DNA from: Heterotrichella gracilis
Taxonomy: Eukaryota; Sar; Xanthophyceae; Tribonematales; Xanthonemataceae
DNA: 64,000 nucleotides
NCBI GenBank assembly: GCA_032358255.1
Contig: JAULBX010027605.1
Location: forward strand, 150,110-214,109
Direction: 5' to 3'
Positions 1 to 64,000 of the stretch are shown piece after piece (positions within the stretch are counted from its first letter, which is position 1; every line of letters starts with the position of its first letter). The notes under the pieces were generated by a model. The model was not told the origin of the DNA. It ran no database searches and saw nothing but the letters and a program-made list of their open reading frames with translations. The position numbers were made by a program, and so were the translations under genes.

Positions 1-1982
1 GAATAGAACGAACCAGTTACTACTTGCCGAATTTGTTTTTGTGTCATGTTTTAAATTGTGACAAAAGGTGCGCTGCATCCATTTGTATCCTCAAGCAGTG
101 CTTTTCGCAGAATACAAATGCCTATAGTACCACTGAAGAAGAAGCAGATAGGCGCGCATAATACAATCTTAACGCAAAGTCAACTTGTGCGGCACATTTT
201 CCGCTGCATTTGGGGTATTTGGGGACTCAGCGCCCAGAGTGTCAGCTGGTAGGGAGTATAGGGAGAGGGCTCTTTTGTTGGTGGTTGTGCATTGCAATAG
301 CTGGTCACGCCGATTATGGGTCCCGGGTGCGTACTATCCAGGGGGGATGCTGCGCGGCATAAAGCTTGACATTAAGCGAGGGGAAGCTGACCAGATTGAT
401 GTCCTCTTGAGTGCCAACGTTTGCGTTCTGATTTGTTTTCTACCATGTCTAGCAGTCGCCAGCATAGCTGTGCATGAGCTGTGCGCACCTTCATGCCACT
501 GGGGTACATGGGTTTAGCGTTCCTGACACTAACTCTGCCATACCAGCAATGCGTATAGTTGCTCTTTATTGGCATTGCTGCATATGTAGCCTATCTGGAC
601 TAGGCGTTCTCACGGTGTAGTTCTAGCACGGGATTTATCTCAAACGGTGACCCTTGAAGGGTTGGCCGATTAGTTGACATTCAATGGCTAGAGTTGCCCA
701 ATTATACACTTGTTGACAAACTGCAGAGAACCGTACTACGTTTGACGTTCTTGGTAAATAAATCACTAATTTACTTGCACAATGCACAATCAGTCATTGT
801 TTGTTGCCATGTGCAAATTGTCACAACTCCATATCATATATGCCGGCGGCATGCTGCTTTGACTGTGCAGACTGCCTGCTATCTTACCCGGTTCTTGTCT
901 TGACATTGTCATATGCCATTGGCATGGGCGATCCTGACGCCCCTCACAAAGTATTATATGATATGCATGAATGCCTCGTCGGGTTTTACACATGTTGGTC
1001 GCGCAGTTCCAGCTCAAACATACGTGGCCGCATGTGAGCAGGCCTCGAGGTTATTTAGAGCTCTTGGATCTGCCAGCATTCAATGTCGCATTGCCAACTG
1101 GCAGTGCAACCCGTACGGCGACAATAAATCTTCTGGCTTTTGCAACATTGTACCGGGTCCGGAGTTACAAGCAATCAATGGCAAGCAGCAACAACATAAG
1201 CATGAACAACAGTTGTGTTACTCTTGCACCGCTACGATGCAAAAACCTTCACTAAACAAGATCTGATATGCTAGATTGTTCCAACATGGGTTCATTCACT
1301 ACACTTGCCCGCACTTCAGCTGCCAGATGGCAGGACATCTGCAAGATGCGGTGAAATCCATCGTGCACTCTGAGAGCTGTGTATTGTTTGCCTGGAGTGA
1401 CCTGAAGTGATCCTTTCAACCAGCACTGCCTGCTCCCTGAAAATGGGTTTTGCTAATAGGTTGCAAACCCCAAATGTACCGCCAATTACTCACGCACTTC
1501 AGGACCCCAAGGCTAAAAAATGCTCCCCCCTTCCCTGTTGTGCAAGTGACACATGCATGAGCGTGCCAACAGGTTGCGTAATCATATGCATCATATACAT
1601 CTGAGCGTTGGATTGCCTCGACTGCCCTTTCTTATAATTATCACGTATCAGCCCCTCCTCCCAGCTCCCCACCCCCACCACATTTTCACGCATCCACTCG
1701 TGACAAGGCGGCCACCAGCTTTGCATTACTTAGCATGCCACCATGCAGCTGCAAGCGCTGGAAGAAAATGCTGTGCTGTCCCCATCCCACATCCCCCGCG
1801 TACAGTTCCCCTTCTCCCCTGCGTCGCTGTGGAATGTTTTCCCTCTCCAGCCCTTCCCTTTCCCTCTATGTTGCCGTGCAAAATCCCCCCTCTTCCACTG
1901 CCCCTACACTGTGCAGTATCCCCCGTCCCTCCCTCCCTCCCTCCCGCCTCAACTCTCGCTCCCTACCCTTTTCCCTCCCCTC
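1..1982. other. No recognisable gene (downstream of VPS13)
   Basis: Nothing here resembles a known protein, and the ORFs are short and overlap on both strands. From about 1,630 to 1,980 the plus strand is strongly pyrimidine/C-rich, so proline- and serine-rich ORFs appear by composition alone. The part nearest the VPS13 stop codon is probably its 3' UTR and flank. I could not pick a convincing polyadenylation signal close to the stop. Confidence 0.5.
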
Positions 1983-3639
1983 CTAAATCTTTGGTTTCCA
2001 CACAAGCTCCGCCGGCGGCTTGCGCTGCGAGCGCATTGCCAAAATTGTGTTTGCAGAAGAGTCCACCTGCCACACGCTGGCGGCCCAGGTCTCGGGGTGG
2101 TGCGCCTTGTAGGCAGGGCTCAGGATGACGGGACCCTGCAGGAAAGGAGGGTTTTTACTAATTTTCCCTGAAGGTTTTGAATCCCTAAACCCTAAACCCA
2201 AACCCGAGGCGCTGATATACCCCAGCGGGGCACTGAAAATTACGGACCAAACACACACCCAAACCATAACCTAAACCCTGAACCTGACCCCAGGCAGCGC
2301 ACCTGCAGGGTGTGCAGCAGCGGCGGCTTCCGGCGCCAAAATAGCCCAGTCAACGACACCAAGAACCCTAACCAAAACCCTAGCATGAACCCAAGTGGAT
2401 GCACCTGCAGGGACTGCAGCAGTGAACACACATCAACACTAACCAAACCCAAGGGGTGTATAGAAAGAGATCGCTTTCTTTATAGCCCTTGCCTAAACCC
2501 ATAAACCTAATCCCAAAAGGGCGCACCTGCAGGGTCTGCAGCAGCGGCGGCTCCCGGCGCCAGATTGCCGAATCAAACACCCCGCTAGGAGTGGTGAGGT
2601 CAGCGCGCATGCAGAGCACGTCATCCTTGGAGGGCGGCCCATTACCCCCCACCACCACCGAGCCCATGGCGTGGTACCCGGTGGGTGGCACGGGGATCCA
2701 CAGCGTGGCTGCGGGGATTTCGTTTGTGCGCCAAATGAGCGTGAATTCTACTGGGGGCTTGAACATGGGCGGACTGCCGTCCTGTGGGGGGTGGTGTACG
2801 GGGCGGGGTGGGTGCATGCAGTGGGCAGGGGGAGGGGTGGGTGAATGCAGTGCGGGTATGGGGCAGGGGATGGGTGGGGTGATCGCAAGAACAACAGGGA
2901 GGAGAAGAGGCGAAAGTACAGACGAGAAAATATACTAAATTATTTGTTAACACTTCCCTTAAACCCTTAAACAAAAGTATTTAAAATTGCCTTGGCATCC
3001 ACACATTTTTAAGATGTAATTCTGCTTGTCAAACCATACACTAGGCTCTTCGCCTCACCTCCCGTGCCTCCTCCCAGCACACACTCTAGGGTTGGTGGCC
3101 CCACTACTTAAAACCCTAAACCTTCTATGCAAAACCCTGCCCTAGGGTCTTCCCCTCACCTCCCCCGCCTCCTCCGAATCATCCCAGCACACATTTTGAG
3201 GTTGGCCCCTTACCCTAAACCCTCTATCCCAAACCCTATTGAAATCTTCCCCTCACATCCTGCGCCTCCGAGGCGTCCAAGTACACATTTTTAGGTTGGC
3301 CTCTAACCCTAAACCCTCCTTCCCAAACCCTACACAGGGACTTTGCCTCACCTCCCGCACCTCCTCCGAGTCATCCCAGTACACAGGCACAGGCGCCTGA
3401 GGCCCCTCGTAGCCCAGCACCACCACATCCCCCACCGCCTTATACCCCTTGGGTCCCACAGGGCGCCAGAAGCTGACCGGGTGCTGCCCAGGAGCCCCCG
3501 TGGCGTACCACAGGCTCTCGTAGAGGCCGGAGGGGGTGGTGGGTGGGGGGCGCGGGTGGGGGGCGGCACGGCCCTGCCAGCTGGATGGTCGGCGCGCTCT
3601 TGCGCGCGCCATGGGCTCGATGTAGTACTTGTTGCGCAC
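1983..3639 (-). other. VPS13: VPS13 exons 63-65: C-terminal Vps62-like block
   Basis: Exons: 3,352-3,639; 2,527-2,781; 1,983-2,135, all phase 0. Two more W-x-P-x-x-P-x-G-Y modules: VSFWRPVGPKGYKAVGDVVV and ATLWIPVPPTGYHAMGSVVV, the second followed by LCMRADLTTPSGVFDSAIW. The last exon continues the same fold (WAASVWQVDSSANTILAMRS). So the same module type occurs both in mid-protein and at the extreme C-terminus. The short final exon is supported by in-frame joining and a stop 17 codons after the module's last strand. Confidence 0.85.
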
Positions 3640-6600
3640 CTGCACAGGGGGGTGAATGGTGAAACCGTTAGGGAACGCGGGGGATGGGGGTAACCACTAC
3701 AACCTTATGGGGACCCGTAAAAATCCTTGCCCTTGCGCGTGCCAGGGGCTCGACGTAGTACTTGTTGCACAGGGGGGAGAAACCCCTAGGAGACCCATGG
3801 AAACCCTAAGCAGGGGAGCTCACGCCCAGATTCTCACCAGGCTTTTTTGTACTACTTGTTGCGCAGCTGCAGAGGGGGGGGAGGGGCATCCCATACAGAG
3901 GGCGCAAACCCTCACTATACGCAAACTCGCACTGGGGGCGAACACCCTCAGAAATCCCACGAAAACCCTAAACATGGGGCCGCAAACCCTCAACACACCC
4001 TCCTAAAACCTGCCAAACCCCCCTCTCCCCCCACACCACCACCACAAAACCCCTTCCCCGTCCCCCATCCCCCCACGCACCGCCATGGCGATCCGCTTCA
4101 TGTCCTCCGCCTGCGCCCACCCAGTGTGGCATTGCACCAGGTGGCCCAGCGGCTCCTCCTCACCCACACCCACAGCACCCCTCCGGTGCACCACCAGCGC
4201 GCTGGGTGGGTCTACATGCGGGTCGAGCCACTTTGGCTCGAGTACCAGCAGGTCCTCCCAGTGGACCAGCCAGCGCAGCTCGCGGGCAGGGGGGACGTCG
4301 GCGATGGGCACGCCTGGGGAGGGGAGTTGGGTGTGTGGGTTCAAGGTGGTACAGAAAACAGTGGGTTTGTACATATAGTGCCAAGTTCCAATTAAGGTTT
4401 CATGGTACGTCCAGTGCTGCAAGGGCCAGGGTATTTTCTATGTTGTACAGAGCAAGCTCGCAAAATCTAAACAAATTACATATCCCCCTCCAAGTCCCAC
4501 TCCCCCTCTCACCCCTCCCTGCCCCCCCACCTTGCTCCGCCTGCCGCTGCATGGCCTCAAAGCCAGGCGCCAGCACCATGACCAGGCCCCTGTTGCATAT
4601 TATAACCACCTTGTCCTCGGGCAGCAGCATGTGATCCTCATATGCGTACTCCGTCTCCTGGCGCCCAGTGAGCTTGTCGATCACGCTGGGTGCCATGGGC
4701 GAGGAGAGGAGGGAGGTGTGGAGCAGGGCCTGGCCAAGCTCCTGGATGCGCACCTGCAAGGGGTGTGGAGGAGTTAGGAGGGGAGGGATGGGTGGTGCTG
4801 GTGTAAAGAAGTGGGGGGAGGGCAGGGTGGAATATGTGGATTCAGTTGCCTATCAACCAGTCCGCATGGTCGTGTAAAGGTTTTGGGGCCATGGGTGAGG
4901 AAAGGAGGGAGGTGTGGAGGAGGGCCTGGCCCAGCTCCTGGATGCGCACCTGCAAGGGGTGGGGGGTGGGGGGTGGGGCAAAAACGGGAAGGAATTTTCA
5001 GGCAATTTTACAGTGTGCAGCGGGGCCTGGCCCACCTTCTGGATGCGAACCTGCAAGGGGGGGAAGTGGAGGGTGGGGCAAAAACGGGGAGGGAAGGTGT
5101 GAGAAAGGCCTGGCCCAGCTCTTGGATGCGCGCTCAAAAGGCGACAAAGATGGGGGTGGTGGTGATGGTGCAAGGGGGAGAAATGCAGCGAGTAGGAGAG
5201 CATGGATGCACATTGCATGGGGCATGGAGGTGTGTGTAGGGGAGTAAAGAGGGGGGAGGGGATGGGGAGAAGAGCAGTAAGGGTGCAGGAGGGGGTAGCT
5301 GCCCAGTATGCCGAAGGCTGTTTTGTAAGCCCACCCAGCCCAGCTCGTGCCTGCAGAGTGACACTAAACATGACCACCACCACAACCCCCCCAGCTGCAC
5401 CACCCACCTCCGCATCCCCCGCCAGTGGGGTCAGCTTCCTGTCCCCCTCAATCACACGCGGCAGGCGCTGGCGTGTGCGCACCGCCCCCGGCTTTGTTCG
5501 ACTGACGCTCACCCCCTCTAGGGTTGTGCTCACCATGTCCAGCATGCCGCTGATGGGGTGCGCGCCAAACCCTACAACACCCTTGCCGATACCCTCCACG
5601 AAACCTGCAGGTGGCGGGAGAAGGGGCGGGAGGTGGGGCGAGCCAGTTGAAAAGATACAACTATGGGAAAGAACGAGATTTTCTACAACATTTCTACAAA
5701 CATTTTTTCACATACTGCGCATGTGACGGTGCGCGCGTGTGGCACAGCATAGCCATTGGGTTGGCTGCTGGGGCACTCATGACGATGCAATTCTAGTTGC
5801 TATGAAGTGCGCGCCGGCTATTGGAGTCCGTTCAAGTCCCCAGATGCGCTCAGACTGTGCCAAACAACCAGGTGGTGTATGCCATGGCAGCATGTGCTCC
5901 GTGGCGATGGTTTGTTTATGGTTGCCCGCCTCTGTCACCACAGCGGCTTCACACTTCCTCGCCTAGACCCTAAACCCTAATGTGGGGTTCCATAATGCAG
6001 TGCATGCTGAGCCTCCCACCCACCCCATACCCCCCACCCACCCCACCCTCACCTAGCGCCCCCTTCTGCTTGGCCCCCTCCCAGGGCCTGAGCACCACCC
6101 CCGTCACCCCCTGCAGCACCCCCTTGCCCAGGGCCCCCGCCCCCTCCATCAGCCCCTCCTTCACGTCGCCGATCTGGCGCCGAGCAATCTCCTGCTTGCG
6201 CGCCTCGCTGTACCTGGGGGGGCAGGGGTTGAGATTAGGATTAAGGGCTAAGTTGACTTGCTGCAGCTAGGGTTTAGGTTTAGGGTTGATGTGGGCGGCG
6301 CGCAATGTCCTGCTTGCGAGCCTGGCTGTACGTGTGGGGGTAGGGTAACAGTAGGGTTTTAGAAAATGCTGGGGAGCAGGGGGGCACGGAGCATAGCATA
6401 TAATGCAATGCAATACGTTTGCACCGACTCCTTCTGTTGTATTCTAATGGTCGATCAATCATATGTACATCTCACAGGGTTTTCTATATTATCTGCAGGC
6501 GTTCCAGCAGTGCAGTCAGCTGACAAGCCATCCTTGCACTGCACACACGCAGGATTCCTTTTGGGTCATAAGCTTTATTTTCTTGAATTGTACGGATAAT

Positions 6601-9600
6601 CCCAGCCTGTGTGGCCAGGTCCTCTCCCATCGATCCCATCCCCTCCCCTCCCCGCCCCACCCCACCCCCCCTTCACGCACCCCTTGTCGCTCGCAATGGC
6701 CGCCAGGCCCGCCGACGCCAGGCCAAACAGCTTGGAGGACCCCCCGAAAATGCCGAAATTGCGCACCAGCCCAAAGGCGGCCCCCAGGAGCTGCCCCTGC
6801 ACCTCGCGCCCCACCGCACGCACAAACACGCTGCGCATCATGGTCTGGCCAACCATCTCAAAGCCCCGCAGCCGCACGGGCGCCGCCTCGAAGCTGGCCA
6901 CGTCCAGTCCCATGGAGAGTACCCCGCCTGCAAGGGTTTAGGGTTTAGGCAGGGAGACATGACAGCTGGACAGAGAGATAACATTTTATGCATTCGTTAA
7001 CAGAAAACCCCACATAGTCTAAAGAATGCCAGCTGTAATTCATGCAATAAGGTTTCAGAATGCATGGAGAATAGGTGGGTAGGCGGGGTGCGATACATCC
7101 AGGCCCATTGACGGCCCGCCTGCCAAGGGTTTATGGACTAGGTAGACGCCCATGCAGGGTTTGTGCATGTACTGGGTTTTCACGTACGATAGGCTTTTCA
7201 TGCCTCCCCAAAATTTTCATCATTATAGAGAGTTTCACGCTTGTAAACAGTGTTGTAGTTTACTCCCTGTCTCCCCCTCCGCACCTGCCCATCGTGGCCT
7301 GGACATTGGATCGGACTGGAATGACACCGATGCAAGCAGCTCAGAAACTGAAAGCAAGCCAACCTGCACCAGGGGGGGGATTTTATGAACAGCACATGGG
7401 GATGGCCCAAAAGTTGGTGCAGCTGGTACATCCCCCCAGTGGCCTATGGCAAGAAGTTGCTGTGGCGGACACCCATCATTCTGGGATTCTGTGATGCAAC
7501 TGGGCATCGCTGGTACAGGCCTTGCAGTCATTATGGCTGGCAAGGCAGTAATATATTATGAGTTGCAATTTGAAAAGTGTGTTCCACTGAACACCCTCTG
7601 ATCATACAGCAGCATGGTTTCCCCCCAACCCCCCACCCACCTGTAGCGGCATGTCCACCGCCGCCTGCGCATGGCTCTCTCCCCCTGACCCATGGCTCAG
7701 CCTGCCAAGGTCCAGGCGCTGCACCACATCCATCAGCCGCCAGATCACGCTCTCGCTCAACGCAATCTGCGCAAGGAGGATCTAGGGTTTAGGGTTTTGC
7801 GATGGGGACAGGTACAGCGGGTGTGATGGGTGGATGAGATGCTGGAAACAGGTGGGTGTGAGAGTAAAGGCATGGCAAGCCAATTGACACAGGTGTGCCA
7901 TGCAAAAAGCCATTTGTTTACTTATACCATCCGTCCGGTTCACCCCAATGCGTGCGGTCCATGCGAAACCTACCAACTAATTACTTAAGAGGTACCCATG
8001 GGCCGCACCTGCAGCACCCCGTTTGTCTTTGCCGCCACAAAGGGCACGTACAGCCTGCTGCGCGCACCCCCTGGCTGCTGCCTGAGGCTGAGTGTGACCA
8101 TGGGGAGCTCGTCACCGTCAAGGCCACGGGGGAGGTCAAGGGGAGCGACGATCACGGGGTACCTGCGGGGAGGGCAAAGTACAGGGTCGAAGGAGAGATC
8201 ACTTTCATGAGTTGCCTGTGCCCCTTGTCAGGGTGCGGCGGGCTGTTCATTACTATTCTGTGATGATCCTTGTGTGAGGGAACCATGGGCAGTTCCCCAG
8301 ATATCCGCCCCCTCACCTTCTGCCCCACAGCCTGTCATCCAGTAGCATCTCATCACCGCCAGGCACACGCACGGGGCTGAGCGCACCTATCCTTGCAAAC
8401 CCCCAGAGAAACCCTAGCACCAACCCTAGGGTTTGCCGCCCCTCACCTTGTGCCCCACAGCATGTCATGCAGCTGGTACATAACAGGTGGCGGTGCGCTC
8501 CGGCCCCCAGAAAAAAACCCTACCAACATCCCTAGGGTTTCTTTCCCCTCACCTCATGCCCCACAGCATGTCGTCCAGCTGGTACCTCCTCGCCGCCAGG
8601 CGCACGCAGGTGGCAATGCGCTTGGGCCCCAGTAAAACCTATAAACCCCTACCAAAAATCCTAGGGTTTGCCGCCCCTCACCTCGTTCCCCACAGCATGT
8701 TGTCCAGCTGGTACCGCTTCACTGCCAGGCGCACGCAGGTGGCTGAGCGCAAATGTCCTAGGAAGACCACCAGTAAAACCCTACCAACAACCCTAGGGTA
8801 TCTTTCCCCTCACCTTGTGCCCCACAGCATGCCCCCCAGCTGGTACCTCTTTACAACATGACCAGCAAAACCCTATACTAGGGTTTGTTCCCCCTCACCT
8901 CGTGCCCCACAGCATGTTGTCCAGCTGGTACCGCTTCACCGCCAGGCGCACACACCTTTCCTCAAAAACCCTACCCACAAACCCTAGAGTTATTTCCCCT
9001 CACCTTGTGCCCCACAGCATGTCATCCAGCTGGTACCGCTTCACCGCCAGGCGCACACACGTGGCGGTGCGCTCCGGCCCCACCCCCGCAGCCACACTCA
9101 GCTGCGCACCCGACACAGTCAGCAGCAGCACCTCCTGGGGCAGCGCATCCACTATGGACAGCTCAAAGCCTGCCAGGTGGAGGTCCAGGCTGGTGGCTCC
9201 CTGGCCCGGGGCGAGCTTGATGACGCCGCTCATGGCGGAGGCGCCTGCGATGGGGGGTGGGGGGGTGGGGGGTACTGAGGGGATGATGGCAAGGGTGGGG
9301 AGGTAGTAGGGGATATGATGATGGCGTCAGTGGAAGCTAGGGGTTGTCTAGGGTTTGCTGGGGTTAGAATTCAAGCGAATGACGGCCAAGCGAAGGACGG
9401 CTAATGTGTAGGATTTTTACAGGCAACAAAACAATTAAGTTCATATCAATTGTTGGGGTTGGAATACATGGTGTTCAAGAGTTATGTTCTTAGGGTTAAA
9501 AGTGCGTGCCTCACCTGGCAGTACCCTGACTATCCTGTCTACTCCTCCCCTGCCCAGCAGCGCCGCCCCTGCCCCCGGCACCCCACCCACACCGGTGGGG

Positions 9601-12600
9601 GTCATCACCTGCTGCTCGGCATCGGCAACCTGCAAATTATGACAATCAGTTGAAATTCACAACAAAAGCAATATCTATAAAATTCCTTTCATCTACACAT
9701 TATGATGATTCCTAGTGTTAAGCATTCTAACCCAATGCATATGACTTGGATTTGGCAGTGGGAGGGGCATGGCATATGTGGGAGACAGCAACAGTTGCCA
9801 AGGCAGCAGAAATACATCCAGATGCAGCAACAACGTGGGAATGCCGCTTTTCACGCAGAACACAAAACAACGACGACCGCCCACCATGCGAACGTTAGGG
9901 TTTAGGATTAGGGTTTTGTGCGCGCACCTGCACCGTGCACACTTTAGGCCCCACCGACATTGCCAGCTTGTGTTGGCTGCCCACCCCTCCCCCGCCACCC
10001 CCGCCACTCATGGAGGTGCCCAAATAGGTGTGCGCCTGGGGGTCCAGGAAATACTGCACCGCCGGCGATCCCCCCATCCCCTCCTGCAGCTCCAGCTGAT
10101 ACGGCCCCACTGGGACTGTGTAGTGCCACAAAAAGGGGACAGCGGAGAAGGGCTCGATGGTGAGGCGGGGGGCGCTTGGAATATGGGCCTGCCGGTATTT
10201 GAGCGGGTAGGGGGTCCTGCGCGCACAGGGAGAGTTGGAAAAGGGATAGACGGGGGAAGGAGGGAGGTTTGGGAGGCCATGTGCCATTGCAGTCCAGGCA
10301 GGGCAAGACTGAGCGAGCAGTGCTAAAAACTACTCATATGTTGCCACAGATGCTTGCATCACCACATGTCATCACCAGAAACAGTATATCACGATAACTC
10401 TGAAGATAAACTGGTGATTTTCTTCTTTGTTTTCCAGTAACAAACCATTCTTGCTGCCAATTTGATCCTGTGGGTCTGACATGCATGACGTACCACTGGT
10501 GGTGAGCTCTTCAGGGGGTGCATGGCATGCTCAAGCGTCACAAGGGAAAGCAGGGTAAATACGTTGGGTGCTGCCATGTCTAGGGTCTTACAAGGGTTTT
10601 TGTTAAGGTTTGATGCACCCAGCGATTGTCTGCCTTCATCACCTTATGCTCATGGCAAGAATGGTGCTAGGGCTTCCAGGATTTGCTACACAGAGCCTCA
10701 CATCAGTATCTATTTGTGAAGTGGGTTGCTGCATGCCGGCTGTGCATGTGAGGTGGTTCTTGATAGGATTGATGGTAGGGTTGCCAGGGTTTGCGTTTAG
10801 GGTTTTGCACCTGTTTTCTATGATGTATGGTGGATCACTCCCCACCGCCTCCACTACCAGGTGCATGCAACCAGGGGAGCGCAGGGCTAGGGCCAGGCGA
10901 ACCACCACCACCGGGCCAAGAGGGGAGGGGAGGGATAGGCGCCTGCGGGAGGGGGAAGGGGGGATTAAGGATGGGGGTAGGGACAACAGGGTGCCTTATG
11001 GGAGAAACAAAAAGGGGAAATCAAATTCGCACTGAAGACAATGCTCCCGCCCAATAATTGCCACCTTGGCCAATATGCATGTATCCAGTCACCAGCACTC
11101 GATATACTTGCAAGTACAACAGAAAAACCAAAGTCACCATGTACATTCCATCGCTGTGTACCCACCTTAGCGCCTCAATCATCTCCTTGGTGAGCCCCCA
11201 GGCCCCCTGGTCCCGCACATTTGAGGACACCCTCGCAATAATGTGCCCCTCACTGTCACCACCACCACCACCACCACCACCCTCCTCCGCCCCCTCCGCC
11301 CCATAATCGCTCTCGATCCAAGCGTCCGGCGGCGGCTCATCCAAGTAATCGATCGGCACCGCCACATGCGCCACCATACTGCCAGGGTATTCCAGCAGGA
11401 TGGGGCGGCTGGTGCTGGGATGCGCGGGGTCCCCACTCCCGGAACCGAATCGCAGGCACACCGCGTGGGACTCTGTGTGCATGGACCAGTGCATGGAGGA
11501 GCCCACAGCGCCTGCGAGGGGTGGGGGTTGAAGAGAGTGGGGGGTGGATTTAGGTGGATTTCAGTGTGCATTGACCAGGCGCGGGCGGGGCAACGGCGCC
11601 TGCGAAGGGTCAGTGGGTGGGGCGAGATGGAGTGGGAGCGACAGGCAAGGGGATAACAAGGGGAAGGCTATAGGGTGTTTGGTACAGGTTGGAGACTTAA
11701 AATGTTATTGTAAAATGGGAACGCCATAACGTCCAGAGATTGTGCAAGGGACTGTCTTGGCTGGTCTGCTAAAAGCATGTACCTGACCCAACAACAAGTA
11801 GGGTTTTGCAGGGTTTTGATGTGTGCACACCTGGTGACAGTTCCAGTGTGGCTGCCAGGTGCCCCGATGGGTCATCGCCAGGTGGGCGCAGCATGGCAGA
11901 GCCAGAGCCAGGGGCGTCTCGAGCCCTGCAGGCAGAATGAGGTGGGGATTGGAAATGGTAATGGCCGCAACCACTCGTTGAATTGGAGGGGTGCTGCACG
12001 TAAGTGTGGAAGGAAATATTTCTGGTACTGGTCTGAAGGGAAATCCATGTTTTTTTAGACTCCCAACTAGAAGTGAGTCACTCCCTGACACACGTTGGAA
12101 GCAACTAAGGGATAGAATGATGATGAGTGTTTGCCACAGCAGTGTAATGCCACAGGTCATCTGGGATTGGGGTCCCTTTGGGAGACAGATTTGCGTCACC
12201 CTTGCAAAATCCTCCCATCCCCAGGTCCCTTACCCAATCATGGATGCCCCCACTTGCGCTCCCCTCTTCCCCCCTGCAGTGACGCTAAAGCTCCCCCCCT
12301 GGCGCAGCATGGACTTGAGGTTTGACCCCGCCATGGATGCGCGCTGCATCACTGAGCCAGAGGTGCTGCACACAGGGGAAATTTGCATGATTACGAGGAT
12401 GGAAATAATAGGGGAATAGGGAGTGACAGAAGATCAAATCCCAGGGAGTTAGGTCCTGGATCCCAGGAGGCAGGCAAAGGTCCCCACACGCCATATATGG
12501 GGACGCAAAGGGAAAGCACAAGGGACGCCAAACAACCTTAAACCACCCATTTTCAGTCAATTACTGCCTGCCATCCCATGTCCACAATCAAAGAAGGGTT

Positions 12601-15600
12601 CAGGATTGAAAAATAGGGTTTTGTGTGCTTACCTTTGCCCCGCTGCTGCCCCCCCTGGCCTGACCTGCATGATCTGCATGGGCAGGGGGGTGCGGTTGCT
12701 CACCACCAGGTGGGGCTCAAGGCGCAGAACCTGCAGGAAGGGGGAAGCCAGTGTTTCAACTTGCAGCCTACATAGTCACATCTGAGTATTTCGTAGGGTT
12801 TATTCACATCTGCCTTTTCCTGTGGCAATGGAGGCCTTCACACAGGTTGAAGATTACGACCACGAAGCCTGTGCAGTGCAAGGATATGCTATGTAAAACC
12901 ATGGGGCTAATTATTCTTCCCACGGCCCAGTGCCAAGCCCTAACACCTTTTTATAATCCCCATATTTTCCGTCCCAAATCCCCGCACCTGCACCCTCCCA
13001 AACCCTGCTCGGGGCAGCTCCAGCCGCGCCACCACCTCCACCTGAAGATTAAGCCCCGGCACATTTGCGCGAATCAGTACAGGGCGGCTGTCCTGCAGGT
13101 TACCCTCCATGCCCCCCACACCCCCACCGGTAGATGTGGATGCATCCTCGGATCCATCCCCATCCGCATCCCCAACTGTGTCCAGGGCCAAGGGGGATGT
13201 CCAGCCGGAGCCGCCCACCTGCGCAGGGGAGGGAACGGGGGAGTGGGTGGGCAGGGTGAAAGTGAAATACAGGCATAAACGGGGGTTGGTGGGGTGTAAT
13301 GAATCCCACGATTCTGTCAATCCAGGGTTTGATCCATGGTACTGTCCAACCTCTTTGATGCATGCGAGAGACGTACAACAAAACCATGAGAAATGGATAG
13401 AAAACAACTGAACCTGAATGCGTTTCCTATACATACCGATAACCATGACCAAGGCTGTACACAATGACAGGCATGCTACAGGAATTTTAGTTATTGCTGC
13501 TGTTTCCTCCTACCCTGAGCCGCACGCCAAAGTGTTTTCCCCCTTGCATGAAGCTGGCCATGCTGGCCACAGGGAAGGACATCATGTGCAGGCTGTGGGG
13601 AGGGACCTGCTCCACACCGCACCCCTCGCGCATGGGCGGGTTGGCCACCGATGCATACACCACAGGCAGCGCGGTCGCCTCGCTGATCGCCGCCTCCATG
13701 CTGGCGGCAGGCACGGGAGTCGCAGCCCCGCCCGCGTCCCCGCGCCGCTGGGGCGCGGGGCAGGGGACCAGCATCGCGCTGAGGGGATTTGGAGTGGCGT
13801 TTGTCATCCACAGGGGGACAAAGAGCTCGACCACCATGGGGACGCCAGAAGCCACCGCCATCCCCGAATCTAATTTGTCGCGGGTGGCTTCAGAGAGCAT
13901 CCAGGCCCCCAGGAAAATATCGCGATTGATGAAAATGTCCAGGGGGCATGAGCCGCCGGGGCGCACCACGGTGAATTTGTCTGGGAGCTGGGGGGTCTGG
14001 TCCACCCCCGCGCGGTGGCTGCGGGGACCAGGCAAGGGAGGGTGTCAATCCCAGGAAATGCAGAGGGAATTACGATTTATCTTTTGAGTTCTCTAATTTT
14101 TTAAGCGCATCTTGATAACACATCACTGATGCGGCTGCACTGTTGAACCCCCCACCCCCCTCATCCCCAGCACCATAGCAGTGTTATTCTTCCCACTGCC
14201 CCCAACTACTGGATGCCGCCGCTTGGGTGCATGCATATGACCACCAAAATTACCTCTCTTTAGCCCCACAGCACAATTATTACCCCCTCCGCCAACCCCA
14301 CCCACCCACCTGAGGTATCCGTATGAGATGGGTATGGGCTCATCCTGCGCAAAGGTGTATCCCTCGGGGTAGAACTGCAGGGCGATGGCTGCGCGCATGT
14401 CTGCAGTCAGGACCTGCACGCTACCACCCGCGCACAGCCGACCGCTCTGGCGCAGGAGCAGGCCCCTGGGGGAAAGAAAAACCCTGATTTTAGGGTTTTG
14501 GACCCCAGCGGGATTGTGGCGCTGGGTGGAATAGCGGGTTGCTTTGTGCAGTTGGGTTAAGTGAGTGATGCATGTCAGAAGATGCTGGGTGGAGAAGCAA
14601 TCATGTGACCCACACCCCCAAAACCCACTGTGGAAACCAAAACCCTTGATTAGGGTTTTCATAACCTAATTGCTTGCATCAGGGGCCTGGCTTGCCGCCA
14701 TGTGGGTGAGGTGGAGGTGAGTGGGTAATGAGCGTGGGGAGGGTTTGCGAAAGGAGCAGCAGCTGTTTAGGGTTTAGGGTTGAGACCACGCAGATACACA
14801 ACCCTCCCTGGCGCAACTGGCCCATCTGCCTCTACCCAGTAGTGCGCACGCAGTGGTTTGAGCACGCGTTTTGAGTGCATTACTGGACAATGCAGAGGAG
14901 CAAGTTGCACCAGGGAGGGTTGTGTACCTGCGTGGTCAATGCAGGCAGTGTTTTGGTCACGCACGTGCGTGCACTCAGAATTCCTGCTCCAAAACCCTAC
15001 TTTGTGCCTTCTTCCTCCTCCCGTATCAGGTAGTGTGCGGCTATCAATAGAGCATTCGCACTAAACCCCAAAGCCCTACCTTGTCCCCACGTCCTTCTCC
15101 CAGACGAGGTAGTGCGCAGCCACCGGCAGCGCGTTGCGCAGCACCAGGGGAGGCGCGGCAACTATCCTCCAGTCCTGCAGCGGCCCCCCCTGGTCCGCCC
15201 CCACCCCGTAGGTGTCCACGTCCACAGTCAGCGACAGCCAGGTGGCGCTGCCCGCCAGCTGTGCGCCTGTGGGTGCGCCGCTGCTGATCTCAACGGGGGC
15301 GCCTGTGATTGAAGAATGGGTGTCAAGTGTGTGATCATTTCATCCAGTACCACAAGCTGCAAGTAAGATGGATGCATTTAAATGAAAAGGGTACATCAGA
15401 AGTGGGTCCAGTCGATGGAAGTACAGAAGTGGGTGGGGGATGAAGCACAGCCGATTCACGCTCATTGGTGGCCCACACCTGCCAGCAGTTGCTAAATCAC
15501 CCTTGTGGTGAAAGAGAACTAGGGTTTGGTGCAGGGTTTGCCACCGTGTGACCGTCGCACCGCCCTCAACACTAGCTAGGATCCAGCGGCGCCGCCGCCA

Positions 15601-18600
15601 CCAGCCTGGTAAGGGTTTACGGTTGGTAGTTAGGGTTTTAAGGCATCCACCTGAGCACTTGCTAGGGTCCAGTGGCTGCGACACAACCAGTCAAATATAG
15701 GGTTTAGGGTTCATACTTTAGGGTTTAGGGTTCATACTTTAGGGTTACGGCACCCACCTGAGCACTTGCTAGGGTCCAGCGGGGGCGCCACAACCAGTCA
15801 AATATAGGGTTTAGGGTTCATACTTTAGAATAAAGGCACCCACCTGAGCACTTGCTAGGGTCCAGCGGGGGTGCCACCACCAGCCGGGTGATGGTGGGGG
15901 CAAGCCCCTCCAGCTGCATCGTGTGCTTGCCATCTGTCGCACCCACGCTCCACGCGTGGTCCACATCCCCTCCCACATCCCCTCCACCCCCATCCCCGCC
16001 CCCACCCCACCCGGCCACCGGCCTTAGCTGCAGCTGGCAGCCAGGGGTGTTATACCCGAACGGCAAGGGGAGGGAGCCCTCGGGGGGCACAATCCCCAGG
16101 CGGGTGCGGGTCCCCGTGATCGTCGTGGAATCCAGGGCGGAAATCCCGGTCCCCGAGGCGGGGGTGGCCCCGGAACCCGCCAGGTGTGCAGCTGCAGCTG
16201 AGTGGCGGCGGGTGCGCACCCACCTCCGCCTGCGCACGAGGCAGAGCCATGAACAACAGGGGCGGGCCAAAAACAGGGAGGATCTGCGGCCGGGGGGGTA
16301 GGTGGGTTTTTGGGGGGGAAGGGGTAGGTGTGCATGCACGATGTATGTGTGTGTGGTGTGGATCAGGAGGTCAAGGGTTGGGAGTGTGTGTGGTGCTACA
16401 GAGTATTACGCGTCAAAAGGAGGGGCGTGCAAGGGAGGGCAAAGGGGGTGGGCACTGGTAGTGCGTGAGAGCGCAAACGAGAGCCCTGTGTGCCCGCAAA
16501 GTTGTGAACACGCCGTGATTGGTCATAGAAAGGCCAAACAATGTGTGTGCTGATCATGTTCCATCAGTTGCTGGACAAAACCATGGTGGAATTAGTCAGT
16601 AACAGGCAAACATGTGACGCGAAATTTTCTGACAGAGTGCTCAGCCAGCAAGGGTTTGCATTGGGAAACAGACCCTTGCTTAGGGTTTATCCCCCACCTG
16701 CGCACAAAGCTCTTGCGGTTCTTCTGCGCCGAGGGCGGCGGGGGGTACGTGACCATCGTGAAATCCGTGAAATACGCCCACCCCTCCTCGTCAGTATTAG
16801 GCCCCTTCTCCACCTGCCAGGGCCCCTCCCACTCCCAGCCAGCGGGGGCCGGCACCGAGGGAAAGTCGCTGGTGCCCCTCCCCTGGCGGCGCGTGCGTCC
16901 GCTGTACCTGCGGGGGTCTGTGGGCAGCAGCACGCTCGACCCCCAGCCCTTGACCAGCATGTAGCGCTCGTTCTCGAATACTTCCTCCTCTTGCACTGTG
17001 GCAGGGCCGGGAGCCTGCGTGGCGGGTGGGTACGTGCGTTAATGGGGTAGGAGGGGAGGATTGTTGAATGAAACATGGAAATGCATAGAGCAGGGGTTGC
17101 AGGGCACATGGAAGGTGCGCAAGGGGTAGAAAGGGAAATGGCATGGGCACCGCATGCTAAGGGTAATCAGATAATAATACAAGCTGTTTCTAGCATGTTA
17201 CCCTTGCCCACGCCAAGTGACTTGGCAGGAGGTGACGGCCAGTCCTAGTACTGCTCCATTAACAGCCCAGGTATGGACCAAATGCTGCAGCGTACACCAA
17301 ACACCCACCCACCCACCCTCCACCCCCACCCACCTGTTCCTCCTCCTGCCCCCCCCTTGCCTCCCTGAGCAGGCACACCTCCAGCCCCAGGGCGGTGGTG
17401 TTGACCAGCTGGCAGGGGGCGCGCAGCACCTCCTGGCGGGAACCAGAGCGGAAGGAGTCCTCAAGGATAAGGCCCTCGCCGCCAATCCTGGGATGCGAGA
17501 GGGGGTACATAAATCAGGCATTAATGGGAATTGTAGTTCATTTTACCGGGGTAGATTGCAACAGGACCTGCTGTAGCCAGATCGTTGAATGTAGAAACAA
17601 TTGTCTAGTATATACTGCTGAGTGCTACATACTGCAATCTCAAACACCCTGCTGAGTCATACCTCACTGCGCAGCTAGTTTACCTGGTAGCTTATACAAG
17701 TAAACTGTTTTGCCCTGTTTCTAGAACCAGAGATTAAACCAGATCCAACACGGGCACCCTGAGATGAAAAAGAAAAGGCGCACCTGATGGGGATGACGGA
17801 AGCTGACGTGGCGTCCCCAGCCTCGCCCTCCACCCCAGTGGTGCGCCCCTGGCGCCCCACACGCCGCTGGCTGCCGCTAGCGGGGATGAGGGTCCAGTGG
17901 TCGTCCGCCATGCCATCCAGGATAATTGCCCGCTGGCCCGCGGTGGATGCGCGGGAGCTCCACGCATCTGTTGGCGTTGATCGGTCGCCTTCCCCCTTGT
18001 ACTGGCGCTGCATGGCGTACTGCAGCTGGAGGGTGGGCGCCTGCAGGGGGAAGCCAATGGTATAAGCATGCGTCGATGTTGAATTCAGCAGCACGCTTGT
18101 TGGATTTGATGTGTGTTTCTCTGTAGACTGTAAAATTTGTGAGTGCAGACGCATCGCAGGCAGTACAAAGTGATAAAGGTGGTACAATGGCCAGCTAATC
18201 ATCCCATGGCAGGCGACTACAAAGCCATAATCGGACGACGCGCCATGCACTGCATCACTCATCAGGTCGCAGGAAAGCAGGCTGATTGCCCCCCATCCTT
18301 CTCCCCACCCCACCTGCGCCCCCTCCTCCTCCCCTTGCAGCGCCATCTCCAGTGTGCCTGTGCCCCCCTCCTGCCACGTCAGCGGCGCCCTCCCCTTTGC
18401 CACCACCTCCCCTGCGCCCCCCTTGGCAGCGCCATTCACCAGCTCAACCTCAAGCTGCAGCCCGGTGACTGCAAGGGGAATGACTTGTTTACAGATGCTA
18501 GGAAAATACGAGGAAGGAATTGCAATATTTTCTCGAGATATCTATTTGGGCAGGTAATCTTGAACTGTGGCCTGTTCCTACCAGTGTCCTATTATTCATG

Positions 18601-21600
18601 ATAGATCAAGGTGAGACAATCCACAGCATTGTGCATATGAATTTCTGCAAATGGATTCAATTCTTGACATGCGGCAAGCTTCAATGAATGCAAGGGAGCA
18701 AACCCAGACCCTCCGGGTCTAAAACCACCCATTAGGCAATAGCAAGCCATGAAAACATACAGGGGTCGTCCAGGGAACCCAAACCCTTAGGGTCATCGAC
18801 CAGCCAAGTGCAGGGTGTCGTGCGTACCTGGTGCGCCACGCTCCAGTTCGAGTATGAGCCTCTCCTGCCATGCTGCCCCGCCATTAGCCGGGGTCACGCA
18901 GCGTGTGTGCACCCCCCAGGAGCCTGCACAGGAGCAAAGAAAGTTCAAAACAAGGGGATGCTATCACAAGTCGTGATTCACAATCAATCATCCTGGGATG
19001 CTTTACAACACCGCACACACATATCACAAGCTGAAAACCCTGCCATGCACACTCCAATTGGTACCAAATAAACCCTGTAGGGTTTAGGATGTCGAATCCC
19101 ACCTGCCACTACCTCCTCTCCCTGCAGTAGCCTTGCCACACACTGAAGTGCAGCTCCCTCCCCTGCCGCGGCGGCCCCCACCAGCCCCCTTGCTTCCTGG
19201 ACATCCACCAGGATCAAATCCGAGGGGAGCGCCTCCTCAGAAATGTGCACATTTTGGGAGGCCCGCACGGGGGCCACCTGCAGGGGTTGTAATACTCGGA
19301 CCTCCTGGTCGGGAGGGAGGGCCTCGGTGCACCTGCAAGGGGGGAAGGGTACGGTTTAGGGTCTAGGGTAATCGGTTAGGGTTTGTTTAGGGTATTAGAG
19401 GAGATGCAAGGACAAAATGTGGGTGGGGCAGGTAGTTGCTATCAGTGGATTGTTGCCCGGCGCCCCTTGTCGCAACCTCAGATTGGGATCCTACACAGCG
19501 CACAATGACCTCCAATGCATTTCCATCAACCCCACCCGGTGCAGCACTCCACTGCCATCCCAGGACTGGCCACCCACCACCTGCCACCCCACTCCTCTCT
19601 GCAGAATTCACACCACCACCCATTTTCCAACACCATCACGCCTTGTCTGGCCTCCAACGACCACCCCACCCCACCAGACACCGCCCGGCCCCCACCAGGC
19701 ACCCCACCCCCATGCAATCTCCACCTGAAGTCCCCAAAGTCCATCTCCAGCTGCTACGCACCACATCCCAGCCTGATGGTCACCACTGGACCCGCACCAA
19801 CACTAACACCCGACCCCACCATCACCACCAACCCATGACTAACCACCACCAGCCACACCCCGCTCCAGCTAAGCATCCACCACCACCATCACCAGCACCC
19901 TTGCAACCCCCACCTGTGGTCCCCAAAGTCCATCTCCAGCTGTGCGCCGCAGCCCAGCCTGTTGGTGACCACGCAGTGCACGCTGCGCGCATCGGCGGCG
20001 GCCAGCAGCTGGCGGTAGTCGCTGCGCTTGGCCTGCAATGGTGGAGAGGGTTTAAAAGGTTGTGGCGCAGGTCGCTGCGAGGCGACTGTCAGGTAAAGAG
20101 GCACATGCATTCACGCAAGGCTGATTGTGGAATGGATGTAGTGCTGCTATAGCTGCTATGGGCAAAAAATGTGCACTGTGCGGAGGTTGTTGGTATGTGC
20201 TTCCACTGTGCTGGCAGCACTCCCTGCCAGTGGAGCCGGTGCCACCTCAGCAGTAGCGACAAAAACATGGCGCATCACTGCATGTGCCCATCGACAGTGG
20301 CATGTGCGCAACACCAGGCAGCCCCACACGGCCTCCTCGCAAAACCCTCTACCGCCACTTGCAGCCGCATCCACTCTGCGCATGAGCTGACCACGCTGTT
20401 TGAAGGTCACACTTTAGGGTTATGTATCAAACCCTAAACCACTGCCCTCCACCCCCTCCACACACCCACATCCACACCTTTTGCAGCTGCATCCACTCCG
20501 CCCTCGAGGTGATCAGGCTGTCCAGTGTTGCGTATGCCAGCGTGGTGCGCACAGTCTCACTAGTGGACTTGACACTGATACTCATACCGGGCTCAACACC
20601 GGAGGTGGGCTGCGCAAGGGGGAGGGAGGGATGTAATACAGTCAGCAGGTACTACAGGTACTACAGCAAGGGACGGATGACACAGCCAGACCATTGATGT
20701 GTGCCCCAAGTGGTACCAGGCAAGGCCTTGTCCTGGATTTAGGGTTTACGGTGTAAGGCAATTCCCTAAATGGCCCCCAGAGTGTGCACCAGGCAAAGCC
20801 TCGCCCCCTCTGGAGTCACGGTAGCGCATCACACACTGATACACACCTACAGGCTCACCATCGCATCGAGTGCTGTGCAAGAGTGACTGCTGATCTGGCT
20901 GCACTGCACATACTTAAATGCATGTCATTAGCTGCCTATCCCCGGGGCTCACCGTGGCGTTTGAGTTCATGTCGCATTTGATGATCGCATCCCAGGGTTC
21001 CAGCACCGGCTCCCACGCCCCACATGCCCCGTTGTACGCCCACACCGCCACATGGAGGCCAAAGTGCGCCTGCATGACCCCTGGAGCAGACCCCCTCAGG
21101 GCCGCCCTCACCGCCCCCACCTCAAGTTCGGCCAGTGGGGTGCGCAGGGTGTTGCGCAGGCTGAGGGTGGTGGTGCCGGAGGTGAGGATGATGTTGGTGA
21201 CGGGTGGGGGCTGCGGTGGGGGTGGGGGATGTAAAGGAGTGAGGGGAGGGAAGGGGAAAGGCAGTGATGGGGTTTCAGGATAAGAGGTGTTGAGTGTGGA
21301 TGCTATTGGTGATGGGGAGGGTGCTGCGGTAGCAGCAGAGGGGGGTGGGGACATTGGTGGATGAGGCAACACAATGGGATACAGATGCAGAATTTTCACA
21401 CACAACCTTGCAGCATAGTATAGCCCGAGATAAACAAAACCCCTAAATAAGGGTTGCGCAAGGGTATCCCCCTCACCTGGCCTGAGGTTGACTCCCTCCT
21501 CCCCTCCTCAGCACCATCCAGCAGCGCCACCCGCCACAGCCCCCCCGGTGGGGCCCGCACCCCACCCGCACCCCCCACCGGCACACAGGTTTGCAGCCGG

Positions 21601-24600
21601 TCATCAGCACCCCACACCACCAGGCCATGGCGGGCCTTGGAGGGGGGGAGGGCCCACAGGGGGCGGGGGGGTGGCGGCGCGGGGGCGGTGGCGTCGGACC
21701 GCAGGCAGCGCACGATACCCTTGTTAGGGCGTGCGCCTGCCAGGGTTGCTATCATACCCATAGCCACATATCTGCGGGGCAAGGGGGTTATGTTATTCAA
21801 GTCATTGCACACGGGGATGTGATCCTTTGAGTGAGTAAAAAGGCTACACCATGTGGTTGAGGATGTGGGGATGCGGAGTTTGTGCGAGGGATTGTTGTGA
21901 CAGATCTATGAGAATAGTCACTGGGTATGGTAGGGTTTTTGCAGGGTTTCCTGGCGTACCCTGGTGGTGGAATGGGCATCCAGATGGTGAGTGCACGCTC
22001 ACGGGTGGCGCTGATGTCCATCCAAATCTGCAAGAAATGAGAAAGATGTTTGACATGTGGGTCAAAATTTGGGACACAAGAATGTTGCATATTCACGCCC
22101 ACAGCCACCCACCAACAGCGCCCAAGGACGCGTATTAACACACACACCAGTAAATGCGACCCCGTAAATGCATCCACCACCACCCACACAAACTGCCTGA
22201 AGCTTGATGAACCCACTGCCAATACCACCACCACCACCACCACCACCACCACCACCACCACCACCACCACCACCACCACCGCTGCATCCACCCACCTGTG
22301 CAAACTCCACCGGCTGCTCCACCAGCGGCTTGTCACCCCCCACCCCTGCACCCCCCTCTGCATCAAGCACCACCAGGGCGCTGGCAGGGGGCTCAACCCC
22401 GGGGACCAGGCAGTCACCTGCACAGGGATAGAAAATTGAACATCCCAACAGTAAAGAAGAAAGCAAGGAGTGGGAAATGCGGGAAGGTGGCGAGTGGGAT
22501 GTTGTCAAGCAGTACGTGGCAACGAGATAGATATAAAACAATATATAACATAAAACAATATATAATATACAACATTGAACCCAAGTAGACGCGATCCTGC
22601 TAAAGAGGGCGACTGCAGTTTGTACTGGAAGTGCAATGTCATTGGCATGAGACATATGCGCGGTACCCATGATGAATCCTTACTGAGCAGCCGCTAGCCA
22701 TCAGCAACCATAGCTAAAACCTCCCCTCCAGACAATGACCACCTCAGCTACCCCCCCTTGCAGCCCTAGCACCCACTCCTCCCCAGCACCTACCCATGGA
22801 GGCATATCCATCAGGGGGCACCAACCGCCACACGCTGACCCCTGCGCCTGACATAGCCCCCTTGTCGACCCACAGGCGCTGGAAATTAACACACGCGGGG
22901 AGGAGAAGCTGACTTTCCTCCGCCTCCAGCAGGCGCTTACTCCCCCTGATGAACATATCGTACTCCTTGCGCTGGGTGGTGGCGGCGGGGGCCGGTGGGG
23001 TGGCGGCGGCAGCGGGTGCTGGTGGTGCCTCGGCGGGTGGCGGGGCAGTGGAGGTGGTTTGGAGGGCAGCAGGGGAGATGCCCAAGGGGGTGCGGATGTC
23101 CAGCGCGGCTGTAACGGGGACAGGGCGAGGTCAGAATGGGGTACATGCAGGTGACTGCCTTAATGGCAAAGCAGTCATTAGGGACTGTAGGGGCTTAATT
23201 TTCCTCTTTTGCCCTACTACTGCCTCTTCGAGCACATTAAAATATTGTATTTTAATGGCCCGCCTGTGGTTCCTCCCCGTTTGCTTTCACAAGGGGGATA
23301 CACCTCAGGGCTGAGGCAGCAGTGCGCGCGCGGGACAATCGGTCGCTATATATCGACTTGGGTGTTGAGGTCGGACAAGCTGAAGTTATGGGTGCGTTGG
23401 GTCATGGGACCAAATTCTGCTCCGCCAACATCCCGGAAATGTTGCACACTTGCGAGACCCCCTCGATTATTTTAATGGTAAAAAATCATTTCCTGGCAAA
23501 GTTTTGGGGGCTTACTGGTTGCTTATGATTGATTGCTCATGTTGCATGTGATTCTCGTGGATTGCTCATGATTGCTCCATGCAGGTCATTGCTCATAACG
23601 TCTTCAAAGAGACGCGCAGGCAGACACCCCTCCATTTCATGCTCAGGATGTCAAACCCTTGCCTGTGCACACCTCCACCACTTGCTGAGTTTTCCTTTTC
23701 TTACCTGTTTGCGGCATTCCCCCTGCCGCCTCCACCACAAAGGTGGCGCACGCGTTGTCCACACACACAACATTCACGCTGCTCTCCCCCTTGGGCCCCC
23801 CCGCCCCAGGCACCCCTCCCCCCGCGGATTGCACCACATCATCTGGATCCAGCACCAGCAGCTGGCCCACAGCCGACTCCACTGCCACCCCCTCGTGGAG
23901 GCACACCACCTCCTGCTCCTCGGGGGGCGCCTCGCCAAACCCTATCACGCACCCTAGGGAGGTGTAGCCCGGGGGCGGGACGGGCTGCCATACGGTGATG
24001 CCCAGCGCGTCCCACACGCGGGTGAAGTGTGTGGGGTAGGCCACCAGGCCGCTGTTGATGGCGATGGCAAGGACCTGCGTGTGGAGATTCATTATTTGAT
24101 GAAGTGCATGCAAGAGGATCACGTGTAGAGGCAAAATAGGGGCCAGGACATTCAGTGATGGATGCTTCTAATCACAACCTGTAGCTGCAGAGATGATTAC
24201 AATCACCCAAGCTGAAGTGACACTAATCCTTGTCGATTACCCAGCTATCTGCACTCAAAGCTGTTGGTTCAACAGTTGCTTTGTGTACTGTGATACTTCT
24301 GCGGGCACTTCATGTGGAATACCAAACATGTGCCCATCATATCCCAGAAAACGACCTTGGCATGCACCAGCATCTGTTGAGGGTCATGAAAGAAAGCACA
24401 CCATTGCCAGCGCAACATTACACCCCCTGCCACCCACCCACCTGGAAATGCGGCTGCGCGCTCCCCACCGTCACGCAATGCCCCAGCACCGCATACCCAT
24501 GCGGCGCTTGGGGACGCCAAAACGTGAGCCCCGTCCCCGCGTTCACCACCCCGACCCCCGCCGCCATTTCGCCCCCCTCCGCCAGCTCAGCGGTGCTCCA

Positions 24601-27600
24601 AATGCGCTCAAATGTGGAGCACCTGGCCAGGGGCTTATCTGGTGGGGGCAGCAGCAGGGGCTGGATGCTCTGCGAGTAGCTGTGCATGAGCAGGTCCACC
24701 ACGTCAGGGGAGACTCCTATTTTGATGTCGGAAAGGGTGACGTGGATGTCGCTGGAGGCGCCCTGGGTGGCGTAGTGCACCGTGGCCTTGCAGGGCTCCA
24801 GCATGGTGCCGCGGATCTCCCGGGGGGCGGAGGCGTCCTGCAGCACCACATGGCGACCAGTCAGCACCGCGCATGGCATAATCATGGCTGGTATCTCCCA
24901 CCTGTCATCTCCCTCGGCGCCACCGCTACTGGCCATGCTGTTTGGAAGTCACATTCAAGGAGTTGATCCGGGGTCACAAGAAATGAATTTTAAAAGTTTG
25001 AAAACTTGATTTTGAATTTAAAGTTCGAGCTTGGATTTTAAAATTCGAACTTGATATTTTACGTTTTAAAATCAAATCAAAATCAATACATGGTTCCAAA
25101 TTTATAAGTCCAAGTATAACTGCATCCTCACCCACAAACCCAACCCACTCCACACCCACCTTGTCCTCCCCGTTCAGCCCCCCATACATCCGCGTCACCG
25201 TCTCCACCCGCAGCCCCTTCACCTCAACCATGGCCTTCTGATTCCCTCCCCCCACATCATACCCCCCCTGCACATCCATGTAGGCTGCCAGCATGCGCAC
25301 AGAGCGGGGCCTATTCCTGACCCCCGAGGGGGTCCCAATGTCGGACGCGGAGGAGTAGGACCTGCGCATTTCCCGGGAATCCAGGGACTCCAGCTCCACG
25401 AATTTCAGCCCCATGCCCACCGCGGCCACCTTGAGGGATAGGCTCCACTGGGAGGCGGTGGCGGAGGCGGTGGAGGATGGGGCGGGGTCGGTGGGGTGCT
25501 CCTTATCGAATGAGATCCGCGAGGTTGCGTCCTGACCCGATGCGGTGCGCGTGGCTTTGCCGGAGGAGGGGCGATAGGAGGATGAAGAGAGGAGGCTGGC
25601 CAGGCCTCGCGAGTTCTTCCTGTGACACGGGAGATGGAGAAGGAACCATGTCAAGCCAAACGCAGATAATACGCAAATTCAGGCTTGACAGCACAAATTA
25701 CCAATCTCAAAAAACTGCATCATAATTAAGAAGCAGCAACACGCACTTATATCGCTGCACATCCTGCAGAAACAACACAGCACTGCACTACGTAGATACA
25801 TTGTGACACTTTGCCATTCAATGCCACAAACGGCACCCCATCGTCCTGTCACATGCACCACCCCCACCGCCCTCCAATGCCCCACCCTCCTTACCTTGAA
25901 TGTTGCTTGCCGCTGGCCCCCTTTGGTCCACCCATGACTGCCAGGTCCGGCCCAGCAATGCGCTCAACATTGTTTTCGGGGTGGGCAAGCAGGCGGGCAC
26001 CTGCGGTGGTGGTGATGGTGGTTGTGGTTGCGGTTGTGTGTATGTTGGTGCGTCCCGCCCATAGGGTGTGCTCAGAATTGTGCACAATTTAAGTTGCAAA
26101 GCATGCTTGAGCTGCAGTGCGTAAGAAGGTTGATTTCTGCAGTTGGGGACTAGCTAGGTATGGGGATTGGGATTTCGTAACATCCTAGATCGGATATTTT
26201 ACTGTTGTTTACCTTGGCAGCACCATGGATGGACAGTGAACCCATGAACCTCCCTTGGTACATAAAAAATTAAAACACCAATTTTGGACCCACCTGGTCC
26301 CAGCTGGATGCACGCAGGCACCACAAAAGGTATTGATATGCGAGTAGGGCTCAAAAGCATTTTACTTGTCATTACCCCTCGCACCATGCATGGGCAGGGT
26401 GCCGCATGACCAGCCCTACCAATACCCTAACCCACTTCCAACCCTTGAGGCAAAACCCTTTAGGGTAAAGCCCAGTACACAATCTGGGGACCCACCTGGT
26501 CCCAGCTGGATGCACGCAGGCAGCGCCTGCGCATACACAATCTTGACATTGACTAGGGTCAGGCTCTTTCCCCCCCCTACCACCACCAGCGGCAGCGCCC
26601 CCCCCACGCTGGCGGGGTCGGGGAAGATGATGCGGTTGCCGCAGCCGTTGTAGATGAAGTCCTGCACGCCTGCGAAGTGGAATGTGGGCTGGGTTTAAGA
26701 CAGCTGCCGAGACCATCATCATCAGCAGAGTGTGGCTAGGGATGGAATAAGGACACAGGGGTTGTGCAGTGCAAAGTCGGAAATACAGCAAAATCCAAAG
26801 TTTGCACCCAGGTTCACAATTAATTTTAAGATCTGGCAGTATGTTTGCTGCACCACCCAAATGAATGGCACGCGCAGTGCACATGCCGCTTCGCGGGCCA
26901 CTCGCATGTGCCACTTCTCTCCTTGACCTTACTTAGGTTTCCTAGGGTTTGCCCTAGGATTTGCTGCACAACCCTACCTGGCTTGTCCGCCAGCAGCCTG
27001 GTACTTGGTGACAGCCACAGGTCATCGCTGGCGTCATGGGGATCAGCTGCAAGGGGAGGAAGGGGATTGAGCAGGGGATAACGGGGTAGGAAGCTACATG
27101 CAGGATGGCACATTTTGGAATGAGTTGAATGAGTAAGCAATGTACTGCCTGTGGCAGGTTTTTTTTTGTTTTCCCTTGTTTGGTCCAAATTTTTATTCGT
27201 CGTTCACCCTGCTGGTAGATCGTTCAACAAGCCAACCATGTAGGACCATTGCTGCCATTGATGCACCATGCAGGCCGACAGTACCACTAGGGTCTCATTA
27301 GCGTTTTTAACAGTGAGAGTGAGTAGGTTTTCCCCCTTACCTCCCAGCCGCACGTCGTGGCTGTCAAAGGGTATCGGATTCGCCGCGGTGAGGGACAGGC
27401 TGGGCACCACAAACTTGAGGCACGCGATGATGAAGGTCATCTCGGCAACAACCGTGGGCTTCTGAAGCCGCACGCTCAGCTCCTGCTTGGCAAAGCCATA
27501 GGCAGAGTACTCCAGCGTGAGCATGGAGGACTTGTGCCCGCTGGAAATGAGGTCCATTTCCGACTCACGGGGGGTGCTGGGGCGGCTGTCCGCCGCCCTG

Positions 27601-30600
27601 AAGTAGGGCAGCACCACCGACACGTGCATGGCGTTGGAGAGGGTCTGCTGGTAGCGAACCCACAGGTCGCCCACTGTGAAGAGGGCGAGGGGGTCTGTCC
27701 TGCCAGTGGCTGCGTCAGTGGCCGTCAGCTCAAGTTGGCACCTGCCGATGGCCACATTCACCTGCACGGCAACAACATATTTGTGAGATTTATTATTAAA
27801 TTCATTATGTATATATTAAATTTATTTTAGTTGCTGATGAAATAATGCCTATGACTGCGTCGGTGGCGGTGAGTTCCAGCTGGCACCTGCCGATGGCCAC
27901 ATTCACCTGCACGGCAACAAAATTTATTATTGTAATTATTTAAATATATTTTTGCTGATGAAAGCTTGACCTGGCACCTGCCGATGGCCACATTCACCTG
28001 CCTACCTTGACTATTGCGATTGTTAATTTTTTTTATTTTTCTGCTGATAAACGCTGGCAGCTGTCAAATAAATTGACAAATAATGGTCAAATTCGCCTAG
28101 GAAAATCCTCAGGTTTGCAAAACCAACGTGATATGATGAAACCCGCCAGGACCAAGGGTTCTGCCTGACACGGGATGTGCAGGCTGACTACCGTGCCGCT
28201 GTATTGCATACAACCAACCAACCAACCTCATCTAAATCGCATTCAAATCCATTTCATCACCTGGATTACCCATTTACTAATTACTATTTACCTGGATGGC
28301 GACCTTATCCTGCTTGACCTCCACGGGCGCAAAGGCCTGGGACACAGAGGTGGTGACGTCATCCGCAAGCTGAGCCAGCCGCTTCTCATAATGCTCAATG
28401 GCTGAGGGGCCCCCCTTTTCCTCCTCTTTTTGCTCCGCGTAATACTCATCCAGCCACACGGCGGCGGCCGGTCGGATCATGGGCTCGGCAAAATTGGACC
28501 CCGCAAATGAGGTGATTTGCTGGTACTCCCGGTCTGAGACGGTGGCCTTGATTGAGGGTACGCTGATGGAGACGTCCATGGAGGGTAGGGTTTGGGTAGG
28601 GTCCAGCAAGGGCCGCTGCCACTCAATGGTCATGCCTGCAGAGGGGCACGAAGGGGGTTTAGGGTTCAGGGTTTAGGGTTGAAGGTTTAGGGTTCTTGTA
28701 GGGCTTTCCTTCACTCGATGGTCATGCCTGGGTGCATTAATTGAGGGGTTTGGGGTTTAGGGTTTGTTTAGGGTTCAGCAAGGGTTTCTGGTACTCAACG
28801 GTCATGCCTGCAGAGGGAACCAAGAAGTCCATGCCATAGTTGCATTGTGCAAGTGCCGCCTGCTGACCCAGGTATGCTTGAACAACAAATTGCTCCAGCC
28901 ATTCACAGTAGGAATATACTCCATGCATGCGCTCAGATGCCACAGGTGTGTTTCAACACCAAGTGCGCCAAAGGCATGTGCTGTAGCGCGATACCCCATG
29001 CATATGCGAGGCGACACCCATGCAGATGTGCTCCAATGCATATGGCCCAGGCACCGGGGTTCGCCCCTGCCACGCACCTTCCCTGTACTCCCGAATCATG
29101 TTCTCCCCTCGCTTCCCATCCATCACCACCACCGCGCTCAGCCCCACAAAGGTCAGCAGGCTGTGGTCCACCACCGCACCCCCCACCCCCCCACCCCCCA
29201 CCACGTTGCTCAGCTTCACCCTCCCCAGGTCCACCTCCACGCTGTCGCGGCTGTGGGAGTGGCGGGGCATGGTAATCACCGGCGCATCCATCTCGATGTC
29301 CATCAGGAGCACAAAGGGCGCCTTTTTGGGGTCTGACTCCGCTGCCTGCTGGTGCTGGTCTGGTTTCAGAGTTGGTTCCTCCCCTGGGGTCTGCGCTGAT
29401 TCCCCTTCCTCCCCTTGCTCGGGGGCGGCCTCGGGCGCCAGGGGGGTTGGCATGAGCTGGAACATGCCGTACAGGTAGGTGAGGTACTCTGACAAGAAGC
29501 GGTAGAGGAAAACCACCTCTAGGGCATTGAGGTCCGCCTTGAGGGTCCAAAAGGGCAGGCCGGTGGGGGTGCGGTCAAATCCCCCGGAATCCGCCGCCGC
29601 GTGGGAGGTGAGCGCCACCTCGATCAGGGATGTCGAGCTGCCCTGGCGCACCCTACACACGTGGCGGTAGGGGTTGTCGTCATCCAGCGCCCCATCCAAT
29701 ATGCTGGCGTTTCCCACCGCGGCGTGGATATCCATGGTGGCAGGGTGGAGCACTGTCCCAAAGACCACATTATCCAAAGAGGCCATGGTGAGGGGGCGCG
29801 CATCTGGGGCCTCGTATCGGAACACCACCTCCAGCTTTTGGACCCTGATACCCAGGTCGAAGAGGGTGCGGTCGGAGCCCCCTGACAGGACGAAATCCGG
29901 CGCATCCACGTCGTCCTGGGGGGGCAAGGGGGGGAAGGATTGGGGGGGAGGGCAGAGGGAGGAGGTGCTCATTGGTGGGAGGGAGTTTGGCAAAAAATGA
30001 AAAACGAAAATAAAAACTGTGCCTTTCAAATAGTGGCGCGGTCGTTTAGAAACTCATGCACATGCACTTGCTGCATGCTAGGTGTAATCCAGGCACATGA
30101 CCTACCAATTCTTTGAACCTTTCCTAAAGAATATGATGTGCAGCCTACATCACGAGGTATGGCCCCCTAGCACACACCCACGCCATCACCAACCCCATGT
30201 TTATATCCTTCCCGCAGGGTTCAGGCGGCCATCACCACTGACTTATCAGTCCATTGCCCCAGCACCCCCCCATCCCACTGCTCACATGCGCCACCACCCA
30301 CCACACCACCACCACCCGCCACCCGCCCCACCCACCTCCGAAGCCATGGACTGCAGCCCCACATCCACCTGCGCCACCGGTGCCTCGGGCTGTGGTGGGT
30401 AGCTCTTCGCCATGTGGAAGCTGATGTCGCTGCCCAGCTGCATGAGGGCAGCCACGGTGGGGCGGTTGCAGAAGAAGTACAGGGTGGTCACCTGGATCAG
30501 AGAAAAGTAGGGGGATTCATCTCTCCAGGAAAAGAGAGGATTTCAACTTGTGATCCTTGAACATGCTGCAACAAGTGGGATCCCATTGGCAAATATTGCA

Positions 30601-33600
30601 CTCCTGATCATGAAAATGATCATATTATTCATTGTGAGAGGCATACGTGTGACAGATACAATCAAATTTTGCACTCCTGATATGAAAATGCTCATATTAT
30701 TCATGTGTCTTTTACGGCGGCAGGCACTTGTCAGCGGCATTGTGAGAGGCAGACATGTGACAGATACAATAATAGGGAGGGATTCCAAGCCGACCACTAG
30801 TCTATGCCACATCATTGTGGCTTCCCTGAGTATCTTGACCAACTTCTTTTGTAACTATATTACCATTACAGGATGTAATTACATAGCAAATAACTATAAT
30901 TACCGTTACAGGATGAAATTACATAAGAAATAAGATATAGTACATGATAAAACATTATATACGACAATAGATGCGTATAAACATGTGAATGCCCATTTTC
31001 CTTCAAGCTTGACGCATCCAGATATGTGGATACCCATTGCTCACCTCGATCTGCATCTGGCTGTCGATGTTGTTGTACTCAGGTGCCGTGGGCCGCCAGG
31101 TCTGGAAGTGCATGGTGAACAGACTAGACGCCTTGAGGCTCTCGAGCTTTTTGGAGGGCCTCCGCCCTGGCGAGCCGCACACCTCCTCGTCCGCATCGTA
31201 AAACATGTCCTCGCCCACCTCCTGAGCATAGGTGTCCTCCGTCTGGGATTTCCCCAGGTAGAAAAAATTGTCGGATTTGGCACCCATGAGGTGGTCCTCC
31301 ACGGCAAATGTGCCCAGTGCTAGCGTGACGCCCATGGTGTCGATGCCGTAGGAGAAGTTGCACTTGCTGCTGCTGGCGCGTATGGCCAGGAGGGTGGTTT
31401 CGCCGTCCACGTTGACCACCGGGGTGGTGGTGGTGGCGGTGGAGGCTGTGGTGGTGGTGGCGGGGGTGGTGGTGGGGGCTGTGGCTGTGGCGGTGGCAGC
31501 GGCTGTAGGTGGTGGGGGTTGTTCGCCGGCGGCGGGTGGGCCTGAGGATGGGTCGTCCTGCAAAGGGAGGGAGGGGTGGGGTGAAGAGGGGGGTGGAGGA
31601 GGCTTCCCCTATCCATATGCGGTAGCACATAACTTTTTTCACACATCCACCTACACCTGACTGTGCAAGTATTTCAAACACAAACAGCTACCCCAACCCA
31701 ATCCCCTACGCAATCATGGCCAACTGCATCCCACCGTCACCCGCAACCACCACCACCGCCGCAGCCGCCACCACCACCACCGCCACTGCCACCCACCTCT
31801 GGCCACCACACCGGCGCCGCGCGTCCGCTGCAGTACACCACAAACTGGTCCAGGCTTGCGCTGATGTCGATCATCACGCTGGGGCCAGGGGGGGCGGGCT
31901 CGGCTGCGGAGAGGGGGTGCAAGGGGTGAGTGGCAGGACCCGAGGCGGGGTGGCATTTGTGTGTGTAAATGTAAAAAAATCCTGGCGGATGGCATGCAAA
32001 TGGCTGCATGGGTTGCGCATGTAAATTGCTGATTAGGTTGCGCATGCAAGTGGCTGACTCGGTTGCGCCCCACCCCCGTGAGCCAGAAAAACCATTACAT
32101 AAAGTGCAGTCAATGAGGTTACACATATACGGACAAATAGATGCATAAAGGAGATTGTTGTCATCTTTCATGAAACAGACGCCACTTGGCTGGCTCACGC
32201 CACACAGGTTGAATGCATGCGAGTCCAACCACCCCCGTGACCCCACATTTGTGCCCCTACCTGCCCCCTTATCCTCTGTGTCAAAATCCGCCAGCGGCTC
32301 ATCCCCAGCCAGCGCAAGCATGTGGTGCTGAGTGGACTGAAGCTCGGACAGCCAATCACTGGCCTGCACACCACAAGTGGTGTGTCAAACCCTACAAACC
32401 TTTGCCACAAGGAACTACATTTTTTGAGGCAAATTTGGGTCTATCAGGTTGATGGGGTTTCTGGGTTTGTGCTGGGGATCAACATTGTCATTTTTCATTT
32501 TTTTCACTTGCATCGCACCCCAGCGTTTTTGTGCATGCGTGGCCTGTGTTGCTGTTACGCCACCCTTCTGGATTCATGACAGCTCCAAACTGCCACTGCC
32601 TCTGATGCCCTACCGCACCTTTCCCATCCTATCATGTCACTCTGCCAAACCAAGCCAATGGCAAGCACCCCAAACCACCACCCCACCCCCTGCACCCACC
32701 ACCCACCTTCTCCTCCGTCTTGAACCTCAGCAGCAGCGACGAGGGGTCGCTGGCCGCCGCCCCCACCTCCACACCCTCCGGCACCACCGCAACCACATTC
32801 TCCACCCCACTGCACTGCTCGGGGGCCAGTGCAAGGATGCGCTTGCCCCTCCACACCTCCTGGCAGGCCAGGGGTTTGTCGGAGGAGCGCTTTTCGAATG
32901 TGTAGAGCGATCCGTTGTGCAGCACCAGCCATCGGCGCTGCCACTGAGCGGAGGCCTTGCCGAGGCCGGACCAGGTGAGGACCCTGCGGGAGGGTTGTGG
33001 GGTGGTGTTAAAGTCAGGGTTTTGTGGCATGGTGTGGGATGAAGGTGGGGGTCAGGAGAGTCAAGATACACTCGACTGAAAGAGGGTTATGAGGGGGCGG
33101 CGCATGGCAGCGGTGTGCGCGGCACCAGCCACCGGCGCTGCCACTGAGCTGAGGTCTTGTCAGGAACTGGCCAGCCCAGACCAGGTGAGGACCCTGGGCA
33201 AGGGTTATGTGGTGGCAGGCGGGAGGTGGAATGCGGTTTGGTGGGATGAGGTTTGGTGTGGAGGGTACATGTTGCAGGTGGCAACCGTGAGGTTATCTGC
33301 GTGCGCCATCACGCTACAAAGGTGGTGCAAGCTCAAACAAGACCAGGCTCCTCAGGGTTCATATAATATTGGACATTCCATAGGTTTGGCTTCCACCCAC
33401 CTCCCATGCCCTGTGCGCTGTGCCTGCTCCACCCACTCCAGCGTCCTCCCCGCCCCATCCTTTGACGCAGGCAGCTCATCAGCCTTAGCAGGAAAGAGCG
33501 CATTCACCGCCCTCAGCATGCGGCCAAGCTTGGCGGGGCTGAAATAAAGTGTGACCGAGGGGATGGTGCCCTGGACCCGCATGGCGGGGTAGTTGGGCTG

Positions 33601-36600
33601 GGGGTAGCGCGCCACCTGGAGCGCATTGCAGAAAAATAATGAAAAATCAAGAAAAAGAATTTAAAATTACTAATAGGCAAATAAAGGCAGGGTAGTCTGG
33701 CTGGGGGTAGCGCGCCACTTGGAGCATACTGCAGGAAAACAATCAATATTAATAAATTAAAAATGCTAGCACGAAGATGTATAAGGAAATAACGGCGGGG
33801 GTTAGCGCGCCACCTGGAGGGGGAGTACGATCAAGAATGAGGGCAGAAAGGACTGATCGCTGCTCTTACAAACTGTAGCCAATGTGCTGAGACAGGGCAG
33901 CATCCCCGGAGCAGAGGTGTGCAGGGAATGCGGGACCAAACTCAACAGGTTTACATGATGAGACAAGACCCCAAGGGTGAATAGGAGGACACACTCAATC
34001 GTTAGAAAAGGCATGGAGATAATGTGTTTTTATCACTCACTCACCTGGAGCGAGGTCTGGATTTTGCATTTGTCGAGCAGGGGCACCACCAATCCCCGCT
34101 GGGATTCCACCGGCTTCTCCTCGGGATCAGGCGCCCCGGTGTCGGTCTCCGGCCATTCAAACTCCCCCTCCACCAGATATGCGCCTATGTCCTGTGCATT
34201 GATGAGCACGCATTCGTAGAGCTGTGCTTGCTCCTTGGGCAGTGTGAGGGGTGTGTGGTTGTCGCTGCGCAGCACAAATCGACCCAGGTCCAAGACCATG
34301 GTGAGGTCGCCTGCAGGGGGGGCGGGGGGGGGGGTTCATGAGAGCAGGAACCCTAGACCCTAGACCCTAGACAGGCATGCACTGAGGTGCAAGGAGTCGA
34401 AGCCAGAACCAACTCATTTGTGCCACAATGGGATATGGTAATGAGGCACATGCGGAACAGTGAGAATCTCACACAGCCTGGGCCGCACTCCAATAAGAAC
34501 CACCTTCCAACCTCTTCCCATCCCCCGCCACTCCCCCCCCCCCTCCACCTTCACCCCTCGCCACCGGTAACCCCACTTTTGGCGTCCCCACAGCCTGAGT
34601 GGTACCATCACTCAAAACTGTGTTATCCTGCAAACCTCCCCCCACCCCCCTCCCCACACATCCCCACCACTCACCCTCCCCCTCGCCCTCCCCCCTTGGC
34701 ACCGGCACCGCCACCTTGGGCGCCTCCAGGTCCAGGTGGAGCACCAGCACGGGCCGCTCGTTGAGGGCTGCAGCAAGGCGGGCGGCGGCGGCGGACTGCG
34801 CGCGGCGCACCTGGGCAGCGGCGCTCAGGCGGAGGGCGCCCAGGTCTACCGCCTGTGTTGGGGAGGGAGGGTATGTTAAGTGGTTTGGGGATCAGTTTCA
34901 GAGGGCAAGGGTGGGCAAACTGGGTTTGTTGGGATCACCAGTTTGCAAGTTGGTGTAGATAGATGAGCAAACAAAGTGCAAGGTGTTTGTCAATAACAGA
35001 GGGCGCCTAGATTTACAGCCTGCAGGGTAGTGGGGGGGACATGTGTGTGAGGGTCTAGGTAGGGTAAAGGAGCAGGGGGTGTAACCGAAAGTAGGGGTAA
35101 GCAGGCAAACATTTCGTGGGGCATCCATCATCTCTCAGTTGCCTGCATGCAGTTTCCTGATTGGAAATTGGTGCATTGCCACGGCTCCATTCCAATCGCA
35201 GGGGTACACCAAAAGAAGCCCACCCCCACCCACCACCACATACTTGCCCCACCCATCCCACCCACCCACACCCGCACCTGCTCGCTCTTGAAGAAGTCCC
35301 CTGTATCCTCCAGCGCCTTGGCCGCATATGTGACGTAGGAGGGGGCCAGGTGCATGGACACTAGCGCATCCGCTGACCCATCTTGGGGCTGGGCGGTGTA
35401 TGTGACGTGCAGGGCGCGGGTGGGGGCCTGGGCGGCTGCGGGGTGGTGGGGGGAGTGGGGGGTGAGAGGGAGGAGTGGGGGGTGGGGGCCAGCCTAGCAA
35501 GGGGTGTAGCAAAGCAGGGGGTGGCGTCATGACGGTACCATTATTATATAATAATGGATAGTTTTCAGAAGTGCAGGATATTGCCATGTGCTATAGATTC
35601 CATATTGCCTGACCCTACATAAAACCCTACGCCGCGCTGAAAAACCCTCACCTGCTGCAGCCAGGTCAGCGCTCGACGCGCCCTTGATTCCCCCCCCTGT
35701 GCGAATGACCTGCTTCCCCCCTGCGTTCACCCCCATTGCCGCCACTCCAAACACCACCTTGGTGGTGCTAGGGTACAGCTCTAGGGTGTTGGACAGGCCC
35801 TCCATGCCCGCGCGCAGGATCTCCACTCCGCTGCCATCCTCCAGCGCCAGGCTGGCGGAGCCGATGCTGGCCGTCACCTTCATGCGCAGGCTGTAGGGAG
35901 TCTCGGTGCCTGCAACGGGGAGGACCCAGGGTTGCTGAAACGTGCAAAGGGAAGTTGAAGCTTTGGTGCCGTGCAAGAGAACATTGGTGTTTTGGTCCTT
36001 GCAGGGAAGAACCAGGGGTTCTGAACAGCACCAGGGGAGGCGGAGTTATGAAATACAAAACTTACCAAAATAATGAACTCTTCACAGAGTAATGAAAATT
36101 ATGTTATATTCGGGCCAACATATAACTTCTAATATATAGTGGGGCAGTGCCGCTGCCCTTGAGTCACCCTGAGACCAGCTCCCTTGGTGTGAAGGGGGGC
36201 AGGGGAGGGTACAATTGCCCACCCCGCCCTCTAAACCTCCTGCTGCTGTATCACACACCATGCAAAACCCAACACCAAACCCTATCAAAAGCCTTACCCC
36301 CCCACACACACACGCACCTATCTGCATCTCCTGCTGCTGCTGCGCCACCAGATCCACCAGCTGTCGGTACTCATCACCACTCAAGTCCCCGCGCATGTCA
36401 CCACCAGCAGCACCAGCACCACCACCCTCTGCGCCACCACCACCACCGCCACCAGCACCCGCCTCCTGTTTTTCTCCCTTGAGCCAGCCGAACCAGGAGC
36501 GGCCAGCGGTGTCCTTGGCTGCAGCTGCGGCTGCGGCTGCGCCCTGGCGCTTCTGGGCCTCAACCTGCGCGGTGGGGGGGCTTCAGTGGGTGGGGACAGG

Positions 36601-39600
36601 AACACAGTTTGGTAACCACCCATTGTGTTTCGCAAGCCCAATCCGTGCGCCTGTATATGAGCGTCTAGCTGGAATCGAACGAATGCAACCCGATCAAGGG
36701 CCGAGGCGAGCATCATCTCCACCACTTCCACGCCAACCCTAGCCCTTTCCCACCCCAAACCCCCGTCCACATGATGATGTATCCCTCACCTTTGCGTGCA
36801 CCAGGCGCCCAAAACAACACTGTACGCAACCCTAAACCCTAAACACCCCCCCACCTTTGCGTGCGCCAGGCGCCTAAAGATGATGATTGTGTTGGCAGGC
36901 AGGCGGGCGTCCATTTCCGCAATGGTTTCATCCCCGCCCACCTTGTTGCTCTGCAGGCAGGTGATGTAGTGCGGGATGTACTGGCGGCGCAGCTCGGCGA
37001 TCTGGCGGGATGGGGAGGGGGTGAATTCAATAAATGGAAGAAGATAAGGGATGGACAAAGAAGGGGAGGACAATATATGGAGGGTGAGGGGGCATAAGAA
37101 CGCAGCACATGGTAGGTGGAGGAGGGATAGCGAAGGGGAGCACACTACATGTAAAACGATTGGCCAATAGTGGATGGTTGGGTTGCTGTACAGGTCACAT
37201 TCTTCATCGACGCCATGGTGGCACACAACGCACTGACCCTGGACCTACTGTCCTATGATATGTCTTACTACAGAAATGCAAGCTCACAGCAGGACCAAAA
37301 TTGCAGCGCAACACCATCCAGTATCCCCCTCTCCACGCATCCCCCTTGGCACCCACTCCACCCACCTGCGCCACCAGCTTCCACGTCAGCCGCCCCCCCT
37401 CCCCACCCCCCTTGCTGGCCAGCACCGCGTAGCGCCACCACTGGCGGGCCGAGCCCTTGCCCCGCCCCGGCCGCCGTGTGGGTCTCAGGTGCCTGTTGGG
37501 TGTGCGGGCCATGTAGCTGTTGAAACCATCAAGTAGCGCCTGCAGGTTGACGTACTGGGGGCCTGCGGGTGGGGGTTGGCGGGGGGGATTTACTGGTGGG
37601 GGGTGGGAAGATGCATTGGTGTGTTGTGGTGTTGCAATGGCATTGTTGGAACATGGGATGGTGGTCTTAAAAAAGGGGGAAATCCGTGAGGGAGTTTGTT
37701 GGCATGCTATGGTACCCTTAGGATGGTTTTCTTTGAGCATGGGGTGCAAAGGGTCAGGGCTGGAGGGTGGGCAATCAGGGGCCAGTCACTGCCACATACC
37801 ACATGGGAAACACCATGCGCAGCATCTGCACACCAGCTAAACCCCAAGCCCCTCAACAGCCCCCGTACGTGAGAGGTGCAGCGTGATGGATTGCAGCGCC
37901 ACGTCAGCCTCCTGAATGGCCTCAGACTCGCTCTTGCGCGCCTGGCGACCCCTCCTCAGGTACAGCATGCGCCCCCCCACAGGCTTCAGCACATAGCTGC
38001 GCTGCAAGGCGTCCTTTGCCGGCGCCCCATCATCCCCGGGACTGCCAACCAATCCTGGCAATTCTGCCAATCCACGCGCCGATCCCCGCTGCCGGTCCCC
38101 GATCCCGGCGGGGGTGTCGCTGCCAATCCCGGGGATGAAGTGTTCGTCCCACTGCGCGGTCGACATTTTGCGCCAGTCGTGCGCGGGCCCCCAGTGGGGT
38201 GTGTCCACGTCAAAGTAGAGGGACAGGCGGCTCAGCTCGATGGCCTGTGGAGGTGGGAGGGGAGGTGGTTTTGGTGGGTCTTGCATGATAGGGTGTTGGT
38301 ATATTTCTGGCGGGACGTGGTTGGGGTTGTATACTGAAAGGAGAGTTTGCACAAATGGCATCGGCATTCATCGCATGCATTCACAACATGGCCACCTAAC
38401 GATGCACCTATTTCTAATCATGCCAGACATTGGTTTGTTCTCAGGACATTTACGACCCCCACCTTGCACAGCATCTATCAGTGAGGCATGCTTGACAAAC
38501 ACCAAGAGGACTTTGATACATCATTGAAATATACAAATTGGTAGGAAAATTAACGTAAAGCCGCTTGCAAGAGCTAGACTTGCAAGCTAGCTGCAATTGG
38601 GCAAGTGCACTTGCACTTTGGATGCCGGACTCTTGTGAGCCCCACCTTGCAAAGCATCTGCAGTGGGTCATGCTTGACAAATACCAAGAGGAATTCAATA
38701 CACACATTCAGAAATCCCAATTGGTAACTTTAACTTGAAATCCTCCTGAAAATGCCGGACTTGCAAGCAAGGTCCAATATGGCAAGTGCACTGGATGCCG
38801 GACTTTTATGCCCCCCACCTTGCGCAGCATCTGCAGCGGGTCGTGCTTGACAAATGCCTCCTTGCCGCTCTCATCCACCGTGCTGGCGGCAACCCTCTCT
38901 AGGGTAACGCCCACGCTGAAGGGGTGCCCGGGGTTGGTGGTGGCGTCCTGGAGTTAACAGCAAAACTGAGAGGGGGGCGCATACCAGGGATGAAAGGGTG
39001 TGGGAGCGTGTGGAGAAATTCATGATGTAGAATCGCCAGTATGCGCTTGTATTTGTTGGATACCATGTTTAGAAAGACATTGGACCACACTCAACAACAG
39101 GCCTCAAACATTGTTGCCATCTTTTGTGGACAATCTTTCCTCCACCACTGTGCCATCAGCTAACCCACCACCATCTCAACCCACGCCACCGTCCCCCGCC
39201 CCTCACCTCGTATCGTATGTGTATGTTTGTGATTGACAGCTGCAGATTCCCCACCACAGTGTCTATCACCGCCTGCAGCATACCCTGACCCCCTTGCTCC
39301 CCCTCGGGGCGGGACTGGTCAAGCTTGGACTTGTTCTGCAGGGGGGGACAAGGGGGGACACAATAAGATGTAGACATTAGGTGAGGTAAGGGAGGTAGAA
39401 TATCAAGGAGTCGCACAATTGCACTGGAGGGCCATCCGCATCGGGGGATGCTCTGCAACGTCTCCCGGGGCCCTGGAAACCGCCCATCCCCGGAGTGGCT
39501 TTTGGCAGCGATGCTGCAGCGGACACCCCACCATACGTTCTGTTTATCCTGTTATGGGGGGATGGGATGAGGATGTGCCCATGGAAACGCCACAATGCGC

Positions 39601-41574
39601 TGGGTGGGTTAGAAGGGCCTATGCGTAGCGCCTGCTACTTTGCCTGGGATTGAGTATCCTTGCCACAGTTCGACAGAAAATACCGCATGAGCCTTCACTG
39701 AGGTATTACCATCATGTGGGGTATTGTGCCTGTACGAATGGTGGCAAGGAAAGCACAATCCACGGCGAAGTAGCAAGCCCTGCCAATAGGCCCTTCTGAA
39801 CCGCCCAGCTCAGCCTGCCGCATCCATTGCCCCCCCCTCACCCATCCCCCCCACACAAAATGCAAGTGTACTTTCTTGTGCAATAGTGCCCCACCTTGCA
39901 GAGGAACCACACTCGTGCGGGACATTGTGCATTTCAGGATGCTGGCAAGGGATGCACAGTCCCCAAAGACTGGGGGGCCACGCTGAAGGCTGGGGTTGAC
40001 TAACTCCAGGCGAGTGTACACTCCTCACCCAAGCCAAGCACACACCAGTTGCAGCAAAATACGTCTGCCACTACACAACCCCACACACCACCCGCCCACC
40101 ATATGGGTGCAATTCCCGCCCCTCGTCCTGCTTCCCAGTTTCACACGTGTTTTTCACCCCCCCTGCCCGCCTGCTTTCCTCCCCACCTGAATCCACGCCA
40201 GCTCCGCCTCATCCACCTTGCGGCGCTTGGCCTCGCGCTCCGCGGCATCGAGGTCAACCTGAAAGGGGAGGGGGCGGAGGGTGAACCTCTTTCAAGCCAT
40301 GTTTAGGGTTTAGGGTTTAGGGTTCTTTTCGGGCAATTCAGTGGGGCGAGCCTAGTTCAGCGCAGCTATTGCTAGCACCTTCCTGGCTGCGGCAACTTAG
40401 GGAAGGGTACTCTGCGCCCTTCATATGCTATCTAAACAGTTAGTTTGCTCAGAGACCCACATGCCCTCAAACGACTCCATACTGTTGCTGAGTCAGCGCA
40501 CCTCCTCTGAAGCAGGCGTCTCCTCCCCTTCCCCCTCGCCAGACTCCTCCCCTGGGGTGGCATCCACCTTGGGCCCCGCCAGGATGTACAGGCGGTCCAT
40601 CACAACCTCCACAGGGTTCTTGCCCAGGCTGCCCCATGGTACCTACAGGGGGATACCACCACAAATCAGCACAAGAGGTCAGATAGACCGCGTGGGCGGT
40701 ACTCTCTTGTCCACAGGATTGTGTGGGCTCACATGGGATCTGCCTCCTGGAACTGGGTTTTAGGTGTCTTAGGATTTAGGGTTTAGGGTTCGCGCCAGCT
40801 TGCCCAGGCTGCCCCATGGCACCTACAAGGAGGGTACCATCACAAGAGAGGTCAGATAGACAGCGTGGGCGGTACCACCTTGTACACAGGTTTTAAGAGG
40901 GATCATATAGGATCTGCCTCCTCGGACGGTTTGCGCATTCTTGCATGCATGCATGGCGTTTTTGTGCTGTGCCCATGCCCATGCCAATGTGTACCAGGTA
41001 CAGTGTTTGAAGATAGCTGTACCACCAGTTTAGCCAGTAGCACATAGCAACAAGCCCATGAAGTCTAAGGCGTGCCTAAGGCACCGCATGGCATGGGTGC
41101 ATCATCAGGCCATGGGCGGAAGATAGCGAGAAGGTGGCCCATGCCGTGGTGTCGAGACCATCATTGGGGCCATGCCCATCCACACCCTCCGCGACCCAGC
41201 TAACTTTCCACATTTACCCGCAATCTCCAACCCCCGTAGTATGACCACCGCCCATGCTTTTCCCGCCACACAAGCACGTCCCAACCGCATATGCATGCAT
41301 ATGCACCCATCACAAGCCCACCACCACCCGCGCAACCCTTTCTCCGCCTCCATCCACCCCACCCACCCCTCACCTTAAGCTGCAGCGACCCTAGAATCCC
41401 CGCCTTGACCGTGATAGGCAGGTTGAGGTCTTCGAGGGCCTCTGGCTTCAGCTGCAGGTTCCGAAGCACGACATCGCCCTTGTACACACTGATCTTCAGC
41501 GATTGTGGCTCCAGGCCCTCCAAGTACTGGCCCAGGTACTTGTTCAGGTAGAACGCGACCTGCGCCTCGAACAT
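1983..41574 (-). CDS. VPS13: VPS13-type bridge-like lipid transfer protein, 65 exons
   Basis: Giant chorein-family protein that channels lipids between membranes at contact sites (family knowledge). The start is the ATG at 41,572-41,574, opening a classic chorein N-terminus (MFEAQVAFYLNKYLGQYLEG). The stop is TAG at 1,983-1,985. I joined 65 exons by GT-AG signals and reading phase; every junction keeps frame except exon 26/27. The coding length is about 14.7 kb, roughly 4,900 residues, longer than typical fungal or animal VPS13. Domain order: chorein N, extended bridge, PH, Vps62-like modules, VAB/SHR-BD region, ATG2_C-like helices, PH-like, second Vps62-like block. An N-terminal-half PH domain plus Vps62-like modules matches plant VPS13 of the M type rather than yeast. 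Introns total about 25 kb and carry exon-edge copies and telomere-like heptamers. Individual exon edges may be off by a few bases. Confidence 0.93.
2297..2424 (-). repeat. Two copies of VPS13 exon 64 3' edge in its intron
   Basis: The genuine exon end and donor (2,521-2,570) reappear at 2,297-2,350 (near-identical over about 50 bp) and, shorter, at 2,398-2,424. Each copy keeps the GCACCTGCAGGG splice-junction core. Between copies lie CCCTAAA-like heptamers. Confidence 0.8.
3050..3880 (-). repeat. Copies of both edges of VPS13 exon 63
   Basis: Donor-side copies at 3,050-3,090, 3,151-3,196 and 3,249-3,292 repeat the exon end plus CTCACCTCC donor context, each followed by ACACATTTTTAGGTTGG-like spacer and CCCTAAA motifs. 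Acceptor-side copies at 3,734-3,776 and 3,848-3,880 repeat the exon start (GTAGTACTTGTTGC). The genuine exon (3,352-3,639) therefore sits between duplicates of both its own ends. Confidence 0.8.
4081..4753 (-). other. VPS13: VPS13 exons 61-62: C-terminal PH-like domain
   Basis: Exons: 4,531-4,753 and 4,081-4,313 (about residues 4,525-4,676). Seen: EYAYEDHMLLPEDKVVIICN followed by RGLVMVL, the usual 'E-x-Y-x-x-H-x-x-x-x-x-x-x-x-V-x-L-V-T-x-x-R-x-x' motif, then RELRWLVHWEDLLVLE ('W-x-V-x-W-x-D-L'). These are the classic VPS13 C-terminal PH-like strands. Three intronic copies of the exon 61 5' edge lie just upstream (4,885-5,136), so automatic annotation may mis-place this acceptor. Confidence 0.9.
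4885..5136 (-). repeat. Three copies of VPS13 exon 61 5' edge
   Basis: The first ~60 coding bases of exon 61 plus its acceptor recur at 4,885-4,960, 5,013-5,060 and 5,096-5,136 in the upstream intron, sharing GGGCCTGGCCCAGCTC and GGATGCGC. The nearest copy is the most complete; the farthest has lost the acceptor. The decay gradient fits successive tandem duplication. Confidence 0.8.
5408..7766 (-). other. VPS13: VPS13 exons 56-60: ATG2_C-like helical region
   Basis: Exons: 7,641-7,766; 7,285-7,363; 6,681-6,927; 6,053-6,213; 5,408-5,604 (about residues 4,255-4,524). Seen: VIWRLMDVVQRLDL; SVSELLASVSFQSDP, a short 79-bp exon required by phase; SFEAAPVRLRGFEMVGQ; a Gly-rich amphipathic stretch around GLVRNFGIFGGSSKLFGLAS; EGAGALGKGVLQGVTGVVL with RPWEGAKQKG; and GIGKGVVGFGAHPISGMLDM followed by VSTTLEGVS. 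These are the ATG2_C helices shared by VPS13 and ATG2, which bind lipid droplets or mitochondria in other organisms. The region is shorter than in human VPS13: the segment between the first two exons is compressed. Confidence 0.9.
6296..6340 (-). repeat. Copy of VPS13 exon 59 5' edge
   Basis: The sequence repeats the exon 59 start and acceptor context (TCCTGCTTGCG and CTGGCTGTAC) and is preceded by two TTTAGGG heptamers (about 6,270-6,287). Confidence 0.75.
8308..8955 (-). repeat. Six copies of VPS13 exon 54 3' edge with palindromic telomere-like joints
   Basis: Copies at about 8,308-8,372, 8,438-8,508, 8,545-8,614, 8,674-8,743, 8,806-8,853 and 8,890-8,955, plus the genuine edge from 8,996. 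All share the donor context CCCCTCACC, then GCCCCACAGCATGT and CAGCTGGTACC. Just before most copies stands a head-to-head heptamer pair, AACCCTAGGGTTT or a variant (about 8,421, 8,529, 8,659, 8,789). Spacing is roughly 85-130 bp. Each copy is a plausible decoy 5' splice site for the same exon. Confidence 0.85.
14780..14944. repeat. Fold-back (hairpin) element in a VPS13 intron
   Basis: The arms 14,780-14,848 and about 14,868-14,944 are near-perfect inverted repeats: ACACAACCCTCCCTGG in the left arm pairs with CCAGGGAGGGTTGTGT in the right. The ends ACCACGCAG and CTGCGTGGT pair as well. Arms are about 68 nt with a loop of about 20 nt. It could be a fold-back MITE or a small-RNA hairpin precursor; no transposase is encoded. 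It lies in the intron between exons 43 and 44, beside TTTAGGG repeats. Confidence 0.75.
14985..15045 (-). repeat. Degenerate copy of VPS13 exon 43 3' edge
   Basis: CCCTACTTTGTGCCTTCTTC and AGGTAGTGTGCGG parallel the genuine exon end at 15,073-15,125 (CCCTACCTTGTCCCCACGTC and AGGTAGTGCGC). It is more diverged than most other copies. Confidence 0.6.
15560..15797 (-). repeat. Three copies of VPS13 exon 42 3' edge
   Basis: Copies at 15,560-15,606 (diverged), 15,641-15,690 and 15,749-15,797 repeat the genuine edge at 15,837-15,890: CACCTGAGCACTTGCTAGGG then TCCAG. The two recent copies are followed by the same spacer, TCAAATATAGGGTTTAGGG with a TTCATACTTTAGGG unit, so the duplication period includes intron sequence. 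Confidence 0.82.
17334..21210 (-). other. VPS13: VPS13 exons 33-40: linker before the VAB region
   Basis: Exons: 20,953-21,210; 20,478-20,609; 19,914-20,032; 19,103-19,332; 18,828-18,923; 18,314-18,468; 17,784-18,040; 17,334-17,487 (about residues 2,648-3,114). Seen: TNIILTSGTTTLSLRNTLRT ('N-x-L-x-T-P-L' strand typical of VPS13), a W-E-P-V-L-E-P-W motif with IIKCDMN, NRLGCGAQLEMDFGDHR, AADARSVHCVV, and WTLIPASGSQRRVGRQG. The second and third strings are typical of the start of the VPS13 adaptor-binding (VAB) region, whose blades begin 'N-x-x-G'. Low conservation makes domain edges uncertain, but all exon phases agree. Confidence 0.8.
19721..19760 (-). repeat. Copy of VPS13 exon 35 3' edge
   Basis: CTCCACCTGAAGTCCCCAAA and GTCCATCTCCAGCTG repeat the exon end and donor at 19,909-19,950. 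A weaker copy of the exon 34 3' edge lies at about 20,346-20,400 (TTGCAGCCGCATCCACTC). Confidence 0.7.
21477..24936 (-). other. VPS13: VPS13 exons 27-32: first Vps62-like 'W-P-GY' module block
   Basis: Exons: 24,442-about 24,930 (5' edge uncertain); 23,705-24,074; 22,794-23,108; 22,296-22,417; 21,960-22,027; 21,477-21,771 (about residues 2,094-2,647). Four modules repeat the pattern W-x-P-x-x-P-x-G-Y-x-x-x-G: TFWRPQAPHGYAVLGHC, VWQPVPPPGYTSLGC, VWRLVPPDGYASMG joined across a splice site to DCLVPG, and IWMPIPPPG joined to YVAMGMI. These match the Vps62-type (DUF946-like) repeats of plant VPS13M proteins. Splice sites repeatedly fall within the GY-x-x-x-G turn. Phase at exon 29/30 and 31/32 fits only when these modules are reconstituted, which supports the joins. 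Confidence 0.82.
22225..22280. repeat. (CCA)n microsatellite
   Basis: About 18 uninterrupted CCA units lie 15 bp from the exon 30 donor in the intron (GGT repeat in the sense strand). It creates a spurious poly-threonine, poly-proline or poly-glycine ORF in three frames. Confidence 0.97.
24962..25095. repeat. AT-rich self-similar tract in VPS13 intron 26
   Basis: Repeated AATTTTAAAA, TTTGAATTTAAA and TTCGAA-like motifs in both orientations form imperfect inverted repeats. Composition contrasts sharply with the GC-rich neighbours. It adjoins the unresolved exon 26/27 junction. Confidence 0.7.
26288..26322 (-). repeat. Copy of VPS13 exon 24 3' edge
   Basis: ACCCACCTGGTCCCAGCTGG then ATGCACGCAGGCA is identical to the genuine exon end and donor at 26,490-26,523, one intron length downstream in the sense direction. 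Confidence 0.8.
27853..28005 (-). repeat. Two copies of VPS13 exon 22 5' edge
   Basis: Copies at 27,853-27,925 and 27,966-28,005 repeat the exon start and acceptor (TGGCACCTGCCGATGGCCAC then ATTCACCTGC). The nearer copy keeps about 70 bp, including GTCGGTGGC of the coding part. The spacers are AT-rich (TTATTATT-type), not telomere-like. Confidence 0.85.
28701..28816 (-). repeat. Two copies of VPS13 exon 21 5' edge
   Basis: Copies at 28,701-28,733 and 28,767-28,816 repeat the start and acceptor of the exon (ACTCAATGGTCATGCCTGCA in the genuine edge). They alternate with GGTTTAGGGTT blocks at 28,660-28,775. Confidence 0.82.
30585..30930. repeat. Short direct repeats in VPS13 intron 19
   Basis: TGCACTCCTGATATGAAAAT-type and CATTGTGAGAGGCA / GTGACAGATACAAT segments each occur twice (about 30,598-30,665 and 30,672-30,772). 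A second pair, ATTACCATTACAGGATG and ATTACCGTTACAGGATG with following AATTACATA, lies at about 30,859-30,928. AT-rich; no exon sequence involved. Confidence 0.75.
31995..32069. repeat. 25-bp tandem repeat, three units
   Basis: Three consecutive 25-bp units (31,995-32,019, 32,020-32,044, 32,045-32,069) share TGCAA-TGGCTGA-T and end in GGTTGCGC. It is purely intronic. Confidence 0.8.
32707..32983 (-). other. VPS13: VPS13 exon 15: pleckstrin-homology (PH) domain
   Basis: A single exon encodes a near-complete PH fold: VLTWSGLGKASAQWQRRWLV, then LHNGSLYTFEKRSSDKPLA and a final SLLLRFKTEEK. The pattern 'G-L-x-K-x-x-x-W-x-x-R-W-x-V-L-x-x-x-x-L-Y-x-F' is diagnostic of PH domains. Plant VPS13 proteins carry a PH domain inserted in the N-terminal half, which yeast and human VPS13A/C lack at this place. 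It probably helps membrane targeting. A partial copy of this exon lies upstream in the preceding intron (33,117-33,192). Confidence 0.88.
33117..33192 (-). repeat. Partial copy of the PH-domain exon edge
   Basis: CACCAGCCACCGGCGCTGCC with ACTGAGCTGAGGTCTTG and CCAGACCAGGTGAGGACCCT repeat the 5' part and acceptor of exon 15 (genuine about 32,920-32,990). It carries a small insertion (CAGGAACTGGCCAG). This gives a truncated W-x-R-R-W reading frame that is not a second PH domain. Confidence 0.78.
33691..33823 (-). repeat. Two copies of VPS13 exon 14 5' edge
   Basis: CTGGGGGTAGCGCGCCACTT (33,709-33,728) and GGGTTAGCGCGCCACCTGGA (about 33,798-33,817) repeat the genuine exon start at 33,597-33,622, including the acceptor. 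The spacers are AT-rich. Confidence 0.82.
36788..36815 (-). repeat. Copy of VPS13 exon 8 3' edge
   Basis: CACCTTTGCGTGCACCAGGC then GCC repeats the genuine exon end and donor at 36,852-36,875. The two are separated by ACCCTAAACCCTAAAC. Confidence 0.8.
38455..38818 (-). repeat. Tandem ~180-bp units containing VPS13 exon 5 3' edge
   Basis: Two intronic units precede the genuine edge at 38,811. Each starts with CCCCACCTTGCA-AGCATCT then GCTTGACAAA (38,455-38,510 and 38,637-38,695). Each continues into shared intron sequence: ATACA-AATTGGTA, GACTTGCAAGC, then GCAAGTGCACT and GGATGCCGGACT just before the next edge. The whole period, not only the exon edge, is therefore duplicated. Confidence 0.85.
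38819..41574 (-). other. VPS13: VPS13 exons 1-5: N-terminal chorein domain
   Basis: Exons: 41,374-41,574; 40,502-40,642; 40,187-40,258; 39,207-39,335; 38,819-38,947 (all phase 0; about residues 1-224). Seen: the chorein hallmark with KGDVVLRNLQLKPEAL and LPITVKAGILGSLQLK, then VPWGSLGKNPVEVVMDRLY, the usual second chorein element. A lysine/arginine-rich stretch follows (EREAKRRKVDEAELAWIQ), then LQLSITNIHIRYE, strongly typical of VPS13. In the family this part caps the lipid groove and usually faces the donor (ER) membrane. Exon 2 carries an acidic insert (GEESGEGEGEE). Confidence 0.93.
40795..40830 (-). repeat. Copy of VPS13 exon 2 5' edge
   Basis: CTTGCCCAGGCTGCCCCATG then GCACCTACAAGG repeats the genuine start of exon 2 with its acceptor (40,620-40,650). 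TTAGGGTTTAGGGTT stands directly before it at about 40,773-40,790. A further shared stretch (GAGGTCAGATAGACAGCGTG, GGGCGGTAC) at 40,850 and 40,676 shows the unit is about 180 bp long. Confidence 0.85.
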
Positions 41575-42586
41575 GGCGGTCCGCCAACCGCCGCAGCGGC
41601 TATCCCCTACCTACGTGTGTCGCGGCATGGCATGGGCTGGTGTTAAGATGCCCGCTGTGATGTTGTTTGTGGGTGAAACAAAGGCTGAAAATGACAGGTA
41701 TCGCAAACCCAAGCTCGTCCAACGGTGCGCTGGCTTGTGTTCTGTGTAAGTGGGTGAGGAGGTACAGTTGGGCTGTGGTTATTGACTCGAGGTCCCCTGG
41801 CTGTCGCCAGTGGGACGTTGGCCAAAAGCACAAAAGGGCGCGAACCAATGTGCTAGCAAAAGGGTACTGTGCATTGTGTATGCGCCAGCAACTGATGCTT
41901 CAAAGGTTGCATTTCAGAGCATTGCCGTCGTTAGCAAGCTATTGGTTTGTTGACTAAGTTTCAGGTACATGCCGCTTGGACATGGTCTGTTGATGCATGC
42001 ATTTCACGCTAGTGGCTATGCATGCATATCAAGGTGGTGGCTATTCCACTGATTAAGCCCACAACCCACAACTTTTAACTGCTTTAGAAAGTTTCCCGCA
42101 AGTCTCGAGTCTCTTGTGGCCTGACTTTTAACCCCTTGGGCGTCTTTGCTATACGACTTCAGGTCATCGACGTTCTAGTTTTGCTCGCGCTATACGTTTG
42201 CTTGCGCTGTCCTAGAGAAACACCTCTGTGCTAAAGCTGTTTTGAGCTGATTTTGCACTTGTCGTGGAGCAATAACTGGTATTCAAGGTATACAGGCTTG
42301 AACCTGACAACTTTGCACTTGACCTTCATCAGCAGACACGCAAGTTGAGAGCCCACAGCGCCGCAGCACTCCAACGCCACCCTTGATGCCTGCCACCGCA
42401 GCTTTGATGGCACGGCCAGTCACAGCGCACCTGCGCGGGACAACCCACCGAGCTAGCCGAAATGCCCTGGCAGTATGTGCAGTCCACAGTCCTGTGCGGG
42501 TACGTGGTGTGTGGTGTGCTCAAACCACTAAAACAGCCTGACAACAGCTTGCCCACCCGTGCGTGCACTGTAGCTTTCACCACGTT
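41575..42586. promoter_or_regulatory. Divergent promoter region, VPS13 / membrane-protein gene
   Basis: About 1 kb separates two start codons pointing away from each other. It must hold both 5' UTRs and promoters. I saw no clear TATA box or repeated operator. The first ~80 bp upstream of the VPS13 ATG are GC-rich. Confidence 0.5.
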
Positions 42587-43537
42587 ATGCAGGAGCGAAG
42601 GTGGGGTTCGCGCTTGCTCTCCCTGTCTCCTTCCAAGCAGTCACTGGCAGCCTTCCCATCAACGTTCCTGCAAATCATGGTGCCAACTGTACTAGGAGTG
42701 GCCTTGGGACCAGCTACTGCGAACTTGGTGTGTGGGCTGGCATCTCAGCCAGAAGGGGTCCAGGTATGCTACACTTTGGCCACCCCCTGCCCACCAAAGG
42801 TTCACAGCCATTCACAGGGGTTTGAAACCCATCCAGCTTTTGAAGCAGCACGGTGGCTCCCACGTTTCTTCAATACGTTGTCTCATATCATAGCCCTTTC
42901 GTTGCTGTGCCAGGTATGCACAGTGCCTCTGTCTACCCCTATACCCTCGGGATGCGTTGTAGGGGCTCTACGCATTCCTGGCCGGTGCGCTCATAGCTTC
43001 TGGGGCCGTGGGTGTGAGCTTTTTGTCTGACTGCGCGAAAAGTGCAGAGGAGCAGATGGCTAGGGCATCAGAGAAAATGGAGTTAGCAAGGGCCAAGGTG
43101 GTTGAGCAGGAGGCGGCTGACAAGGGGAAGATGATCGTGGTAAGTTGTGGTAACCACCTTGTCGTGAAGTGGGTTTGTGTACACAAAAAAAGGATGTTAT
43201 GTGTGGGTTTGTATACACAGAAAAAAGTGAAGTGTGGCAGTGACCTTTATCATGGTTGCAGGTGGAGGCCCGCCAAGGGGAGGTAGTATACTCAAGCTAT
43301 GTGTTCAGCGTCGCCCAGATGAGGGAGCGGACAGGCAGCGACCTGAGCAACCTGTCTCCTTGCATCGTGAGCACCTTCCCTGGCTTGGACCCAAAGCACA
43401 CTGCCAGCATCAGCGTCCACTTTGCCAATGGGGCCATCATTCCACTGAAGAACATCGACGTTTCCGACGTTAACGTCGTCCTGCGCAACGCTACCCGCAT
43501 GGTGGTCTCCCTGCGCACAGAGGCGACCGAGGGGTGA
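42587..43537 (+). CDS. Unrecognised small membrane protein, 4 exons
   Basis: I do not recognise the family. Exons: 42,587-42,763; 42,818-42,913; 42,963-43,139; 43,262-43,537. All joins are phase 0 with good GT-AG signals (GTATGC, GTATGC, GTAAGT donors), giving 241 residues. The N-terminus (MQERRWGSRLLSLSPSKQSL) is Arg/Ser-rich and could be an organelle transit peptide. Three hydrophobic segments follow: VPTVLGVALGPATANLVCGL, LPRFFNTLSHIIALSLLC and LYAFLAGALIASGAVGVSFL. Then comes a charged, helical, probably coiled-coil stretch (EEQMARASEKMELARAKVVE) and a soluble tail with beta-like strands (ASISVHFANGAIIPLKNIDV). The end is uncertain: the final GAGGGGTGA stop overlaps a good donor (GG|GTGAGT at 43,534), and an acceptor at about 44,491 would allow a further short exon. 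The start could lie further upstream. Confidence 0.6.
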
Positions 43538-44178
43538 GTGGGTGGTATGGCTGTGAGCTGCTCTGCACCCCAGCCATATGCTTTAAAGGAAAATTCCTTT
43601 TATTTTCAAGGGAACTTTCCTATCACATTTAAAGGAATTTTCCTATCACATGACAGCACTTCCCAGGAGCAGTCAGACAGCAAGGTGCAGGGGTGTGCGC
43701 AAGGGGTAGCCCTGTAGAGTTCCTGTAGAGTAGAGATTGCATGTGTGTGAAGGGTGCATGCGTGTTGTTGAGGGTGTTTAGGGTTTAGGGTTTAGTGTGC
43801 CTGTTTGGCTGTGGCTCCTGGCGTAGGCTCACTGGTGGGGGGTGGTGGAGGGTGTGCGGCACAGTTTGCCCTGTTGAGAAGTCGTAGCAGTGTGGGCAGC
43901 AAGTGGTCAGTTGGGGGTACGGGTATTAAATAAAGGGTGTGTGTGTGCCAGGTGGAGGCGTGTGACGCACAGGGATAGCAGCCAGCTGTTCCAGCCATTG
44001 CTGCAGCTTGCCACTGGAAGTTGTGCGTTGACTCACCTTCTTTCTCGCTTTCCATACAGAACTTGCCAGGCAATGTGGCCTGAGGTGGCATAGGAACAGG
44101 CAAGCTGCTTTTTTCCCGCCCAGCAGCCGCTGTGGGAGCCAGCCACATGGAAGGGGGCACCCGAAACCAAGGTAGAGA

Positions 44179-44213
44179 ACCCTAAACCCTAAACCCTAAA
44201 CCCTAAACCCTAA
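44179..44213 (-). repeat. Interstitial telomere-type tract
   Basis: About five consecutive CCCTAAA units (ending CCCTAACCC) with no interruption. It is the purest heptamer run in the window and lies outside any intron I can define. Confidence 0.97.
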
Positions 44214-44520
44214 CCCAACGCGGAGAGCAGGAGGATTGTGTGGCAATGGTGGGATGGAGGGGGAAATATAGGGTACCGTATAGGGTGGGCATCGGATGGT
44301 GTTTTTCCTGGCGGGAGGGAGATTTTGTGGGGTTCTTGGGTGATTGTCGGTGTGCAGCTCACCGTCCCCTGTCAACAACCACCCTCATTGCGACCAATTT
44401 ATAGTCCTTGGCATCTGCAAGTACCTGATGCACATATATCGGGATGCAGCCCTGCCTGTCGCCTGACACCCACCTTCATTTTCTCTTGCAGGAGTACCTT
44501 TTGGCTAGCTGTGCACCGCC

Positions 44521-45060
44521 TAGATAATTTCCAGCACAGGCGCGCACCTAGATGAAATTGCAACCTCCACAAATGAGGGGGAAGCACAATGGGTGGTGCG
44601 CGGCATCATGGCATTGGGGGACATAGGCGCCAGCAGGCGCAATGCCATTCGGATTGTGTGCGCTGGAAAATATCGGATCGCTTCTGCGTTGGGCAAAGCT
44701 CTCTTGCAGTATGCTGCATCAAATCAGTATTGTGAAAGGTTGGAACTGGGAGCCTGGTGACTGGCTTCAGATAGTTCCAGCGCGGCGTGCACCAGGCTGA
44801 GGTTGCAACCTCCACACCTGGCCCGGAGTCCGCTGCCAGCATCAAGTTGGTGGCAACTTGGCAAGACACAGGGGCGTGATTTTTCTGCTTGTCACAATGC
44901 CCTTCACCTGTATATTGCGCAACGTTTTGGGTGCCAGCAGCTGGCCCCCCAGCTGCTGGGGTGCCAGCATTTAATTAATTTCAGCCTCTTGAGAAGGTTT
45001 CACCTGTTGTTATAAGAAGAACACCTGCACCTGGATGAGGTTGTAAACATCTACACCCAA
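44521..45060 (+). repeat. Degenerate ~240-bp tandem repeat with possible exon remnants
   Basis: Three copies start near 44,521, 44,765 and 44,990. They share GATAATTTCCAGC / GATAGTTCCAGC and GCACC-AG-TGAGGTTGCAAC followed by CTCCACA. Read on the plus strand, each gives a related peptide (AHLDEIATST, VHQAEVATST, LHLDEVVNIYT). The first copy has an open frame of about 70 codons to 44,760 with RGIMALGDIGASRRNAIRIV, which faintly recalls an armadillo repeat helix pair. I cannot assign a gene: the other copies stop early and no start or complete splice chain is visible. A decayed ARM-repeat gene is one reading; chance is another. Confidence 0.4.
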
Positions 45061-45846
45061 AGGGGCAAAACCAACTTGGGCTGCAGCTTCATGAATTGTG
45101 AGTAGACTCGGCCATAGCTCGGGCTGAACTGTGAGTAAACTCGGCTATAGTAGACTCGGCGTTTACGCTGTCATAGTCAATGCTGCTACATACTGCTGTT
45201 GGAATACTGTAACACACTCAATTGCCCTGCGCTGGCTCGCACTGTAACTCTGAGGCTGTGCCAGTTATGGCTACAATGAGATTTAAAACATGTCTATTAA
45301 TAATATGTTGAGTGGGGTCTGCACCGCCAGGGGCAGTATGAGTCATTTCAACCGGCAACACCCGGTCGGGTGTTGCTATCAAATCAGGTGCTGTATGTTG
45401 CCACAGTTGCACATTTACACCGTTACGGTCATGCAAAGAATACACTCTCCTAGACTTGTCCAAGTGGCAGTCAGTAAGGTATGTGGTCACACGCCAATGC
45501 GGGAGCGAGTGACACAAATCCATGATGATCAGCAAAGGGCAAGCGCATCAGCAGCAGTTACTGTAGGTGTCCCTTGCCCATATCAGCTGGGCCAAGCTAG
45601 CTTGGTTCACAAGGGGAACTGTAGTAACAAACAAACAAAATACAGACAGAGCGAGTGAACTGTGTACATACAAAATAAGGTGGGGCAGGAGGCCCTGAAT
45701 AGGTACCTTGGAATAAACTCTACCCTAAATGCCGAACGCGAAACTCCTGTAAGGTGGGGCCCTGAATGCGGCCTGAATGCGCCCTGAATGTCCTAATCAA
45801 ATTCCACCCCAAATGCCGCATGCAAAACTCCTGCACTGGTGTAACA

Positions 45847-45998
45847 TATACCGCTATACTGTGACAGGGGAGGGACATGGAAGTAGGAAACTCACAGACT
45901 TGCACAGCTTGCCAAGTGGCTGAAGCACTCTAGCAAGCTGTGCTAGTCTCTGAGTTTCCTTGTACCATCCCCCCCCCCTGTCACAGTACAGCGGTATA
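45847..45998. repeat. Long fold-back (hairpin) element
   Basis: The outer arms CCGCTATACTGTGACAGGGG (45,851-45,870) and CCCCTGTCACAGTACAGCGG (about 45,975-45,994) match at 19 of 20 positions as inverted repeats. The inner arms AGGAAACTCACAGACTTGCA (45,885-45,904) and the complement of 45,942-45,960 also pair. Arms are about 68 nt with a loop of about 15 nt. Candidate MITE or hairpin small-RNA precursor. It sits about 150 bp past the stop of the F-box gene and could fall in its 3' UTR. Confidence 0.78.
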
Positions 45999-46146
45999 CT
46001 AGTAGGAGCCCTTGGCAGCATTGTGTCTTCCTCGCTCTCAAACACAGTTGTGAGGGTGAGAACACTGCTGAAAGCCTTCACATTTGCCACCCTTGTGCAG
46101 CGTTTGACCCCCCTGTATAGCTTCCGCCTGTTCATCAACTTGCGCC

Positions 46147-47449
46147 TCATGGGACATTGGCGATGGTATTCACCAGCTCCGCAAACTGCCCCGCAACGTG
46201 GCCGAAGGCCTCTGGACCCATCTGGTTGATAACAGCAGCCACGTCAGCAGGGAGATTGATGACCACTTCTGTCAGGGCCTGGGCGTTGTTGCTTGAACCT
46301 GCATGCATTGCGCAGTACAGAACTACGCAAAGGACAGACCAAAAGGGTTGCCACTTTGCCAACAGTGAGTACTTTCCAGGCACAAACTGCAAACGACTGA
46401 TTGTGAAGAACGTAGCCCAAGCCCTAGGGGCAAAAACCCTAAACCCTAAACGTGGCTCTCCTGAGAACAAGTGCTGCGACATCATAGTTAAACATAGGTG
46501 GATGTATTTGTCAAGTGTGCTATTGTCCAGTCAAGTGCCACTGCGCCACTGTGCTAGTCAAGTGTGCAAGGCACTCAAGCCAAAAAGTAATGCAAATACA
46601 GCTTGACAGGCGAGGAGCAGTTTCATCACTCGTGGGAGACGTACCAGCTTGCGAGGGCTGGCCCTGCCCCAGACGTCCAGAAAGGCCAGCTCGTGTGGAA
46701 GGTCCAGGTCGTCCACCTTGTGCAACACATTCAGCCTTAAGCTGCAGCTTCAACTAAACAGGAGACTCCAGGAGGTTTACCTCGGTATTTGGCAGCTGTG
46801 TTTTACCGTTAGTGGGTTGCGACTTGGAACGGCTGAAACTAGACCGACAAGGTGACTGCAGCCACCTGTGGACCGTGCAGCAAACATATGGTACCTCCAG
46901 CTCAGAGAGAAGGGCCGGTACCCCAGATGAAATGCAAGGTGACCAGTTGCGCACAGGTTGCTCACCGCTTCCCAGCTTGTTGAGTTCCTGGACGACGTCG
47001 CGAGGAAGGGAAACCACCAGCTGCTGCTTTTCGGTGGTCGTAAGTGACACCAGCTTGTTGCTGTCAAAATGAATCTGGCCTGCTCTTGCACAGGCTTGTT
47101 TTCCAGTTTCCTTAGCAATGCCCTCACATAGGGGTCCTGAGTAGGCAACGACAATGTCACCTGGGGTGTGTCCACGTCTGAACTGGCCAAAGCCTGCACG
47201 CGTGAGTGCCAGCAAGACACTTGCAAGCACTACCTCCAGAGCAGTCTACAAGCTCACCGGCACTTCCTCCCGGATGGGTGATGGGCCTAGGCTGAGGCGG
47301 TGCCAGGTCTTGCACACCAGAGGGATGGACTGGACCCTGTCACCCAGTTCTGTGAAGCCCAGCATGTACTGCAGGACGTCAGGTGGCAGAGCATGTATGG
47401 TGGTGGTGGCTTCTAGAGCTTCTGGTTGGGGTGGCTCGGCCATATGCAT
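46147..47449 (-). CDS. F-box gene copy A with an apparent frameshift
   Basis: Exons: 47,258-47,449; 46,966-47,193; 46,645-46,716; 46,147-46,298. The first exon encodes an F-box (IHALPPDVLQYMLGF then VQSIPLVCKTWHRL), which in the family binds SKP1 in SCF ubiquitin ligases. The rest has no LRR, kelch or WD motif. Exon 2 begins in frame (DPYVRALLRKLENKPVQEQA) and is homologous to copy B, but homology continues in the next frame (LVSLTTTEKQQLVVSLPRDV and VQELNKLGSGE). The switch lies near 47,070-47,085. One missing base would also repair the phase of the exon 2/3 join (228 instead of 229 bp). The last exon (ALTEVVINLPADVAAVINQM) ends in TGA. Two ATGs (47,449 and 47,443) are possible starts. It is either a young pseudogene or a sequence error. 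Confidence 0.62.
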
Positions 47450-48510
47450 GGTGACTGATGGGTGGGTGGGGGTGCAGCTACAACAGGTCCAACAACAGCT
47501 CAAACGAAGGTTGGCACTGCAAGACGGGACAGGATAGTATCAATCGGTACAGCAATAAGTAACTTGGAGCGTGGAAAGCGGCCAAAAGGCCTTACAGATA
47601 ATAGTTTTGCAATATGCATGCATGCATCTGCCCAACTCCAGGGTGACCCAGGCATATGCTGCAACCGTCAAGAACATGACCCAGGCACGGTATGCTGCAC
47701 CGCCGTGCAAGATACGGCCCGCGTGTCAGGTGGTGCATAATGAGTAGAGCATTCGCGAGAACCACACCAGAAGGAATGGCTAGGGTAGTTTTCAGTAGAT
47801 TCCACCAAGGTGGCTGCGGGTGCAGAAGAGTGCGTATAAAAAAGAGAGGAAGAACAACAAACAACGCTGTAATACACAGGAGAAACCGTTGCCAACATAC
47901 GAAGCCTGGTGGGAGATGAGAAGGGGATTGTTTATGATAAATATTTATATTCATCGTCCCCCTTGGCTTTGGGACTGTGACTCTTGACTCTGACACTCGA
48001 CTTAAGAGCTCAGTGTGACCAGACTCTTGGAGTAGTGGGCACTGGAGGCGTGCCAGCCCTCGGTGGGCGTGTGCAGAGTCTGCCCTAGGGTCTGACCCTA
48101 GGGCAGGGCTGGCACCCCCTGCGGGTCCACCAGCACCCCTCCCACCCTTACAGCAACTGTACTACAAGGGCCTTGACCCAGGGCAGGGCTGACACCCCTT
48201 TTCTTTGCAGCAATCGCGCAAAACATCGGGTTGTTAGATGACCTTCCCTGTCCATCAACTGCTGTTAGCCATACTGCGGTCGCTGGTGTCATTGCTCAAC
48301 GAGTTTCAACATATTCTTACACCGGCATGGCGAAATGGCCAGCCATTGACATTTCTAGTAGCATATAGCTAACCACCAACCTGCACGTCGCACGTGCCTG
48401 TCAACCAAAACCCACCCCCCACCCCCAGTGTGCACCATCTGACACTGCCTAGGCACCCTCCCTTGACGTGGTAGCCACGTCCCCCACCCCCTTCCTCCCC
48501 AGGTCCCCTG
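47450..48510. other. Intergenic DNA of duplication unit A
   Basis: From about 48,040 to 48,510 this aligns with 51,320-51,757 downstream of the intact ALIX gene (shared CCACCAGCACCCCTCCCAC, TTGACCCAGGGCAGGGCTG, GCGGTCGCTGGTGTC, GGCATGG with ATGGCCAG-CATTGACA). A CCTAGGG / AGGGCAGGGCTGGCACCCC stretch is locally repeated at 48,085-48,190. The part 47,450-48,030 has no counterpart in unit B, and I see no gene in it. Confidence 0.6.
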
Positions 48511-49455
48511 CTACGTTTCCCCACACAGCTTGTTCCACCCCTCCGACACCCCTTGCCCGGCGGCGGTGGCTGTTGTTGCTGCGGTGGTGGTGGTGGTGGT
48601 GGGGGCTGCTGCTGCTGCTGCCCGTAATACGGGTATCAGTTGTACTGCGGTGGGGGTGTGGCGCATAGCACTGCTGCTGGCTGTATGCATGGGCAGGAGG
48701 GGGTGGGGGCTGGCTTATGTAGCCTGGGTATTGCTGCGAGTACTGCTGGTTGTACCCCGAGTATGCCTGTTGCTGTGGGGGCTGCTGCTGCTGGTACCCA
48801 CCGTACCCCCTGCGCAAGGCGCAGAGTACTGCGGAGGAGGAGGAGGTTGGTAGGGCACGTGGGAGTACACCCCCTGCTGGCACGCGCCTGGTCGTCTGCC
48901 TGGCACTGGAAGTCCACAGGCAGGTCGTCCCTGGGAGAGGCACAGGGTGCAATGAGCATTGGGGATTTGGTGAAAACACACAAAAATCTCATTGTTTTTT
49001 CTTTTTGTTCCTAATATAATCTCATTGCAAGGTCTTGAAGCCAAGCATATGCGCATGCCATATGCCAAGCTAATGGAAAATAGGTTCAGAGAAATTACCA
49101 CACACTACAGTGGGAATGCCTAATTGCCAGATGCATCACAGCAAACCGCCGGTGGTGAGGAATGCAAGCGACCATACCTAAGCAACCCCAGGTGTGCAGC
49201 TAAACCATCACAAAGCAAAACAGCAGTCACTGCTGCCGCATGGATGCCTTCGTCCCCACTCGCCCTTCCCGTTGTACCCCACCCCACCCACCTACGCCCT
49301 TACCTGTGTATCATTCCGACGAGAACATAGTCCCCCAACTGCTGTCCCAGGGTCGCAATCGCCTCTGCAGGCTGGAGTAAAATCTCAGGCCGTCGCTGAG
49401 CCCGTCTCATATCTATCGCATGGGAGCGAATGCCCTGGGAGGCGCCCTGGGTGGT
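48511..49455 (-). pseudogene. ALIX 3'-end pseudogene (duplicated last two exons)
   Basis: The copy of the penultimate ALIX exon is at about 49,305-49,455: it retains ASQGIRS at one end and AIATLGQQLGDYVL at the other, with a 1-bp loss near 49,365 and a short deletion near 49,420 that break the frame. The copy of the last exon is at 48,511-48,930: YNQQYSQQYPGY and QPPPPPAHAYSQQQ remain, but about 95 bp encoding the charged linker are missing and frames shift on both sides. The terminal TAG position is preserved at 48,511. No BRO1 or main V-domain exons accompany it, so it cannot make ALIX. Confidence 0.85.
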
Positions 49456-49958
49456 GAGGGAGGGGAGGGGTAAGAAGAGTGATATCCCCCATAAATGGGG
49501 TAATGTGAGGGTGTGAGGGGCCCAAGGGATACGGACCACGTTGCAGGGCGGGCAGGGGCGGGCATGTGGGTGCTCACCCATTACCTGCGCACTAACATCC
49601 ATACCACACCTAGGCTCTGCAAACCCTTGAACAGCTGCACAAACCAGGAATACCAGGAATTGGCAGGAACTAGTGGGAGAAACGGTACAAGGAAACTGAC
49701 CGCCAGCCGCTCCTGGATTTGCACAGCGTGCAGGACTAGGAGTCCTTGGCAGCATTAAGCCCTCCTCCTCCCTCTCAAACACAGCTGGGAGGGTGAGAAC
49801 ACTGCTGAAAGCCCTCCACTTTGATCCCCTTGTGCAGCGTCTGCCACCCTTGTGCAGCCTCTTTGTTTTCATCGAAGGTCCCCTGACGGCACACACAATC
49901 CCAGCTCAGAGATCCCCTCATGTATTGTTCAGCTCCCAGTTGAAGGGGGATGGGGTGT
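49456..49958. other. Junction region between duplication units
   Basis: Sequence from about 49,735 to 49,875 parallels 46,005-46,140 (GGGTGAGAACACTGCTGAAA then GCC; CCCTTGTGCAGCGT), which is the 3' flank of the small genes. The stretch 49,480-49,700 matches nothing else here. The duplication breakpoint should lie within it. Confidence 0.6.
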
Positions 49959-51080
49959 TCACTGTGGGTTTGTTCCATATTCAATGCTCATGTCTGATCC
50001 GGACCTGTTTGAATTTGAGGATGACGCCGTATTGATCCGGTCCGCCATCTGCCCCACAAGTTGGCTGATGACCTCTGGAGGATGACGCTTCAAGGCATAT
50101 TTCAGCCAATCAGCCAGGGGTTGTGGTAGGGAGATGGTAATCTGAGTAGAGTCCACTGCATTGTTCGAACCTGCAATACATAATTACGTAAAGGGCAGGC
50201 CATGGCAAAGGCGCCTTTGCAAAGGCGTTGTCATATATAACACTGGGTAGCTTCCAGACACACCCTGCAAACATCTGATGATAGTTTAAGCTAGGAGCCT
50301 GAACCAAAAGCCATCAATGTGACTCACAGCTGCAACAACATCAGGTGAAATTGAACCAAAAATCAGCGGGGATCTGTTAGGGTTTAGGGTTTAGGGTTGC
50401 CAAGCTGTGGTACAAACGGTTGCTACCCAGTGAAGAGGAAAAGCACCCAGTCTGGTGACCCAAGGCAGACAACTTGACAAACCCAGCTTAGGAAGACTTG
50501 TATAGCTCGTGAAGACATACCAGCGTGCGAGGAAGGGCCCCGCCCTAGACGTCCAAAAGGTCCAGCAAGTCCACCTGTTGCAACACATTCAACCTTGAGC
50601 AGTCGGCTCCTCCTCCAGGAGGGTTACCCGGTATTGTAAACTGTGGTTTACCACTAGTGGGTTGTGCAGAGGACTTGCTGCAGCCCCTGGCTAAAACAGA
50701 ATGACTAGGTGTTGACTGCAGGCACCTATGGTCCGTGCAACAAACAGCCATATGGCACCTCCAGCTCAAAGAGAAGGGGCGGTGTTGCAGATGAAATGCA
50801 ACCTGAACAGCTTCTCACCGGTTTCCAAAAGCTCGTTCACTCTCTGGAGCACCTCGAATGACAAACCCATCTGCAAGAGGCGCCATTCGCGATCGTTGAA
50901 GGGCGTGCGGCTGTTCATTTCAATAAGAAGTTTCGCCTGATCATCAACAGGCCTGGCTTTCAGTTGCTGCAGCAGCGCCGTCACATCCGAGTCTTCTGGG
51001 AACCCCGCCATTGCCACTGGGTGCTGACTGGGTGTGCCACAAGCGCCAATAGTCGAAGCAAAGGCTCCCACGGGTAACAT
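49959..51080 (-). CDS. Small gene copy B, paralogue without the F-box exon
   Basis: Exons: 50,819-51,080; 50,521-50,574; 49,959-50,170, giving 175 residues ending in TGA. Exon 1 (SDVTALLQQLKARPVDDQAK and LSFEVLQRVNELLETG) aligns without gaps to exon 2 of copy A once its frameshift is bridged. The exon 2/3 and 3/4 donors and phases (phase 1, G|GTGAG and G|GTATGT) are conserved. The last exon (STQITISLPQPLADWLKYAL, VISQLVGQMADRIN) is longer than in A, with a Ser/Asn-rich tail. No F-box exon is found upstream; the ATG at 51,078-51,080 is the first in frame. Function unknown. It lies about 680 bp past the ALIX stop on the same strand. Confidence 0.6.
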
Positions 51081-51757
51081 GGAGAAGTTCCCTCACACAA
51101 CACTGCACAGAAAAGTAAAGAAAGAGCACCCAGTTGCCATTAAACTATTGAATACCACCTCACGCTCAGTGGCATGATTTTGTTGGCCTGGCAGGTAGAC
51201 CATTATAGTCAACGGTGGGCGTAACGGGGAGTGAAAATTATAGTCCCGTTGGCAATGGGCCATGATTCATTATGAACTCAGAGCCCTGTTGTGATTGGAC
51301 CCTTGAGCAGTGGGAAAGCAGTGGGAAATGCAGGCGTGGGCGTGCAGGGAGAGCCTATGGCGCAGGGCCACCAGCACCCCTCCCACATTTACAGCAGCTG
51401 CACCTTGACCCAGGGCAGGGCTGGCACCCCTTCTCTTGCCGCGTACGCGCCCAACAGATAGTTGTTCGACGATCTACCCTTGCCATCTATTTTTGTTGTT
51501 GAATCCCAGCCATATCGCGGTCGCTGGTGTCGCTGCCCTCAAACTGAACGTGTTTTACAGCGGCATGGTGACATGGCCAGGCATTGACAATATAAGTGCA
51601 ATTATTTCATCACCGACCCTGCAACGATACACGTGTTTGTTTACCACAACCCATCCCCCCATCCCCAATGCCCACCACCTGCCCACTGCTTAGACACCCT
51701 CCTATGGCATGATAGCCCGTCCTTCGAACCCCCACCCCATCCTCCCCAAGTCCCAAG
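51081..51757. other. ALIX 3' flank / upstream of small gene B
   Basis: It holds the ALIX 3' UTR and the promoter of copy B. The half nearest ALIX aligns with 48,040-48,510 in unit A. A TGTAA motif (minus strand) at 51,555-51,559 is about 200 bp past the ALIX stop. I see no other gene. Confidence 0.55.
51555..51559 (-). terminator. Candidate TGTAA poly(A) signal for ALIX
   Basis: Green algae commonly use UGUAA as polyadenylation signal. This is the first match after the ALIX stop codon. A five-base match alone is weak evidence. Confidence 0.3.
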
Positions 51758-54700
51758 CTACGTTTTCCCCCACAGCTTGTTCCACCCCTCCGACCCCCCT
51801 TGTGCCGGCGGCGGCGGCTGTTGTTGCTGCTGTGGCGGTGGTGGTGGCTGCTGCTGCTGCCCGTAATACTGGTATTGGTTGTACCCCGGTGGGGGCGGGG
51901 GCGCATAGCCCTGCTGTTGGCTGTATGCCGGGGCAGGCGGGGGTGGGGGCTGGTTCGAATAGCCTGGGTATTGCTGCGAGTACTGCTGGTTGTACCCCGG
52001 GTATGCCTGCTGCTGTGGGGGCTGCTGCTGCTGCTGGTACCCACCATACCCGCCCGGGTAGGGCGCGGGGTACTGCGGCGGGGGAGGGGGCTGGTAGGGC
52101 GCGTGGGAGTACACCCCCTGCTGCGGTGGGGGGTGGGAGGGCTGTGAGGCCAGGGATGCCGCTGCCAGCTGCGCCTGTGCCCTCTCCCTTGCGTCCTTGT
52201 CCGCTTTCTCCCTCGCCTCCTTTTCGGAGCGTGCCTGGTCGTCCGCCTGGCGCTGGAAGTCCTCAAGCAGGTCGTCCCTGCAAGGGGGACAGGGCGGGAT
52301 GAGCATTGGGGATTTTGCGCATGGAGACGTGCAAAATTTACCTTTTCCAATTTCATTTCCCCCCCCTACAAATGTATCACAATGCAAGGCGCCTGCGCCA
52401 GCACCCACGTATGCCATGTTATTGTGGCCAAGCAAATGGGGGAACAGTCACCAAACCTACCACACACTATGGTACAGTGGAAATGCATGATCGCCCAGGT
52501 GCAATTGCCCATTGCCTGTAATGAAAAATGGAAGCAACCGTTCCCACGCAATGCCAGGTGTGCAGCTAGAGTATATTCAAACCCACTATGCAGCAAAACC
52601 ACACTCATCTCAGTCGCTGGCTGCTACAAGGATGCCGTCGCGCATGGTACCCCACCCCACCCCACCCCCCACCGCCCTTACCTCTGTATTCTTCTGGTGA
52701 GCACGTAGTCCCCGCACTGCTGTCCCAGGGTTGCGATTGCCTCCTGCAGGCTTGAGTAGAACCTCAGCCCCTCGCTCAGCCCGTCTCGGATCTCGCGCAT
52801 GGAGGCGAGCTGGGAGCGGATGCCCTGGGAGGCGCCCTGAGGGAGAAGGAGAGGGGAGGGAAGGTTAAGAAAGTGTCAATTAATTAGCTAATTTATTCAA
52901 CTTTAATTTACGCGCTGGGAGGCACCCTGGGCGGAGAAAGTGCAAGTCCACACCGTCCACACCACACCACCGCCACCACACCACCAACCTGTGGCCCTAG
53001 GCACAACCAAACCGCTCGCCACCACCCCTTCCACACCGCCGCACCCAATTCCCCACTTTGACCGCCCCCAAACCCGCCCACCCCCCCAACCCCTCACCTC
53101 GCACGCCCGCTTCCACTCATTCCAGCCAAACACGCTCTTGTACAGCGCCTGGTGCGCGCCGATCACAGCCAGCAGCTCGGCCTGCTTGGCCAAGTTGGCG
53201 GCCGCATCCGCCTGCAGGGGTGCATACTTGCGCAGCTCCTCCTTGAAGAGGGTGTCGTGGGAGTCTGCGCTGGACATGAGCTTGGGGAGCACGTTGTCGC
53301 TGTTCTTCATGTCCTATGGGGGGTGGGGGTGTAGGGTGTAGGGTCTGGGGTTTACGGTTTAGGGGCACGACTTTGGGGTTTTAGGGTTTAGGGTTTCAGA
53401 GTCGGGGGTTTGAAGGCCGGGGACATGAGCTTTAGGAGCACGTTGTCACTGTCCGTCACGTGGTGGGGGTGGTATGGTGTGGCATAGTTGTGTGGGTGTT
53501 GACACAAGTAAGGGTGTGGGAGGGAAATATCTCCTATTTCCACCACCTCCAACGCCGAACTCTCCGCCAACACCTGGCTGAAATTCGCAGGATTTAGGTT
53601 GAGGGTTTTATGCCTTTGTTTAGGGTATAGAGTCCCGTAGCTCACCTTGAGGGCCTCTTCTAGTGCCGCCCTCTCCGCAGACACCTGGCTGATTGCTTCC
53701 AGACCCTGGCGTAGGGTGGCCACGATGGTGGCGGGCTCGTGATCGCCGGTGGACAGGATGGGGGCCTGGAAGAGTGGGGGGTGGGAGGTGAGGGTGCCAG
53801 GATGGTGGTGTGTCGGTTGTGGTGGTGCCATGCGGTTGGGTTCACTGTTGACTAGAAGGTGGGTAACAGAATACAGGGAAACTACGCGCCAATTGCATGC
53901 AACAAGAGGCAGCCCTTAGGCACAGCAAATTCTGCAACCCAGAAGGTGTGTGAATCCACACAACTGCCCCTCCCACGGAAACCACCACGTGTACCGACCA
54001 CCCCCCACCAGCACACCACACACATGGCCCGCACCTGCATGCGCGGCATCTGCGTGGCCGCAGCGTCCGGCGTGAGTGCCGCAAATGTGGACGCGCTATC
54101 CATCAGGCGCTGTGCCAGGCGCTGGTCGCTGTCGGCAGCAGCGGCAAGGTTCTGCCTGCAGGGGTTTGGGGGTTTAGGGTTGAGGTTTGAGCCCATATCA
54201 GATCTTTGGGTAGTGAAGGTGCCACTTCAGGCAGTCATGGAGCGGTGTGCGGCGATATATGATATGCACGCCAGCTGGCATGCAGACATCTACATCTAGG
54301 GGATCCAAATGTGCACCCCTATCACAGACCACCACCGCCACCACGAACCCACCCACCCCGCCTGTATCCCGCCACCGTATCTCTCATCTCCACACAGTCC
54401 ACCAGCACCCACCACCACCCCACTGCACCCTACCACCGCATCTCTCAACACACACGATCCACCATGCCCCACGCCACCTACCCACCACCACCACCACCAC
54501 CACACACCTGTACCCGCCAACGCCCCCCCCCGACCACCCACCACCACCACCAGCACCACCCACCTGTACCCCGCCACCTTGTCCCTCAGGTTGCGAGTCA
54601 GCCCTGAGCTGGCCGGCCTGGACCACCTGGACCCAAACCGCCCCCTCAGCTCCGCATCCTCCCGGGCCTCGTTGTCCAGCACCTCCTGGCAGCGCTCAAG

Positions 54701-57700
54701 CTCAGAGGAGGAAACCTCGCGCAGCTCCTGGGGATTTTAGGGTTTAGGGTTTAGAGATTGGGGGGGGAAGGGGTGGTAAAGGAGGGGTGCAGTATGGACA
54801 TCATGCATTGCAGGGATCTCGTGTACATCCTGGGTGGGTGGAATGTGGGCTGGAGGGTTGGGAGTCGGGTGCCACCTACACATTGTGTGCACCTCATGAG
54901 GCAAACACCTCACACAGCTCAAAATGGAGTGGAGAGAAGCAGAGTGACCGTCATCATTGAATGCGCAATGCTCTGCACATGCACGACTCACAAATCCCCA
55001 CCCCCCACCCCCTCACCTTGATCTGCTGCACCATGTCCTGCAGATGCGCCAGGCCGCCCCCGTCCTCAATATCCTCAAGGTCGCGGCGCACAGCCTCAGG
55101 CAGGGAGGCGCAGCTGGTGCTGTCCAGGGCCTGGAGGTAATGGGGGTGTTGATAAAAATGTCAGGGCAGGGGAGGGGAGCAATGCGAGCATAGTGTGCCA
55201 GGTAGCCTAAGCACATGTGTGCAGAAAGCGCCAAGCTGCTTCTGCAAAGGTGAGCACCTAGTTTGTGGTGCGGTGGGCTCAGGATGGAAGCCACGCAGCC
55301 CTTGGCCAAACGCGCACCGTGAGGAACCACATAGCCATATGCACACAGCCACACACGAAACCTCTTCCTGCTGGTTGTCGTCAGCCTCTGTCTACCCCAT
55401 GCACCCCAACCTCCGCCCCCACATCAGGAATACCCCCACCCCCCGCCTCACGCCACCCCAAGTTACCAACAACACCCGCATTCCCACCCCGTACCATATA
55501 GCCACACGCACATACGAAACCTCTCCTGCTCGAAATCCTCCCCACCCACATCCACCCACAGACACCACCCACGCCACCCACATCCCCACCCACCTGCAGG
55601 CAGTCCGGCAGGTCCCACTCCCTGAGCCTCAGCCTTGCCTCGTCACTGGCCGCCTCCAGCTGAGTGAGCTGTGTGCGGTACAGGGTGTCAACCATGTCGG
55701 TGTACTTGGACAGGGCCTTGGCGCTGCAAGGGGGGTGGGGGTTGTAGGGGTGAGGTGGGGATCGCGGGGAGGTAATGGAGAGAGGCCTGATTTTGTATGT
55801 TCCAGCAGGGGGTCTGTGCAGCGTGCAGTGCCAGAACCCTCCAGGGTTTCCGCCTTGCTAGTGGCAAATGTGGGGTTGTAGGGAATGGAAGGCGGTACAC
55901 GCATACAATGCTTCTGCCGGAAACACCATTGGGCTATGAGCAAAGCGCGAACATTTTTTCGGAGAGGTTCCCCAAACACAAAACACCATTACGATTTGCC
56001 TCTAGGGTCTCACCTTGTGTCGGGGATGACCGAGTGGAACAGCCCCTCCGCCACGCCATTAGGGTTTGCCATTAGGGTTTGCCGCTAGGGTTTCACCTTG
56101 TGTCGGGTATGACCGAGTGGAACAGCCCCTCCGCCACGCCATTAGGGTTTGCCATTAGGGTTTGCCATTAGGGTCTTACCTTGTGTCAGGGATGACCGAG
56201 TGGAACAGCCCCTCCGCAGCGCCATCCAGCTCAGTGGGGGGGGTGGGCTTCACAAGGAGGGCACCGCTGATATCAGGCAAGTCGGCGGCAGCGGGGATGC
56301 GCTGCAGGTACACCGTGGAGTTCTCCTTTTCCGCCTTGGGCAGTGTGGTTGAGATGGTGTTGTCGAGGCGCGCGCAGTGGTCCGCCAGCTCCTTGCCCAT
56401 TGTTTTTATGCTCCCCTTGAGCACGTCCAGGGCTGCGCGGGCTTGCTGTGGGCGGGGCGGGGGGGGGGAGGGAGGTGGTGAGCGTTGGGATTGGCAGGCG
56501 GGGCCATGAGAAAGAAAGTCCTTTGAAGATGATTTGAGGAAGGTAAAATACAGAGCAATAACGTCGAGGTCACATGTTCCCTTCATGACCACACCGTGAA
56601 TCCATTGTTTTCATTCATGTATATAATGTTTTTTTATTTGATGTTGTACTTGTTTATATTGGCCTGCATGTCTGACACAGGGACAGTGGAGATCTCCCAT
56701 AAAGTTGCCTCGGAAAGGCCAGGCAGGCACATGGGCCAATCAAGACCTTGCAAAGGCAACTTTGGAAGAAGAACTACGCTGTGCCCGCAACAGGTATGCA
56801 GGCCGTGGACGAAGTGCTGAGGCCTATGGGCGCTGCGCTCTTTAGGGTTTTAGGGTCCACTGTGTTGGCACCCAGCAGCTGGTAGCCTAAGGTGCAGCTG
56901 CAGTCCCCATTGCGTGCATGTCTGCTGCAGCTAGTGCATTGTGAGTGTACGTGAAAACCACACTTGTTACCTCATATTTTGGTATTCAGTCCTAAATGAT
57001 GCTTGTCAGTGAACAGTAAGGCCAGCTCCACATGCTCTCATCATGCACAGCGGATGGTTTGCCATTGCGTGTTCCATGCCATGCCGCGGCAGCCTGCAAT
57101 GCCAGCTGCGCATGCTGCGTTTTGAAGATGCCCCCATGGTCCCCCACCCGCCCCCGCCCCACTATGCGCAGCGCACTCGCTCCCAACCCCTCCCGTTGTG
57201 ATCACGCAGCCCTCTGTGCGGATGCATGGACCAACCATGACCATGTCCCGACATCACAACCTCATGCCCCAACACAAGCCACGTTCACATGCTCCCCCCC
57301 CACCACCACACCACTCACCCCATCACCCCCGCGCCCCACCTTGAGCCGCGCGATCTGCGTAGCACACTCCACCTGCCCCCCACATCCATCCCCCACATCC
57401 TACAGCAGTGTCTTGCCGCCGCGGCGGCTGGCCCACTAAGGCCACACCTACTTGCCAACACCCACCCCCCTGCACCCCCACACCACCAAACCCCACCAAA
57501 CCCCACCAAAAACCCCGTGCCCTACCTTGAGCCGCGCGATCTGCGTCGCGCACTCCTCCTGGTGCCCCGCGTCCACCCCCGCCTGCACAAACGCCTCCAC
57601 CTCATACAGCTGCGCCTTGTTGGTGCTGTGGCTGGACCAGGACTTGTCAAAGTGGGTGGACAAGGGGGGGCGGTCCAGGCAGCGCACCACGTCGCTGTAG

Positions 57701-60091
57701 TACATGGAAACCTGCTTGGCAATCCTGCGGAGGGAGGGGAGGTTTGAGTGGATGGAGGAGGTGAGGGGATGGGGATGCAGTGGATGGTAGAAGGGGTTGC
57801 GCCTCAGGAACAGTTTTCATGGTTTGGGCTGCGGGGAGTGCATGTGCATGCGCCTCCATATCTCATGAGGGGAACACCAACAGGGCACATAAATGTTTCG
57901 CTGAGCCACATCACACCCGGAGCAGGTGTTGCGCCTACAGCCTTCCACCCCCACAGCTTGCCATACCCTCCAGTCATCCCTAACCTAAACCCTTAGTTCA
58001 TTACCCCCGGGCCCTCTTCCCCTCCTCCCTTGCGATGATGGTAGCCACCGAAAACACCCCAGCCCCAATCCCTGGCCACCTTCCATTGCGGACACCATCC
58101 ACTGCCCCCACCCCTGTCAAAAAGCCCTTGCGCGCGTCCCTGGCTGCCTACTTGCCTGCCTACTTGTTCACTTCTGCAACAGCCCACTGGACTTCACCTC
58201 AGTGGCCTGCCAACTCCACTCCACCCACACACACACCTCCCCTGAATGGGTCATACCCTCCCCCCATCCCATCCTTACCAGCAAGAACAGCCCCACCACC
58301 ACCTCCCACACACCCCACCTTGCCAGAATGCCCGCGCCCTTCTTGTCCTTCACCATTAATTGATTGTAAATAAATGCACTTAATTACCTTGCCAGGATGC
58401 CCGCGCTCTTCTTGTCCTTGACCGCCTTCTCATACACGCACTCCTGCGCCTGTGCCAGCATCAGGCGTTCCACCATGGCCGCGCACTCTGGCGAGGTGTC
58501 CACCGGGCGGGGGTTTTCCACCTTGAGGGATGCCACCTCGGCAAGGTAGTTGTAGCTGCCAGCGGCCTCCTGCAGTAGGCGGGTGCGAGTGGCGTGAGGT
58601 GACGGCGTGTGGGGGTTGCGATGTCGGCAGGTTGGTGGGATGGGGTTTGGGGTTGGGTGCATGGCAACAACAAAACTGCACTGCCTGCCTTTGTCAGCGC
58701 CATGAACCCAGCACAGCGCACCCCGTGCCCAAAAGGGAAAATGCGCAAGGTAAGTGAGGAGGGCGAACAGTCTAGATGGGTTAAGAACGTGCAGTGGGAT
58801 GCATCCACTCCTGGTTTTCGCTCCCAAACGCCAGCCCCATCCCACCTCTGTCAGTAACGTCCCTTGTGGTGCAAAGTATGCCACAGGGCAGCTACTGTTA
58901 ACTAAACCAAAGTGAAACAAGCTTGACACCTCGCAACCCAGAGGCATGCCCCGCCCACCTGGAACCACTTTGCCGCCTCCTTTATCCCCGCCTCCGACTT
59001 CTTGTCCACCTACAACTCCAGCTGGCTCTCCACCGCCGCCAGGTTAAACCATGCAGAATACACAGTGCCAGATTGCAAACCTGTTTTGCCCTGCTTGTGC
59101 TGACTCCTACACCCTAGCTGCACCGCTGTAAAGGTTACAATTAACCATCCCAGAAGCATCCCCGCACCCACCTGGAACCACTTTGCCGCCTCCTTGATCC
59201 CCGCGTCCGAGTTCCTGTCCGCCTGCAGCCCCAGCTGGCTCTCCACCGCCGCCAGGTTGAACAGCACGCATGCCTTCTCAAAGTGGATGCTGAACTGCTC
59301 CGAGCGCTTGGTGGGCCTGAAGGCGTCGTACCAGGTGAAGGAGATGGCCACGTTGTCCTTGCCCTTGCTGATGGGGAAGCGGGTCTCCATGGTGGACAGG
59401 GCGGGGTAGTACCTGGGGCAGCGGGGGTGGATGTGGGTTGGCAAAGCGTGAGAGTGAGGTGCCTGTGGCGCCGTGTGTGGTGCTGTGTGTGGTAGTGCGC
59501 GTGTGAGTGGAGAGGTCAGTGTTTGGGTGGTGATTATGGCCGCGTTGCCCTTGCTGTTGCTGATGGGGAAGCGCGTCTCCAAGGCAGACAGGAAGTGGTA
59601 GAACATGGTGGTGGTGGTGGTGCAGGGTGAGAGCGAAGGGTGGAGCTGGCGAGGATGGTGAGAGGTGGGTGGGGTGTATGTGTCAAGAGGTTCCACATAG
59701 AGGAGGTGTGTAGCAAGAGCAAGGTGGTGCAACTCGGTGCAATATCAAGAAAACAAAACATGAGCTTCAGTAAAGTGACTTGAAGCACACAAGGTGCCAT
59801 TATCAGGCGTGCATATGGGCATAGTCCCATCCACCCATCCCAACAAGAAAACCACCCACACGCTGAGCACCGGACGTGCACATACTTTTTCAAGTTGTCC
59901 CTGACAGTGGTGAGTGCCCCTGTGCCTCCCGCCACCGTTGCCCGCAGCTGCTGGACGGTGGCCAGGTCGTCTGTGGCATCTTGCACCTGGAAGTCGCTGT
60001 AGTGCTGGGCGATGTATTTGGACACAGGGCCCTTGATGTCCACCTCATCCGTCTTCTTGCAGTGAACAGCCAGCATGATGTTGCCCCCCAT
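51758..60091 (-). CDS. ALIX: ALIX, BRO1-domain ESCRT adaptor, 13 exons
   Basis: 877 residues, close to the usual ~870 of ALIX. Exons: 59,886-60,091; 59,172-59,412; 58,388-58,569; 57,526-57,724; 56,180-56,445; 55,594-55,723; 55,017-55,130; 54,564-54,727; 54,035-54,155; 53,646-53,765; 53,098-53,313; 52,682-52,836; 51,758-52,277; all phases agree. BRO1 domain (about 1-365): MLAVHCKKTDEVDIKGPVSK, YYPALSTMETRFPIS, FEKACVLFNLAAVESQL, the tail KAEKENSTVYLQRIP and ALLVKPTPP. V domain (about 366-705) is helical (LRLREWDLPDCLQ, FGWNEWKRACE). Last exon: charged coiled stretch, then a Pro/Gln/Tyr-rich tail with repeated YPGY and PPPPP ending in WNKLWGKT. By family it links ESCRT-I/ESCRT-III on endosomes. 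The GTATGT donor after AAA-AA in exon 1 is needed to rebuild the KKYYPAL core. Several introns hold exon-edge copies. Confidence 0.93.
53419..53588 (-). repeat. Copies of ALIX exon 11 5' part and exon 10 3' edge
   Basis: At 53,419-53,466, GGACATGAGCTT-AGGAGCAC and GTTGTCACTGTC repeat the start of exon 11. At 53,538-53,588, CTCTCCGCCAACACCTGGCT repeats the end of exon 10 in diverged form. TTTAGGG repeats (53,340-53,395) stand beside the first. Confidence 0.72.
56001..56139 (-). repeat. Two copies of ALIX exon 5 3' edge
   Basis: CACCTTGTGTCGGG-ATGACC then GAGTGGAACAGCCCCTCCGC occurs at 56,001-56,057 and 56,086-56,139 before the genuine edge at 56,175-56,220. Joints consist of ATTAGGGTTTGCC units repeated two or three times. 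Confidence 0.87.
57340..57385 (-). repeat. Copy of ALIX exon 4 3' edge
   Basis: CCTTGAGCCGCGCGATCTGC then GT-GC-CACTCC-CCTG repeats the genuine edge at 57,525-57,570. Confidence 0.8.
58317..58356 (-). repeat. Copy of ALIX exon 3 3' edge
   Basis: ACCTTGCCAGAATGCCCGCG then C-CTTCTTGTCCTT repeats the genuine edge at 58,386-58,425, only about 70 bp away. A TTAATTGATTGTAAATAAAT spacer lies between them. Confidence 0.83.
58950..59605 (-). repeat. Copies of both edges of ALIX exon 2
   Basis: Downstream copy 58,950-59,050 repeats about 100 bp of the exon 2 end, including the donor (CACCTGGAACCACTTTGCCG; CAGCTGGCTCTCCACCGCCG). Upstream copy at about 59,540-59,605 repeats its start (TGCTGATGGGGAAGCG, GTCTCCA-GG-GGACAGG-like). 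The downstream copy is long enough to be mistaken for an alternative exon. Confidence 0.82.
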
Positions 60092-60761
60092 CTGACCAAG
60101 ATCGAAGCAGGCGGTGGGTATTCCCTGTAGCTGCGTCTCGGAGCCTTTATTTCGGCATGAGAGGGGTGGGGAAGATGGTCACCGCATGCCAGGTGATAAT
60201 ACAAAACACAGTGCCACGGTGCGATGCTCCAGTTTGCAATACTGGGTCCTGACTGGTCCACAGCTGGTATAAGAAAGCGTAACAACCGTTTGCGTTGCAG
60301 GGCTTGATAAAAACCTTGCGAGAGCTTGGCAGGTGCTCACCTTTTCTTTGCTGGCACCAGGAGCGAGCAAATGATAAATGTGTGCGGGGAGGTCGCTGTG
60401 AATGCATGGCCAGTTGTTATAACTTGCAATCCAGAGCAGCAAGTTTTAGTTACCCACTTGCAAGACGACTTCCTAGGCACTACATAACCTTCCTGTCGTC
60501 CCAAACCTCCTTTGAACCTTGCCTTGCTCACACGCCGGAACGCCCACAGTCGAGCAGCTCTGGTTTACTTGTGTGAAACCAAGAAGAGGCTTTGCTTTCG
60601 ACCAGCAACAGCGCCTGGCTGCTCTTCTCCTCTTTTACCTTCGTTTCTACGCTGCCCGGTGGTTGCTCGGGCCAGAACACCTGTCATTCTCAGGCAAAAA
60701 AAAACGCGGGAACTGGCCTTGGCGGCTCGCCACCCACAACACCCCCCCACAGCCAGGGGCG
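60092..60761. promoter_or_regulatory. Divergent promoter region, ALIX / CGR1
   Basis: The two ATGs are 670 bp apart and point outward, so both 5' UTRs and promoters must lie here. No TATA box is obvious. The CGR1-proximal part contains an A-run (AAAAAAAA near 60,696) and a C-run (60,742-60,749). Confidence 0.5.
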
Positions 60762-62988
60762 ATGGCGGTAGAAGCCGCAGACTCGGTCCCCGTGCCGCCG
60801 CAGCACATGCCGCCGCAGGTGTACGACTTCCGGCGGGCTGAGCTGGGCCCCAAGGGTTACAAGGAGCGCACCAAGCGCAAGCTTGACGAGTATGAAGAGC
60901 AGGTGCGGCCTATGTGCATGCATATGCTTTCCTGTGGCGCAAACCGAGGCGAAGCTTCTCTTTTAGTTCCTGTATATGTGGGCGTTCCTTGGTGGGCGGG
61001 TGGCTCCCTGCTTGGCGTGCGCTACACACTTTGTAAAGACCAAGTGGAAGCACTGAAAGCAGGCGGTGTTTGCAAACCCTGTACAGGGGTAAACCCACCC
61101 TGCAGCCCTGCTCAACCACCACAACGCCACCGTCTACATGCACTCACGCATGCCCACCCAACGGCATGTTGTTTCCAGCACACAAAAAACGCCCAATTGC
61201 CAGCATATTGACATGGACCCGCATGTCACCGCCATGCCGTTGTCATCCTTCACCCCCTTCACCCCCTTCACCCCCTGCGCCAGGTTGCTCAGGAGGCTGT
61301 GGAGGAGCGCGTACAGACGGGGGCAGGCACGCACGCCATGAAGAAGACGAAGCACAACACGATAGGAGTGGGAACGGTGCGTGCCGGTGGCGACACCCAA
61401 ACCCTAAAACTCTGAACCCTACACGGGGGCAGGCCCTGCTGTTGACACCCAAAGCCTTGGCATCACTTACCACCTTCACATTGCCTGCCAAGCTTCCTTT
61501 GCAAACCTCAGACAGCATTCTCCTCCCATACACGCTGCCAATCTGTTGGATGGCAGGTATCCTGCTAGTTAAATGATTAACTAATTGGATCCCGCTACTC
61601 CCCCACCCCTGCCCAATAGGCGGCTGCAATGCATGATGTCCTTTTCAACCTGTCAACTTACAATTCCCTGCACCCTGCCTCACAGGCTTGCAATTGCTCC
61701 CACAAGGTGTTTGGCTCTCCCTCCCTGGCCTCAACCTCATTCCCAAAACCCAGAACCCTAAACCCTAAACCCTACCTTCCATCCGCAGGCTCCAACCGGT
61801 CCTGGAAGGTTTCCGGCGAGCCGCCCCTGGCCTCAACCTCAATTCCTGCACCCAAAACCCTGCACCCAAAACCCTGAACCCAAAACCCTTGCACCCCACC
61901 CTACAGGCCTCCAACCGGTCCTGGAAGGTGTCCGGCGAGCCGCCTCGTCGCCGCAAGGCCGCTGTGCCCGCCTTGACCTCCAGCTGGGCCAAGAAGATGA
62001 AGGAGAAGGCGGAGCTGCAGGCGTTCAAGGAGCACAAGGCGGAGGTGAAGGCGGCCAGGGGGGAGAAGCTGGCGGTGAGTGCAGGGGAGGAAGGGGAGGG
62101 GGTCGGGGGAGTCGAGGGAGAGGGCTTGGAAGATGATGGCTGCAGTTGCGATGGAAGGGGGCGGTCGGGGGAATGACTGATGCATGGAGCACCGCCCAGG
62201 CTCCATCTAGTGCTCCTGTGCTGCGTACATATGGAAAAGAGCGGCAGCGCACTGCTTTCGCCATGCGCAGCATCATCGCGACCAGCATTGGCATGCGACA
62301 CCCCGCTAGCCACCATGCTTGCCTGCAATTACCTGTTGGCTAGGATAGATTACACGTTGCTGACTCGTGCATGTGCGCCTCGCATGCATTGTGGCAGAGC
62401 ATGTTGTGCCCGAGAAGCAATCCTGGCAAATAAAACATGCTTTTTATCTCATTTGGGTGTACCGTTTGCCACATTGGCAGCCTTTGCATCAAGCTGTGAA
62501 TGAGGAGATATAGGCAATAGCTCATGGGTTGTTGCAAGGTGCATGACATGTCAGGGTAGCGGTGTCGCCAGGTGCGCCAGGTGTGCCAGCCTGGGGGGGG
62601 TGACCACCACCACCACCTACCACATGCACCTACCACATGCACCATCACACACAGCTCCTGGACACCACCCACCTTCCCACCAACAACCACACCCCTGCCA
62701 CCCACCCTCACACCCTCCCCCATCCTCCACCACCCCACCACCACGACCCCGCCACCCACATCAACCCACCACCACCCACCACCCCTGTGCACCACCACTC
62801 ACCCCCCACCCCCCCCGCAGGCCATCCGCATCCAGCAGGCCGCCGCCAAGGCCCGCAAGGAGGCCTCGCGCATCGCCAGCGCCGTGGTGCAGCCCGTGAG
62901 CACCGCCACCGCCAAGCGCATGATGAAGGACAGGAAGCAGCGCAAGCTGCTGCGCACGGTGGACACAGGCACGGTGGACAAGAGCTGA
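60762..62988 (+). CDS. CGR1: CGR1/CCDC86-like rRNA-processing protein, 4 exons
   Basis: 189 residues in four phase-0 exons: 60,762-60,902; 61,284-61,376; 61,907-62,074; 62,821-62,988 (TGA). The family (yeast Cgr1, human CCDC86) is nucleolar and acts in large-subunit pre-rRNA processing. Seen: the core NRSWKVSGEPPRRRK and TSSWAKKMKEKAELQAFKEH (Cgr1 pattern 'W-K-x-S-x-K-P' followed by 'S-W-x-K-K-M-x-x-R/K'), then a long basic helix (ARKEASRIASAVVQP) and KRMMKDRKQRKLLRTVDT (Cgr1 'K-R-M-x-x-K-Q-x-R'). The N-terminal half (exons 1-2) is weakly conserved, with AMKKTKHNTIGVG. The start is the first ATG, in a purine-containing context (GCGATGG). Confidence 0.88.
61682..61836 (+). repeat. Two copies of CGR1 exon 3 5' edge
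   Basis: Copies at 61,682-61,740 (diverged) and 61,786-61,836 repeat the genuine start and acceptor at 61,902-61,955: CAGGC-TCCAACCGGTCCTG then GAAGGT-TCCGGCGAGCCGCC. ACCCTAAACCCTAAACCCTA lies between the copies (61,755-61,775) and CCAAAACCCTG units follow. This shows the same process on the opposite strand and in an unrelated gene. Confidence 0.87.
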
Positions 62989-64000
62989 TGGGAGGGGGAG
63001 GGGAGGGAAGGAACTCGCACCCCAGTGCCGTGTATATGGTGTGGGTGGGGGGGGCGGGGGGGGGGAATATGGTGCGTGGAGATGCGCAGCCAGGGGCAAC
63101 AGTCAGGAGCGGGAGTAAGCGTGCCAAGTGTGCAGCTATACTGCAATTGGGCAAGGGGGCCTGCAGCGGAGCACCACGCTGACTCCTTTGAGGGCAGACA
63201 AAGCGCAGCGCAACACTGTAAAGCCCGGCTTGCCAGTAGTACTGGAACCCGGAGGCCTGAGAGGGGAATTTTGTGTGGGCTGGCAGGGGGCCTCTGGTTG
63301 GGGTTGGGAAGGAGGGGGCACGCAGGCGCGGTGGGTGCCAGTGAAAATGGAGGGGTGGGGTGCCATCTTGTGGATGCAATGTAGTTGGAGGGTGGCGAGT
63401 GGTGGTGGTGTGTGGGTGGGAAGGGACCATTCGTTTGGACCCCATGTGCTGCCAGTATGGCATAATTGTCGTGCTGACATAGTTTTGTTAATATCTTGCA
63501 CAACCATTGTCTCGTAACCCATGGATGTGCTTTGATCATGCATCTCTTGTAAAATTGGGTTTTGAATCTGGAAACGGTGATCTTGAGCAATTTGGACTGA
63601 CCTTTGCACCACAAATGTTGCGCTGTTGCAGCAGGAGAAGGGCAAATACTATTAGCAGTGCTTGCAAGCCAATTGCCCTGGGGGCAGATCCAATGACAGT
63701 CACTGAGCTTCAACAGTGTTACACAGTAGCTTCATCTTTTAGAAAATGTCAAAAGTCAGTTGACAATGTCCTCAAATATCAACGATGGGTCATGGAAGTT
63801 CAAGATGCTCCTCTGAGTCAGCTAGTCGCCTATGGTATCAAGCCAAATATGCTGCAGCCCCATGGGCACCACTGTCAACATATGGATTTACTCATCTAGT
63901 GGTATCGATATCGCGCGCGGTTCTCACTATGGGAACCGTGTGTGGCTACACAGTGGCAACTGGTGGCTACAGCCTGGCTAAACTCGCCTCCTTTGCCGCA
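62989..64000. other. CGR1 3' flank and unassigned ORF
   Basis: The first part (62,989-63,480) is GC-rich flank. An open frame on the plus strand, with an ATG at 63,522 and stop at 63,899, encodes about 125 residues (e.g. SVDNVLKYQRWVMEVQ). I do not recognise it. Its lower GC differs from the surrounding genes, and it could be part of a mobile element or an exon of a gene running off the window. Confidence 0.4.
63217..63221 (+). terminator. Candidate TGTAA poly(A) signal for CGR1
   Basis: TGTAA lies 229 bp after the CGR1 stop codon. It fits the green-algal signal but is a short match. Confidence 0.3.

What the first reader, a model, noticed from the sequence alone, without database searches (positions are those of the whole stretch)
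1983..62988. Introns grow by repeated duplication of exon-intron junctions with telomere-like joints
In at least two dozen introns of VPS13, ALIX and CGR1, the neighbouring exon edge (30-100 bp of coding sequence plus splice site) recurs one to six times inside the intron. It is always in direct orientation and next to the exon it came from. Both donor-side and acceptor-side edges are affected, and some exons have both. The joints often contain CCCTAAA/TTTAGGG or head-to-head AACCCTAGGGTTT. Occurrence in three unrelated genes on both strands argues for a genome-wide mutational process, such as template-switch or end-joining repair that adds telomere-like filler. I know of the tandem-duplication model of intron gain, but not of a described system pairing splice-junction duplication with telomere-like filler.
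Basis: partly seen in the sequence, partly recalled or inferred. Interest (0 to 1): 0.9.

Follow-up and report, generated by a model that had tools for sequence, protein, structure and literature searches.

The report
Introns grown by splice-junction duplications
In this photosynthetic eukaryote many introns have grown because short stretches spanning an exon-intron border were copied head-to-tail into the intron, often with telomere-like DNA at the seam, which looks like the trace of a recurrent DNA-repair error that splicing hides from selection.

Summary
With a home-made gene model, 45 of 175 introns hold a direct copy of their own flanking exon edge (window 24/73, other segments 17/67, AAA-gene loci 4/35). 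Controls are near zero: inverted 1/350 edge tests (low complexity), edges in another intron 2/350, exon interior 0/132. 74 of 85 copies span the splice site. Inferred fillers are telomere-like in 14 of 39, against 2 of 39 outer flanks and 4.4% of control draws. Telomere-like tracts of 21 bp or more lie between direct repeats in 43 of 76 cases, single heptamers in 7 of 123. Twenty telomere-like joints taken genome-wide without regard to introns show flanking direct repeats in 7. Most likely mechanism (inferred): staggered break, 3' overhangs filled in, sometimes extended by telomerase, then end-joined into a tandem duplication; junction-spanning events survive because the outer splice site still works. 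Random duplication plus selection predicts 52-70% junction events; 55 of 61 were seen, so the junction bias is not fully explained. The ingredients are known; their pairing at splice junctions appears to be a new variant.

The parts
8309..8955 (-). six donor-edge copies of VPS13 exon 9004-9244 (exon end + GTGAGGGG + filler), in intron 8163-9003
8956..8995 (-). telomere-like filler at the first joint; not seen after the outermost copy
2270..2422 (-). two donor-edge copies of exon 2527-2781 (Vps62 domain exon)
3022..3287 (-). three donor-edge copies of exon 3352-3639
3288..3315 (-). filler with telomere-like tract
3729..3904 (-). two acceptor-edge copies of exon 3352-3639 (same exon, other side)
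4832..5244 (-). four acceptor-edge copies of exon 4513-4753
6288..6358 (-). acceptor-edge copy of exon 6053-6213; telomere-like filler 6243-6287
15557..15797 (-). donor-edge copies of exon 15844-16229; telomere-like filler 15798-15835
19689..19786 (-). donor-edge copy of exon 19914-20032
20313..20399 (-). donor-edge copy of exon 20466-20609; filler 20400-20437 with a G-type then a C-type tract
26275..26320 (-). donor-edge copy of exon 26496-26669
27846..28001 (-). two acceptor-edge copies of exon 27341-27761
28716..28824 (-). acceptor-edge copy of exon 28292-28635; telomere-like filler 28654-28715 (highest filler score)
33116..33215 (-). acceptor-edge copy of exon 32707-32983
33686..33840 (-). 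two acceptor-edge copies of exon 33437-33615
34500..34611 (-). donor-edge copy of exon 34675-34852
36783..36813 (-). donor-edge copy of exon 36855-37001; telomere-like filler 36814-36847
38444..38685 (-). two donor-edge copies of exon 38819-38947
53421..53500 (-). acceptor-edge copy of ALIX exon 53098-53313; telomere-like filler 53356-53420
53543..53581 (-). donor-edge copy of ALIX exon 53646-53765
54329..54511 (-). two donor-edge copies of ALIX exon 54522-54727
55986..56142 (-). two donor-edge copies of exon 56180-56400
58317..58354 (-). donor-edge copy of ALIX BRO1 exon 58388-58569
58934..59055 (-). donor-edge copy of ALIX BRO1 exon 59172-59412
59536..59642 (-). acceptor-edge copy of the same exon 59172-59412
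61661..61836 (+). two acceptor-edge copies of exon 61907-62078 (gene with the weak Cgr1 match); telomere-like filler 61837-61880

Best explanation
Introns in this genome grow by recurrent small tandem duplications, mostly about 50-150 bp, that span a splice junction. SHOWN: the copies are direct, adjacent, diverged, mostly junction-spanning, and do not look maintained as coding sequence; telomere-like sequence is enriched in the seam and mostly absent from the outer flank. INFERRED: two nearby nicks on opposite strands near a splice junction give a break with 3' overhangs. The overhangs are filled in (the CST-Pol alpha-primase route known in mammals), sometimes after telomerase has added one to a few TTTAGGG repeats to a 3' end. 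End joining then leaves A-filler-A. A duplication inside an exon is purged, but one that spans a junction is silent, because the outermost splice site still gives the same mRNA and the copied exon edge becomes intron. Some units then expand further into arrays by later duplication or unequal exchange.
For: Direct against inverted pairs within 1 kb: 121 against 0 in 264 kb. Edge copies at Smith-Waterman score >=20: donor edges 31/175, acceptor edges 21/175; controls reverse complement 0 and 1 of 175, other intron 2 and 0 of 175, donor edge in shuffled intron 0/175, exon interior 0/64 and 0/68. 74/85 copies span the junction. 65 of 69 indels in exon parts break the frame. After removing the estimated inserted length, introns with copies have median 243 bp, against 284.5 bp for introns without: ordinary introns that grew. 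Telomere-like filler 14/39 against 4.4% of length-matched control draws and 2/39 outer flanks, Wilcoxon p=1e-5. The share of tracts flanked by direct repeats rises with tract length: 7/123, 16/95, 15/57, 43/76. 20 TTTAGGG..CCCTAAA loci taken genome-wide: 7/20 have own-flank direct repeats at score >=15, against 1 of 380 other-locus pairs, largest own inverted score 10.5, permutation 0/10000. The genome has TTTAGGG arrays at contig starts and a telomerase RNA-binding domain match. Published mechanism: PMC8355091 (abstract and introduction read), PMC5730883 (passages).
Against: 25 of 39 scorable fillers are not telomere-like. Joint edges are set by alignment, so filler ends are uncertain by several bases. 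The predicted order (G-rich then C-rich tract) shows in one phase (200 against 71) but is reversed in another (686 against 1062), where short-spacer dyads dominate; with spacers 6-20 it is roughly 1.8:1 (and an extrapolation), and the strand gradient along introns alone would give about 1.75:1 (hand estimate). In the 264-kb sample mixed tracts run the other way (C then G 11, G then C 5, one mixed), partly because one array repeats its filler. Random duplication plus selection predicts 52% junction events (about 70% if all are old), but 55 of 61 were seen: something more is needed at junctions. Filler orientation by side (donor 4 G and 3 C, acceptor 1 G and 6 C) suits G-rich 3' ends but also splicing-driven composition; the ten bases next to fillers are 51% G on the donor side (n=23) but only 33% C on the acceptor side (n=20), so the acceptor side does not bear out G-rich priming. 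Duplications also occur outside called genes (28 arrays, 1.56 per 10 kb, though missed genes are in there) and a few are exon-exon (3 arrays). No RNA evidence, no second species.
Confidence: 0.55

Rival explanations
1. Replication slippage or unequal exchange makes tandem duplications everywhere. Telomere-like repeats were already in the introns and made them fragile; junction copies are simply those that selection tolerates and that conserved exons keep recognisable.
For: A simulation shows that junction events should be about half of the visible ones without any targeting. Telomere-like heptamers are also raised in introns without detected copies (1.77 per kb) compared with exons (0.12 per kb) and uncalled DNA (0.74 per kb), and 28 duplication arrays lie outside called genes.
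Against: Junction arrays in 55 introns against intron-only arrays in 6, beyond the simulated 52-70%. The telomere-like tract sits at the joint and is mostly absent from the outer flank (14/39 against 2/39); a pre-existing tract inside the duplicated unit would be on both sides.
Confidence: 0.2
2. A short mobile element (introner-like) with telomere-like ends inserts at splice junctions and makes unusually long target-site duplications.
For: The A-filler-A layout resembles an insertion with a target-site duplication, and telomere-like inverted pairs are abundant genome-wide.
Against: By eye the listed fillers share nothing but telomere-like heptamers, and they range from 0 to 156 bp. Duplicated segments range widely in length. 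Exon edges do not match other introns (2/175 and 0/175).
Confidence: 0.1
3. The copies are functional: alternative or decoy splice sites, or cassette exons kept by selection.
For: GT is kept in 41 of 46 aligned donor copies and AG in 17 of 23 acceptor copies. The donor GT bases match in 88 of 94 cases against 591 of 738 for intron bases +3 to +20. Mismatches are more frequent at third codon positions (0.176 against 0.111 and 0.116, p=1e-6).
Against: 65 of 69 indels in exon parts break the frame. GT identity (0.94) is within the range of the ten neighbouring exon positions (0.81-0.96), as expected when the reference side is constrained, and the third-position excess is expected from synonymous change in the real exon.
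Confidence: 0.07
4. Assembly artefact.
For: Tandem copies are a usual assembly problem.
Against: Copies differ from their exon (mean identity 0.87 exon part, 0.81 intron part in the 60 copies with enough of both), and edge copies recur on several contigs.
Confidence: 0.02

Closest known systems
Small tandem duplications at staggered breaks (CST-Pol alpha fill-in then NHEJ; PMC8355091 abstract and introduction read, PMC5730883 passages read; rice and Arabidopsis work cited there, not read)
   Same: Direct, adjacent duplications of tens of bases, with inserts and repeated rounds.
   Different: In what I read the events were induced by Cas9 nickases or inferred from natural insertions; here they concentrate at splice junctions and often carry telomere-like filler.
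Telomerase-made interstitial telomeric sequences at mammalian breaks (Nergadze 2007, PMC2246262; passages read)
   Same: The organism's own telomere repeat at what look like repaired breaks, mostly absent from the outer flank.
   Different: In rodents and primates only 6 of 130 and 4 of 25 insertions are listed with a duplication of flanking sequence (table passage); here 43 of 76 long tracts are flanked by direct repeats, and tracts are short and degenerate.
[quoted passage not shown]
   Same: A tandem duplication crossing an intron-exon boundary turns formerly exonic sequence into intron.
   Different: There a new intron arises, one case; here existing introns lengthen, in 45 of 175 tested.
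Introners and introner-like elements (recalled, no paper read)
   Same: Genome-wide reshaping of introns.
   Different: No shared element sequence seen; each copy comes from the neighbouring exon.

Membership tests
End-joining tandem duplications at staggered breaks | Direct, head-to-tail, local | tested here: met
   121 direct and 0 inverted pairs within 1 kb in 264 kb
End-joining tandem duplications at staggered breaks | Size of tens of bases to under about 200, variable ends | tested here: met
   extents
End-joining tandem duplications at staggered breaks | Needs Ku and Pol alpha/CST; arises from 3' overhangs | not testable with these tools
   needs genetics in the living alga
Telomerase-made interstitial telomeric insertions | Inserted repeat equals the organism's telomere repeat | tested here: met
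   (TTTAGGG)5 arrays, in the reverse strand, at the start of several contigs such as C70, C140, C609, C717, C770; telomerase RBD match
Telomerase-made interstitial telomeric insertions | Repeat arrived with the event (absent from the empty site) | tested here: inconclusive
   outer flank mostly lacks it (2/39 against 14/39), but no true empty site from a relative was available
Telomerase-made interstitial telomeric insertions | Break-end bases in register with the repeat | not tested
   filler ends are uncertain by several bases; too few cases
Intron gain by tandem duplication | The duplication creates a new intron | tested here: not met
   copies lie in introns whose remaining length is ordinary (median 243 against 284.5 bp)
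Introners | Same element sequence in many introns | tested here: not met
   edge against another intron 2/175 and 0/175; listed fillers share only heptamers, judged by eye

The most novel reading that the evidence does not exclude
Telomerase and its fill-in partner act as a recurrent mutator at transcribed exon-intron borders in this lineage: 3' ends near splice junctions prime telomeric repeats at breaks, and the resulting junction duplications are a main source of intron length.
Probability: 0.25. Interest if true: 0.85.

Novelty: new variant of a known kind. Interest (0 to 1): 0.68.

Why it matters
It gives a concrete, countable source of intron length: in the 45 introns with copies an estimated 10,176 of 22,354 bp is inserted by junction duplication. 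Because one copy (the exon) is preserved by selection, age and breakpoints of each event can be estimated, so the genome is a natural record of repair outcomes. It links telomerase, break repair and gene structure in a way that can be tested in a laboratory alga, and it warns gene predictors: my own models called 12 copy-like exons.

Tried and rejected
Gene models: an unsupervised start failed (28 introns only); seeding with AAA-family loci worked, and hard stops plus forcing 2000-38900 to the minus gene strand filled in VPS13. The models miss genes (S01 got none) and the VPS13 N-terminal stretch near 41371-41574 that Pfam sees, so 'intergenic' contains missed introns. Checked by hand: 11 of the 12 best Pfam stretches listed for the window overlap a predicted exon.

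Fusion-orientation idea: I first read 200 against 71 as proof that both break ends were extended by telomerase. The second phase (686 against 1062) showed a separate class of AAACCCT-N3-5-AGGGTTT dyads; with spacers 6-20 the excess is mild (316, against roughly 576 extrapolated from 42 of the 50 places listed). I no longer count it as strong support.

Short ancestral introns as the reason for the junction excess: rejected as sole reason, since the remaining length is ordinary. Functional copies: see rivals. Literature: in ten searches no listed title or abstract start pairs splice-junction duplication with telomere-like filler. I saw only the top 2 to 20 rows of each, and the library lacks most subscription papers.

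Rows dropped before counts: exons under 35 bp, 12 copy-like exons (8 of the 45 introns with copies contain one), introns under 60 bp (4 of 179), 17 of 25 AAA loci (no predicted introns, overlapping another, or doubtful), one intron over 1000 bp, fillers under 10 bp. In one search masked N letters matched each other; one search repeats it with N never matching.
Full report
SETTING. The window is contig C508:150110-214109 of a 68.5-Mb, 903-contig genome. The genome has 43 matches to the chlorophyll a/b-binding family, a telomerase RNA-binding domain match and CCCTAAA arrays at the very start of several contigs, so TTTAGGG is its telomere repeat. A green alga is my inference. Window genes: VPS13 (minus strand), ALIX (minus), and a gene with a weak Cgr1 match (plus).

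OBSERVATION. Self-BLAST finds 48 direct repeat pairs within 1 kb in the window and none inverted. Ten 20-kb segments from ten other contigs give 73 direct and 0 inverted, very unevenly (0 to 35 each), and segments rich in the heptamer are rich in duplications. The clearest array lies in the intron at 8163-9003: six further copies of the end of exon 9004-9244 with its donor, most followed by filler such as AAACCCTAGGG..GGTAGGGTTTT. After the sixth copy the intron goes on as GTGAGGGGGCGG without that filler.

EXON-EDGE TEST. I built an HMM gene finder. In 175 introns of at least 60 bp, the last 60 bp of the upstream exon match their own intron (score 20 or more) in 31, and the first 60 bp of the downstream exon in 21. 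Controls: reverse complement 0 and 1 (the one is a CCACCACC-type repeat), a different intron of similar length 2 and 0, donor edge in shuffled intron 0, exon interior 140-200 bp from the junction 0 of 64 and 0 of 68. By place: window 24 of 73 introns, other segments 17 of 67, AAA loci 4 of 35. Before counting I removed 12 exons that looked like copies of a neighbour; 8 of the 45 introns with copies hold such a removed exon, so their count leans on that step. 74 of 85 copies cross the splice junction.

NATURE OF THE COPIES. Exon parts average 0.87 and intron parts 0.81 identity in the 60 copies with at least 15 columns of both. 65 of 69 indels in exon parts break the frame, so most are not working exons. 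Mismatches are commoner at third codon positions (0.176 against 0.111 and 0.116), and donor GT bases match better (88/94) than intron bases +3 to +20 (591/738); both can follow from constraint on the real exon and splice site. Introns with copies have median length 456 bp, and 243 bp once the estimated insertions are removed, against 284.5 bp for introns without copies: ordinary introns that grew.

FILLER. I define filler as what lies between copies but is not shared with the outer flank. Of 39 fillers of at least 10 bp, 14 are telomere-like (score 9 or more), against 4.4% of control draws from introns without copies and 2 of 39 outer flanks. Looking from the other side, telomere-like tracts in 264 kb are flanked by direct repeats in 81 of 351 cases and by inverted repeats in 0. 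The share grows with tract length: 7/123, 16/95, 15/57, 43/76. Random intron positions give 98/600 direct and 0 inverted, random uncalled positions 33/647 and 6, so single heptamers are at background. Tracts within one array are not independent. As an outside check I took the first 20 distinct TTTAGGG-N0-20-CCCTAAA loci of the list (200 matches genome-wide). Seven have direct repeats on both sides of the tract (score 15 or more), against 1 of 380 cross-locus pairs; the largest own inverted score is 10.5 and no permutation of 10,000 reached the mean. Thirteen of the 20 show none at that score.

WHY JUNCTIONS. A duplication across a junction is silent because the outer site still splices; one inside an exon is not. 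A simulation with the observed lengths, intron templates without repeats, and exons evolving at 0.3 of the neutral rate predicts 52% of detected events at junctions (about 70% if all are old). Observed by one uniform self-alignment: 55 introns with junction arrays, 6 with intron-only arrays, and 8 exon-exon pairs in 7 introns, of 174. By BLAST: 56 edge arrays, 6 intron-only, 3 exon-exon, 28 outside called genes. So selection and detection explain much, not all. Possible extra causes: G-rich intron starts and C-rich intron ends (G/(G+C) falls from 0.66 to 0.33 along introns), R-loops, or underestimated intron turnover. The ten bases before donor-side fillers are 51% G, which would suit telomerase priming, but the ten after acceptor-side fillers are only 33% C.

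MECHANISM. The A-filler-A structure with organism-type telomeric repeats is what staggered-break fill-in plus end joining would leave if telomerase sometimes reached the 3' end first. CST, which with Pol alpha fills in telomere ends, has been shown to drive small tandem duplications at 3' overhangs in mammalian cells (PMC8355091, abstract and introduction). Telomerase use at breaks in mammals is argued in PMC2246262, where a flanking duplication is listed for 6 of 130 insertions in rodents and 4 of 25 in primates (passage read). The break, telomerase and CST steps are inferred here.

LIMITS. One genome, no annotation, no RNA, no relatives.

Noticed in passing
genome-wide; in the window e.g. 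around 8870-8884 and 14642-14656: A dyad AAACCCT-N3-5-AGGGTTT, mode 5 bp: 1062 matches with spacer 0-20 (reversed-pattern control 6), 316 with spacer 6-20; of 50 places listed, spacer 5 in 24 and 3-5 in 36. Looks like a dimer binding site or hairpin, separate from the filler.
   Followed up: partly
window 46003-49469 and 49737-52860: A diverged direct tandem pair of about 3.5 kb (pieces 63-78% identical); the second copy overlaps predicted exons 51758-52277 and 52682-52836. Probably a local gene duplication.
   Followed up: no
G000 C48:118817-118851: A perfect (TTTAGGG)5 array inside a contig (contig length 137,713); other arrays may be contig ends, as lengths were not shown.
   Followed up: no
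L007+L008 (segment S04, C11:60001-80000): The densest sampled region: 35 direct pairs and 3.25 heptamers per kb in 20 kb, against no pairs in segments S03 and S07. The cause of this unevenness is unknown.
   Followed up: no
all 179 introns modelled: Strong strand gradient along introns: G/(G+C) 0.66, 0.56, 0.47, 0.33 by quarter.
   Followed up: partly
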